This document shows positions 1 through 64,000 of a stretch of DNA of 64,000 nucleotides, piece by piece. Made by a program: the position numbers and the translations under genes. Under the pieces are notes generated by a model. The model ran no database searches. It had not been told where the DNA came from and saw only the letters and a list, made by a program, of their open reading frames with translations. The DNA is taken from assembly GCA_964017185.1 (NCBI GenBank), contig OZ024870.1, positions 65,016,812 through 65,080,811 of the forward strand. The letters run 5' to 3'. Source of the stretch: Rugalucina vietnamica. Lineage: Eukaryota > Mollusca > Bivalvia > Lucinida > Lucinidae. Every line of letters begins with the position of its first letter. Positions within the stretch are counted from its first letter, which is position 1.

Positions 1-271
1 TGCAAACGAAGAATATTTTAGTGGTTCATCCAACCCTACATACAAGTATGACAAAAACCAGTCTGCTACAGGGTGATTATATATAGAAAAGTTAAAGATC
101 TGATTTTAACCTTAACCATTGTCGTACAGAAAATATACGGGTACCTTTTCTCATAAAGGTATCCCAGAAAAGTTTTTTTCTGGTCAACCTATAACTGGTT
201 CATTCAACCCCAAGAGCCATGGATCGTCATTTTAAAGCGTCATCCTGTATAAAAAGGAAGTATCACCTAAT

Positions 272-748
272 CAGTCTAGGGACTAAGTCCTTTTCAGAGC
301 TCCGATTTGAGCCCGTAAATATCAATAGAAAAGATATTGTCAGAATATATTCTCATTATCACAGAGGCTTTCTGGTTCAGTCACTGTTCCTGTTACTGCT
401 CTGTTATAAGTCACAATCACCATTTATTTTCAGTTTAATGATTCTTTTCCTTTCAAAAATGTTAATTTGGTATTTTAGTGTAAAAAGACCGTGAATAGAC
501 TGTTCATACACATGCTGTTCATTTTATGCACTTTTATTTTCCAAAGGATTCGTTTTATGTTAACTGCAGCTTGTAAATGTATCATTTGATTAGCTGTTTT
601 AATACCTAGAACTTTTCTATGCTAGGGTATATGGCTATCTAATAGCTTTATCTTTCTGTTCTTGATAAATTGTAATTGTTTCAAGATAAAAATTGTCAGC
701 TGAGTTGATTTATGCAATTTTGGTTGGGGCACTTAGTCTCTAGACTGT
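272..748 (+). repeat. 477-bp direct repeat, copy 1
   Basis: Identical by eye to 3194-3670. An AG precedes both copies and an AATAAA-containing stretch follows shortly after (771). It could be a duplicated terminal exon/3'UTR or a repeat unit. The weak reading frame ends VKRP with no family resemblance. Confidence 0.93.
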
Positions 749-946
749 AATGTTAAATAGCCTATTAATAAAATTTGAGCCAACAAAATGTTCTTTCTAT
801 GATTGTACCTCAAAGCTCTGTGACCACATTGATAACATCAGATTCGGCAAAAATAAAAAAGTGGCTCATTCAACCCCAGTCTCCCCGACAGTGTATCACT
901 ACTCAGCCAGAACATGCTGCTGAACGTACCCCAAACCGCAAAATAT

Positions 947-1180
947 GAGCCGCCTCGTGGGAAAACCAACAATGTGGTTTCCGAACAGGTCCGACACAAA
1001 CCGACCTGTACAAGCACAGAAAAGAGCTAGAAGCTTGAAATTTCGGATTTAAGTAGAAGAGGAATTGTACTATCCGAGTAGCGAAAACAAAGGCGCTGAT
1101 CAGCTTCGCGGTTACCGCGAAGCTGATCTGCGTCTTTGTTTTCGCCTATGCAGATTGTTGGTTTTCCCATGAGGCGGCTC
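947..1180 (+). mobile_element. MITE-A copy 1
   Basis: 234-bp palindromic element. TIR GAGCCGCCTCGTGGGAAAAC; central hairpin GCTGATCAGCTTCGCGGTTACC and its inverse. Target duplication ATAT (943-946, 1181-1184). Confidence 0.92.
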
Positions 1181-1446
1181 ATATTTTAGCTCAGTTTAAA
1201 TCTAACTTTTTTAATACCACATGTGTGAGCTTTTTTTGCTGCTTTGGTGTGGTTTATGGTATTATAATGCTGTTTCCTGTTAGAGAACGCGAGAACTGGG
1301 TTAAGTGCACATTTTATATGCCAGCTCACGTTTTGCCCTTCGCGTATCCTCGAAAACGTTAACCTAGACAACCTACCTCTGTAAAATGCAGCAAAAATTT
1401 GACTTTTCATTTGATCTCGATGAAAATATTTTGATAGGAAAACGAT

Positions 1447-1449
<3 letters not shown>

Positions 1450-1488
<39 letters not shown>
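1450..1488. repeat. Poly(T) tract
   Basis: About 39 uninterrupted T. Any apparent lysine-rich minus-strand frame here is an artefact of this tract. Confidence 0.95.
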
Positions 1489-1697
1489 CAAAGAATGCCT
1501 ATGTGGATTTTATTTACTCGTACTTTGGTACTGTGGGGTATTCATAGTGTACTGTTTTTCGTAGAACCCCTGTTTGGGTGCAAAAGGATCAATACAACTT
1601 AGACATGTTCACATGATTTTACTATGGTATGTTGTTTTTGGCAAACACACACCATTTCGGTAATATTATGTTACTTTAACAACCCAAGATAACATTT

Positions 1698-1935
1698 GAG
1701 CCGCATCATGAGAAAACCAACATTTTGCATATACGAAAACAAAGGCGCATATCATATGAGCAGTTATTGCACAGCTGAGTAAGGCATTTGTTTTCGCCAC
1801 ACGGATAGTACAAACCTTCTTCTTCTACTTAAATCCGAAATTTCAAGCATCTAGCATTCTTCTGTGCCTGTACAGAGCGGTTTGTGTTGGACCTGGTCGG
1901 AACCACAAGCTGTTAGTTTTCTAATGCAGCGGCTC
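1698..1935 (+). mobile_element. MITE-A copy 2 (diverged)
   Basis: Same TIRs and internal CGAAAACAAAGGCGC block, with a decayed central hairpin. Target duplication ATTT on both sides. Confidence 0.85.
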
Positions 1936-3193
1936 ATTTATCAAAAGCAGAAAAATATCAGTTTTCAACTATCAGTATTCTCTCTAAACATGCATTTTGA
2001 AACCCAACACCTGAATTTCTGATAAAAATTCTGCTGTAGCAGACGAAAAATTCTACTGGATCCCCAAAAATCAATACTTGATATCTCCAAACCAGCTTAG
2101 CAGAAAGCGGGGACCAGTACATGAAATTTGGCAAAAACACACATTTTTTACAAGAAAATGGGTGATTCATTTTGCTATAACTTTCCTTAAACTGCACCCA
2201 GGACTGCAAAACATGTCTTATAATGAACTTCTGTTTATCTACATTGCAGATACAGAGTTTAACTACAGCTGCGAGCTGTGAATCAATCAGATCATTAATT
2301 AATTTACATGTACCCAAATTCTTTACCCCAAAGAGCCCCATTATTAACTGCTTTTTTGACACCTTCATTCTGAAATTAACTCATTTAACCTTGGCTAGAT
2401 CACATGTACAATGATACAATTTATCCTTGTAGTAAATTCCATTCAGCTGTGTGTTCTTATTTTAGAGAGATTCAGGACAAAAGGCGGTCCATAATAGAGG
2501 AAATTTCCTTGATCACCACCTACAAACTGGGGCTTCTGTATTCATTTAATAAAGGCAACACCCACATTTTAGCTCACATGTAGTTGCATCTATGTATTCT
2601 CTGTCAGTTAGTCAAATAGCTCCGCCTCAGACACCCATGAATCAGCCAGATCATTAATAATTAATGAATAACGGTACCAGTTTGATGCCCAGTATCTATG
2701 TAGGTCATAGTGTTTTTGGCTTTATTTATTTATTTAATGGTACTTTTGGGTATTTATGTTAGAGATCTTCAATAGATGTATCACATGCAGTTGAAAAAAA
2801 ATAAAATTGCAATTATTATTTAGATGCAATTGCACAAAAAAGATCAATTACAACACACCTGATGATGTCAGAATTCAGTGCAAGTTTGTGTATTGTCAGT
2901 GATGTCCAAACAAGTAGGGGTGTCAAGTAGCATTATGTTATCAAATTCTGTTGTGCCTCATAAAAACATAAGTAATTTATACTAACTTCATCTATCTTAA
3001 TAAGATCAACATACTACTTTCTTAAAACAAATAATATAAGCATTAATTAAAAAAATCAATACAAAGTACATTTAGTAACCATCACCATGGCATGTGGTTG
3101 TCTGCCAGCTGGAAATATATGTGAAAGTGAGGCTCTAAATCAGGTCATTAATGTTTTGATTTGTACTAGGTTGAAGACTGTATTTTACATTTT
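1936..3193. other. No gene found
   Basis: AT-rich sequence with short spurious frames on both strands and no splice-consistent coding segment. Confidence 0.6.
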
Positions 3194-3670
3194 CAGTCTA
3201 GGGACTAAGTCCTTTTCAGAGCTCCGATTTGAGCCCGTAAATATCAATAGAAAAGATATTGTCAGAATATATTCTCATTATCACAGAGGCTTTCTGGTTC
3301 AGTCACTGTTCCTGTTACTGCTCTGTTATAAGTCACAATCACCATTTATTTTCAGTTTAATGATTCTTTTCCTTTCAAAAATGTTAATTTGGTATTTTAG
3401 TGTAAAAAGACCGTGAATAGACTGTTCATACACATGCTGTTCATTTTATGCACTTTTATTTTCCAAAGGATTCGTTTTATGTTAACTGCAGCTTGTAAAT
3501 GTATCATTTGATTAGCTGTTTTAATACCTAGAACTTTTCTATGCTAGGGTATATGGCTATCTAATAGCTTTATCTTTCTGTTCTTGATAAATTGTAATTG
3601 TTTCAAGATAAAAATTGTCAGCTGAGTTGATTTATGCAATTTTGGTTGGGGCACTTAGTCTCTAGACTGT
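3194..3670 (+). repeat. 477-bp direct repeat, copy 2
   Basis: Same block as 272-748. The flanks differ on both sides (ttttacattttcag before; AATAAA at 3679). Identity over the whole length implies a recent duplication or gene conversion. Confidence 0.93.
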
Positions 3671-4024
3671 TTTGTTAACAATAAAACTGTAACTGAAGCA
3701 ATTGTCCCGATCTTTTTGCCCGATCATATGGTGCGATGTTTGCAGAGGCACATGAAAAGGGTTCGAGATTTTGTGCACAGGAAAGGAAAATGGACTCATT
3801 CAGCCGCATCGCCAGAAAATTGTATTTTATTTTCAATATACAGCATGTTTCTACTCCATCGATTGAGCCAAAGTTCCACTGTGCACTAGGATGATCAACC
3901 AATAACAAGATTGAACGTAGGGCCCACGTTAAACTTGGATGCACATTGTTTTTTTTTTTTGTTGTTTTTTTTTTTGTTTTTTTTTTTTTTTTCTTTAAAA
4001 AGCGAATGTCCCATCTTACTTTAT

Positions 4025-4258
4025 GAGCCGCCCCATGGGAAAACCAACAATCTGCATATGCGAAAACAAAGACGCAGATCAGCTTCGCGGTAACCGCGAA
4101 GCTGATCAGCGCCTTTGTTTTCGCTACTCGGATAGTACAATTCCTCTTCTACTTAAATCCTAAATTTCAAGCTTCTAGCTCTTTTCTGTGCTTGTACAGG
4201 CCGATTTGTGTCGGACCTGTTCGGAAACCACACTGTTGGTTTTCCCACGAGGCGGCTC
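4025..4258 (+). mobile_element. MITE-A copy 3, just upstream of the first Rh exon
   Basis: Complete copy with TTAT duplicated at 4021-4024 and 4259-4262. Perfect central hairpin around 4075-4120. Confidence 0.92.
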
Positions 4259-4388
4259 TTATGATAAAAACTCAACACCCTTTAATTTCATGTGGCCCTA
4301 CCCTCAACTGGACATTAGGTCTATTTATATTAAAAAAAATCCATGAAAATTCCATGAAAGTGTTTTCACAACGCCATTTGATTTGCAG

Positions 4389-4539
4389 GATGCTGACAGC
4401 TGATTTCGCCTCCGCCACCGTTCTGATCTCATTCGGTGCTGTTCTTGGTAAAACCAGCCCAATCCAGCTACTGACTATGGCATTGATCGAAGTCGTCTTG
4501 TCACAGGTCAACGAGTGGATAGGACTCGACTTACTCGGT
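4389..4539 (+). CDS. rhbg/rhcg-like: Rh exon a (first visible coding exon)
   Basis: The acceptor is tttgcag and the donor gtaagt. The first G completes a codon begun in an unseen upstream exon, then 50 codons follow with [14 protein letters not shown], the highly conserved third/fourth-helix segment of Rh proteins. A MITE-A copy ends only 130 bp upstream (4258). Confidence 0.93.
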
Positions 4540-7500
4540 GTAAGTTTGGGTATGAAGTTTATTTGTGATAAGGGGAGCAATCCTGTATATCTGTTGTATT
4601 TTTAGGGTGAGTGATGATTTCCCATGTAACACAAGTAATGCACCAGTAATGACGCCGCAGAACATGGTGTCTCGTCTAGTCGACGGATTTCATCGTGAAA
4701 TGAAATGAAAAATTAATAATTATCCCTTCTGATACCACTAAATGAAAGTTGGCTTAACCAAATGCTTGTAGTGGGCAAGTCCATTCATGACAAATGGGTT
4801 ATAATTGTTTATTCTAGGCTGTTGACGTAGGGGAATCTATGTATATCCATGCATTTGGTGCTTACTTCGGTCTGGCAGTGGCTCGGGTGTTGTGGAATGA
4901 GAAGAACACCGAGGCCCGGGGCGAGGGAGTGGTCTACCACTCAGATATTTTCTCAATGATAGGTAGGCGTCGCATGTGAAACAAATAAAGAAATCCATGC
5001 CAGAAGAAGTAGTACACTGGATCATCACGAGCAAAGCAACAAAAATATCCGGTGTACAACTTGCTTACCATTAAAAAACCAAATTCCCACCCTTAAACCC
5101 AGGCGTGAAACAACCAAGATGCCTTGAATAAGCAGTAACTGGTTATGCAAATACAGAGGGAGCATATTGTAAGCCGAGCAAGCAGTTATTTCCATACAGG
5201 TGACTACTCAGTTACCTGAACTAAACTAAATTTTAAGTACAACCAAAATAGAAGTACTGCCTTGAAACGGTCTTCTTACAAACGAAAAAATCTAGGAAAA
5301 TTGATCATCAGAGATCAGGCTTCACACTACAGTTCGTCTAATCTAAAGTCTTTTGACTGCAGGTACTGTATTCCTGTGGATATTCTGGCCCAGTTTTAAC
5401 GGTGGTGCGGCTGAGGGTGACGAGCAGCACCGGGCTTTCATCAACACCTATCTGTCCCTCTGTGCTTGTGTCATCATGACATTTGCTGTTTCACAGGCAC
5501 TCGACAGCAAAGGGAGATTTAATATGGTAGGTTAACAGGTTTATGTTTAAGTCTTCACATGGGAAACAAACGATCTGAATTTCCGACCAGGCCGGACACA
5601 AACCAACCATTGTAAATAGCTAGAAGCTTGAAATTTGTGATTTAGAAAGAAAATGTATGGTGCTATCTATAGTCTTCAAAACAAAGTTACTGCTCAACTG
5701 ATCCGCGGTTGATAGTAGTATATGAAGCTCTTTGGGTGCATATGACGTCACAAATTACCAGGCGACTGGTTGGGTAATAAGCTTTAGCACAAACGTGCTG
5801 TTTATAATGATAATACAATTCTCGACTAATTTGTGAAGTATGTCAAATATAGAACTCTAGCAGTGACGGTCTTGAGTGATGAGTCCATGTTTGGACATTA
5901 GGTATGATGAAGATCCATTCACTGTTCACTTCTAAAGGGTATTTTAATGCGTGGGATATAACTCGTGGTAACCGTTTACAGGGCAAGTTTTAAAAGCGCA
6001 TAATGGAGGCTACACGAATTATACGTTGGTCTAATTTATTTACTTTTTTATATTTCAGGTCCACATACAAAACGCCACCTTAGCCGGCGGTGTGGCGGTC
6101 GGGACCTCGGCCAACATGCCCCTTCAACCGTTCGGGGCTCTTATTGTCGGCTCCCTGGCCGGAGTTCTTTCAGTCGTTGGATTCCATTTCATTACGGTAG
6201 GTTCAAACCCGCGACCCTAGTGTTACAATAGCTTACCACATCCAATAAAAAATTATTGAACCGTATTCCAACAACTTTCGCGAGCGAGGGGGTACTTACC
6301 ATATGTTATTCGTTCAAAGAGGTGCGAGCTTAAACGTTTAAAACTTCCATCTTCCACTATCAGCTTGTTCTAGGGTACACCATGATGTAAAATTGGACTT
6401 GCTTCCCATCAATTAAGATAATATAGTTGTTATTTTGAAAGTCGAAATGTATGGCGCTTTTAGAAAAAGAACATTTGATTTGCATTTTTTTTGTACCAGT
6501 CAATACATTTATCACTTTTTCAGCCATTCCTTGCTTCCAAATTGAAAATCCATGACACATGCGGGGTGAACAACCTTCATGGAATGCCGGGACTATTTGC
6601 CGGTATTGTCGGTGCGGTAGCTGCTGCCATGGCAACCGTTGATGGGTGGGGTGAAACGTAAGAACATTTTCTATAATATGTTCAACTTTCTAGTAATGTT
6701 AAATGCGCCTTCGTATATTTTTTTAAAAAAATGAATTACATGACAGGCTTAAATAAGTCGCCTTCTGTAGTCAACGATTTTTCTTACCAAATTCAAGAAA
6801 TGCAACTAGAAATTGCTCATGAGTAAAATAGTCTAAGAGCGTGTCATTAATTCTGACTAAACATTTTCTTCTGAGAATATTCGTCATATTCCAGCTTATA
6901 CGAAATCTTCCCTGCGGTAATCCCGGCTGCCAACACTACAGAATTCGAGGCGTACAAGACCAACTTCACTGGCTTTGGCCTCCCCATGGTTCCGGGGGCG
7001 GGGAGAAGCGGCACCACCCAGGGCGGGTTCCAGATGTTAGCTCTGGTCATCACTTTAGTCATCTCAATCGTCGGAGGAGCTCTGACAGGTAGGCATTTAC
7101 GAAAACACACAGGCCTGTGCTGCTTCCATGCGTATTCTTTAGAGTGTAGTGGGCCTCTTTGAAGGACGGGGGTGTGGATGGCATTTTCAGTTTTGCATTT
7201 AGTAGTATATCATTGTTTACATGAATATATAAGATGTCATTGAGTATTTTCGCTTGAAGCATATGATTTGTTTTTATTTTATCAAATACATTTTACATGT
7301 ACTAACGTGACAACATGCTATAATTATAATAGTGAAAGTACCGACTTTACTCAAGTACGTTTCCATGGCACAAAAAAACCCAAGATATGGCGTAATTTTA
7401 CCTTGAAATGTACTATGATATTTCCAGGGTTGTTACTAAAATTATCCTGCTGGGACAACGTGTACGGAGACGATATGTTTGATGACAGGCAGTTCTTCGA

Positions 7501-7579
7501 GGTCGAGGCTCAGGGGTTCCCTAGCAACGGCTCTGCCGGTGACGACATGAACGAAACGGAAAATGACGTCAAATTGTAG
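4389..7579 (+). CDS. rhbg/rhcg-like: Rh-family ammonium/ammonia channel (Rh type B/C-like), 5'-incomplete, 7 exons
   Basis: The protein is a membrane channel of the Amt/Rh superfamily that conducts NH3/NH4+ (Rh proteins are also implicated in CO2). The exons are 4389-4539, 4818-4962, 5363-5526, 6059-6196, 6524-6657, 6895-7088 and 7428-7579. All introns are GT-AG and the phases join into one 358-residue frame. Family marks, numbered within this fragment, are [18 protein letters not shown] (residues 4-21), D53 followed by IHAFGAYFG (pore His61), [23 protein letters not shown], and [11 protein letters not shown] (pore His218). The two His residues lie 157 residues apart, close to the twin-His spacing of human RhCG. 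The C-terminal tail is acidic with an [10 protein letters not shown] motif. Rh proteins are usually 450-480 aa, so about 100 N-terminal residues (TM1-TM2/3) are missing. The first exon begins in phase 2, so its start lies upstream, probably before position 1. GS1 lies downstream on the opposite strand. Confidence 0.95.
4818..4962 (+). CDS. rhbg/rhcg-like: Rh exon b, first pore histidine
   Basis: The exon starts in phase 0 after ttctag and ends in phase 1 at gtaggc. It encodes [21 protein letters not shown], with the conserved Asp and the first of the twin pore histidines, then a soluble loop leading into HSDIFSMIG. Confidence 0.93.
5363..5526 (+). CDS. rhbg/rhcg-like: Rh exon c
   Basis: The acceptor is gactgcag and the donor gtaggt. 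The exon encodes [31 protein letters not shown] and SKGRFNM, all standard Rh signature segments. A degraded MITE-A relic lies just downstream in the intron. Confidence 0.93.
5549..5712 (+). mobile_element. MITE-A relic in Rh intron
   Basis: Recognisable pieces: CATGGGAAACAAAC, CCGGACACAAACC, TAGAAGCTTGAAATTTGTGATT. It is truncated at the 3' end. Confidence 0.65.
6059..6196 (+). CDS. rhbg/rhcg-like: Rh exon d
   Basis: 46 codons in phase 0 on both sides, acceptor tatttcag, donor gtaggt. It encodes [20 protein letters not shown] and a [17 protein letters not shown] helix. Confidence 0.93.
6524..6657 (+). CDS. rhbg/rhcg-like: Rh exon e, second pore histidine
   Basis: The acceptor is cactttttcag and the donor gtaaga. 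It encodes [23 protein letters not shown], with the second twin-His residue and the glycine-rich helix that follows it in all Rh proteins. Confidence 0.93.
6895..7088 (+). CDS. rhbg/rhcg-like: Rh exon f
   Basis: The acceptor is atattccag and the donor gtaggc. It encodes an extracellular-type loop with one NTT glycosylation sequon and a second sequon (NFT), then [26 protein letters not shown], the last transmembrane helix. Confidence 0.92.
7428..7579 (+). CDS. rhbg/rhcg-like: Rh exon g, C-terminal tail and stop
   Basis: The acceptor is tttccag. It encodes the end of TM12 ([10 protein letters not shown]) and an acidic cytoplasmic tail ending NDVKL, then TAG at 7577-7579. A GT donor-like site follows the stop directly, which suggests a 3'UTR intron. 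Confidence 0.9.
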
Positions 7580-8010
7580 GTTATTTCTGTATAGCTGTGT
7601 CTTGCAGTAGAGTAATTAATGTATTTGACCGTACACTGAAATCACTTTTTATAGATTACTAACACTTGAATGTTTCCGCAGATTATGTTCCTAATAGACA
7701 GGCTCCTCAGACCAAGGCTTTATTCCGGGTTTGAGATACAATGCACTTTACGTAATTTCAACTCCCTTGTACAACACAATACGTGTGAAGTCAGCGGGTA
7801 CATGTACATCTAACAAACCAAAAGAAGACCACTTGAATCTGGAAATTCAAGTATGTTTCGGTTTCCGTCCGACATGCTTAGTTTAAATTAGAAAACTGCA
7901 TTTTGGTAATATTGAGCGGTGTTTGAAATCGTTGGGCTATTTTTAAACTGAACCTTATTTTAAAACCACGAACACCATAGAGGCTGATTTACGTTTTTTT
8001 TTCCCTACAG

Positions 8011-8740
8011 GCGGATGATCAGTAACCAGTAACCACTCGGGACGCACAACCTGTCATGCTCTGAAGAAATACTCTAATCATAAGATGCTGCGAGATGGTT
8101 TTTGTTCTAAAATGTATTACGAGTATTACGAGTGACAAAATACAAAATATTTACCAAACAGCATCTCATTCATGTATACCAAAAGGAAAACTTGAAATTA
8201 CCACAGACTTTTGATCTTGATCGCTGTAGATTACTAATTGTACATGTAACAAATACGCTTAATTGCAAAATAACTGTTTAATCGAGGACAATACTCACAT
8301 CTTTGATTTTGTTTTGATACTGAGATGAATTGATCGACTCAGTATACATGTAAGAAGATAGATAAGATACAGTATACATAAAATCGCATGTTTCATGCCA
8401 CTATGTTCTGTTCATGTCACTTATGCTGTTATGGGAATTGACTGCTCTGTTTATGCATCAAGTTTGAATGAAAATACATTTTGAATGGCTCATTTTTGTT
8501 CCATCTCACATTGTCCCAATAGTGTAACATGTGTGGTTACCAAGTAGTATGTGTAGTTTCGCATATTCATTGGACATAATAAGAGTTCTTAGAACCCGGC
8601 TCCTTTAATCATGTATCGATCATGTATAAGTGTACTGGTATGTATTTTACATATTTTACATTTTCCCACCTCCCTGTGTATACTTACAACACTATTTGGT
8701 AATATGTAATAAGATATAATAAAATGTGCTGACAATCAAC
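8011..8740 (+). other. Probable 3'UTR exon of the Rh gene
   Basis: A strong acceptor (pyrimidine tract, ttccctacag) ends at 8010 and could pair with the donor that abuts the Rh stop at 7580. No long frame follows. AATAAA at 8718-8723 is a plausible polyadenylation signal. This assignment is inference; transcript data would decide it. Confidence 0.45.
8718..8723 (+). promoter_or_regulatory. Candidate polyadenylation signal AATAAA (Rh)
   Basis: A canonical hexamer about 1.1 kb after the Rh stop and shortly before the TIR element at 8807. Other A-rich hexamers exist nearby (8798), so the choice is uncertain. Confidence 0.35.
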
Positions 8741-8806
8741 CATTTTGTGTTATGATTTTTCACCTCTACATCTCAAGTTGGATATTCAGATACAAGAATA
8801 AATATA

Positions 8807-9800
8807 CTGATCAAAATAAGTTTATTCCTACTTTATAATCGTCGGTAATTCTTATATGTGTGGAATGTTTCTTGATTTTGTGTTATATAGTAAATGACAA
8901 ACACATTCAGGAAAATGTTCACGACAAAATTTTACTTAAAGATGGGCTTGATGCCGTTTAACGTCATTTTATCCAAATTTATACCATTCAAGTGCCCACA
9001 TTTTTTCTGCATTCACATTCAATCAATGTTGCTTTAAAACATCTGGTTGGTGTCAATGAAGCAAGAATCCGCGCAAAATGTTGCAATTTGTTATTCTGAC
9101 GTTAATTTGCCTTATTTTTCAGTGTGCCCAAAAACGTCCAAAACTTCTCAATTTAGAAAGTTTCTTTCTGAAGAACTGTTCTCTGTATCAAGAGCTTCTA
9201 ATTATGACAAAAATTTCGTCTGCACATTTCAGGACAGTCTACTGAATAAGAAAACCTGCGTAATTTTGCGTGACTGACGTTCGTTTACGTTGAAATGAAC
9301 CAAATCTAAATCACCGTTTTATTTAAAAGAGATACAATCAAAATTGTTAAATGGGTGTTAAAATCGTCAATGACGTTCTCAGTAAAGGACCCGGACGACT
9401 TTACTGTTAACGGCGGAGATCAAGTCTTTGTTCGCTAGCTTAATCCAATATTTAGGCTGCTATTAATGTTTCAAATGATCAACGAGAATACAAAATGTTT
9501 TTATCGATGACCTAAACCCAAATGATTTCCAGCCTTGGTTCTAAAGCGAAATGATGACATTTTCTGCCACAACCATTTGACGTCACTTGTTCCAAGCGGA
9601 AATAAAACTTTGACATGTACTTATTTGTGTTTAATAGAGATGCAATTTTGTAAGCGTAAATGCCTATCTATCCTTGCTTTTTCAGCAGCTTCATGTGTGA
9701 ATTTTTCATATTGACCCCTAGAAGGAGAATCTGCTCCAAGTGTTTAATACCTCACAATATTGTCAAAGCACTATAGTAGGAATAAACTTATTTTGATCAG
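8807..9800. mobile_element. 994-bp element with perfect 25-bp TIRs and TA duplication
   Basis: The left TIR 8807-8831 begins CTGATCAAAATAAGTTTATT and the right TIR 9776-9800 is its exact inverse. TA flanks both ends (8805-8806, 9801-9802), as in Tc1/mariner-type insertion. No transposase frame is recognisable inside, so it is non-autonomous or decayed. Confidence 0.8.
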
Positions 9801-9892
9801 TAATTAAGAATTGTTGTAGTATGCATCTGAGTTTATTTTAAGTATAAATGGCAATGGCATTACACAAGAAACATTTTTGTACAAGTCCGAAG

Positions 9893-10034
9893 TGGTTTCA
9901 AGCCGCTTACCATCCGGAGGAAGCAGAATAGTACTGTTAATAATAAAACAGAACCAGAAACGAACGTCCCGTCTCTATATGACCTTAGCTGTTGGTGGGA
10001 CGTTAAACTCCAATCAACCAAAAGAAACGAACGT
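9893..10034 (+). repeat. SINE 3'-tail fragment
   Basis: Carries CTGTTGGTGGGACGTTAAAC followed by an A-rich end. The same tail motif recurs at 14432, 16641 and 30009 in this window, which points to a shared SINE tail. Confidence 0.5.
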
Positions 10035-11116
10035 GCTGATTCGTTATACACAGTGCTAGAAACAAGTTTATAATAGAATACCAGAAACGATTTTTTCTAC
10101 CATGAATTAAGAATAGGCAATGATCAGAAATGGCTCAATTAGAAAGAAATACCCACTCAAAACCCGAGTGGGAAAAACAAAATAGACAATCATGTACTAA
10201 TACAAAGAGAACATATCGTAAGCCAAAAGAGCAGTTATTTCCCAATATATAGGTAGCCAACTTAATATATGAAAACGTACATAAGTTGCAAACTGTGCAA
10301 AACTTCAACATCAGAACATAAAACAATTAGAACCACAACATAAGCATCGCCCTCGAACGACTAGTAATATAAAATACTTAGTGGCTTGTGTGTAAGAAAA
10401 CAGAATAAAGCAACAATCACTCTCCAGTATGTATGTGTGTAGATAAGCCGAATCAAGTTTCCCTAATATGCAAGAGTGGAGAACCAGAATGTAAGTGTAG
10501 AGAACCAGGGCCGAGTATGTATGTGCAGAAAAAGAGATTCGAGGTTGTCTATAATCCAGTTTTGTAAACATGTCATGTTTTTGTACTTTTAAATATCGAC
10601 TAATCCTCGAAAACGGGCGTGCAGGTGAGCTGACGAAATTAGACGCGTAGTACCGGAGATTTTCGGGAAGTCCGTTATAAGTAAGTAAAGACTTTATGTA
10701 AAGAGGGTTTCTATATTAAGCATATATCCATGTACATATAAAAATTAGAGTATGTGCAATAGCTAATTTTCCATGTGGCCCTCGTGAGGTAAACATACGT
10801 ATTAAATCATGTGCGTTTTCTACATTGATTCCCAGTTAAACACTTAAGCCGTGTGGTTACGAGTCCGTCGTGCATTACAACATATTGTACAGGTATGAGG
10901 ATGGGGGCTGAGGTTCGAAGCCATTCATTTATTTTTTATCTTCTGAATTTTATTTGTATTCTCTCACAAAAGTATAACTTCGATTTTAATATATAATTTA
11001 TACATAACTAGTAAGCAATTATACATGTACATAGTTAATTAAAATAGTTATTCAGTTTTTGTATTAATAAGGATGATGTGTTCATACATGTATATATGTA
11101 CGTGGCACTTGTATTA
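10035..11116. other. No gene; possible tRNA-like SINE head
   Basis: AT-rich spacer. 10850-10925 has box A/B-like spacing (GTGTGGTTACGAGTCC ... GAGGTTCGAAGCC). Diffuse relatives of the 11880-12185 minisatellite lie at 10425-10545. Nothing coding is recognised. Confidence 0.4.
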
Positions 11117-11262
11117 TGGACCAGTCATTCGCATCCCCGGTATAGTGGCGGCAAAGTGGGACTGAAGTGCCGGGATTAAACATTGGACGAGTCCCGGCAG
11201 TACCGGAGATTGCCGTAGTACTTATTGTCAGCCTAGGGGCCTGGATATAAATGACTGGTGCA
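11117..11262. mobile_element. MITE-H (TTA target, Harbinger-like) short copy
   Basis: 146 bp with TIRs TGGACCAGTCATTC.. / ..AATGACTGGTGCA. TTA is duplicated at 11114-11116 and 11263-11265. Ends match the element at 32231-32706. The 3-bp TWA target is typical of PIF/Harbinger elements. Confidence 0.8.
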
Positions 11263-11611
11263 TTACATGTACGTTTTACATGTGTAATTTATTTTAGTAA
11301 AACACTCATTTTGCTTTCCAAATCGACCGATCCAGTATCCAATGTTATTCACATCATTCTACGAAGTGGAACACAGGGCGACAGAACATTTAAACATACC
11401 AACCAGCAAAGAATATATACGAGTCTTGTAGGAAAGAAGAGAGAAAAAGCGGCATGTCCATATCTTTGAAGACTGAGTGGCTACAGCGGACACAGCTCAT
11501 GACAGGGGTCAATAGGCGTAGAATCCGGAGAGTTTTGCGGGACAAAATATTATAAAATAAATACAGGCAATAGTGTACTAATAAGAGGGAAAAATGTCAA
11601 AAATGGGATTC

Positions 11612-11697
11612 GAACGCCTACCAAAATATGATCGATAAACACTTTAATATTGATCCATGGTCGTACTATCACGACTATGACCGCAGCGTTAACTTAT
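11612..11697 (-). repeat. Possible tRNA-derived SINE head
   Basis: On the minus strand a box-B-like GGCGTTCGAATCCC lies downstream of a weak box A (TAACGCTGCGGTCATAG). No clean cloverleaf can be drawn. Confidence 0.35.
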
Positions 11698-11879
11698 AAT
11701 GAGTTCTTAAATGTGTTTAGCATAGAAGGGAAAACTCTTGATTCTCCGGAAAAAGGCGTACACTTTCCGGATTGCTATTTATAACATGTTTACCTATTTC
11801 GACGCTGTAAATGGAATGTGCGACCTATTGACATGACAATCAACAGTGCGCGGATTATAGCTTGCATGTTTAGAGAAAC

Positions 11880-12185
11880 AGAATCGATTTTCTCTAGTAT
11901 GTATGTGCAGGGAACCAGAATCGAGTATGTGTAGAGCTGTTCTAGTAATCAGGGTCGAGTTTCTCTAGTATGTATTAGCAGAGAACCAGAATTGAGTACG
12001 TAGCGATTCAGAATTGCACGTGCAGAGACTCAAAATCCCGTTTCTCTAGTATGTGTATGTAGAGAACCAGATTCGAGTTTCTCTAGTATACATGCGTAGA
12101 GAACCAGAATTGAGCTTCTGTAGTATGCATGTGTAGAGAATCGGGATCGAGTTTCTCTAGTATACATACGTAGAGAATCGGGAAC
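11880..12185. repeat. Minisatellite, about 35-40 bp unit
   Basis: About eight imperfect units of the form AGAGAACCAGAATCGAGTTT + CTCTAGTATGTATGTGT. Weaker units occur at 10425-10545. Confidence 0.8.
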
Positions 12186-12294
12186 ACCTTCAGAAACAAG
12201 AAGCCACTTGATGCCACCTTGCCAACTGAAGGCTTTGGTATCGACATCCATCAAAACATTTTCTATATTACCCAAATACAGGTTCACCAAAATT

Positions 12295-12532
12295 GAGCCG
12301 CCTCATGGGAAAACCAACAATCTGCATCAGTAAGCGAAAACAAAGACGCAGATCAGCTTCGCGGTAACCGCGAAGCTGATCAGCGCCTTTGTTTTCGCTA
12401 CTTGGATAGTACAATTCCTCTTCTACTTAAATCCGAAATTTCAAGCTTCTAGCTCTTTTCTGCGCTTGTACAGGTCGGTTTGTGTCGGACCTGTTCGGAA
12501 ACCACATTGTTGGTTTTCCCACGAGGCGGCTC
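12295..12532 (+). mobile_element. MITE-A copy 4
   Basis: Complete copy with an intact central hairpin. Flanks are AATT and AAAT, so the 4-bp duplication is imperfect. Confidence 0.9.
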
Positions 12533-12758
12533 AAATAATTGCATGGATTGATACTTATGACGAGTGGTTTGAATTTCATTGACCAAACAACGTTAACGTC
12601 CATAATTCTGACATGTCATCGTGACGAAAAAACGAATCACCATTCGGTCGGATTATTCGATCCCCATACGGAGCACCGTCCTTGAGCAAGACACATTAAC
12701 TCTGCAACTACTGGTTAATACCCAGGAAGCGCCGGCTCCGTGTCGACATAACTGGAAT

Positions 12759-14432
12759 CCAGAGGACCAATGGTCACCTTAGATCTGCTGTATATACAAC
12801 ATATTTGAATATTATGGAAACTAGCCATAGTAAAGGGGCAGATAAAGCCATGTGGCAATTTCTTTCCAAAATAATCAATAGCCTGATCATTTGCCGATTT
12901 CCTGCAAGTGTTTCCCTTGAAATGACATTTTAACAGTTTCACCCATTCAAATGCATAGGCGACTCATGCTGATATTGCCCTTAATAGGTCAAGGTCATCA
13001 CAGGGTCATGATTTATATATACATTGTAGTGCTTGAGTCTACATGTCAAGTTTCGTTGAAATCGGTAGACCAGTTCTGGAGAAGAGGATTTTTGAAAGAT
13101 TTTTACCAATTTAATTTGAAATATGAGCATGGTGGCCATCATGGTCATGCGACCTGGATTATTTATATGCACATTGGTTCCCCCCTTCCTATTTAGATGT
13201 TACACATAAAATTTGGCTTTGATTTGCCAAGAGGTTTCAGAGAAGAAGATGTTTGACTATTATGGTAACATGCATGCATGTTGCCCCGCAGTGGGGGATG
13301 TGCCCCTGGTATCCATTTCTTTTCAGAATCATTGATATTCCTGCAAGATTTTCCCTTTGAATGACATTTTAACAATTTCCCTATTCAAATGCATATGTGA
13401 CCTATGTTTACCTTGCCGATAAAAGGTCAAGTTCATCAAAGGGTAATGATTTATATACACATTGTAGTATTTTAGTCATCGAAGCTTCATGCCATGTTTC
13501 GTTGAAATCGGTCAACAAGTTCCGAAGATAAAGATTTTTTAAGTTTTTTATATATATATATGGGCATGGCGGCCATCTTGGTCATGTGACTTGTTTTATT
13601 TATATATAGATTGATTCCCCCTTCCTATAGATGCTTCATATAAAATTCGGCTTTAATTAACCAAGCGTTTTCAGAGAAGAAGCTGTTTGAATATTATGGT
13701 AATATACGTATATTGCCCCAGGATAGGGGCAGATGAGCCCCTGGGTCCAATTTTTCCATAATCATTAAAATATTCCGCCCAACTCCTCATATCCTATAAG
13801 ATTTTCCATTCGAATGACATTTTAACAATTTCCCTATTCAAATGCATAAGCGACCTATGTTCACCTTGTTGTAAAATATGTCAAGCCTTCATCCTGAGAT
13901 CATAACTTATATTATGGACCTTGTGTCCCTAATACTGCATGCCAAGTTTCAAGACCCTAGGTCATTGGGTTCTGGAGAAGAAGATTTTTAAAGGTTTTAG
14001 CAATATATGGGCGTGGCGGCCATCTTGGTCATTTGACCTGGATTATTTATATATACATTGCATGCGCGGATCCAGATGTGGGGACCGGGGATCCGGACCC
14101 CCCCCCCCTGGAATTTGAAAATTTTACCTAAAAAAGGTAATTTCGGGATTTTTTGGGGGTTGGACCCCCCCCCCCCCCCTCGTCTGTGACCAAAAATTAC
14201 CATTTTCGTTGGACCCCCTCTCATGAAAATTTCTAGATCCGCGCATGCATTGGTTCACACTTCCTACAGATGCTTCATGTAAAATTTGGCTTTGATTGGC
14301 CAATCGGTTTCAGAGAAGATCTTTGAAAATGGAGGACGACGAAGACGACGGACGGACGGCGGACGGGCGGGCGGGCGCCGGGTGCCTGCCTATCCTATAA
14401 GCTCACATGTGAGCCTTCGGCGCTTGAGCTAA
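12759..14432 (+). mobile_element. Helitron-like element with about 450-bp tandem units, copy 1
   Basis: It begins CCAGAGGACCAATGG and contains roughly 3.5 units (marker TTTGAATATTATGG at 12806, 13251 and 13686, period about 440 bp). Then follows a GACGG-rich stretch and a terminal hairpin ending GAGCTAA. Hairpin plus CTAA end recalls Helitron 3' ends (CTRR); central tandem repeats are known from bivalve non-autonomous Helitrons. No Rep/helicase frame is seen. The MITE at 14061 is nested inside. Confidence 0.6.
14061..14247. mobile_element. MITE-C copy 1 (CATGCGCGGATC ends, 5-bp target)
   Basis: 187 bp with TIR CATGCGCGGATC(C) and C/G homopolymer-rich interior. CATTG is duplicated at 14056-14060 and 14248-14252. 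It is inserted in the 450-bp repeat, whose other units read ACATTGGTT without it. Confidence 0.9.
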
Positions 14433-15591
14433 AATATTGACTGAGACGTTAAACCTCAATAAATAAAACAAAAGAAATCTTCAAGTTCTGGTAATAGAGC
14501 ATCGGACTCCGAATCGAAATGTCCTTAGTTCTATTCCCACTCGGGGCTCCGCGTTGTGTCCTTGAGCAAGACACATTCCTCCCCAAGGTACTGGCTAATA
14601 CCCAGGAGGCTCTATCCAGACAAAATTGCTGAGAAGTTAAAGTGTTTCGTGCTCGACTCAGCCAAGATTAAAATCCTGTCCATAAATGTTAAAAATCTGA
14701 CAAATTCTGTCTTCGCTATTTTGTTGGTTTTACTTCTGGTACATGTATTACTAGCCACACATTTGTTTTGTTTCTTTTATCTCCACAAACCTTTACTAAT
14801 CGGACCTGACGAAGTTTTGGAATCCCATTGAAAGGGACATTTTAAACATTTTTAAGGAATCGCATCCGCCTGATTTGTGTCTAATTTCTTTTACAATACT
14901 CAGTTTTTGACCATCGGAAGCTTCGCCGGTTATATAGCATTTGTTAAATAAGTTTAGTTCACTTCTTTCATTCAATAGCCCACCTATTGAACTTGAACTT
15001 AAACTTGAACCGTTTTACCCAAAGTTTTAATATAAAGCGATCCAAAAATATTTAAAGCTTAAGGCTTTATATACCATTACATAAATGAAGATGACCAGAA
15101 TAGTAAAGTACAGAGCTGAGGTCAAGGACAGTTTTCAATAATTGTATAACGAGCCATGACGCGGTGAAATTTTCTCCATTTCCGAGGCGCTATTGAAGAC
15201 TGGTCTCAACTTAGCCAGATAGAAACTTGAAATTCAAACTTTAAGAAAAAAACAAATATACAAAAATGGACAAAAACACTACAAAAATATTGTGGATATA
15301 CGTTCTTAATTCTAGTTTTCTATATTTACTATAACTTCTAACACTGCGATTAAGTCCAAAAAAGTACCTTTTCTTTTTAAAGTGCTTAAAGCTGTTTCTT
15401 AATTTATTTCTTTTTGCACCAAAATGATCAAGTCAGCAAAAACTGAAAAAACAACCTTGAACGGTTAATGTTTTTCGCAACTATGGACCTCCAAACCTCG
15501 CCTTACTTTACAAAAACCTCCGAGGCTTTCCATTTCAGAAAATTATTGAATTGAACTTAAAAGTAAATTAAAGTGCGTTTCCTAGGGTCTG
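14433..15591. other. No gene; SINE fragments
   Basis: 14483-14640 resembles the tRNA-related SINE at 46190 (TAGAGCATCGGACTCC, CTTGAGCAAGACACATT). The rest is AT-rich with no coding signal. Confidence 0.5.
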
Positions 15592-16108
15592 ATAATGGTT
15601 TTTCGCAGATGTTTTACACCTGTTCAAATGTAGATGAAATATTTCCATGGCACAATTAAGCATCTAGTTTGTCTCAAAATGCAGCATAATTTTTGAAAAT
15701 CGGTTGGCAAATAAAAAAGTTCTGGTCAAAAATATTTTGAATAGGGATTTCCTGTACAAAAATCTCATGTAATGCGGGTAAATTTCCCGCAAAAATTTTA
15801 AATTCTCGGTATTTTGTAATGGTTGCTCAAAATCAATTACAAAATGACACCAATGACATACCCGAGATGAACTCTTCATGATCAAGTAAAATATTTCGAA
15901 AACTATGCATTTTGATGATCATCAATTATCTCCCTTGTTAATGAAATCCCTACTCAAAATTCATTTTGGCCATAAAAACTTTATCTGTTCACCGATTTTC
16001 AAAATTTTTGCAGGTTCTATTAGGACAAACTATGATCAAGACTTTGACATGAAAATAATTTTCCTATCATCCCCCATACAGAAATTTTCTGCGAAAACTT
16101 ATCAGAGG
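15592..16108. mobile_element. Element with long degenerate inverted arms
   Basis: The arms 15592-15755 and 15941-16108 are imperfect inverses (GATAATGGTTTTTCGCAGAT / CTGCGAAAACTTATCAG). One more single arm lies at 61587-61720. Confidence 0.7.
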
Positions 16109-16117
16109 CAAGTTTTT

Positions 16118-16148
<31 letters not shown>

Positions 16149-16530
16149 AGATCTCGTTTATTTTTAATAAACAAGAAAGATAGTTGATCGGATGATCCCT
16201 ACTCATACGCTAAGGTCATGTGTGTAGACGGTACCTCGGTTAAGTTTCGTCCGAAAGACTGTAGAATGCCGGGATCGAAACGACTCCTGCATTAAAATGA
16301 GATCGTCATAAGGATAACGTATTCATGAAAAATACACCTTATTTAGTTAAACGGGTGCACAGGGGTGAGGCGGTTCTAACCAGTACCCACAATCTATGTT
16401 TTGGGGCAACAATAAGAAGAAAAAAAACCTGTAGACCCTAGTTTCACTTCGTAACAGTGGGGTGTAAGGGGGTATCTATTTCACGACGTAATTTTCTGAT
16501 GAACGAAAAGGCAGTCACTACAAGATGCCC

Positions 16531-16662
16531 CGCTCTGGCCACATGTGAGACAAGCCAAGTTCTGATTGCGGGTGTGTCAGGTGGTTTTTCTCGGGGTTCT
16601 CCCGTTTTCGCCCCACCTACTGATTGGCCCGTCTCATATGAGCTGGGACGTTAAACTGAATC

Positions 16663-16691
<29 letters not shown>
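16531..16691 (+). repeat. tRNA-derived SINE-I, 5'-truncated copy
   Basis: Matches the body and tail of the full SINE at 23001-23240 from CTGGCCACATGTGAGACAAG to GGGACGTTAAACTGAATC. It ends in about 29 A. Confidence 0.85.
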
Positions 16692-16696
<5 letters not shown>

Positions 16697-16772
16697 GATG
16701 CAAGCAATTACTCCATTTGCGCAAAGGGCAAGCCCGACTGAACCTGCTAATGTTTTTACAGAGTTTGCATTG

Positions 16773-16880
16773 TAACGGTGTGCTATAAATAGTTATGGAA
16801 ACTTTGTGAAGCGAGTAATTGTTGAGTAACTCTACAATTACTCGCTTTACAAAGTTTCGAGATATAGCACAGTTAACCAC
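16773..16880. repeat. Short palindromic element
   Basis: 24-bp arms at 16799-16822 (AAACTTTGTGAAGCGAGTAA...) and 16834-16857 with one mismatch and an 11-bp loop. Weaker pairing extends outward (GTGCTATA / TATAGCAC). Confidence 0.7.
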
Positions 16881-17156
16881 CCTCGGTTGGTGACCCATTC
16901 TTTTTAAACAGACGGGGTTTAGCTATTGATTGCGGTCGGCTTACGTTACAGCATGTTAAGCACGGACTGATGAGGCTAACTAAAACAAGGGGAAATAAAT
17001 AAAATACAATTTTATTTTTCAATATTATTCAATACAAGTATAAGCTTTTACAAAAAGCTTGGTCTACGCTTCGCATATATAAACTTGAATGTCAAAGAAT
17101 CTGACCGTACTCCCATTTCATCGTGGTTCATGTGACTGAACAGAAATAAAACGCTG

Positions 17157-17347
17157 CGCGGTCAAAGCATTCATAACTGACAATCGACCGTCACAGTACT
17201 GTCGGTTCATTTCATTCCGTTGTGGCTTGGATAGAATGTAATTGGCTACACGGCAGGTGGGGTGCGGTCAAAGCTTTCAGGCCTGACCATATAGCGTCAC
17301 AATACCGTCGGTTCATTTCATTCCATTGTTGCTTAGATAGAATGCAG
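17157..17347. repeat. Two-unit tandem duplication, about 107-bp period
   Basis: GCGGTCAAAGC...CGTCGGTTCATTTCATTCC...TAGAATG occurs at 17157 and again at 17265, about 80% alike. Confidence 0.75.
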
Positions 17348-17700
17348 TCATGCACCAGTTCCACGAATTTAACAATTTGCCCCATTTTTGATACCTACTG
17401 CACCATTGGTACAAATGTTACCAACCAAAGGGAGGTTTGCCTGGATGTTTTGGGTGTTTACACGGTCCTTGGCGAAACGACCCGGAATCCTACTAACACG
17501 ATGGTCAAGCCACTAGACTCAAACGTGCAGTTGCAGTTGTACATAGGTGTACGAGTTGTCTTGTAATTTAATTAAAAGTAGGTCAATCTCAAACTTTAGA
17601 GTAGTCTACGCGCTGGCGCGTAGACAATAAATTGATAAAATGAAACAAATGTCTACTATGGTAGAACTTTGCAATTTGGTGACGTTCTTCTTATATAAAA

Positions 17701-19675
17701 CCAGAGGACCAATGGTCCTGTAAACGCTCACCTGAGATCTGCAGCATATACCAATAAACATGTTTGAATATTATGGTATTTAATCCCAGTGCAGGGGCAG
17801 ATGAAGTCCTTGGGCCATTTTCTTTTTCAGAATAATCAATATTTTGTCCATTTGCCAATTTCCTGCTGGCTTTTTCCTTCAAATGACATTTTAACAGTTA
17901 TTCCCATTCAAATACATTGGCAACCCATGTTGACCTTGCCATAAACTGGGTCAAGGTCATCACAGGGTCATGATTTATAAATACATTGTAGTACTTGAGC
18001 CATCGATGCTTCAAGCCAAGTTACCTTGAAATCTGTCCACTGGTTCCGGAGAAGAAGATTTTTGAGAGATTTTTACCATATATGGGCCTGGCGGCCATCT
18101 TGGTCATGTGACCTGGATTATTTATATACACATTGATTACCCCATCCTTTAGATGCTTCACATAAAATTTGGCTTTGATTGGCCAAGTGGTTTCAGAGGA
18201 GCACATGTTTGAATATTATGGAGATATACAAGTATATTGCCCCGGGGTGGGGGCATATGAGCCCCTGTGGTCCATTTTTTGTCAGAATCATTAATAGTCA
18301 GTCCTTTAGCCCATTTCCTGCGAGACTTTCACTTTAAATGTCATTTTAAAAGTTTTCCCCATTCAAATGCATTGGTGACCTATGTTGACCTTGCCATAAA
18401 ATAGGTCAAGGACATCACAGGGTCATGATTTATATATACATTGTAGTGCTTTAGCCATCGATGTTTCATGCCAAGTTTCATTGCAATTGGTCCAACGGTT
18501 CCAGAGAAAAAGATTTTTGAAGGGTTTTTACTATATTTGGGCATGGCGGCCATCTTGGTCATGTGACCTGGATTATTTATATACACATTGGTTATCCCTT
18601 CCTATTGATGCATTATATAAAATTTGGCTTTCATTGGTCAAGTGGTTTCAGAGGAGCAGACGTTTGAATATAGTGAAGATATACATGTATATTGCCCCGG
18701 GGTGGGGGCACATGAGCCCCTGGGGTCCATTTTTTTTTTCAGAATCATTAATATTCAGTCCTACTGCCCATTTCCTGCAAGACTTTCACTTTAAATGTCA
18801 TTTTAAAAGTTTTCCCCATTCAAATGCATTGGCGACCTATGTTGACCTTGCCGTAAAACAGGTCAAGGTCATCACAGGGTCATGATTTACATATACGTTG
18901 TAGTGCTTAAGTCATCGATGCTTCATGCCAAGTTTCATTGAAATCGGTTTAGTGGTTCCGGAGAAGAGAGTTTTTGAAGGGTTTTTACCATATATGGGCA
19001 TGGCGGCCATCTTGGTCATGTGACCTGGATTATTTATATACACATTGGTTCCCCCTTCCCATAGATGCTTCATGTAAAATTTGGCTTTGATTGGCCAAGC
19101 GGTTTCAGAGAAGAAGATGTTTGAATATTATGATAATATACATGTATATTGCCCCGGGGTGGTGGCGGATGAGCCCCTGGTGCCCAATTTTTTTTCAGAA
19201 TCATTAATATTCAGTCCTACTGCTCATTTTCTGCAAGATTTTTCCTTTAAATGACAATTTAACAATTTTTCCCATTCAAATGCAAGGGCGACCTATGTTG
19301 ACCTTGCCGTAAAATAGGTCAAGGTCACCGCAAGGTCATGATTTATATATACATTGTAGTACTTGAGTCATCGATGCTTCATGCCAAGTTTGGTTGAAAT
19401 CGGTCCAGTGGTTCCGGAGAAGAAGATTTTTGAAGGGTTTTTACCATATATGGGCATGGCGGCCATCTTGGTCATGTGACCTGGATTATTTATATACACA
19501 TTGGTTCCCCCTTCCCATAGATGCTTCATGTAAAATTTGGCTTTGATTGGCCAAGCGGTTTCAGAGAAGAAGATCTTTGAAAATGGTGGACGACGGACGA
19601 CGGACGGACGGACGGACGACGGAGCATGGGTATACTATAAGCTCACCTTGTGAGCCTGACGGCTCAGGTGAGCTA
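17701..19675 (+). mobile_element. Helitron-like element with about 450-bp tandem units, copy 2
   Basis: Same start (CCAGAGGACCAATGG) and end hairpin (GCTCACCTTGTGAGCCTGAC...GGTGAGCTAA) as 12759-14432, with about four units (markers at 17762, 18208, 18662 and 19121; period about 450). Each unit carries the GGGCATGGCGGCCATCTTGG block. Confidence 0.65.
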
Positions 19676-20254
19676 AAAAATACTGATATAATATGCAGGA
19701 CGCAAGAAGCACTCGAAAGTTAACAATATAAGACACCGTTGTGCAGAGACATTAAAAACCGGTATGCGATCAAGCTGTCCGACATGATTTGGATACCCTC
19801 GGACCATTGTGTGTCCGGTCCGAGAGGGTCTACATTTTAGCTGATTACGTTGAAAACTCGCTAGAGGTCAACTTAAATCTATCGCGCATTATTCACCGAG
19901 CCCATTGGATCCTTTGCATTGCTTACTGCGTACGTAACGCATCTACAACAGGTTTGCCAATTTAATAACAGCTCAATCTCATTATAACGCGTCCCGCTAT
20001 AACGCGGTTTTCAATATATCACGGCCATTGCTTTCAATTTGCTATAAGTCTATTGTAAATGACAATATTGTAACAAGAGTTCGCTTATAACACTGTTGCT
20101 TCCATGGACCCGAAGCTAGTTATAATGAGGTTAACATGCATACATGATTGATAAATGGAGTATGAAAACATGTAAAACATGCAGTTTGAGATTCTAATAA
20201 GAACAATAACTTTCATCTATTACATAACTCATGCACTAGACGCTCAACAACGCT
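19676..20254. other. GS1 3' flank, no other gene
   Basis: Contains CTATAACGCGGTT / GTTATAATGAGG pieces at 19980-20130, probably an old dispersed repeat. No clear minus-strand polyadenylation signal could be chosen. Confidence 0.4.
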
Positions 20255-20543
20255 TTACTTGTCCAAAATCGTTGTCTGAACCAAAACCTCAGTCACTGTA
20301 TAGGGATCGCAATTTGAAGAGGGACGCCTATCTTCTAAGTACCCGAAGCCATCTTCCGCCACCTGGCGGGGGATTCTGATACTGGCCCCTCGGTTTGCGA
20401 TACCGGCTGAGAAGTCATGGATACTGGACGTCTCGTGCAAGCCCGTGAGACGACGCTCATTGTCTTTGCCCTCTTTCGGGTCATAGGCCTTGATATGACG
20501 TACATGGCACTTGGATAGTTTGTCAATGGCGGCTTCTATTGCT
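20255..20543 (-). CDS. glul: GS1 coding exon 6 (stop)
   Basis: 289 nt to the TAA. It encodes [25 protein letters not shown] and [11 protein letters not shown]. Its acceptor is the end of a (TTTA)n microsatellite (20547-20618). Confidence 0.94.
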
Positions 20544-20569
20544 CTGAAATAAATAAATAAATAAAATAA

Positions 20570-20616
<47 letters not shown>

Positions 20617-23600
20617 AAATAAATGGTAGTTTCAAACCATCACAGTCAAATCATTTTTGCAATTACGGTGGACAGGATAAATCAAACTTCTTCGAGCTAT
20701 CCAATTATGATTGACAGATGTCAGTTGGTAAATTTGCTACTGACAGACGTCTGTCACTTACCGAAAGTCGGCAAATTTGCTATGGACAGATACAAAATCT
20801 TAAAAATTGAAGTCTTAAAGATGCATTCTTGATTGTTACATTAAATTTCTTTTATTTCGTGACTAGGACCGAGGCTGGCAAATGTTACGGCTACCTTTAA
20901 GCCAAAAAGAACTTTTATTTTTTGTTTGACTTACTTTAACCCTCCTTTTTCCCTCATTGCTAGCGTACTGTAGTTGGTGTGAGCCCCCGCCCCGTTCCAA
21001 TCCCCTTCCATGGGTTTCGGGTCCAGTGTAGCGTTGATCCCGAACTCCTCGGCGGTCCTGTAGAGCAGGTATCGAGCCATCCACAGGTGGTCACCCATGT
21101 CGATACCCTCGCAGGGGCCTATCTGGAACTCCCACTGTAAAGAAAATGGGCGACATGTAAAAGTTTAATCAAAGGGGAAGAGGGCGGTACATCACTAATC
21201 ATATGGACATGTCCGACGAGCCGCCTCATTTTTTTTTAATTCTCATTATTTTATGACTTCTATAGTCAGAAGGTTGCGCGGCTGGAAAATCCTGAGGTTT
21301 ATTTCGCACTATCTCAAGATTAGTGATGTATTCGGTTACGGATTGGCCACCTTTTGGTTTAAGCTCGTCAGCGCTTACACACGGCTGGCCGTACGCCCTC
21401 ACTGTATCGGCACGAATTCAGCATTTTAAGTTGAGGAGTTGAATCCCCCATGCTTTGTTCCTGATTATTGTTATTTTCAACTACCATTTTAAAAATAGTT
21501 ATCCAATTCAATTTATAGTTATGCATGATGAATTATGCAATAATAAAACATTTTCAAACGAACCTGTCCGGGCATGACCTCGGCGTTACACCCAGCTATC
21601 GTGACCCCGGCGTAGAGACACGACCTGTAGTGGGCCTCCACCACGTCTCTACCATATACACGGTTGGCACCGACACCACAGTAATAGGGACCTGCAATAG
21701 TAGGGATCTCCTATAATTCTCTCTCTTTCATAAATTTTGAACAACCAAACTAAATATGCAGTCAACAAGAATGTTAACTTTGAGGGGAAACCTGCGTTTA
21801 AGCCCACTGAACATAATATCTTGAAAACCGATGTTAGCCTACAGCAACCGGACTGTATTATGGCAAGATTGATATTCATTTATTTATTTATTCATTCATT
21901 CATCTTTTGCATATTTGTTGTTGTTGTCGTCCTCGTCAGCGTCGTCGTCATTGACTATAATAGCATATTTTTGAAATTGTATTTATATTATAGAGTATAA
22001 GAAAAAAGCAAGTGCTTGACTTGACCATTTTGTATTGTTTGAACTTTATTTTAATTGTTGTAGATATCCACGATTTTGTATTACCCACATTGATTACACA
22101 CATTACCCACCTTGTGGCCCTGGGTAGCCATTCTTGGGCCATCCGAACGGGTAACCATCGAAGTCAAGCAGTGTGTACTCCTGTTCGATACCGAACCATG
22201 GCTTGCTTGTCTTGGCAGCTTCCATAACTTTCAGGCAGTCCTTGCGTTTGTTGGTCTCTGTTAAACAACGCACATAAACACTATTATTTTAACATTCAGG
22301 GGAACTATTGATTCACTGTGGCAAGAACGTAAAGCAGACAAAATGAACACCGACAGTCAATAGTGAATGGGGCAGCGTCATTGAACACCGAGGGGAACAC
22401 GGACCCTGTCTGATCCAGACTGGACGTTTTTGACATTATGACGTCAATTTAGACCTCCCATTTCATGTATAAATCTAATTATGGGACTCTAGATGGCCGA
22501 TTGGTATTTAGGCCGTATATGAAGAAAGCTGGAGCTATTCATATAAATAAGACATATCGTCAGTGCGTTGGTCACTACTCAACGGCCACATTTTTACATT
22601 CACAGCTAAGTTGCCGTCTCATACACGTACCTGCTGGCTCATGGTTGTATTTGTAGACCTCGCACAGCACGAGCTTGTTTTTACCCCTCCGGTAGGGGTC
22701 TCTGAAGATGGCAACCGGGTGAAGGTACATGTCGGAGTTCGAACCCTCGGACTGGTACGTACTGGAGCCGTCATAGTTCCAGACTGGGCAGTCTGCGATT
22801 TAAAAAGATGGGAAAATCATATATTAAGGAAAGCACATATTAGGAGTAAGGTACATATTCTTTTAATATGATAACTTTAAAACCTAAAGGGCTTGGTGCT
22901 GTCTAAAACTTAGCAACTTAGTATTCGTTTAGATAGACGCTGAATCGGAATAAAGCTCCGATCACCCCGCAGCCCCCGCCCCTTCCCAAAACTGCAGTGG
23001 AGCGGTCGCCGTGGCCGAGCGGTTAAGAGCGTTGTCTCTTAATCACTCGATCATCTCACCGCTGCGACTAGTGTGGGTTCGAGCCCCACACTGGCCACAT
23101 TTGAGACAAGCCAAGTTCTGCTTGCGGGTGTGCCAGGTGTTTTTTCTCGGGGCTCTCCCGTTTTCGTCCACCTACTGATTGGCCCGTCTCATATGAGCTG
23201 AAATAATCTTGAAAGGGACGTGAAACTGAATTTAAAAAAATGCAGTGGGAAGCAATGTAAAATTTCCAACACGTACATATTTAATGCCAGTACTCAATTG
23301 AGCCGCGACGCGAGAAAACCGGTCCGAGGTTTCTGTTCAGGTCAGACACAAACCGGTATACGCAGCTACAGATGATGGCTAGAAGCTTGAAATAAATTAA
23401 AGAGGACTTGTACTATCCATGTAGCGAAAGCAAAGGCGCTGACATTGGTTTCCACGATTTGTGCATTTTATTTGGTCAGAGATTAATTGGCAATACCAAT
23501 GGTAAATGGAACATTTAAAGTTCTAGATATGTTGCCAACTTGTATCTCAAAATAGTTGCGGATTACCGCGGATTATTCAACTAGACTCATTTTTTCTACA

Positions 23601-24684
23601 ACTTTCAAGGTTAATAGGCAAAGTTTCCAAATTTGGAGTTCCAAAGCTCATTAAGATTGACGTCAAAGATTAATTTTAAAGTTAAAAACGTTAAACACAT
23701 TGACATTAGCCTGTCGTGTGACGCATTTCCCCACAATTTATGCGTAATAAATCGTAATAATATAAGCCGGTCAGTATTTTAAAAGTTTATATTCTGAGTA
23801 CTGCCAAATTCTAAAATTCATGTTTTGCACTTACAGTGTATGCAACACTCAGTTGCAACATATGTTGCTATATTAATAACGATATACAAATTTCTGATAA
23901 AAACTGGTGATTTTCTTTTTCAGTTTCTTTTCACATAATTACAAAATACTGAGTCCGGGTACATGTACATTACTATATATAAAGGTACACTCACCCAAGA
24001 AACCAAATTTAGATACATTAACAATTAACATTGGCAGACAGGATACTGTTTAAAAGTGTTGAAGTCTTAACAGATTACCGTACATGTATGCTACTCTTGT
24101 CCAAAGGGGTTATTTGCATCCAAAAAAGGATGCAGCGGTTCTAACTAGTTCCCACAATCTATATTCTGGATAAAAAAAAATATGAAACTATATGAGCCGC
24201 CTCGTGGGAAAACCAACAACGTGGTTTCCGAACAGGTTCGACACAAACCAGGCTGTACAAGCACAGAAAAGAGCAAGAAGCTTGAAATTTCGGATTTAAG
24301 TAGAAGAGGAATTGTACTATCCGAGTAGCGAAAACAAAGGCGCTGATCAGCTTCGCAGTCTCTGCGAAGCTGATCTGCGCCTTTGTTTTCGCCTATGCAG
24401 ATTGGTGGTTTTCCCATGAGGCGGCTCATATATACCAATACTCCCTATAGTGGAAGGTAGGGCCGTATACATTGCATGGATACGTTGCATGATGTCTTAC
24501 CCTGCGGCTTCTTGGGTTCGAAGTCCAGCGTCTTGCACTTGCTCCTAATTCCCTCCCCTGTGCCGTCAATCCAGATGTATTCCGCCATTACTTTGTCATC
24601 TGGTTGCTCCATCTCCATGAACGTCCTCAGAACGTTCTTGTCCGTAGCAGCTGAGTAGCCCCGCATGGCGGCTGACGTCGACAT
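20255..24684 (-). CDS. glul: Glutamine synthetase GS1, complete, 6 coding exons, 369 aa
   Basis: Class II (eukaryotic) glutamine synthetase: ATP-dependent ligation of ammonia to glutamate, normally a decamer. Coding exons in transcript order are 24684-24501, 22792-22631, 22257-22111, 21691-21564, 21134-20935 and 20543-20255, a total of 1110 nt including TAA. Every intron is GT-AG and all phases agree. Active-site marks: WNYDGSST (Asp latch region), FGIEQEYT with metal ligands E140 and E142, [14 protein letters not shown] with E202 and E209, GDWNGAGAH with N254 and H259, [10 protein letters not shown] with R325 and R330, and [13 protein letters not shown] with E344. No catalytic residue appears lost. 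The length matches animal GS (about 370). The start ATG at 24684 gives [11 protein letters not shown] second ATG six codons later is possible but less likely. No mitochondrial targeting peptide is evident. Confidence 0.96.
20547..20618. repeat. (AAAT)n / (TTTA)n microsatellite against a splice acceptor
   Basis: About 17 tetranucleotide units with two interruptions. On the minus strand it reads TTTATTTATTTCAG directly into GS1 exon 6, so it supplies the whole pyrimidine tract. Confidence 0.95.
20935..21134 (-). CDS. glul: GS1 coding exon 5
   Basis: 200 nt, acceptor ctttacag, donor gtaagt. It encodes [20 protein letters not shown] and [13 protein letters not shown], the glutamate and ammonium pocket. 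Confidence 0.94.
21564..21691 (-). CDS. glul: GS1 coding exon 4
   Basis: 128 nt, acceptor attgcag, donor gttcgt. It encodes [16 protein letters not shown] and NAEVMPGQ, giving the third metal ligand. Confidence 0.94.
22111..22257 (-). CDS. glul: GS1 coding exon 3, metal-binding EQE
   Basis: 147 nt, acceptor tttaacag, donor gtgggt. It encodes [13 protein letters not shown] with the paired metal-ligand glutamates and the YPFGWP motif. Confidence 0.94.
22631..22792 (-). CDS. glul: GS1 coding exon 2
   Basis: 162 nt, acceptor aatcgcag, donor gtacgt. It encodes [20 protein letters not shown] (adenylate and Asp-latch region) and a [10 protein letters not shown] strand. Confidence 0.94.
23001..23240 (+). 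repeat. tRNA-derived SINE-I, full copy
   Basis: The head is a class II (Ser/Leu-type) tRNA relic with box A TGGCCGAGCGG and box B GGGTTCGAGCCCC and a long variable arm. A conserved body follows, then GACGTGAAACTGAATTTAAA. TSD TGCAGTGG at 22993-23000 and 23241-23248. It sits in GS1 intron 1. Confidence 0.9.
23300..23445 (+). mobile_element. MITE-A, 3'-truncated relic in GS1 intron 1
   Basis: Starts GAGCCGCGACGCGAGAAAACC and is lost after the CAAAGGCGCTGA block. Confidence 0.75.
24194..24427 (+). mobile_element. MITE-A copy in GS1 intron 1
   Basis: Complete element with ATAT duplicated at 24190-24193 and 24428-24431. It lies 74 bp from the end of GS1 exon 1. Confidence 0.92.
24501..24684 (-). 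CDS. glul: GS1 coding exon 1 (start codon)
   Basis: 61 codons plus one base, donor gtaaga. It encodes the N-terminal beta-grasp segment ([19 protein letters not shown]). Upstream of the ATG, ctttcag at 24711-24717 looks like the acceptor of a 5'UTR intron. Confidence 0.93.
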
Positions 24685-24710
24685 GACGTTAATGTTACTT
24701 CAGTCCAAAT
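24685..24710 (-). other. 5'UTR stub of GS1 coding exon 1
   Basis: 26 nt lie between a tgactttcag acceptor and the ATG. Animal GS genes usually carry a separate non-coding first exon, and this arrangement fits that. I could not identify the upstream UTR exon or a promoter. Confidence 0.5.
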
Positions 24711-25051
24711 CTGAAAGTCATAAAGAGCTCTAAGTGAAGTTTTTTTTACACGGGTCGGTACCTTTGACAATCCACGTTTATAATAGTTACTAATAGAACC
24801 AAACTGCTTTTAAAAATGAAGCGTTTCTTCACTCTCAGACTGTATTTATACACAAAATAATGTTTACCGAAGAATTGCTGTTTATTGTTGATTTCGATTG
24901 AGATTATGACATCAAAGGGGTTACGCATTCGATGAACAAAATAATAAAACAACAAAACAGATCAGTGCATCAATGTCAATATGTAGTAGAATACTATGTA
25001 TAATATAGTGCCCGGGCCTCCTACGGAGCGAGACCTACCGTAATCTGATAT

Positions 25052-25286
25052 GAGCCTATGCGTGAGAAAACCAACAATTTGGGTTCCCACTAGGTCCAAC
25101 ACCAACCGGGCTGTACAGTCACAGAGATGGTTAGAGGCTTGAAATTTTGGATTCAGAAAGTATCTAGGAATTGTACTATCCGTGTAGCGAAAACAAAGGC
25201 GCTGATCAGCTTCGCAATTACTGCGAAGCTGATCTGCGCCTTTGTTTTCGCCTATGCAGATTGTTGGTTTTCCCATGCGGCGGCTC
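25052..25286 (+). mobile_element. MITE-A copy upstream of GS1
   Basis: Complete, mildly diverged copy with a near-perfect central hairpin. Flanking 4-mers ATAT/AAAT are not identical. It lies about 370 bp 5' of the GS1 start. Confidence 0.88.
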
Positions 25287-25617
25287 AAATCATATTAACC
25301 GTGTCACAAAGACCGCATTGCTCAAGGCTGTAATAACTTTGATGAGTTTTAAAAATCAACTATGACGCCTAGTACCCTACGATCGAACTATGACGCCTAC
25401 GATCGAAGAGACCGTTCCGCGTCTACACTGAAGATTGCAATTCGGCACCAGAAACGGACCCGCACAGTTTCTCTGAGCTTGGCCAATAGGGTCAGACAGA
25501 TGTCACCTTTTTGTTATTGTGCAGCTTAAAGCTGTTTTTACGTCTATTTTCAATTAAATAACGAGTTCCTTCAGACAGGTTATATATTCGTAAACATGAC
25601 CATATATTTTGACCTCC

Positions 25618-25866
25618 GCATCAGGTAAACATGTCCGTGTAATGTATACCCCCTTGAACCCCACTTATATATAGCATATCTGGGGTATGCAGGGGTATAC
25701 CTATTTTTTCTTATTTTTGCTCCAAAACATAGATTGTGGGTACTCGTTAGAACCAATCTATGTTTTGAGCAAAAATAAGAAAAATATCATAAATTTTCTA
25801 TTGAAAATTTTCCTTTTACACTACTTAAAAATCTCTGTATATTGCATGGGCAAGTTTTCGTAATGG
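25618..25866 (+). mobile_element. MITE-B copy 1
   Basis: Ends AAACATGTCCGTG and GCATGGGCAAGTTTT (imperfect TIRs) around a palindrome built on CAAAACATAGATTGTGGGTA. Related copies at 28462 and 31113; fragments at 24125 and 16350-16480. Confidence 0.75.
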
Positions 25867-26109
25867 TCTTCTACGATTCAGTGGGGTTTGCATTAAAAAA
25901 AACTATCATTGACGATGTCGTATTCAATGCGGTTAATTCTCATTCTATACAAAGATTCTAATTGCATGCAAAAAGATTCACATTCAATGCGAAATATTAC
26001 CATTCAATGCAAAAAGACTAGTCAATGAATCTGGAGTTGCGCTTTTTGTGCAATGTTAACTTGTGGGTTGATTTCGAGATGACCAGCTACATTTTGTACA
26101 TTGCCATGT

Positions 26110-26334
26110 CAGCCGCGTCATGAGAAAACCGGATTTTGCCTATACGAAAACAAAGCCGCAGATCAGCTGTGCAGTAACTGCACAGCTGATCAGCGCCTTT
26201 GTTTTCGCTACTCGGACTAGTACTATTCTATATCCGAAATTTCAAGCTTCTAGCCATCTTCTGTTTCTGTACAGGCCGATTTGTGTCAGAGCTGGTCGGA
26301 AATCCCGAAGACCGGTCTTCTCGCGTCGCGGCTC
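26110..26334 (+). mobile_element. MITE-A copy (GCCGCGTCATGAGAAAACC variant)
   Basis: 225 bp with ATGT duplicated at 26106-26109 and 26335-26338. The central hairpin is CAGATCAGCTGTGCAGTAAC and its inverse. Confidence 0.88.
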
Positions 26335-26439
26335 ATGTGTTCCTAGACAAGCAACCAAAACGTTGTTTAGCCCAGGATACTATTTTTTCTGCTTGTGTAA
26401 AACTGTTGAATTTAAGCGCGTTACTGAGCCTTCAGTAAT

Positions 26440-27135
26440 AATATATTACGATTTTCTCTACGATTCACCACGATTCACCCCGATTTCTCATGTCAGACTA
26501 GAAAAATCGGGATGGATCGGGATGAATCGTGGCGAAAAGTGGAAATATTCAGTGTCACAACGATTCCAGTAAGAATGTCCACGATATTAGTACGGTGTCT
26601 ACAAGTCAATGACGATTCATGACGGCAACGCTACGGTCAATGAGGATTAATCACGGTGGCTTAACGATTGCTCACGGTGCTTGTAAGGTTCGATACAGTA
26701 CTAGTACGATTCACGGCGGTAGCCAATCGTGGAGCTCCGTAGCGAAACCGTGAATGATTCGTAGACAAACCGTACACAATTCGTGGTGAATCGTGAGAGT
26801 TCGTGGTGTTAAAGATTCCACGGTTTCGCTACGGAGCTCCACGATTGGCTACGATCTCTCACGAACAGCCGCGAATATAGCTACGGTGTCAGTACGAATA
26901 AACACGATTCCGCTACGGTTTCGATACGAGTTAGGCCACGCCCAATAACCACCACGATACGCCACGAATGTTTTAAACAGTTTAAAACTTCCGTAGCGCT
27001 ACCGTGGAGTTTCCCGAATCATCACGATTCATCAAGATTCACCACGATTCACCACGGTTCTACTAAGAATCACCACGGTACACGACGATTTTACAAATCG
27101 TGGCGAATCGTAGCGGCACTGTAGCCAAAAGTCGT
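26440..27135. repeat. CACGATTC-motif cluster with nested inverted repeats
   Basis: Dozens of CACGATTCA/TGAATCGTG variants lie in both orientations. A perfect 34-bp inverted pair sits at 26719-26752 and 26819-26852 (GTAGCCAATCGTGGAGCTCC...). It looks like one palindromic element of about 700 bp; no coding content. Confidence 0.7.
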
Positions 27136-27349
27136 GAATGTGTAAACAGGCCTTAATAAACAGGCCTTTAAGCCCTTGGGCATATAGGTACATACATTGT
27201 ATATCTCGGAAAATCAAAATATGCATGAAGTGAACAAGTTGATGTGCCAAATGAGTGCGCCGAACGCGTTCAATGCGTACAGTATTCCGAGACACACCAA
27301 ACTTCTCGAAAAAAAATTAAGCATGCTTATAATTTTTTGGACCCCAAAC

Positions 27350-27531
27350 GAGCCGGGAACGCGCGCCGAGGCCAACATTTTGTGTTTCCGACCAGGTCCG
27401 ACACAAATCGGCCTGTGCACTTCACAGATGCAGGCGACTGGCTGAAAATTTTGCATTCTAGTAGAAGAGCGAAAACAAAGGCGCTGATCAGCTTTTGGTT
27501 AACGCCTTGATATTCTTTTATGCAGCGGTTC
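27350..27531 (+). mobile_element. MITE-A relic
   Basis: Contains TTTCCGACCAGGTCCGACAC and GCGAAAACAAAGGCGCTGATC in the family order, with large internal loss. Confidence 0.6.
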
Positions 27532-28461
27532 ATGTAATGTAGCAACACTTGAGTCTGGTTGAAACTTTCAACGCACAAGAAATACCTTTCATTATATGTG
27601 GAATAGTTATCTAACTACAAAGTGCAAAAATGCAATTCAAAGTTATTTGTACTCATGACCAATAAGCTGTACATATATTCCTGTTCAATATGCAGTGGCA
27701 TCGAAAAAAAAAAACGCATCATTAAATTAAATTCATACTTACATAAACGCAGAACAATTCAAAACAAACACCGGTCTTTCCAACACAAACTGCAGAATCA
27801 CAATGATCACGGGCTGACCATACGGTTTCGTAACTGAGCCTCGTCTAGAGAAAGCCTGTCCTCTGGTATCCGTGAATATGATTCAAGGAATTTGATCTAA
27901 GGACTTGATAAGTTTTGAATTTTGAAATCTGAAAGTCTCAACAATTCTTGGACCATAAGAAATAAACAGATCAGTCCAGAATATAGCGCAGCTAATTTTC
28001 TTTTCTTTTAATTTCATAAAAACAAAAACAGGTTCACTTATGCTGTGGCTCATATGGAGCCATCGCATGACAAAGTCTGCATTGTGTGAGCACCCGTAAG
28101 ACAATAAGATCGATTTTTTTGTAGAAGAATATAGCTAAGATCTAAATATTGACACTAATCTTATGTGACCAACAAACGCTAGATATAATTTTGACCATGC
28201 TTGGCGACTGCACAACTTTTGTCATTCTTTTAGTGAGCACGTCATTTTAACGTTTTGTAATGTTCTGGCTGAACCATATTCTCACAAATTACCCAATTCA
28301 AATCCAAGGCTGTGACAATAGTCAATGAACCATGCGACTATACTGCTCAAAATATATAAAGAGACACTATATAAATATATCGCAATCTATAATGCCATTT
28401 TGTACACATGTCGTGGCAAAGGTCATTTTGGTTCCGTAATCCGTTAGCTAAACAGTTAAAA
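27532..28461. other. No gene found
   Basis: AT-rich. Minor fragments resemble MITE-A ends around 28045. No splice-consistent coding segment. Confidence 0.5.
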
Positions 28462-28722
28462 ACATGTCCGTCAAATAAATACACCTTAAACCCCATTTTT
28501 GTATAGAACAACTGGGGTATAAAGGGGTATACCTAATTCTATTTTTGTTCCAAAACATAGATTGTGGGTACTCTTTAGAACCGCCTCGCCGAGGCGGTTC
28601 TAGAGGCGGTTCTAACGTATACCCACAATCAATGGTTTGAGCAAACATATTAAAATTATCAAATTTTTCCAATGAAATTTTCATTTTTTAATGCTGAAAA
28701 AAAATCTATATATGCATGGGCA
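28462..28722 (+). mobile_element. MITE-B copy 2
   Basis: Same order of motifs as 25618-25866, with the palindromic core GAACCGCCTCGCCGAGGCGG partly duplicated. Confidence 0.75.
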
Positions 28723-29232
28723 AGGCTGGCCACAGGCGGAGGCAACAATGCGGTAACAATGCGGCTACTGTACATACAGACAAAATGTTTCAAACGTCGG
28801 CGCTATACTGTAGTGTGTCTGGGCCTTTAAGAAATGATAGAAGAGGCCTTCTAATGTGGATCTTTACTTAATGTTTTCGAGAAAAAAAAAAAAAAAAACT
28901 CTGAACGTCCACAGATTCAAAGAAATTCGACTGAAATGCGTAAGCCTTCTGGTTAAAGTTGGTCTAAATGCACTGCATACTGGACGATTTTTTTTGTAAG
29001 CAAAGTGTTCCTTCAAACTTATAGAGTACACAGTAAGGTATATAAAAATGAAAGACAGCATGTACTTACCAACCATGTTTCGTCACACAGGGAATGTAAT
29101 GCACGAATTATACCTTAGGTAAGGGTCTACCAATTGTCAAAAGTTTTACCTGTATAAAGAAAAAATGCAATTTTACTAAGAAGATTGACTCTTATGTACA
29201 TTTTTTGTATGAGCCATTTTCAGGCATCACAG

Positions 29233-29745
29233 ATTATCTTATGCCCAAATACCCAGCCTTGGGAGGACTCAGCAACACGCTTATCAGCAGTGTTCAAGTT
29301 ACTACCCGGTTTGATTTAATTTTCATCCATCTGTCATGCTGGATAAATTTTAGTAAAAGCTGCTACCATAAACATGATCTCCAACTTCCTGACTGCAATT
29401 TTAGAAACTTTTTTTCACTCAGAGATTCTTTTTTTTTAGGGAAACTTGAACTACATGTATGTATCATAGCTGCTGAAAACTTTTTACATCAGATATAGTA
29501 AACAGCTTATATTTTCTCCCAAAATGTTGACTTTTTGCTCGAAATACTTTCAAAGATTGTAGCCAGGAAGTCGGAGATCATATCATCATCGGATATCATG
29601 ACGATAACCATTTCCTAAAATTTACACAGCATGCCGCACTCGGTTGACAACGGAATCAAAGCAGGAAGTAACCTGGACATTGCTGATAAGCGTGTTGCTG
29701 AGTACTATAAAGGTGAGTATTTGGGCATAAAATAATCTGCATTTG
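29233..29745. repeat. Inverted repeat pair, about 85-90-bp arms, around an exon-like segment
   Basis: 29233-29325 and 29655-29745 are inverse copies (CAGCAACACGCTTATCAGCA). They are about 85-90% alike and 330 bp apart. Confidence 0.75.
29631..29716 (+). other. Exon-like segment, unidentified
   Basis: The acceptor tttacacag and donor GGTGAGT bound a frame C|ATG CCG CAC TCG..., encoding MPHSVDNGIKAGSNLD then IADKRVAEYYK. I do not recognise the family. Its inverted copy upstream has lost the frame's end. It may be a gene fragment carried by a repeat. Confidence 0.3.
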
Positions 29746-30072
29746 ATTTTTAAATGGCTCATGAAAGAATGTTTCAAGAACACCCAGTCTTCTTGGAAAT
29801 GCTTGTGTCTCCAGGCAAAACTTATACGCTACTGACTGACCATCTGATTACTGGCTAACCACTCAGTCTGAGCCTGACCATGAAAAGTGGTTTCAAGTCA
29901 AACCATCCATATCCTTATTGGCTTATACTTGAAGCACTTTTTGGATGTCATGACGTCCTTATTTTTGGGAACAAGTTCCATAAAATGGAGGCAACGCCCC
30001 GACATGACCATGGCTGTTGACTGGGACGTTAGGCATCAATTCAAACAAAAAAACAAACAAAAATCATACAAG

Positions 30073-30757
30073 TATTATATTTTGACAATTGGCGTACCCT
30101 TAATTATTTTGCCAGTCAAAGGATATGGTTTATTATCTTATGGAACTGGACAGGCCTAGACTGACCAATCAATATCTATTTTGTTTCTACAGATTTAGTG
30201 GGAATAAGGTGAAAACAGTACAAGTTTAAATCCCATCCCAGAAACCAGGCGGGGTTGGGGGAGACAATCCCAGACATCACATAAACTATAACTATTCGTA
30301 TTATATTTTGACAATTGGCGTACCCTTAATTATTTTGCCAGTCAAATGGATATGGTTTATTATCTTATGGAACTGGACAGGTCTAGACTGACCAATCAAT
30401 ATCTATTTTGTTACTACATATTTAGTGGGAATAAGGTGAAAACAGTACAAGTTTAAATCCCATCCCAGAAACCAGGCGGGGTTGGGGGAGACAATCCCAG
30501 ACATCACATAAACTATAACTATTCGTATTATATTTTGACAATTGGCGTACCCTTAATTATTTTGCCAGTCAAATGGATATGGTTTATTATCTTATGGAAC
30601 TGGACAGGCCTAGACTGACCAATCAATATCTATTTTGTTACTACAGACTTAGTGGGAATAAGGTGAAAACAGTACAAGTTTAAATCCCATCCCAGAAACC
30701 AGGCGGGGTTGGGGGAGACAATCCCAGACATCACATAAACTATAACTATTCGTATGA
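30073..30757 (+). repeat. Three tandem units of a 227-bp satellite
   Basis: Units start at 30073, 30299 and 30526 (TATTATATTTTGACAATTGG) and end ATAACTATTCG. Only a handful of substitutions separate them, so the expansion is recent. A SINE-tail-like segment (29885-30060) precedes the array. Confidence 0.93.
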
Positions 30758-31112
30758 ATAGTATTGGCTAGGCAAATTGTCCTTACATCATCTTTAGGCA
30801 CCGCCTTGTCCGAAACTTACACTTTCCTGAATTTACACCCCAAGAAAAATATATGTCCCCCATTAGTCAGATGACGTTCCAACTAGCTTCAACGTGTATA
30901 CATGTATTACGGAAACTTGACCATGCAATACAGAGATTTCTTTTTTCAGCTGTAAAAATGAAAAGTTTAATCGTGGGCTTAAATTCAGGTTCATAGTTAT
31001 TTCAGTTTGCAAATCATGATTCATGAGAAAAACACTAGTATTTTTGACATTATGCAAATTTTCCGTGGGATTTGACAAGGACCAAACTAAAACGACTCAT
31101 TAAATCTACCAT

Positions 31113-31388
31113 TACAAAAACTTGCCCATGCAATATACAGGGATTTTTTTTCAGTGGTAAAAATTGAAAATTTCATGAGAAAAATTTTGATATTTTTCTT
31201 ATTTTTGCTCAAAACATAGATTGTGGGTACACGTTAGAACCGCCTCGCCGAGGCGGTTCTAACGAGTACCCACAATCTATGTTTTGGAGCAAAAATAAGA
31301 AAAATAGGTATACCCCTGCATACCCCAGTTTTACTGTATATAAGTGGGGTTTGAGGGGGTATTCATTGCACGGACATGTTTTCCTGAT
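31113..31388 (-). mobile_element. MITE-B copy 3 (inverse orientation)
   Basis: AAAACTTGCCCATGCA ... TGCACGGACATGTTTT, with a perfect central palindrome GTTAGAACCGCCTCGCCGAGGCGGTTCTAAC-type core. Confidence 0.8.
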
Positions 31389-32132
31389 GCATCTAGAAAT
31401 TGTTAAAATTCTGACAAAGTCCTTCATTGGATCTCTACGCTCCACTTGACCACTTTCATAATGAATTTGACCATGAACTACATATTATTTTATGACGTAT
31501 ATTCTCTTTGTAAGCTGGATTTAACAGCCTAAGAAACATAAACATATTATGTTTGTGGATTCAGTTTGGCCTTGGTCCGGTCAACAGGGTGCAGAAAGGA
31601 CAAGGTTATGTGACGTTATTGCACACAATCTAATATTAAGTACATGTCAATAGTATACATACTATAAGACTTAAGTTTAGCAAATTTTTTTTATCCATCA
31701 TTATTTTCAAAATCAAAAATTTGAAAACTGTCGATACGCTTTTAAAATGTAAAGTGATGATCAAATTCATGTATCGAGACGAGTTTGTGTGTTTTTCTTA
31801 CGTCCACCAGTTGATACGTTAAGTTTAAAAAATCGTGCAAATCACGCGCCCAGCATTCCACATACTTTTTGCCTTGTTTGGTTGGTTAAAGTGTCATAAA
31901 AAATAAAACGGAATAACATTTGAAAAATTCCATCAGGGGACTCCGATATGGCCTGACGTTAAAGAAAGAGGAATTTGTATCGAAACAGCTGACTGGAAAC
32001 AACCTGCGTGGTGCGAACATCGTGAATATCGTCGATAGGTTTCCGGTTCTGTAAACGTTAAACGTAAACGTGCAAGCCTAGACATGGACACATAAAACCA
32101 TCTAGACCTACTAAGCGAAAGTTTTCTCGTAC
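31389..32132. other. No gene; unique flank of the large repeat
   Basis: AT-rich sequence without coding signal. It ends at the boundary of repeat arm L. Confidence 0.5.
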
Positions 32133-32230
32133 AACAAGAAAAAGCAGCAAAGCTGCGGGAGTTTAAATACTCTGATTCATCCAGAGTTTAGGCAAAAACC
32201 AACAACGGGTATCAGAAACACCAGTCCTAA

Positions 32231-32706
32231 TGCACCAGTCATTTGTATCCCCGGCTCCCCTAGGGCCGGGGATAGCGGGGCCACAGCGGGGCTAAAGTGC
32301 TGGGTTTTAACCTCTAATGAGTCTCGGCCGTGCCAAGGATAAGCCAGGGTTTTTTAAATTTCCCGCCAATACAGAGTCGTGAACATTAATTCAAATTAGA
32401 TAATACTGTAGTTGTATTTCAACATTTCATTACTTCTATGGTCCTTATTTAATGTAAATTGAATGACCCTGTACATTTACATGCAGAAATTCAAACTCCT
32501 CTCTCATATTCTTTTTCAATAGAACAACTACCAACTGTTGTTCCACATTTTTGGCAGCCTTTGGGGAGCGGGGGCTTTTAGCAGGGATTTTACCACAAAT
32601 CTGACCCCTCAATGCCGGGCTTTAAGCCGGGCTTCAAAAACTGAAAAACTAAATGCCTTGCTATTCCCTGGCCCCAGTGGGGCAGTGGATACAAATGACT
32701 TGTGTA
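32231..32706. mobile_element. MITE-H in arm L
   Basis: 476 bp; TIR TGCACCAGTCATTTGTATCC with inverse GGATACAAATGACTTGTGTA. TAA duplicated at 32228-32230 and 32707-32709. Confidence 0.88.
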
Positions 32707-32877
32707 TAAGAACAATTTCAGTGTTTAAAGCATGAGCAATCAGATTTGGTATGCTCATCACTGATATGAAGGTGTAAGTACACATGGAGTTGGCTATATG
32801 CCGGATTGTCCTCAAGGACGCCCGATCATTGCTATACTTAAAGTTCACCCTGTGAGCCTAACGGCTCAGGTGAGCTA

Positions 32878-33075
32878 TTATGGGTGCAGAAAGTCCTAGT
32901 CAACAATGTTTCAATCATGTCAGGGCGAAGCCCCGTCTCCCTGGATATTTACCAGTACTCTTGGGATTTAATGTGTTGCTCAATGACATAAACATGGCAC
33001 ATCAAGTGTGGATCTAACCTAGGACCTCTTGATTCAGAGCCCGATGCTCTACCACTAGGCCACCATGTTTCCCTT
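32878..33075 (-). repeat. tRNA-related SINE-II in arm L
   Basis: On the minus strand TGGCCTAGTGGTAGAGCATC and GGTCCTAGGTTAGATCC stand at box A and box B positions, followed by TTGAGCAACACATTAAATCC. Counterparts at 46190 (R1) and 53795 (R2). Confidence 0.7.
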
Positions 33076-33363
33076 TTAAAGTGATCTTATTTTTTTATTA
33101 TGTAGACAGAACATAGCTTTTTAGTGTGTTTATTTTATAACCTGATCTTCATGAAAGAAATGTGCTGTCTGTGGGAATGATTGTCAGGCCCATTTCATTA
33201 TGAATCGGACATTATCATCCAAGCTATAGCACCCCCTCAAGATATAAACAGAACAATTATTCTTATTCTTGAAGCCTTTTGTTGGTTTAGTTTTGTATGG
33301 TAGAATATCATTATTTTCTGTCAGGTGGTGTTAGGACCAGCCATTTCTGAGTATATAACAAAT

Positions 33364-33594
33364 GAGCCGCATCGTGAGAAAACCAGATTTTTGCCTATAT
33401 GAAAACAAAGGCGCAGATCAGCTTCACAGTAACTGAGAAGCTGATCAGAGCCTTTGTTTTTGCTACACAGATAGTACAATTTCTCTTCTTCCTAAATCCG
33501 AAATTTCAAGCTTCTAGCCTGCTTCTGTGACTGTACAGGTTTGCGCCATACCTTGTCGGAAACTCCAAAGACTGGTTTTCTCATGCCGCGGCTC
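33364..33594 (+). mobile_element. MITE-A in arm L
   Basis: Complete, with AAAT duplicated at 33360-33363 and 33595-33598. Shared with R2 (53027-53257) and absent from R1. Confidence 0.92.
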
Positions 33595-34949
33595 AAATAT
33601 TTTTAGAGCTCAAGGACACTGCGCTGCAAATGTATGGAACCCAGAACCTCTAGCTCTGGAATTGGCTACTCTACCACCAGGCCATTGCTGTACCGTAAAA
33701 TACCAAATTCCATGCATATCCTTTGTGATTTTTATAAAGCCTATTGGGTGCATCTATTTGATTGTTAACCCCTTTGAAAGAGGTCTGGTGTAAAACATAA
33801 CCATGCACATCAATACTAAATGTGTACATGTAGGGTGTAGCTGTGATGTTTTCACATGAAACAGACAATATTGCACTCTGTTCTTTTATTAATTTCTGTT
33901 TTCACAATCACTGACTGTGTCTAGAGAAGATCTTTGCTTTGTGGTTAACATTATAAAACCATTTTCATTCTTAATTCAACTGAGCATAAAAATATCAGCA
34001 TTAATTTATCAGCAGTACTGTTTATTACATTTATCAGCTAGGACAACTGGCTGGCTTTGGTGATTTACATCCCACAGACTTTGGCTAGTCCAATATTTAT
34101 GAAGCAGAAAAATTTAAACTTGGTTGAGCTGTGCTTGTTATGGTGTCCTTCTTCATTTATACAGTTGATAAATTTTTTCATGATTTATCATCAGAGACCA
34201 ATAATCCGTCTTTAAGCTTTCTGGTTTGTGGAGTGAGTCATGGATGATTACATCCCCTGCCTCTGAGCATGGTTATGCTGAAAGACAATAGAAATCATGC
34301 ATAAGAAAGTGTTTGAGATGAAGGCATATTTTTATATTTATAAATCAATCTTCATCACTTCATGCAGACTACATCAATTTCACAACTTTTTTTTAACATA
34401 ATCTTCATAAGTTGTATTATTTCATATATATGCAGCCTGGTTTAAATTGTTCTTTGTCGCAAACCTCGAAGACAAAGCTCATGTAAGCAGCCACTGTGAT
34501 GATAAAAGTGTGTATTTTGCAGATGCAGAAAACACTGTATCAATACATTTCAACAACACAGTAACTTCATAGAGCTATGATCAGTGGTACATCACATTTC
34601 TACATTTATCAAATTCAAACCCTTGCTACTGAGTTTCAAAGCTTAAAATCATGAAGTTTTGCAGTTTATTCCCAATATAGATAAAAAATGGTACATGTAT
34701 TATAAATACCAAAGAAAGTGTCTGATTTGGAGTGGTTTCTGTCAATGTGCATGTGTGATTCTTGGTTTGGAAAATGTAAGTGTAATGGCTGGTCAACACT
34801 CTAGCAGCCCATCTATTTATCAAATTCTCACAGCCTGAGGGTGACAGTATGTTTTTCAAAGGTGTTATTTTACAAACTTAACAAAATGATTTAAGTTTCT
34901 TTATTAAACTGCATTTAAACGTATACAAAAGTTACATACATGTACATAC

Positions 34950-35061
34950 CTAAAATACTGCTCAATGAATCACAAAACTGATGAGCTAGCTGTCCTGAGT
35001 ACCCCATCAGCTTTGCATCTTTCAACCATCCTTCCCAACCATTGGCCATAATATTAATTTA
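34950..35061 (-). other. Exon-like segment in arm L (MANGWEGWLKDA...)
   Basis: Acceptor gtctttatttcag and donor gtatgt bound 112 nt. The ATG at 35049 opens 33 codons, MANGWEGWLKDA then KLMGYSGQ..., and stays open to the donor. Counterparts: R1 44358 onward (frame ends early, ...SLFVIQ stop) and R2 51531-51642 (ATG changed to ACG). I do not recognise the family. It may be a captured host exon or chance. Confidence 0.35.
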
Positions 35062-36429
35062 CTGAAATAAAGACAGGAAACCTTTTAAATAAGAGCCATA
35101 TCATGAGAAAACATTTTATGCATGCTAAAGTCGAGACTTAGATAAGCTGCAGCAGCAGGATAAACACAGCTACACAATCAATGAAGTCTTGTTTAAACAA
35201 AAAGATAGTACATTTCCACTGCTTACTGTACTCAATCCTATACTTCAGGCATCTACCCAGTGCCTCTGGTTTTGTCTAACCAGGTTTTCTTTGTATGTTA
35301 TAATGTTGCTTAATGTCCCAGTCAACAGCAAAGCTCATGTCAGAATGCATACATGTGACATCTTCCTTAGTATGTGTCTTTTCTATGTATTTGTTCGGCA
35401 TGTGGCAGAAAAAAAAAAACAAAGATACTTCGGAGAGAGAATGGGAAAACAAACTGCTGCCCATACATAATCTTTCAGAAACTGTGTTTTTCAGAATCTC
35501 ACTTTTCTGAAACACCTCAAGAAAAATATCACCATAACATCCTTTTCAATTTGTAACCCAAAAGTCTTGAAAAGAGCCGCAAAAAAAAGGAAAAGAAAAT
35601 CGGTCCACTAATAAAAAAAAAGAAAATCAATGGGTGATTCCTCTGTATGGTAGACACTGAATAGGGTGGAGCCCTGGTATTGCGGTCTAGCAGATGGCGT
35701 ATTTAGAAAAGACATAAAACATAGTTTCTGGAAGATGGTGTATGGACAGTAAAGACACAGGCTGGTTGAGCTGCCTGCAGCAGCTGGTGTATTTAGAAAA
35801 GACACAAAACACTTGAGGATAGTGTATGGACAGTAAAGACAGGGACCCACACCCCGACCCACCAGCCTGTGGTATTTAGAAAAGACACAAAACATAGTTT
35901 CTGGAGAAAGGTGAACTCAGTGATTTTTTTCAGCATTTTGGGAACGGTACCAGTACCGGTTCAATTGGGAAAAACAGCCTAATTTTACCATCAATTAAGA
36001 AAATCTTAAGACCAGTAAAAATATCATGATAAGTGTTACCATGATTTGTTTTCTAAAAGTAAACATCATATGACTATGACACATGAAAATTAGCATTATG
36101 CAATGTCACAAATATCAGATTAATTGTTGCTTATAACAGTACGTTTAATTAAATTATGGTTGCAGTTGTAAGCCTGATTGGGAAACTTTCTCAGATTGGG
36201 AATTTTTAACCATGCATTTGGGAAAAAAGATAATTTTTGCCATTGGGAACGACTCCTAAAACCGGAGTCTGTTTTATAGCGAAAAAAAATCACTGCTGAA
36301 CGGACAGTAAAGCCAATGACCAGCGACTATGGCTGGTCGAGCTGCCTGTGGCTAGTGTAATTAGAAATTTTCAAAAGATACAAAACATATATATATATAT
36401 ATATATAGTTTCTGGAGGATGGTGTTTGG

Positions 36430-36739
36430 CGATGCACGACATTTCGTCGAAAATGTGTTTTGTAGAAAATGTTGTAACTTCAAACATATTCACCACAAAA
36501 TTTTTACATTTATTCCGTAGAAGACCAGCCTATAGGTTCACATTTTGAGCCACCAACCACTAGGGTTAGGCTAAAGATCTGGGCTGATGATGGGGACATT
36601 TTCGACAAATGTAATTTTCGACGAAATGTCGCGGAGGCGTTGTTTGGGAATCCGTGACATTTCGTCGAAAATTACATTTGTCGAAAATGTCCCCATGCCC
36701 AGACAAAACACATTTTCTGAAAGGAAAAGTCGTGCATCG
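36430..36739. mobile_element. MITE-M (9-bp target, Mutator-like) in arm L
   Basis: 310 bp; ends CGATGCACGACATTTC with a large internal palindrome (36591-36635 / 36651-36695). GGTGTTTGG duplicated at 36421-36429 and 36740-36748. Confidence 0.85.
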
Positions 36740-36829
36740 GGTGTTTGGGCAGTAAAGACACCAAGAGCTGCCTGCTTGATAAAACTTGTGATTCACTGAC
36801 TGGTGTATTTAGAAGAGCTGGTTTATTTA

Positions 36830-37026
36830 CATGCGCGGATCCAGAAATTTTCATGAGAGGGGGTCCAATGAAAATGGTATTTTTTGGTCACAGACGAGGG
36901 GGGTCCAACCCCCCCCCCAACCCCCCCCCCCCCCCCAAATCCGGAAATTACCTTTTTTAGGTAAAATTTTCAAATTCAAGGGGGGGGGGTCCGGACCCCC
37001 GGTCCCCCCCTCTGGATCCGCGCATG
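36830..37026. mobile_element. MITE-C copy 2, private to arm L
   Basis: 197 bp; ends CATGCGCGGATCC. ATTTA duplicated at 36825-36829 and 37027-37031. The matching R2 site (about 49765) is empty (TCTAAATAAACC). Confidence 0.92.
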
Positions 37027-37659
37027 ATTTAGAAGAGACACAAAACATGGTTTTTGGAGGATGGTGTATGAACAATCAAGACACCAACCAGCCTGTGGCT
37101 GGTGGAGCTGCCTGCGGCAGCTAGTGTTTAAAAAGTTTAGAAATTTTCAAAAGACACAAAACATAGTTTTTGGAGGATGGTGTATGGACAGTATTTAAGA
37201 CACAGACCAGCCACAGGCTGGAGCTGCTGGCTGGTCGAGCTGCCTGCTTGATAAAACGAGAGTCTTTTGGGTTGTGTATTGTCTAGTCTGTTAAGCATTT
37301 TACTTTGGTTTGAGCCTCTGCAGAATTATTCATTGACATTTCTACTTTCACTTTCCGAATATCTTTCATTGGTATTTCTGTCAGGCTAAGTCACTATTTC
37401 TGTCAGGCTAAGTCACTTCCTGTTTGACTAATATCCGGACTTCAATGCATAAATTAAAAGGTTCGGAACTTCAATTTTATAGCTGCTCAATACAGAAAGC
37501 TTTGCAAAAAGCTTTATATATATGGATTTGTGGGTTTGTGCTGCCGCATGTCAGGCTTCTTTAGAATTTTAAGAATTTTGTTGTCGCTAAAGAGACCCGG
37601 AAGCGCTCTGGTACTCAGTTTTTGAGAATCGATAAACTGGTTAAAACGAAACAGAACTG

Positions 37660-38995
37660 ACTTCTGGCAGTTAACACACTTTGATAGACATTGAGGCCAT
37701 CAGTCTCAGCAACCGAAAGACACTTTGACAGACAGTGAGGACATCCATCTCAGGAACTGAAAACTGTCTTCCAGTTAGCCATGAGTCTCATGAACCCAAA
37801 ACTGCCTACCGGTAGTAAATACACTATGAAAGACAGTGAGGCCATTCCTCTTGGGAACAGAAAACTGATAAGACTGACGCCAACCGTCTCAGAGGCGGTG
37901 AGGCCATCTGTCTCAGAAACCGAAAACTGCCTATAGGCAGTTAAGAAACTTTGATCTGAATTTGAACGGATCTGACTTTGAAACTTAGAACGGAAAATTG
38001 CCTACCGGCAGTTTTAAAAGAAACTTTGATAGACATTGATGCCAACCGTCTCAGCAACCGAAAACTGCCTTACGGCAGTTAAAACACTTTGATAGACAGT
38101 GAGGCCAACCATCTCAGAAACCGAAAACTGCCTATGGCAGTTAAGACACTTTGATAGACAGTGACGCCAACTGTCTCTGCGAAGCCACCCATCTAAGTAA
38201 CCGAAAACTGCCTACGGCAGTTAAAACACTTTGATAGGCAGTGATGCCATCCATCTCAGAAACCGAAAACTGCCTACGGCAGTTAAGACACTTTGATAGG
38301 CAGTGACGCCAACTGTCTCAGTGAAGCCACCCATCTCGGGAACAGAAAACTGCGGAACACTTCCAGAATAGCGGTCCCCAGAAAACACATAATACATGGT
38401 CAGTAGGTGTTTATCGAGTTGCTATGCTGGTAGATGTGCTATCTGTATGTGCAACACGTATATCGAAGTTCCAAATGGGGGCTACCGCCCCCACACCCCC
38501 GAAAATTCAGAATTTGAAAAAGATTAAAAATGTCAGTCATTCTGGGGACCGCTAAACTGGAATCTACCCAAAACTGCCTACGGCAGTTAAGACACTTTGA
38601 TAGACAGTAATGCAATCCATCTCAGAAACCGAAAACTGCCTACGGCAGTTAAGACACTTTGATAGACAGTGATGCCAACTGTCTCAGAAACCGAAAACTG
38701 CCTATGGCAGTTAAGACACTTTGATAGACAGTGACGCCAACTGTCTCATTGAAGCCACCCATCTCAGGAACCGAAAACTGCCTACGGCAGTTTCCGGTTT
38801 CTGAGATGGATGGCATCACTGCCTATCAAAGTGTCTTATTGAAGACACCCATCGCAGGAACCGAAAACTGCCTACGGCAGTTAAGACACTTTGATAGGCA
38901 GTGATATGCCATCCATCTCAGAAACCGAAAACTGCCTACGGCAGTTAAGACACTTTGATAGACAGTGACGCCAACCAAAATAGGAACACAAAACT
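37660..38995. repeat. 62-bp minisatellite in arm L
   Basis: The unit contains the small palindrome AACTGCCTACGGCAGTT followed by AAGACACTTTGATAGACAGT and a variable linker. Related 100-bp segments (GACCCGGAAGCGCT..., GAATCGATAAACTGG) flank the array at 37585 and 39325. Confidence 0.93.
38354..38569. mobile_element. 216-bp hAT-like insertion in arm L minisatellite
   Basis: Inverted ends TTCCAGAATAGCGGTCCCCA / TGGGGACCGCTAAACTGGAA near each edge. AAAACTGC on both sides (38346-38353, 38570-38577). R2 lacks it. Since AAAACTGC occurs in every minisatellite unit, the 8-bp TSD is supportive but not proof. Confidence 0.7.
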
Positions 38996-39671
38996 TTGGT
39001 CGTGCTGGCTGTGGCAGCTAGTGAATGTAGAAAATGTGTTAAATGAAGAGTAAAACTTGTTTGTGTTAAACTTACACCTGTACTTTCACTTTCGAATGAC
39101 GACCCTCCTCCTGAATTTGTTTCACGTTAAAAGTTAAATTCCTGATTTTACAACTTGTTTCTACGTCAGTTATCTCTTTAAAGTCTCCGGCATCTGTAAT
39201 TACAAATGTCCAACAGCGAGCGACTCCAAATAGGTCTTGAAATCGCGAGAAACGTTCATCATTTGCTGCATTGCGTTACATTTTCAATAATTTTAGAACC
39301 TTGCCGTTGCTACGGAGACCCGGAAACGCTATGGTACCCGCGTTTCGCATAACGTGAGATTCGATAAGCTGGTGAAAAAAAAATATGATGGATCCATTCC
39401 AAAACAATATGGCCACCCAGTTCGGTCGATTCCGTATTTTATTTAGAAAATCATTTATTGAAAATGTATATATAAATATTTTGAAAAACAAATTTTTCTG
39501 CAAGTCATTTTATTTGATCATTTTTTTAAAACACCTTCGGTGTTTTTTTACGAACGCCTACGGCGTTCGTATTTGTTCGGCATGTGGCGGAAACAGCCGA
39601 AGACACTTCGGAAGGACAATGTGTTTACATACTAAAGACACCTCGAAGCCTTCGGCAGCTGGTGTCTTTAG

Positions 39672-39834
39672 AAAAAAGCGAAGTCACGCGTAGTTTTAGC
39701 AAATAAACACTTATGGGATCATTTCGAGAGAAAGGCAACGGAACAATACGACGTCAGTTACGTCATACACCGGGACCGTTACCTGATTTCAGAATGTAAC
39801 CAAATCTCTACGATCATTGTACAGTACTCTTTTT
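39672..39834. other. Spacer between arms L and R1
   Basis: 163 bp without inverse counterpart. It contains TACGACGTCAGTTACGTCAT. The inner arm ends meet it symmetrically (...GTCTTTAG / CTAAAGAC...). Confidence 0.9.
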
Positions 39835-40599
39835 CTAAAGACACCAGCTGCCGAAGGCAGCTTCGACCGGCCAGCCGTAGGCTGGCCGGTCGAGGTGTCT
39901 TTAGTATGTAAACGCATTGTCCTTCCGAAGTGTCTTCGGCTGTTTCCGCCACATGCCGAACAAATACGAACGCCGTAGGCGTTCGTGAAAAAACACCGAA
40001 GGTGTTTTAAAAAAATGATCAAATAAAATGAATTGCAGAAAAATATGTTTTTCAAAATAATTATGTATACATTTTCAATAAATGATTTTCTAAATAAAAT
40101 ACGGAATCGACCGAACTGGGTGGCCATATTGTTTTAGAATGGATCCATCATATTTTTTTTTCACCAGCTTATCGAATCTCACAGTGCGCGAAACGCGGGT
40201 ACCACAGCGTTTCCGGGTCTCCGTAGCAACGACAAGGTTCTAAAATTATTCATTGTCTAACGCACTGCAGCATTGAACGTTTCTCGCGATTTCAAGAGCT
40301 ATTTCGAGTCGCTAGCTGTTATGGACAGTCGTAATTACAGATGCCTGAGTTTTTAAAGTGAGAACTGACGTAGAAACAAGTTGTTAAATCAGGAATTTAC
40401 CTTCTAACGTGGAATAAATTCAGGAGGAAGTCGTTCTTCGAAAGTGAAAGTAGACAGGTGTAAGTGTTTAACACAATTTATTTAACATATTTTGTACATA
40501 TTCAGCTGCCACAGGCAGCTCGACCAGACGCAGGCAGTTTTCGGTTAACAGCCGTTAAGTAGTTTTCGGTTCCTGAGTGAGGTGGATGGCCTCACTCGG

Positions 40600-41965
40600 T
40601 AAAGGTGTCTATGTTTTGTGATTCCATTCTAAAATTATTGAATCAGTGTCTATCAAAGTTCTTAACTGCCTTACAGTTTGTGTCACTGTCCATCAAAGAC
40701 AAAGTGTCTTAATTGCCCTAAAGCAGTTTTCAGTTGCTGAGACGGTTGGTGTCACTGTCTTTCAAAGTGTCTTAACTGCCGTAAGGCAGTTTTGGGTTTC
40801 TAAGATGGTTGGCCTCACTGTCTATCAAAGCGTCTTAACTGCCGGTGGGCAGTTTTTGGTTCTGAGACGGTTGGCGTCACTGCCTATCAAAGTGTCTTAA
40901 CTGCCGTAGGCAGTTTTCCGTTCCTGAGATGATTGGCCTCACTGTCTATCAAAGTGTCTTAACTGCCGGTAGGCAGTTTTTGGTTCTGAGTCGGTTGGCG
41001 TCACTGCCTATCAAAGTGTCTTAACTGCCGTAGGCAGTTTTGGGTTCCTAAGATGGTTGGCGTCACTGTCTATCAAAGTGTCTTAACTGCCGGTAGGCAG
41101 TTTTTGGTTCTGAGACGGTTGGCATCACTGCCTATCAAAGTGTCTTAATGTCTTTACTGCCGTAGGCAGTTTTCGGTTCCTGAGATGGTTGGCTTCACTG
41201 TTTCAAAGTGTCTTAACCGCCGGTAGGCAGTTTTTGGTTCCTGAGCCCGTTGGCGTCACTGTCTGTCAAAGTGTCTTAACTGCCGGTAGGCAGTTTTTGG
41301 TTCCTGAGACGGTTGGCGTCACTGTCTATCAAAGTGTCTTACTGCCGTAGGCAGTTTTTGGTTCCTGAGATGGTTGGCCTCACTGTCATCAAAGTTTCTT
41401 AACTGCCTGTAGTGTAGGCATTTTCTGGTTTCTGATGGCCTCACTGTCTATCAAAGTAGTGTCTTAACTGCCGTAAGGCAGTTTTCGGTTGCTGAGACAG
41501 ATGGCTTCACTGTCTATCAAAGTAGTGTCTTAACTGTCTTAACTGCCGTAAGGCAATTTTCGGTTGCTGAGACAGATGGCTTCACTGTCTATCAAAGCAG
41601 TGTCTTAACTGCCGTAAGGCAGTTTTCGGTTGCTGAGACAGATAGCCTGACTGTCTATCAAAGTGTCTTAACTGCCGGTAGGTACTTTTCAGTCTATCCA
41701 AGTTTCTTAACTGCCACTTAAATACTGGCAGTTTTCCGTTCCCGAGATGGATGGCCTCACTGTCTGTCAAAGTGTCTTAACTGCTGGAAGGCAGTTTTCG
41801 GTTCCTTTAGATGCATGGCTTAAAGTGTCTTAAACTGCAGGAAGGCAGTTTTCAGTTCCTCAGACGGATGTCCTCACTGTCTATCAAAGTGTCTTTCAGT
41901 TGCTGAGACTGATGGCCTGACACTGTCTATGGAAGTGTGTTAACTGCCAGAAGTCAGTTGTTGTT
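40600..41965. repeat. 62-bp minisatellite in arm R1
   Basis: About 22 units of CTATCAAAGTGTCTTAACTG + CCGGTAGGCAGTTTTTGG..., more heterogeneous than in L or R2. Confidence 0.93.
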
Positions 41966-42329
41966 TCTTTCGCCAGTTAATCGATTCTCAAGATTTGCGA
42001 AAACTTAGTACCGGAGCGTTTCCGGGTCTCCTAATAGCAACGACAAAGTTCTAAAATTACAAGCCTGACATGCGGCAGCAGGAACCCACAAATCAAGAAT
42101 CTTTTTGCAAAGCTTTCTGTATAGAGCAGCTATAAAATCGAAGTTTGGAAGCTTTTATTTTGATAGTTGTCCGAGGAAATGCATTGAAGTCTGGATTTTA
42201 GTCAAACAGAAAGTGACTTAGCCTGACAGAAATATCAATGAAAGATATTGGGAAAGTGAATAATTGTGCAGAAGCTCAAAAGAAAGTAAATGCACAAACA
42301 ATAAGACTGAAGTCAGTGAATCACAAGTT

Positions 42330-43260
42330 TTATCAAGCAGGGCAGCTCGACCAGCCGGCAGCAGCAGCCTGTGGGTGGTCTGTGTTTTTACTGTCCATAC
42401 ACCATCTTCCAGAAATTATGTTTTGTGTCTTATGAAAATTTCTGAACTTTTTAAACACTAGCTGCCGCAGGCAGCTCGACCAGCCACAGGCTGGTTGGTG
42501 TCTTTACTGTCCACACACCATCCTTCAGAAACTATGTTTTGTGTCTCTTCTAATTACACCAGCTCTTCTAAATACACCAGTAAGTGAATCACAAGTTTTA
42601 TCATGCAAGCAGCTCGACCAGCCACAGGCTGGTCGGTCTCTTTACTGCCCAAACACCATCCTCCAGAAACTAATTTTTGTGTCTTTTGAAAATTTCTAAA
42701 AACACTAGCTGCAGCATACATTTTGACCAACCACAGGCTGGTCAGTGGTGAACAGTGTACATACACCTTACTCCAGAAACTATGTTTTGTTTCTTTTTCT
42801 TTTGAAAATTTCTAAATACATTAGCTGCCGCATACATTTTGAGCAGCCACAGGCTGGTCCGTCGTTTCACTGTCCAAACGCCGTTCTCCAGAACTAATAA
42901 TGTTTTGTGTTTTTTTCTAAATACACCAGCTGCCGTAGGGTGGCTGGTCGGTCGGAGTCTTCACTGTCCATACACCATCCTCCAGAAATTATATTTTGTG
43001 TTTTTTTATAAATACACTAGCTGCTGCAGGCAGCTCAATCAGCCACAGGCTGGATGGTGTCTTTACTGTCCATACACCATCTTCCAGAAACTATGTTTTG
43101 TGTCTTTTCTAAATACACCATCTGCTAGTCCGGGATACCTGAGGGCTCTGCTGTATTCAATGTCTATCATACAGAGGAATCACCCATCAGTTTTCTTGCA
43201 AGACTAGCCACAGGCTGGATGGTGTCTTTATGGTCCATACACCATCCTCCAGAAACTATG
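42330..43260. repeat. About 100-bp minisatellite in arm R1
   Basis: Units of CACCATCCTCCAGAAACTAT + GTTTTGTGTCTTTTCTAAATAC + CAGCTGCCGCAGGCAGCTCG + ACCAGCCACAGGCTGGT. Confidence 0.9.
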
Positions 43261-44340
43261 TTTTTCAAAATCTCACTATGACCATGTCAAAGAGTAAAAT
43301 AAATTTGTGGCATAGTTTTCTCATAAGTTGACCGATTTTCATTTTTTAAAAAAAGATTTTGGGCACTTTTCAAGACTTTCCGGTTACAAAAGGATGTTAT
43401 GGTGATCAATATTTTTCTTGAGGTGTTTCAGAAAAGTGAGATTTTGAAAAACGCAGTTTCTGAAAGCTGGTGTATGAACAGCAGTTTGTTTTCCCATGTA
43501 GGAAGATGTCACATGTGAGAATCTGGGCGTAAAACTGGGCCCAAATATGCAAATTAGACGGAATTCTGTTAACTTTTCCGTGCAGAAATCAGAAAATTTC
43601 AGGGCGTAATTCTAAAAGATTTGTATACACAAAGACCTTGACTTTCAGTTTCAGCACACCTTTTTTATAGCATAGAATATATATAAACGTTGAATAACTG
43701 ACACATAAGCATGATGAAACATGCATATCAGTAATCAAAAATCTGAATTAAAGATGCCAGTCTAATATTTATGAGTGTTATTCTTAAAATTGGTGGCCAG
43801 CTGCAAACACTGAAATTTAAATTGGGGAGGTGAGTAGGATAAGTTTCAAATGAGATATTGTAAAAATTCAGATCTAAAGGACACATGCACTAAAATTTAA
43901 AGATACGTATAAATAACACTAACCTAAATTCATTTATTTTCTCCAGTTAATACTGGTTATTATTTTTTCAAGTTAATAGAAAAAACACTTATTAACATTC
44001 TTATTGGAGCTTATTTAAACCAGTCTTACAACTGCATATGTGTAACTATTGTAGAACAGGAAGTTGTAATTTCTTGCCTGACTAATTACGGGGGGAAAAG
44101 AATATGCCTCATTTTTTACGGGCGGGAAGAAAAAAATTTCGCCCGCAAAAACTCAGTGCTTTTCAACTTTTTGGACGGAATTATGATTTTGGCTTCATTT
44201 TCGCCCGGAAAACAGGTTTTATGCCCCAATTACGTCTCATTTACAGGCGGAATCCGCCCCTAAATGTTGTATGGGCAGTCTCGACTTTAAGATGCATAAA
44301 ATGTTTTCTCATGATATGTATGGCTCTTTCTAAAAAAGTT
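43261..44340. other. Unique part of arm R1, no gene
   Basis: The segment up to about 43500 matches L/R2 (TCTGAAACACCTCAAGAAAA inverse). 43500-44260 is not seen in L or R2, so it is either an insertion in R1 or lost from the others. No coding signal. Confidence 0.5.
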
Positions 44341-44357
44341 TTCTGTCTTTATTTCAG

Positions 44358-44463
44358 TATAATGGCCAATGGTTGGGAAGGTTGGTTGAAAGATGCAGAG
44401 GGGCAGAACCTGGCTGATGCTGTACTCAAAACAGCTAGCTCATCACTTTTTGTGATTCAGTGA
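44358..44463 (+). pseudogene. Exon-like segment in arm R1, frame diverged
   Basis: ATG at 44362 opens MANGWEGWLKDAEGQNLADA, then the frame diverges from L/R2 by an indel and stops at 44461-44463. The acceptor ttatttcag is kept. Confidence 0.3.
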
Positions 44464-45109
44464 GCAGTATTTTAGGTATGTGTGTAACGTTTGTATACTT
44501 CTTATTCTAAATACTTTAATATATTAAAGATACTGCAAAAATACATAAAAGCTGTGAAACTCAGTGGCAAGGGTTTGATGACTAGAAATGTCATGTACTA
44601 GTAGTCTACTGATCATAGCTCTTGATACAGGTTTTCTAATCTGCATCTGCAAAATACATAATTTTATCATGACAGTGGCTGCTTACACATTGGCTTTGTC
44701 TTCGAGGTTTGTGACAAGGAACAATATAAGCCAGGCTGCATATCCCATGAAATGTTAAAACTATGAAAGATCATGCTGTGAAATAGCCGCCACTTTGTGA
44801 AATTATTTGTGAAATAGATCAGACTGAGGCTGTAGTATGTTTCTGCATGAATGAGTAAAAATAGCTTATGATGTAGTCTACATGAACAGATGAAAATTGT
44901 GTTTGAAGATTGATTTATATATAAAAAAAAATGCTATGCCTTCATCTCAAACACTTTCTTATGTATGATTTCTATTATCTTTCAGCATGATCATGTTCAG
45001 AGGCAGGGGATGTAATCATCCATGACTCACTCCACAAACCAGAAAAGTTTAAAGATGGATTATTGGGTTCTGCTGATAAAGTGTTAAAAACTTTATCAAC
45101 TGTATAAAT

Positions 45110-45343
45110 GAGCCGCCTCGTGGGAAAACCAACAATGTGGTTTCAGACCCGGTCCGACACAAACCAGCCTGTACAAGCACAGAAAAGAGCTAGAAGCTTG
45201 AAATTTCTGATTTAAGTAGAAGAGGAATTGTACTATCCGAGTAGCGAAAACAAAGACGCTGATCAGCTTTGCGGTTACCGCGAAGCCGATCTGTGTGTTT
45301 GTTTTCGCCTATGCAGATTGTTGGTTTTCCCATGAGGTGGCTC
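45110..45343 (+). mobile_element. MITE-A private to arm R1
   Basis: Complete; AAAT at 45106-45109 and 45344-45347. R2 has the empty site ACTGCTTAAATGAAGAAGGA near 52441. Confidence 0.95.
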
Positions 45344-45830
45344 AAATGAAGGACACCATAACAAGCACAGCTCTGACAGCCAAGTTTTCTTCTTCATTAA
45401 ATATTGGACTAGCCAAAGTCTGTGGGACTTTCAGTTTCAGATCTATATCACCAAAGCCAGCCAGTTGTCCTAACTGATAAATGTAATAAACAGTACTGCT
45501 AATAAGTTAATGCTGTCCTGAATTTTTTATGCTCAGTTGATTTGAGAATGAAAATGGTTTTATAAATACTGTTAACCCGAAAGCAAAGATCTTCTCATGA
45601 CACAGTCCAAAAATGGGAAACAAAGAAAACAGAAATAAATAAAGGAATAGAAAGCAATATTGTCTGTTTCATGTCAAAACATCACTGCTACACCCTACAT
45701 GTACACATTTAGTTATGGTTTACACCAAACCTCTTTCAAAGGGGCTTACAACCAGGTTAGATGCACACAACAGGCTTTATAAAAATCACAAAAGATACGC
45801 ATGAGATTTGGCATTTTATGCAACAGCGAT

Positions 45831-45912
45831 GGCCTGGTGGTAGAGTAGCAAATTCCTAAGCTAGAGGTCCTGGGTTCCATACATTTGCAGTGTAGTGTCC
45901 TTGAGCTCTAAT
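45831..45912 (+). repeat. tRNA-like head (SINE-III) in arm R1
   Basis: TGGCCTGGTGGTAGAGTAGC and GGTCCTGGGTTCCATAC occupy box A and B positions. Counterparts at 52937 (R2) and 33602 (L, inverse). No acceptor stem can be formed, so it is not a working tRNA. Confidence 0.55.
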
Positions 45913-46189
45913 AATATTGGTTATATACTCAGAAATGGCTGGTCCACAGAATATGACAAAATGATATTCTTCCATAACCAAACTAAACCAACAAAAGGAT
46001 TTAAGAATAAGAATAATTGTTCTGTATAGATCTTGGGGGGTTGGACGATAGTGTCCAATTCATAATGAAATGGGCCTGACAGGCATTCCCACTTATAACA
46101 CATTTCTTTCATGAAGATCAGGTTATAAAGCAAACAAACTAAAAAGTTATGTTCTGTCTACATACTAAGAAATAAGTTCACTTAAGGGA

Positions 46190-46382
46190 AGCATGGTGAC
46201 CTAGTGGTAGAGCATCGGACTCACAATCAAGAGGTCCTAGGTTCAATCAACACTTGAGGTGCTATGTTTTGTCATTGAGCAACACACTTTAACTACCCAA
46301 AGTACTGATAAATACCCAGGGAGTGGGGGCTCTGCCCTGACACGACTGCAACATTGTTGACTAGGACTTTCTGCACCCACTT
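46190..46382 (+). repeat. tRNA-related SINE-II in arm R1
   Basis: GTGACCTAGTGGTAGAGCAT ... GGTCCTAGGTTCAATC, then the TTGAGCAACACACTTTAACT body. Confidence 0.7.
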
Positions 46383-47150
46383 TAGCTCACCTGAGCCGTA
46401 ATGCTGACAAGGTGAGCTTTAAGTATAGCCATGATTGGGCGTTCGTCTGTCGCATAGATCTTCTCTGAAACCGCTTGGCTGATCAAGTTGAAAGTTTATG
46501 TGGAGCCTCCATGGGTAGGGGAAAGAAAGTTTGTTCATGGGATTCTTGACCTTGACCCAAGGTCATTTAATTCTTGACCTTGACCCAAGGTCATTTAAAT
46601 TAATATTATGTTTTTTGTCAGAAATCACGTGGCCGATCAAGTTGATATTTTATGTGGAGCCTTCTTGGGTAGTGGCATTAATATTTTGTTCACGATAGCT
46701 TGGTCACATGACCAGCCTTCTTGGGTAGTGGCATTAATATTTTGTTCACGATATCTTGGTCACATGACCAAGATGGCCGCCACACCCATATATGTCAAAA
46801 CTTCTTCAAAAATCTTCTTCTCCAGAACCAATTGGCGGATTTACTCGAAATTTGGTATGTACCATTTGGGACTCCAGCCAATCATAGTTTGTTCAAATGA
46901 TGAACCTGGGATTACATGTTTTATGGCAAGTTCAATTTTGGAAACAAAGGCTTTTACATGGGAAAAGGCGAAAACAATGGATATTTTGGAAACTGGTTTA
47001 GCCTGAGACGAAAAAAGAACAGAAAAGTTAAATTCTGCAAAATAACCCACATGCTTTCGAGAAAGGCTGGAAATCAGCTGTCATTAAATATTGCCTAACG
47101 TATTACACCAAGAGCTCACCTGAGCCTGCTGGCTCACAAAGTGAGCATAC
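46383..47150 (-). mobile_element. Helitron-like fragment in arm R1
   Basis: Inverse of the 12759/17701 family: terminal hairpin TTAGCTCACCTGAGCC and the CATGACCAAGATGGCCGCCA block. L and R2 keep only about 40 bp of it (32838-32878, 53985-54000). Confidence 0.65.
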
Positions 47151-48099
47151 AGTTTACCTATGCTCTCGCACCCCAGATCTCTGCAACCTTGAGGACAGTC
47201 CAGCATATAGCCAACTCCATGTGTACTTCTTACACCATCATATCAGTGATTCGCATACCAAATCTTATTGCTCATGCTTTAAACAGTAACTGAAATTGTT
47301 CTTAGGACTGGTGTGTTGGTTTTTGCCTAAACTCTGGATGAAACAGAGTATTTAAACTCCCGCAGCTTTGCTGCTTTTTCTTGTTCTAAAGACACCAGCT
47401 GCCGAAGGCAGCTTCGACCGGCCAGCCGTAGGCTGGCCGGTCGAGGTGTCTTTAGTATGTAAACACATTGTCCTTCCGAAGTGTCTTCGGCTGTTTCCGC
47501 CACATGCCGAACAAATACGAACGCCGTAGGCGTTCGTAAAAAAACACCGAAGGTGTTTTAAAAAAATGATCAAATAAAATGAATTGCATAAAAATATGTT
47601 TTTCAAAATATTTATGTATACATTTTCAATAAATGATTTTCTAAATAAAATACGGAATAGACCGAACTGGGTGGCCATATTGTTTTGGAATGGATCCATC
47701 ATATTTTTTTTCACCAGCTTATCGAATCTCACGTTATGCGAAACGCGGGTACCATAGCGTTTCCGGGTCTCCGTAGCAACGGCAAGGTTCTAAAATTATT
47801 GAAAATCTAACGCAATGCAGCAAATGCCGAACGTTTCTCGCGATTTCAAGACCTATTTGGAGTCGCTCGCTGTTGGACAGTTGTAATTACAGATTCCGGA
47901 GACTTTAAAGTGATAACTGACGTAGAAACAAGTTGTAAAATCAGGAATTTAACTTTTAACGTGAAACAAATTCAGGAGGAAGTCGTCATTCGAAAGTGAA
48001 AGTACAGGTGTAAGTTTAACACAAACAAGTTTTACTCTTCATTTAACACATTTTCTACATTCACTAGCTGCCACAGCCAGCACGACCAAAGTTTTGTGT

Positions 48100-49195
48100 T
48101 CCTATTTTGGTTGGCGTCACTGTCTATCAAAGTGTCTTAACTGCCGTAGGCAGTTTTCGGTTTCTGAGATGGATGTCATCACTGCCTATCAAAGTGTCTT
48201 AACCGCCGTAGGCAGTTTTCGGTTCCTGAGATGGATTGCTTCACTGAGACAGTTGGCGTCACTGTCTATCAAAGTGTCTTAACTGCCATAGTCAGTTTTC
48301 GGTTTCTGAGATGGATGGCATCACTCTCTATCAAAGTGTCTTAACTGCCGTAGGCAGTTTTCGGTTCCTGAGATGGGTGGCTTCACTGAGACAGTTGGCG
48401 TCAATGTCTATCAAAGTGTCTTAACTGCCGTAGGCAGTTTTCGGTTTCTGAGATGGATGGCATCACTCTCTATCAAAGTGTCTTAACTGCCTAGCAGTTT
48501 TCTGTTCCTGAGATGGGTGGCTTCACCGAGACAGTTGGCGGCACTGCCTATCAAAGTGTCTTAACTGCCGTAGGCAGTTTTCGGTTCCTGAGATGGATGG
48601 CATCACTGCCTATCAAAGTGTCTTAACTGCCGTAGGCAGTTTTTGGTTCCTTAGATGGGTGGCTTCACTGAGACAGTTGGCGTCACTGTCTATCAAAGTG
48701 TCTTAACTGCCATAGGCAGTTTTCGGTTTCTGAGATGGTTGGCCTCACTGTCTATCAAAGTGTTTTAACTGCCGTAAGGCAGTTTTCGGTTGCTGAGACG
48801 GTTGGCATCAATGTCTATCAAAGTTTCTTTTAAAACTGCCGGTAGGCAGTTTTCCGTTCTAAGTTTCAAAGTCAGATCCGTTCAAATTCAGATCAAAGTT
48901 TCTTAACTGCCTGTAGGCAGTTTTCGGTTTCTGAGACAGATGGCCTCACTGCCTCTGAGACGGTTGGCGTCAGTCTTACCAGTTTTCTGTTCCCAAGAGG
49001 AATGGCCTCACTGTCTTTCATAGTGTCTTTACTACCGGTAGGCAGTTTTGGGTTCATGAGACTCATGGCTAACTAGAAGGCAGTTTTCAGTTCCTGAGAT
49101 GGATGTCCTCACTGTCTGTCAAAGTGTCTTTCGGTTGCTGAGACTGATGGCCTCACTGCCTATCAAAGTGTGTTAACTGCCAGAAGTCAGTTCTG
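48100..49195. repeat. 62-bp minisatellite in arm R2
   Basis: About 17-18 units. Higher-order variants (GGTGGCTTCACTGAGACAGTTGG) match L, not R1. Confidence 0.93.
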
Positions 49196-49509
49196 TTTTG
49201 TTTTAACCAGTTTATCGATTCTCAAAAACTGAGTACCAGAGCGCTTCCAGGTCTCTTTAGCGACAACAAAGTTCTTAAATTCTAAAGAAGCCTGACATGC
49301 GGCAGCACAAATGCAAAGCTTTCTGTATTGAGCAGCTCGGAACCTTTTAATTTATGCATTAAAGTCCGGATATTAGTCAAACAGGAAGTGACTTAGCCTG
49401 ACAGAAATACCAATGAAAGATATTCGGAAAGTGAAAGTAGAAATGTCAATGAATAATTGTGAAAGTAAAATGCTTAACAGACTAGACAATACACAACCCA
49501 AAAGACTGT

Positions 49510-50900
49510 AAGTCAGTGAATCTCAAGTTTAAACTTTTATCAAGCAGGCAGCTCGACCAGCCAGCAGCTCCAGCCTGTGGCTGGTCTGTGTCTTAAATAC
49601 TGTCCATACACCATCCTCCAAAAACTATGTTTTGTGTCTTTTGAAAATTTCTAAACTTTTTAAACACTAGCTGCCGCAGGCAGCTCCACCAGCCACAGGC
49701 TGGTTGGTGTCTTGATTGTTCATACACCATCCTCCAAAAACTATGTTTTGTGTCTCTTCTAAATAAACCAGCTCTTCTAAATACACCAGTCAGTGAATCA
49801 CAAGTTTTATCAAGCAGGCAGCTCTTGGTGTCTTTACTGCCCAAACACCTGATGCACGACATTTCCTTTCAGAAAATGTGTTTTGTCTGGGCATGGGGAC
49901 ATTTTCGACAAATGTAATTTCCGACGAAATGTCGCGGATTCCCAAACAACGCCTCCGCGACATTTCGTCGAAAATTACATTTGTCGAAAATGTCCCCATC
50001 ATCAGCCCAGACCTTTAGCCTAACCCTAGTGGTTGGTGGCTCAAAATGTGAACCTTTATTATAGGCTAGTCTTCTACGGAATAAATGTAAAAATTTTATG
50101 GTGAATATTTTTGAAGTTACAACATTTTCTACAAAACACATTTTCGACGAAATGTCGTGCATCGCCAAACACCATCCTCCAGAAACTATATATATATATG
50201 TTTTGTATCTTTTGAAAATTTCTAATTACACTAGCCGCAGGCAGCTCGACCAGCCATGGTCGCTGGTCATTGGCTTTACTGTCCGTTCACAGTGATTTTT
50301 TTTTCGCTATAAAACAGACTCCGGTTTTAGGAGTCGTTCCCAATGGCAAAAATTATCTTTTTTTCCCAAATGCATGGTTAAAAATTCCCAATCTGAGAAA
50401 GTTTCCCAATCAGGCTTACAACTGCAACCATAATTTAATTAAACATACTATTATAAGCACCAATTAATCTGATATTTGTGACATGGAATAATGCTAATTT
50501 TCATGTGTCATAGTCATATGATGTTTACTTTTAGAAAACAAATCATGGTAACACTTATCATGATATTTTTACTGGTCTTAAGATTTTCTTAATTCATGGT
50601 AAAATTAGGCTGTTTTTCGCAATTGAACCGGTACTGGTACCGTTCCCAAAATGCTGAAAAAAAATCACTGGTTCACCTTTCTCCAGAAACTATGTTTTGT
50701 GTCTTTTCTAAATACCACAGGCTGGTGGGTCCCCAGGGGTGGGTCCCCGTCTTTACTGTCCATACACCATCCTCCAGTGTTTTGTGTCTTTTCTAAATAC
50801 ACCAGCTGCTGCAGGCAGCTCAACCAGCCTGTGTCTTTACTGTCCATACACCATCTTCCAGAAACTATGTTTTATGTCTTTTCTAAATACGCCATCTGCT
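49510..50900. repeat. About 100-bp minisatellite in arm R2
   Basis: Counterpart of the L array, split by MITE-M and by 50290-50690 unique sequence. Confidence 0.88.
49850..50164. mobile_element. MITE-M in arm R2
   Basis: Inverse of 36430-36739. CCAAACACC duplicated at 49841-49849 and 50165-50173. R1 has the empty site ...TGCCCAAACACCATCCTCC near 42645. Confidence 0.88.
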
Positions 50901-51530
50901 AGACCGCAATACCAGGGCTCCACCCTATTCAATGTCTACCATACAGAGGAATCACCCATTGATTTTCTTTCTTTTTTTTATTAGTGGACCGATTTTCTTT
51001 TCCTTTTTTTTGCGGCTCTTTTCAACACTTTTGGGTTACAAATTGAAAAGGATGTTATAGTGATATTTTTCTTGAGGTGTTTCAGAAAAGTCAGATTCTG
51101 AAAAACACAGTTTCTGAAAGATTGTGTATGGGCAGCAGTTTGTTTTCCCATTCTCTCTCCGAAGTATCTTTGTTGTTTTTTTTCTGCCACATGCCGAACA
51201 AATACATAGAAAAGACACATACTAAGGAAGATGTCACATGTATGCATTCTGACATGAGCTTTGCTGTTGACTTGGACATTAAGCAACATTATAACATACA
51301 AAGAAAACCTGGTTAGACAAAACCACAGGCACTGGGTAGATGCCTGAAGTATAGGATTGAGTACAGTAAGCAGTGGAAATGTACTATCTTTTTGTTTAAA
51401 CAAGACTTCATTGATTGTGTAGCTGTGTTTATCCTGCTGCTGCAGCTTATCTAAGTCTCGACTTTAGCATGCATAAAATGTTTTCTCATGATATGGCTCT
51501 TATTAAAAAGGTTTCCTGTCTTTATTTCAG

Positions 51531-51642
51531 TAAATTAATATTACGGCCAATGGTTGGGAAGGATGGTTGAAAGATGCAAAGCTGATGGGGTACTCAGGAC
51601 AGCTAGCTCATCAGTTTTGTGATTCATTGAGCAGTATTTTAG
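51531..51642 (+). pseudogene. Exon-like segment in arm R2, start codon lost
   Basis: Same 112-nt segment as 34950-35061 with splice-like ends. The initiator position reads ACG, but the downstream frame is preserved. Confidence 0.3.
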
Positions 51643-53026
51643 GTATGTATGTAACTTTTGTATACTTCTAAATATTTTTATAGCAGTTTAATATGGAAAC
51701 TTAAATCATTGTTTAAGTTTGTAAAATAACACCTTTGAAAAACATACTGTCCCCCTCAGGCTGTGAGAATTTGATAAATAGATGGGCTGCTAGATTGTTG
51801 ACCAGCCATTACACTTACATTTTCCAAACCAAGAACCACACATTCACATTGACAGAAACCACTCCAAATCAGACACTTTCTTTGGTATTTATAATACATG
51901 TACCATTTTTTATCTACATTGGGAATAAACTGCAAAACTTCATGATTTTAAGCTTTGAAACTCAGTAGCAAGGGTTTGATTTTGATAAATGTAGAAATGT
52001 GATGTACCACTGATCATAGCTCTATGAAGTTACTGTGTTGTTGAAATGTATTGATACAGTGTTTTCTGCATCTGCAAAATACACACTTTGATCATCACAG
52101 TGGCTGCTTACACTAGCTTTGTCTTCGAGGTTTGCGACAAAGAACAATTTAAACCAGGCTGCATATATATGAAATAATACAACTTATGAAGATTATGTTA
52201 AAAAAAGTTGTGAAATTGATGTAGTCTGCATGAAGTGATGAAGATTGTGTTTGAAAATTGATTTATACATATAAAAATGTGCCTTCATCTCAAACACTTT
52301 CTTAGGCATGATTTCTATTGTCTTTCAGCATAACCATGCTCAGAGGCAGGGGATGTAATCATCCATGACTCACTCCACAAACCAGAAAGCTTAAAGACGG
52401 ATTATTGGTCTCTGATGATAAATCATGAAAAACTTTATCAACTGCTTAAATGAAGAAGGACACCATAACAAGCACAGCTCAACCAAGTTTAAATTTTTCT
52501 GCTTCATAAATATTGGACTAGCCAAAGTCTGTGGGACTTTCAGTTTCAGATGTAAATCACCAAAGCCAGCCAGTTGTCCTAGCTGATAAATGTAATAAAC
52601 AGTACTGCTCAGATAAATTAATGCTGATATTTTTATGCTCAGTTGAATTAAGAATGAAAATGGTTTTATAATGTAACCACAAAGCAAAGATCTTCTCTAG
52701 ACACAGTCAGTGATTGTGAAAACAGAAATTAATAAAAGAACAGAGTGCAATATTGTCTGTTTCATGTGAAAACATCACAGCTACACCCTACATGTACACA
52801 TTTAGTATTGATGTGCATGGTTATGTTTTACACCAGACCTCTTTCAAAGGTGCTTACAACCAAATAGATGCACACAACAGGCTTTATAAAAATCACAAAG
52901 GATATGCATGGAATTTGGTATTTTACGGTACAGCAATGACCTGGTGGTACAGTAGCCAATTCCAGAGCTAGAGGTTCTGGGTTCCATACATTTGCAGCGC
53001 AGTGTCCTTGAGCTCTAAAAATATTT

Positions 53027-53257
53027 TAGCCCCGGCATGAGAAAACCGGTCTTTGGAGTTTCCGACAAGGTATGGCACAAACCTGTACTGTCACAGAAGC
53101 AGGCTAGAAGCTTGAAACTTCGGATTTAGGAAGAAGAGAGATTGTACTATCTGTGTAGCAAAAACAAAGGCTCTGATCAGCTTCTCAGTTACTGTGAAGC
53201 TGATCTGCGCCTTTGTTTTCATATAGGCAAAAATCTGGTTTTCTCACGATGCGGCTC
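53027..53257 (-). mobile_element. MITE-A in arm R2
   Basis: Inverse counterpart of 33364-33594. One end has mutated (TAGCCCCGG). Confidence 0.9.
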
Positions 53258-53278
53258 ATTTGTTATATACTCAGAAAT

Positions 53279-53515
53279 CTGAATCTGCCAAGTACTCCAA
53301 ACACCTCATAAACAGAGTATTACATGGAGCTCCCACTATTGAAGTTATCTTTTTGAGAGAAGAGAAGCCAGTGCTTGCCTTATTAATGCTGAGCGCCAAG
53401 CAAGGTAGCCACTGGTACCATTTTTAACGTCTTTGGTATGACGCGGCCCGGATTTGAACCCGCGCCTCCCGCTTCCGAAGCGAACGCTCTAACCATTACG
53501 CTATCGGGACCGGTC
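53279..53515 (-). repeat. tRNA-derived SINE-IV private to arm R2
   Basis: On the minus strand it starts GGTCCCGATAGCGTAATGG, has an anticodon-loop TTCGGAA (CGG, Pro-like) and box B GGGTTCAAATCC. A body follows (GGTACCAGTGGCTACCTTGC). AAAT at 53275-53278 and 53516-53519. L and R1 read AGAAATGGCTGG uninterrupted. Confidence 0.88.
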
Positions 53516-53794
53516 AAATGGCTGGTCCTAACACCACATGACAGAAAATAATGATATTCTGCCATACAAAACTAAACCAACAAAATGTTTTAAGAATAAG
53601 AATAATTGTTCTGTTTATATCTTGAGGGGGTGCTATAGCATGGGTGATAGTGTCCGATTCATAATGAAATGGGCCTGACAATCATTCCCACAGACAGCAC
53701 ATTTCTTTCATGAAGATCAGGTTATAAAATAAACAAACTAAAAAGCTATGTTCTGTCTACATAATAAAAAAATTAGATCACTTTAAAAGGGAAA

Positions 53795-53988
53795 CATGGT
53801 GGCCTAGTGGTAGAGCATCGGGCTCTGAATCAAGAGGTCCTAGGTTAGATCCACACTTGATGTGCCATGTTTATGTCATTGAGCAACACATTAAATCCCA
53901 AGAGTACTGGTAAATATCCAGGGAGACGGGGCTTCGCCCTGACATGATTGAAACATTGTTGACTAGGACTTTCTGCACCCATAATAGC
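53795..53988 (+). repeat. tRNA-related SINE-II in arm R2
   Basis: Inverse counterpart of 32878-33075. Confidence 0.7.
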
Positions 53989-54140
53989 TCACCTGAGCTT
54001 TAAGTATAGCAATGATCGGGCGTCCTTGAGGACAATCCGGCATATAGCCAACTCCATGTGTACTTACACCTTCATATCAGTGATGAGCATACATGTACCA
54101 AATCTGATTGCTCATGCTTTAAACACTGAAATTGTTCTTA

Positions 54141-54610
54141 TACACAAGTCATTTGTATCCACTGCCCCTCTGGGGCCAGGGAATAGCAAGGCATTTAATT
54201 TTTCAGTTTTTGAAGCCCAGCTAAAAGCCCGGCATTGAGGGGTCAGACTTGTGGTAAAATCCCTGCTAAAAATCCCCGCTCCCCAAAGGCTGCCAAAAAT
54301 GTGGAACAACAGCTGGTAGTTGTTCTATTGAAAAAGAATATGAGAGGGGAGTTTGAATTTCTGCATGTAAATGTACAGGGTCATTCACTTTACATTAAAT
54401 AAGGACCATAGAAGTAATAAAATGTTGAAATACAACTATTATCTAATTTGAATTAAAGTTCACGACTCTGTATTGGCGGGAAATTTTAAAACCCTGGCTT
54501 ATCCTTGGCACGGCCGGGACTCATTAGAGGTTAAAACCCAGCACTTTAGCCCCGCTGTGGCCCCGCTATCCCCGGCCCTAGGGGAGCCGGGGATACAAAT
54601 GACTGGTGCA
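54141..54610. mobile_element. MITE-H in arm R2
   Basis: Inverse counterpart of 32231-32706. TTA at 54138-54140 and 54611-54613. Arm R1 has the empty site (GTTCTTAGGACTGG near 47302). Confidence 0.9.
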
Positions 54611-54708
54611 TTAGGACTGGTGTTTCTGATACCCGTTGTTGGTTTTTGCCTAAACTCTGGAAGAAACAGAGTATTTAAACTCCCGCAGCTTTGCTGCTTT
54701 TTCTTGTT

Positions 54709-55513
54709 TGAGCACAATAATGTGTTAAATGACTATTTTGGGAATAAACCTTTAACTTTTCAGATGCCGAGAAACAATGTGAATTTTGAGATGACATCCC
54801 TGTAAACTTTGACGCAACGTAATTGCATCAAGAAAAGATTGCTTTCCGGCTAAAAGTGTACATTGTGGTTCTTGTAGGTTTAAATATTGATGGGTTAAAG
54901 AGTTTCTTTCAGTTCGTCTTCATATCAATTTACAATTTGGAAATTAATTGAAAATTGCTAAACTTAAGTCTCATAGTATATATCAGCTACATGTAGGCCA
55001 ACCAGCGCTGTGTGGCCCATGTGGTAAACCATCATAGACAATTTTACATGCCATTTTTTATATTAGCCCGTATTTTTTTTCTAAGTATGCCTAAATGGTC
55101 ATCTGGTTCGGGCGATATACGAGTATTTTTTCTGCGTATTTACTGCAATAAATAACCAAAATAGGAACATATATGTATGTGTTTTCATCTTATTGTTATT
55201 CTTCTCGCAAAGAAACATGTCTCTACATCTTATAACATAGAAAGATTTTTAAAAGTATAAGCATGGCCAAGATAGTGCAATCCATTTGACATCGGGATAA
55301 AGGTTGAAGATAAATAAGAAAACATCTTACATAATCATATAATGTTATTAGCAAACCTGTACATCATTTTTCCCAAATAAAAATATTAATTTATTTACAC
55401 TCTACAACTGCTGATTCTATTAAATAACAAATATTGAGGTTCGGTCCATGGAAAGTAAATCTACCTGCACCGGAATGTCAAGAACCCTAGCATATAATCG
55501 TTATCATGTATTT
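54709..55513. other. No gene; unique flank of R2
   Basis: AT-rich. It is not related to the L flank (31389-32132), and no duplication shared by the two outer flanks is visible. Confidence 0.5.
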
Positions 55514-55747
55514 GAGCCTCCGCAAGGGAAAACCAACAATCTGCATAGGCGAAAACAAAGGCGCAGATCAGCTTCGCAGTAACTGCGAAGCTGATCAGCG
55601 ACTTTGTTTTCGCTTCACGGATAGTACAATTCCTCTTCTTCTTAAATCCGAAATTTCAAGCTTCTAGCCTGCTTCGGTAACTGTACAGCCCGGTTTGTGT
55701 CGGACCTGGCCGGAAACCAAATTGTTGGTTTTCTCATGCACAGGCTC
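55514..55747 (+). mobile_element. MITE-A downstream of GS2 stop
   Basis: Complete; ATTT at 55510-55513 and 55748-55751. It lies 90 bp beyond the GS2 stop, so it may be transcribed in the 3'UTR. Confidence 0.92.
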
Positions 55748-55836
55748 ATTTGAGAACATAACGCTTATTAAAATCCTACGCTCCTCAGTCCTGGATGCAA
55801 AAATATAATGGATAGTCAACGCATATTTATCAGCAT

Positions 55837-56125
55837 CTATTTTCCAAGAATCGATGTATACACAAGCACTTGTGTGACCGAGTAAGGATCACAGTTCGAA
55901 GATGGTCGCCTGTCCTCCAAGTATCCCTTCCCATCGGCCGCTACCTGGCGGGGTATTCTTATACTCGCCCCTCGGTTGGCCACCCCCGCGGAGAAATCGT
56001 CTATACTTGAAGTCTCGTGTAACCCCGTGAGACGGCGCCTATTGTCCTCTCCGCTGTTCGGGTCGTACGCCTTGATGTGACGGTCATGCTTAGAACTCAA
56101 CAGGTCTATCGCTTCTTCGATGTAC
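55837..56125 (-). CDS. glul: GS2 coding exon 6 (stop)
   Basis: Acceptor ggtctccag. It encodes [30 protein letters not shown] and [13 protein letters not shown] and ends in TAG. Confidence 0.94.
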
Positions 56126-59100
56126 CTGGAGACCAAATATGTATTGTTATAAAGGGGGCATTTTACTTTAAAGACCTGTATTTCTATCTATTGATGGTCT
56201 TTAGCTGACCACCGATAAGGGACAGGGCACTAGAAAACCTGGTGGCATGAAAATAAATCAGGTAGTTGCCCCACCTCCACCCCCACCCCCACACAAAAAA
56301 ATCAATATTGATTGCAGAGGGAGGCAGTTTTACTGCACAGGTTATCAGTGACCATAAAACCAATAAGCGGTGGTACCATTGGTGTTATACTTCAGGGTCC
56401 TATTTATTACTCCATGCAGAGAAGAGATAATCACCTCATTATGACAGCCATATGATCTCTAGATCAAATTGCACAAGCAGGGGTCATACATCTATTAAAG
56501 AGTGGTACCACTTCTTCAATAGCCATCCTCTGCGATCTCAAAAAGAACTGTGTGGTTTCAATACTCGTGTAAAATTTTCCTTCTTGTTTAGGAAATGATA
56601 GCTGAGGCTCTCATGAAATCTACTTGAAGTTGCAAATGGTTCCACAAGTTACAAGCGAAAAGAATCAACACACATATACATGCATCAGTATTTTGTAACG
56701 GGACCTATCAGTTGGTTTTCTGGGGAACTGAACGAACTTTACGATCATAAATTTGGAGTTTACAGTATAGCAACACACAATACTTGTGCAGAGATTGTGA
56801 TGTATCTGATGCAGCGAAACAAAGAAAGGTTACAATGTGACGAGTCCATTTTTGTAAGTTTCAAGAAAAGCCCGAAAACCATAAATTTTTGACAAAAAGT
56901 TTGGCAATCATTTGAAAATACATATAGTACAAAATTATTCAATTTAGTCTTATAAAATTGAATAAAAAGCTAAGATGTCATAAAATTTCGTTGAAAGATA
57001 CCGACAAAAATTAAGAAATTCAAATATTTATGAAATGTGTGTTTGTAAGAAGGTCAAAACCCCTAGTTTTTCCATACCAGCTTTTGCTGGATTTTTTTTA
57101 AAATATGTATCACTTTACGGTGATGAAATTGCTTTTTAAATTTTGCCTAATGTGGATGTTTTAGCTCCTAAAACCATATCGGGACAAAATATATTTTTAC
57201 ATAAGCAGATAGTAACATGTTCTTTGGAATTACAGTAGGTATGTTGTTGCATTAAACACTGTGCAATGTGTGGACTTAGGCATGCTCTTGCACTGAAAAC
57301 GGTGCAAATTTCACACAAGCCATCAAAAACTATATATCAAAATGTAGCTTTTTGTATGTAGAACACCAAATAAATCAATGTTGGCAGATGTTCTTGCACT
57401 AACTCCTTCAAATGCTTTGAACATTAGTGAAGGTTACTCCAACAAAATGTTGCAATACCGGGACAGATCTGAACAGCGCCGCTCTTCATGCACTCTACCG
57501 ACTTGTATTTTCAACTGATTGAAGGGAAATAAGATATAGACAACTTGTCAATATCGGAGTAGAGTTTATCGGCCGTGACTTACTTTATTCCTCCCTCTTT
57601 TCTCATGTTCTCTGTGCTGAAGTTACAGTGGGCCCCGGCCCCGTTCCAGTCCCCCTTGATAGGTTTGGGGTCAAACGAGACCTCGACTCCAAACTCCTCG
57701 GCTATCCGGTGTAGGAGGTATCTCGCTATCCACAGGTGGTCGCCCATTGAAATACCCTCACACGGACCGACTTGAAACTCCCACTGTAAAATGTATAGTG
57801 TATTATGAAAAGTACAGTTATAAAATACAAGTTGGCTTCTTTAAAAAGAAACCAATGAAAAGGTCAGCAGCCGTTTGTTATAAGAGTTTACGTTTGCTCT
57901 AGATTTCAGTGTTGTTGATTCTCTGGTTCGTCATTAATTTCGATTCTCATACGTTTCAGTTTCGTTTCCTACACATGAATGCCGTTTCTTGTTATGAACG
58001 CTCGACCAGTGTGTGTCTCTGTCACTCAAGGCACTGACCAAAATTTCTGATGGTATGGAATAAAAGCCAATACTAAAGGGAACACGATTACAATCAATAT
58101 CATGTCGATTTGTAGAAATGTATTTTGCAGTGCAGTCAATTTGTGACAGAGTTCTGAATTTTGACCTGCAGCCTCTTTACCAGAAACAGACCCACGGGTC
58201 CGATGTGATGGACTACAAGTCAGTCATATAGAGTTCCTATAGTTAATGTACCCCTCGTCAGGGTATCTACGATCTAAACCTAGATGCGCTATGATAAGCA
58301 GTCTCCACGATCGATATTTACCGCTATTTGACGGGGAGTGTCAAAACTGGATAAATTAAATTGATTGCGGTGAACTGTCTAGTCAATATAGACGGGTTTA
58401 CTAGTTTTTATTAAGCGCTTTATGTGACAAAACGCGTAATTGAGAGAGAGCAGTCGATCATGGGTACAATTTTCTTCATATTCAAAGTAAACACTGTGGA
58501 AAAGGTCCTGAGGGACCTTTTCCAATAAGAAACCGGTCGCTATCCACAGGTGGTCGCCTATGGAAATACACTCACAGGAGCTGACTTGAAACTCCAATTA
58601 AGATGCCGTGAATAGTTTATTGTGAAAAGAACAGTTTTAAATATAAGAGCCAATACACTCTCATGGACCGACTTGAAATTTCCACTGAAACGTGTATAGT
58701 TTATTATGAAAAGATCAGTTGTAAATATAAGAAACCGCTTGCTATCCACCGGTGATCGCCCATGGCAAGACCTTCACATGGACCAACTTGAAGTTCCCAC
58801 CCAAACGTGTAATCATAAGAATTTGATGATTTTAATATTTATATATATATAAGTATGATCCTTCACTGGAATCAGAGAAATCGTTCGAAGGGATGTAGTG
58901 TGGGCCATATTGCGCAAATCTTATATATCGGCTATATAACAAAGATCTATCTACTTTGCACTGCAAAACAAAGAGACCGATTTGTCATTCCAAATGTAAA
59001 GTTTATTACGAAATTGTCAGTTTGAAACAGAAGAAACCCGTCGCTATCCACAAATGGTCGGCCGTGGCAATACCCGCTACCCACACCGTGGCCGCCTTGA

Positions 59101-61431
59101 AATTGCAACTGAAATATGTATATTATACATGTATCATGAAAATGACAGTTTAAATCTAAGAAACCGGTCGCTATCCACAGGTGGTCGCCAGTGGCAATAC
59201 ACTCACAAGGGCCGACTTGGAATTCCCACTGTAGCATGTATAGTTTAAAATGCAAAGGACAGTTTTAAATATAAGAAGAAAATGAAAGTAGGCAACGATC
59301 AGGAAATGGCGCAATCAGAAAGAAATACCGAGGTGGGAAAAAACTAAAATAAATAAAACCGTCGCTATTCCCATGTGGTCGCCACTAAAATGTGTATAGT
59401 TATTATGAAAATGACAAATTTAGATCTATGAAATCGGATGTCGCCCATGGCAATACCCTCATACTGGGCCTACCTGGATAGTGTTATAGCTACGTAGTGA
59501 AAAATGTACTTTTGAACGTATTGAATGATGAAACTTTTAATTCCCAACAAAGTGATATTTGTCCGACATTGAATACCATGTAAACCTCACCTGAGATGGC
59601 ATGACCTCTGCGTTTATCCCTGAGATTTTGACTCCAGCATACATACATGCCTTATAATGACATTCGACAATGTCTCGACCATACACTTTGTTAGCTCCTA
59701 CTCCGCAATAGTATGGACCTGTAAGAAAGATATATGTTTGTTTGTATGATTTGTGGCTTGGCGTTCCCTTCAGCATTCAATGGTCATACCGGGACGTTCT
59801 ACCCAACGTTAGAAACTCATAACACCCAAATTTTGCACGAAAAACTAACCATTTTTCTGGGCAGGGGCAGACCTTCTTTACGAATAACCAGTAATCAGGA
59901 TGGTAATTCAGTAGTTTACATGGTAACAAGCAGCTCATCTATTTCTCACTGCCACAAGAACTTAATAATTGCATGTGTAGCCCAGGAAAATGATTGCCGC
60001 AATATATTGCAAAGATCCGTGCGCCAAGCTTTTTGTTGTTGTAATGACGAAACTATGGAAAGATTTCTCTAATATAATGTCAAGAACAATTTAATTTAAT
60101 TTAATAAGAAGAAAAATGGAATGATGAAAACATTACGATATTTTGTTGAATTTCTACATGGCCTAGCTTATTGCCACAATATTGATATAATGTTGCAAGA
60201 CTTTCGCGGTATTTAATGTCCAGGACTGAAAAAAAATGCACTCTTATTTCAATTTAAGGCCAGCCATATCTATTTCGTTACATAACGATTTGTTTGATTT
60301 AAATAGCAACAGTTATCAAAATGTCATTGAGAAATGATAACGAAATTGGTTTATCATATTCAAAGAGGCCTTTGCTAACTATATTTACGCTATTATAAAC
60401 ACTATAATGAATACATGTACTTTAAGGAATTGTTCTCTATTTGGGTCATTTGCATCGTTGTAAGCTTTAATTTCAGTGCTGCGATTTACCATACAAAAGC
60501 ATGTGCACAAGAAGTGCACTTCCTGTAACCTTAAGTTCTACCTCCACTGTATTCTTGCTGCTGTACAGTTCAATGTATACCCTCACCCATCTCAAGTTGG
60601 TGTATACTTATTTTTCACATTTTTGTTCATTAAGCATTTACCCAGACAAACACAAAAGACGACGTTCTTACCCTGAGGGCCAGGGAAACCATTATCTGGC
60701 CACCCGAACGGGTATCCTCTGTGACTGAGTAGTGTGTATTCTTGTTCGATACCAAACCATGGCCGCTCCGCCTTTGCTTCATCCATAACTTTCTTACAGG
60801 CATATCGTTTGTTTGTATCTGTTGAGAGGAAACGCCATCATGGTGTTTTGATAGTAAAAATATGGTCAACTGCAGTTTGTTACAGCTCTTTATCAAAGGA
60901 GGTAGTGCCATCCAATTAAGAAAAGTTGCACTATACAACCCAATATGCTGTTGTACAACTACGACAGAATGTGTTAATAAATCTGCACGGCTTTTAAGCC
61001 TTTTGTTCAAATGTGCGACAGATGCTAAACCAAAGGTCATAGCTGTAAACTCACTGCGTCACATTCGGGATCCGAAATTTTGCGACTGTGATTCTGTAAC
61101 TGTGTATACTTGGTATCGGTATCTGCACAAGTGTTTCACTTAATTATAGCTGAAATCCCGAATGAGATTTTTCGCGAAGCAGCGCGCGACGCAATAAATT
61201 ATTTATATGTGTCCACCATTTTGGAATACTTGCGGATGTGACGTCACTGTACCGAGACTAATGGCTTACCTGCTGGTTCATTGTTATATTTATAGACTTC
61301 ACACATGACTAGTTTGTTGGCCCCTCTTCTGAAAGGGTCTCTGAACATTGCCACTGGGTGTAGGTACATATCTGAGTTCGATCCCTCGGCTTGGTACGTA
61401 CTCGACCCATCGAAGTTCCAAACTGGACATT
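55837..61431 (-). CDS. glul: Glutamine synthetase GS2, exons 2-6 (5'-incomplete in window)
   Basis: Second class II glutamine synthetase. Exons in transcript order are 61431-61270, 60818-60672, 59718-59591, 57783-57584 and 56125-55837 (TAG). Their lengths (162, 147, 128, 200, 289) and phases are identical to GS1, so the two are paralogues from a gene duplication. The protein keeps the metal ligands ([22 protein letters not shown]), [23 protein letters not shown] and [13 protein letters not shown]. By eye it is about 75-80% identical to GS1, so the duplication is old, in contrast to the near-identical repeat arms between the genes. Exon 1, with the start codon, is not between 61432 and 64000 and should lie just beyond the window. 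Intron 4 (57784-59590) carries degenerate copies of exon 5. No frameshift or stop is seen in the five exons. Confidence 0.95.
56126..57583. other. GS2 intron 5, no repeats recognised
   Basis: A C-rich short tract at 56270-56295; otherwise AT-rich without features. Confidence 0.5.
57584..57783 (-). CDS. glul: GS2 coding exon 5 (source of the intronic exon fragments)
   Basis: Acceptor attttacag, donor gtaagt. It encodes [20 protein letters not shown] and [13 protein letters not shown]. Its first 60-70 nt and the adjoining intron recur in degenerate form at 58525-59476. Confidence 0.94.
58525..59476 (-). repeat. Array of degenerate partial copies of GS2 exon 5 inside GS2 intron 4
   Basis: At least six units of about 80-125 bp carry the start of exon 5 ([10 protein letters not shown]...GDHLWIA-like, broken) plus about 50 bp of the intron in front of it. 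Approximate units: 58525-58647, 58648-58731, 58732-58825, 58966-59033 (intron part only), 59034-59160, 59161-59279, 59354-59430, 59431-59476. The exon part always breaks off near HLWIA and continues into TGFL-like sequence from the next unit's intron part. Some units keep an acceptor (ctacag|TGGGA at 59233). Confidence 0.85.
59591..59718 (-). CDS. glul: GS2 coding exon 4
   Basis: Acceptor tcttacag, donor gtgagg. It encodes [19 protein letters not shown] and INAEVMPSQ. Confidence 0.94.
60672..60818 (-). CDS. glul: GS2 coding exon 3
   Basis: Acceptor ctcaacag, donor gtaaga. It encodes [20 protein letters not shown] with both metal-ligand glutamates. GS1 has LLDFDGYPF here and GS2 has LLSHRGYPF, a local divergence next to the active site. 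Confidence 0.94.
61270..61431 (-). CDS. glul: GS2 coding exon 2
   Basis: Acceptor tttgtag, donor gtaagc. It encodes [20 protein letters not shown] and [11 protein letters not shown]. Confidence 0.94.
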
Positions 61432-61586
61432 CTACAAAACACGATAGCAGATTGTATAGTTTAAAAATAATTGCAAACAAACTCGAATTAAGTATGGGTA
61501 TAGACTTGTGTGTGCCACAATATAGTATATTGGTCCGCATGAATGCCAGTTTCAGAAGACGGCAACTAAAGTCTGTTTCGTAGTGT

Positions 61587-61720
61587 GTGATAATGGTTTT
61601 TCGCAGATATTTTACAACTGTTCAAATGTAGAAGAAATATTTTCTTGGCGCAATATAGCGTCTAGTTTGTCGCAAAATATGCAGCAAAAATTTTGAAAAT
61701 CGGTTGACAAATACGATGTA
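61587..61720. repeat. Single arm of the 15592-16108 element
   Basis: Matches GATAATGGTTTTTCGCAGAT through TTTTGAAAATCGGTTG. The opposite arm is absent. Confidence 0.7.
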
Positions 61721-61803
61721 GGATTGTCAAACAACTGATGGGAGATGGTGCATGGCTTCCCGCTATCCAACATATATATCCCAGCGGGTACATGACATCA
61801 AAA

Positions 61804-61874
61804 TGACGTCATATCAACGTCGATGCGACGTCATGACGTCACATCGACGTCGATCTGACGTCATTCTGACGTCA
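61804..61874. promoter_or_regulatory. Cluster of four TGACGTCA palindromes
   Basis: TGACGTCA occurs at 61804-61811, 61834-61841, 61856-61863 and 61867-61874, with further GACGTC/AACGTCGAT motifs between. This is the full cAMP-response-element (CREB/ATF) consensus. It lies in intron 1 of GS2. It may be regulatory or simply a short palindromic tandem repeat. Confidence 0.5.
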
Positions 61875-62789
61875 TGTGCCTGCATATATCATGTCTATTG
61901 CCATAACAGACCTATAGAGAATTACTTCCAATGAAGAAGCATTGCCATGAATAGTAACTGAGAAAATCTTCAATGGTATTTTCAAGAGTATAAGAGTTTC
62001 ATTCCTTGAGATAAATTTATGGTTTTCTATAAGATTTGATTTTAATTACATTTTAATTTGAAAACTGCTTTATCAAATTAGGCTGTAATTTTGAAGACTT
62101 CCTCTCTTGTGTGGAAGCGTTGAAAAGCTACATGGTGATACACGATGGCCAACCAAGTTAATTCGTGGAAAAATCCAATTGCTCATGCTAGATAAATCTT
62201 TAATTCTTTGAAAGCCTGAATTCTATGAATTTCAATCAATGAGTAATGTGGAACTTTGAACAGTGCTGTTGATGTGTTCTGTTTCGCTTTTGTTTCGACG
62301 GGTACTATTCAAGTGGTCTGCGGCCTGACAACAGACTACTTGTAAAACTGTTTAGATTATTTCTATACCACCATGAAAAAGATCATAAGTGATCTGGATG
62401 AAAAGTAAGGAAAGTCTAGCATATATGTCTAGACACCCAGAAAATCTAGGTCATTCGGCTGACACACACAAAAAATCAACAATGAAATAAGATATGGTGA
62501 CAAAGAAACAAAACCCTATTCACCAGGTGTTGAATTAGGTTTACAGATTTATCAGTAACCTAGATGCATACTTCGCTGCAAGTCACGTCTCGACCTACAT
62601 CAAATGCTACATGAAATAAAGTGCAAAATTGTTTTTCTTTCATAATATATACCCTACACAGATAGTACAGCGGTATATGTAGTGATTTGGCTAGTTTGGA
62701 ATCTTGACCAGTTCCGAATCACTTGGACTTATCGTCACGAACTACACACCACCACTTTGGTATTGAAATCCATCTTTGCCTCTATCAGC

Positions 62790-63775
62790 ATGTTGAAAGG
62801 TACACATGAAGAAAGTTTCTTCGCCAATTCTATTTTTTTTTTCAATTTAGATTTTATAGTGTTATATAAAATAAGGCACTGTGTATTTTATGGATTTGAG
62901 TCATGTATTAGAGTCTTGAATTGGAGCCATGGAGTGGAGTATTGGAGTGGCTTCTAGGAGAGAAACCTTAGAGGGAAACTGTGGACTGGACCAGAAAACT
63001 CAATTCCGATAGTGAAATTTGTCTTGGTGCGAACGGCAGCCATCGCAAAACACAGATACTTGGGGTTACTGTTTAGACTTTTTCAAAAGCTCATACTTGT
63101 ACTCTTTTTTTTTTTTCAAAACTTACAATTATATTTTTGTTATCTTTTTGAGCTTTTCTGCAATAGTCGTCGTGACCTTGCAAAATTAGAAAAAAAATGT
63201 ATAGAATCTATAGAAAGCAATCGAAATACTGATATGCCATCCTGAATGTAGAGAAAAAACACTTTTTCTGTGATTGCTTATCAGTATTTCTAATGCTTTT
63301 TATATATTCTAGACATATTTTTCTAATTGTATAAGGTCAGGACTAATGCAGAAAAGCTAAATGAAGAAGAAAAAAATACAAGAATAAGTTTTTTTTTTTT
63401 TTTTTTTTAAAGTACAAGTATTAGCTTTTTGCAAAATCTAAACAGTAACCCCGAGTATCTGTGTCGCAAAACATGTAACAAATGCATAAACCGTACCAGT
63501 AACAGATAAGTAACAAAAATCAGAATTAACAAACTCAAGCAAATGAGTAACGGTTTATACATAAACACAAGTTGATCTGCGTGATCCAGGTTCAGACGAG
63601 CAAATTTCCCTCCAAGATTCCACTCCAAGAATCCACTCCATTTCTCCACTCCACGACTCCAATCCAAGACTCCAATCCATGAAATACACAGTGCCGTTAC
63701 ATTGCTTAACAGTTGTGTTAGATGAAATGCATTGTCGATGTCTTTGGCGAAGAAACTTTGCTCATCTGAACCTGG
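62790..63775. mobile_element. About 1-kb long-hairpin element in GS2 intron 1
   Basis: The outer arms (about 62790-63120 and 63400-63775) and inner arms (63150-63240 and 63275-63360) are imperfect inverses. Shared marks: AGTAACCCCGAGTATCTGTG, TGGAGTGGAG repeats, AAGTTTCTTCGCCAA, AGCTTTTCTGCAATAGTC. No frame is recognised. Confidence 0.75.
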
Positions 63776-64000
63776 GTCACGTAGGTTCAATTCGTGTTTA
63801 TGTGTCACTCCTTTTTTTTCTATGCTGCTTATGTTAGATGCAGGGCCACTTTTAATATATGATTGTCAGTCTGGAAATTATATACGTTTCCACAGAATTT
63901 GACAGCTTATATTTTAAATTTTGCCAAAAATTTGTGTTTCAAACGAGTTTTCGATTTTTAAGGTTAGCATAACAAATTCATTTTAATTTGCATCAGTTTT

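Follow-up and report, generated by a model that had tools for sequence, protein, structure and literature searches.

The rolling-circle transposons of the Helitron2 group (Bao and Jurka 2013; PMC3627910) have a 5' hairpin lying 0-2 bp from the end and a 3' hairpin, and insert between TTTT and T/C with no duplication. Helitron2 and Helentron elements are marked by an ATIR/subTIR, a 5' repeat that recurs in inverted form ~20-60 bp from the 3' end. FoHeli1 and FoHeli2 of Fusarium oxysporum are 5-6 kb long, and for the related FoHeli4 a closely neighboring insertion, at a distance of 2 bp, has been described (PMC5148889). Among Drosophila Galileo/Foldback elements, which are transposons with terminal inverted repeats (TIRs), most Galileo copies are flanked by 7-bp duplications and Galileo arms measure ~0.3-1.2 kb (PMC3573991).

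The locus described here lies in a 64,000-nucleotide stretch of DNA (the window) from the bivalve Rugalucina vietnamica. It contains a unit of about 7.5 kb in three copies, for which the initial annotation proposed a giant foldback element forming a mobile family.

Three copies of a long non-coding mobile element

Copy L (32133..39671, minus strand; 7,539 bp) and copy R1 (39835..47385, plus strand; 7,551 bp) face each other with their 5' ends across a unique 163-bp spacer of host DNA (39672..39834), which is outside the element, and copy R2 (47386..54708, plus strand; 7,323 bp) follows R1 head-to-tail with 0 bases between them. All three copies are whole and lie within 22.6 kb; their coordinates, their orientations, the spacer and the exact joining of R1 to R2 are as initially annotated. 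They have both ends exactly in common and, indels aside, are homologous lengthwise. In comparisons within the window, homology broke off at the same two element bases for L, R1 and R2, with none detected among the outer flanks and the spacer. The closest pair is L and R2, not the facing pair L and R1. L and R2 could be aligned over nearly their full length at 89-97% per block, with the minimum in the minisatellites, and their substitutions amount to 2.1% (146 mismatches in 6,911 aligned bases). R1 represents a diverged lineage with nested insertions of its own: it is homologous to L and R2 along its length at ~73-93% per block, with private stretches and indels, and its last 72 bp are again near-identical (98.6% to R2). 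L, R1 and R2 each result from an insertion event of their own by the same long, non-coding mobile element.

The copies carry several nested insertions. A later insertion in L (36830..37031) is a short inverted-repeat element with ends CATGCGCGGATCCAG.../...CTGGATCCGCGCATG and TAAAT at both sides, a relative of which is located at 14061-14247 in the window. The L/R2 alignment revealed a 241-bp insertion in R2 (53275..53515) that is absent from L. In R1, BLAST comparison identified a nested 240-bp dispersed repeat (45108..45347); a different copy of this repeat, located elsewhere in the unit, is common to L and R2 (33356-33603 and 53019-53266). Its presence at the same place in L and R2 indicates that the source element carried the repeat and moved whole. 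The MAFFT alignment had raised the idea that the last 900 bp of R1 are a captured foreign 3' end, which was dropped when BLAST showed homologous sequence there. Compared with the other copies, the R1 3' region contains a ~745-bp insertion plus a deletion (BLAST), and parts of this insertion resemble a repeat at 12.8-19.7 kb of the window.

The cluster contains 39 stop-free fragments of at least 80 aa, of which 20 (83-160 aa) were scanned against Pfam. None of these 20 produced a match above the curated cut-off, in agreement with the earlier description of the units as non-coding, and no transposase or Rep/helicase was found among them; two gave the same sub-threshold match of 15 residues. A scan of the window with Rfam at gathering scores gave 0 matches, and exact IMG/VR scans returned 0 matches with the 3' end and 0 with the minisatellite core.

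Terminal hairpins and target side

The two ends of each unit are defined and differ from one another (5' CTAAAGAC..., 3' ...TTCTTGTT), and terminal inverted repeats are lacking, so the label "arm" is not appropriate for any of them. The 5' end of R2 forms a T-shaped hairpin (47386..47455, plus strand), comprising an 11-bp outer stem, CTAAAGACACC/GGTGTCTTTAG, and arms with GAA and GTA loops. The same structure is found in R1 (39835..39904, plus strand), and the 5'-terminal hairpin of L (39632..39671, minus strand) has lost the second arm (30 bp missing compared with R2). The outer stem is perfect and starts from base 1 in 3/3 window copies. At the 3' end of R2 (54685..54708, plus strand), the hairpin GCAGC-TTT-GCTGC (54685-54697), with a short stem of 5 bp, is followed by an 11-nt tail, TTTTTCTTGTT. 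The same hairpin and tail are present in R1 (47362..47385, plus strand), where they adjoin R2, and in L (32133..32156, minus strand), which places the hairpin 11 nt before the 3' end in 3/3 copies. The T-shape of the 5' end would be compatible with an origin like that of parvoviruses, an idea provisionally set aside, as the 3' end differs and coding sequence was not found in the fragments scanned.

The bases preceding the unit in the window copies read TTTTTT, TTTTT and TTGTT. The base just 3' of the unit is G in L, C in R1 and T in R2, and thus the T/C half of the Helitron2 target rule holds in two of the three. Inspection of the borders revealed no target duplication beside any of the three units or the whole cluster (the initial annotation had likewise noted no outer one), nor was an empty site seen. 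End-to-end inverted matches of the kind expected for a 3' ATIR/subTIR were not above shuffled controls, their score being reached by 96, 65 and 123 of 200 shuffles for L, R1 and R2, respectively (direct matches: 26, 10 and 32 of 200). Visual inspection shows a weak match only (~7 of 11) at the expected place.

Dispersed copies with constant ends

Further copies were sought by a protein search using the ORF that reads out of the element's 5' end as the query. This identified 39 relatives (protein clusters), located on contigs of 38 distinct lengths. With the exception of P0032, which has no readable junction, the common peptide ends at the element border in all of them (38/39) and continues into a tail. 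When the tails were compared position by position, 0/703 pairs attained 40% identity within the initial 20 residues; in a gapped comparison, 7/38 tails were alike, falling into three groups and for the most part offset in position, so that no fewer than 34 flanks are unrelated. Three further 3' junctions (P0040, P0041, P0042) also have different flanks, and all readable ends, 38/39 at the 5' side and 3/3 at the 3' side, switch at the same point. The spacer, whose sole match in the window is itself, matched 0/38 other 5' flanks, which upholds its previously noted uniqueness.

The 5' side was T-rich in 38/38 readable junctions as well as in the window copies: base -2 decodes as T in 28/28 junctions that are read in one frame (~3e-15 at the base content of the window), and the other 10/10 junctions read Glu-Lys, which gives T at -1, -3 and -4. 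Head-to-tail tandems appear to be rare, since 0/38 other 5' ends adjoin the 3' end of another copy. Because L is closest to R2, the spacer is unique and other copies have unrelated flanks, each of the 7.3-7.5-kb units constitutes a full member of a mobile family with dispersed copies. The part of the initial proposal that concerned a large, non-coding, dispersed mobile family, with further copies in different flanks, therefore stands.

Strand-biased hairpins

Minisatellites with palindromic cores, also noted in the initial annotation, were found in all three units. A perfect GNA/GNNA-loop hairpin is present in 10/20 monomers of the 62/63-bp minisatellite of R1 (40700..41689, plus strand), and the same hairpin core in 7/13 monomers of the 62/142-bp array of R2 (48108..48810, plus strand) and 7/11 monomers of the L arrays (37989..38968, minus strand; all counted manually). 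These mini-hairpins, which roughly one monomer in two contains, are found outside the arrays too. Taking the three copies together, 41/80 perfect hairpins have GNA/GNNA loops on the same element strand (L 13/31, R1 15/28, R2 13/21) and 1 is of the reverse type (1, 0 and 0, respectively). The rest of the window has 3 and 4 of 62 hairpins in the two loop orientations, and shuffled controls, 30 each, have a mean of 0.3-0.6 GN(N)A-loop hairpins. One strand of the element is unusually rich in DNA hairpins of a very stable kind. The bias is suggestive of this strand being made in single-stranded form, or selected as such. We know of no earlier report of GNA loops in Helentrons, and they are not mentioned in the Helentron literature among the matches listed in a narrow search; the strand-biased GNA/GNNA hairpin set appears to be a new observation.

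Computed folding showed the minisatellite arrays to be more stable on the unit strand than on the opposite strand in all three copies (R2 -106.6/-99.3, R1 -144.8/-135.3 and L -118.2/-110.0 kcal/mol). The first 200 nt are slightly more stable on the opposite strand (unit/opposite: R2 -62.3/-64.7, R1 -60.5/-62.6). With standard DNA parameters, six single GNA triloop hairpins had equal energy on both strands, and one GNNA hairpin slightly favored the unit strand (-6.8 vs -6.4). To our knowledge these parameters contain no GNA bonus, and the strand energies therefore neither prove nor refute the loop argument.

Class assignment and alternative explanations

The element is probably a non-autonomous rolling-circle transposon of the Helitron2/Helentron type. 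Its anatomy is HINE-like, combining a 5'-terminal hairpin, another hairpin located 11 nt before the 3' terminus, a T-rich 5' flank and internal minisatellites with the lack of terminal inverted repeats, of a visible target duplication and, in the fragments scanned, of a transposase. The assignment is graded as probable because the diagnostic 3' inverted repeat is not convincing and the 20 fragments scanned revealed no Rep/helicase. As in Helitron2 (PMC3627910), the 5' hairpin starts at the end, the 3' hairpin is subterminal, no duplication is visible, and insertion occurred after a T-run and, in 2/3 window copies, before T or C. Unlike Helitron2 as described there, the element lacks a convincing ATIR, has G as the base 3' of L and a two-armed (T-shaped) 5' hairpin in R1 and R2, revealed no coding capacity, and is very long for a non-autonomous member. 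With the HINE/DINE-1-like non-autonomous Helentrons, which include Cg_HINE and Pearl of bivalves (PMC4067079, PMC7492417), it shares the non-coding character, a T-rich target with no visible duplication, internal tandem repeats, an 11-bp 5' repeat that pairs with a nearby complement, and a 3' palindrome. It differs from them in having no clear 3' subTIR, a unit of 7.3-7.5 kb, and monomers of 62 bp as against ~138-168 bp in the oyster elements mentioned there. FoHeli1 and FoHeli2 (PMC5148889) likewise have GAA loops closed by C-G in the 5'-terminal hairpin and are comparable in length, and the adjacent insertion of FoHeli4 parallels the R1/R2 pair; unlike the present element, they encode a Rep/helicase, have a 12-bp ATIR and ends TCAG...ATTTT, and insert between TNAT and A. 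A canonical Helitron (Helitron1: 5' TC...3' CTRR, between A and T) was rejected, as the 3' end here is TTGTT and the target is T-rich.

A foldback transposon, in which L and R1 would be long inverted repeats around a 163-bp middle and R2 an extra arm, would account for the inverted units facing each other across a short spacer, and the internal tandem repeats do resemble those of Galileo/Foldback arms (PMC3573991), as do the long inverted repeats, at this one locus. The inverted arms and the middle of such an element move together, whereas here the spacer is not mobile and accompanies 0/38 other 5' ends; L matches R2 far better than R1, the units have two different ends rather than TIRs, and neither the 7-bp duplications nor the arm length of Galileo is seen. 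We reject the foldback part of the initial proposal in the form stated and regard it as extremely unlikely. No more probability attaches to a segmental inverted and direct duplication through replication or repair, without mobility, which was the main alternative in the initial annotation. Three long copies inside 22.6 kb and the nested insertion common to L and R2 would suit it, but the same two end bases in three copies with unrelated outer flanks, and the recurrence of these ends at 38 other 5' junctions, no fewer than 34 of which have unrelated flanks, and at three other 3' junctions, would not; a segmental palindrome is rejected on the L/R2 similarity, the non-mobile spacer and the independent flanks.

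The existence of copies with different flanks elsewhere argues against the units having arisen by a local duplication or through misassembly. Long similar repeats are difficult to assemble, and collapsed or misjoined repeats could have made the head-to-head and head-to-tail layout. Yet R1 is ~7-27% per block from L and R2, the latter two differ by their substitutions and several private insertions, so that the copies are distinguishable, and an artefact would leave the dispersed copies unexplained; we consider it very improbable. Another kind of single-strand transposon, i.e., a single-tyrosine HUH element of eukaryotes, Replitrons being one example, or an IS200/IS605-like element, would fit the subterminal hairpins, the absence of inverted terminal repeats and visible duplication, and the strand-biased hairpins, and the missing ATIR leaves room for it. 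It is nevertheless unlikely, given that the T-run target, the 5' and near-end 3' hairpins, the minisatellites and the bivalve precedents form the HINE/Helitron2 pattern; a partner of neither kind was seen in the 20 cluster fragments scanned.

Proposed mechanism and significance

The units are likely to be complete copies of a non-autonomous element of 7.3-7.5 kb whose transposition takes a rolling-circle-like route through single-stranded DNA, most likely with a Rep/helicase of the Helitron2/Helentron kind acting in trans. In this model we infer which enzyme acts, that the intermediate is single-stranded, what each hairpin does and that R2 preceded R1. The partner enzyme would nick one strand beside the T-run at the 5' hairpin, and the nicked strand would be peeled off toward the 3' hairpin, which may serve as a stop signal, and joined into another T-rich site, which would not be duplicated. 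L would have inserted in one orientation and R1 and R2, separately, in the other. In the head-to-tail pair, one copy would have used the border of the other as a target: the T-run beside the element's 5' C provides a TTTT^C target, and insertion of R1 at the left border of R2 would account for the junction without extra bases.

We further consider it possible, though doubtful, that in some rolling-circle transposons of eukaryotes the strand that is transferred has evolved a structured single-stranded form, made up of a T-shaped terminus plus a ladder of GNA/GNNA mini-hairpins, which would protect or package the intermediate or mark its polarity. The GAA loops in the 5' hairpins of FoHeli1 and FoHeli2 may be an independent hint in this direction. 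If true, the minisatellites of such elements would be functional hairpin arrays, and the strand that moved could be read from loop polarity alone.

The claimed giant foldback is thereby recast as a testable rolling-circle family, in which head-to-head and head-to-tail clusters can arise where the element's own border is a good target. With strand-specific GNA-type hairpins, any genome can be tested from its sequence, in a simple way, for a single-stranded stage and for the strand involved; they also bear on why non-autonomous Helentrons have minisatellites.

Organization of the three repeat units

Self-comparison of the window resolved three copies of a 7.3-7.5-kb repeat unit, designated L (32133-39671, reverse), R1 (39835-47385, forward) and R2 (47386-54708, forward). 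L and R1 are separated by a 163-bp spacer, and R1 and R2 abut directly. The comparison confirmed the three units, their positions and orientations, the exact R1/R2 join and the spacer as reported in the initial annotation. At both ends, the homology of L, R1 and R2 breaks at the identical base. L and R2 are near-identical (146 mismatches over 6,911 aligned bases, indels besides); R1 is about 73-93% identical to the others by block, leaves some stretches unmatched, and regains near-identity to both in its last 72 bp. Judged by its sequence, R1 is a more diverged lineage than L/R2. A Pfam scan of 20 of the 39 stop-free fragments (≥80 aa) of the cluster (32133-54708) gave no family above the cut-off, and an Rfam search of the window gave no match.

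A 240-bp dispersed repeat is nested in all three units (33356-33603, 45108-45347 and 53019-53266). It occupies the same position in L and R2 and a different place in R1, which indicates that L and R2 came from one source already carrying the repeat. Outside the cluster it is found at 945-1184, 1693-1941, 4024-4258, 12293-12533, 24189-24431, 25050-25290, 26111-26335 and 55510-55751, and six of these copies contain a palindrome with a 14-bp stem (GATCAGCT...AGCTGATC). An insertion private to L is bounded by TAAAT on either side, R2 has an insertion of 241 bp, and the private insertion of R1 (46.4-47.2 kb) contains pieces resembling a 457-bp tandem repeat (3.9 copies, 17794-19581; related stretch at 12774-14060).

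The cluster sits between two tandem glutamine synthetase genes on the minus strand, with exons at 61247-61621, 55840-56187, 22629-22796 and 20258-20557 (Pfam Gln-synt_N; PDB glutamine synthetases; second copy by tblastn). Elsewhere in the window, a 486-bp direct repeat (271-756 and 3193-3678, 99.6% identity) encloses ∼2.4 kb and could be the LTR pair of a small retroelement. A 227-bp unit present three times at 30072-30755 (98% identity) is probably of recent origin, and long palindromes at 28576-28602 and 31232-31264 have the common core TAGAACCGCCTC-GCC-GAGGCGGTTCTA.

Each unit is a complete mobile element

The reading frame leaving the 5' end of R1 into the spacer was used as a query against a protein collection. 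It identified 39 relatives, all from ENA, on contigs of 38 distinct sizes (0.4-21 Mb). With the exception of P0032, which has no readable junction, the shared peptide stops precisely at the element border and is followed by a tail (38 of 39; 28 in one frame and 10 in a second). Aligned residue by residue, no pair of tails among the 703 was as much as 40% identical in its first 20 residues. Local comparison found alike tails in three groups (P0001 and P0008; P0013, P0015 and P0038; P0025 and P0027). Most of these likenesses are offset in position, which would be expected had some copies inserted into common host repeats; at least 34 unrelated 5' flanks remained. None of the 38 tails matched the spacer or contained the 3' end of another copy. 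Frames at the 3' end gave three further junctions, diverging again at the same point, and one of these (P0040) may be the other end of the P0023 copy, since the two contigs are of the same size. The P0004 cluster has 12 member sequences, all on one contig, which may represent one insertion amplified locally together with its flank. The tail of P0020 includes a peptide from a repeat also present in the window, which suggests, on sequence grounds, that the relatives probably come from this species or a near one.

The constant borders and unrelated flanks show that each unit is a complete mobile element whose two ends differ and, as the spacer was unmatched, that the spacer is host DNA. The spacer and the outer 300-bp flanks of L and R2 have no sequence in common, and no target duplication is visible beside L, R1 or R2, nor outside the whole cluster. 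The initial annotation had proposed, as a possibility, a mobile family in the form of a giant foldback element with inverted arms. The dispersed junctions and unrelated flanks bear out the mobile family; the foldback structure was rejected, because the closest pair is L/R2 and not the facing pair L/R1, the presumed middle (the spacer) does not accompany the units, and the unit is without terminal inverted repeats or a visible target duplication.

Termini, target site and classification

The 5' end of the element starts with an 11-bp stem (CTAAAGACACC/GGTGTCTTTAG), which in R1 and R2 encloses two more arms, giving a T-shaped 70-nt fold; in L the enclosed part is shortened. The 3' end comprises a 5-bp hairpin and then an 11-nt tail. 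The base at position -2 from the element is T in 28/28 decoded junctions, and the other 10 likewise decode to a T-run before the element. In the window, the 5' flanks are TTTTTT (L), TTTTT (R1) and TTGTT (R2), and the 3' flanking bases are G, C and T, respectively.

The 5' hairpin, 3' hairpin and T-run target match the traits described for Helitron2, namely a hairpin within 0-2 bp of the 5' end, a 3' hairpin and insertion between TTTT and T/C (PMC3627910). They also match the HINEs (non-autonomous Helentrons), for which internal tandem repeats and T-rich insertion sites are described in oysters (PMC4067079, PMC7492417). The diagnostic 3' inverted repeat (ATIR/subTIR), sought at the unit ends, is the sole terminal feature not established, and no partner enzyme was seen among the 20 cluster fragments scanned with Pfam; the units are therefore graded as a probable, not proven, Helitron2/HINE-like element.

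Tandem Helitrons are known from plants and bats (PMC5876387). Origin of the R1/R2 tandem as one fresh concatemer was rejected, as the two sequences are too different. In the simplest history, R2 would first have occupied a TTTTT|T target, and R1 would then have inserted at the 5' border of R2, where the element creates its own T-run/C site. Such an insertion would leave R1 with TTTTT before it, the C of R2 directly after it and no extra base, which is the arrangement seen. The opposite order would need the less T-rich TTGTT as target; a G is read at the corresponding place in 2 of 28 junctions.

Strand-biased hairpins

Perfect hairpins (stem ≥6, loop 3-4, element orientation) number 31 in L, 28 in R1 and 21 in R2, of which 13, 15 and 13 have GNA/GNNA loops and 1, 0 and 0 loops of the reverse-complement type. 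In the remainder of the window, the two loop types account for 3 and 4 of 62 hairpins, respectively, and shuffled sequences (30 each) have a mean of 0.3-0.6 such hairpins. Among C-G-closed hairpins (stem ≥5), GN(N)A loops account for 13/23 (L), 15/30 (R1) and 12/23 (R2) on the element strand, 0/2, 0/6 and 0/3 on the opposite strand, and 0/18 and 2/38 outside the cluster. Many of the hairpins counted repeat a single minisatellite core, and the units themselves are related; when stems with the same five innermost bases are counted once, GN(N)A loops are found on 5/14 (L), 4/12 (R1) and 5/9 (R2) stems. By hand count, about half of the minisatellite monomers carry a perfect GN(N)A hairpin (L 7/11, R1 10/20, R2 7/13). 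Several hairpins of the units have ATA or ACA loops, possibly decayed forms, and TGT-loop hairpins of counter-polarity occur 1-2 times per unit. Computed folding made the element strand more stable by 7 to 10 kcal/mol in the arrays, and the opposite strand more stable by about 2 kcal/mol in the first 200 nt.

DNA hairpins with GNA/GNNA loops are described as exceptionally stable and nuclease-resistant (PMC4686876). Fusarium FoHeli1 and FoHeli2 have GAA loops in their printed 5' hairpins (PMC5148889), to be set beside the GNA-type loops of the units here. In duplex DNA the strand polarity of the hairpins has no evident meaning, and it points to passage of the element through a single-stranded stage. 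A role in RNA is a possible source of the same bias, as is descent of the hairpins from few independent origins. The strand-specific hairpins are the aspect of the element worth following.
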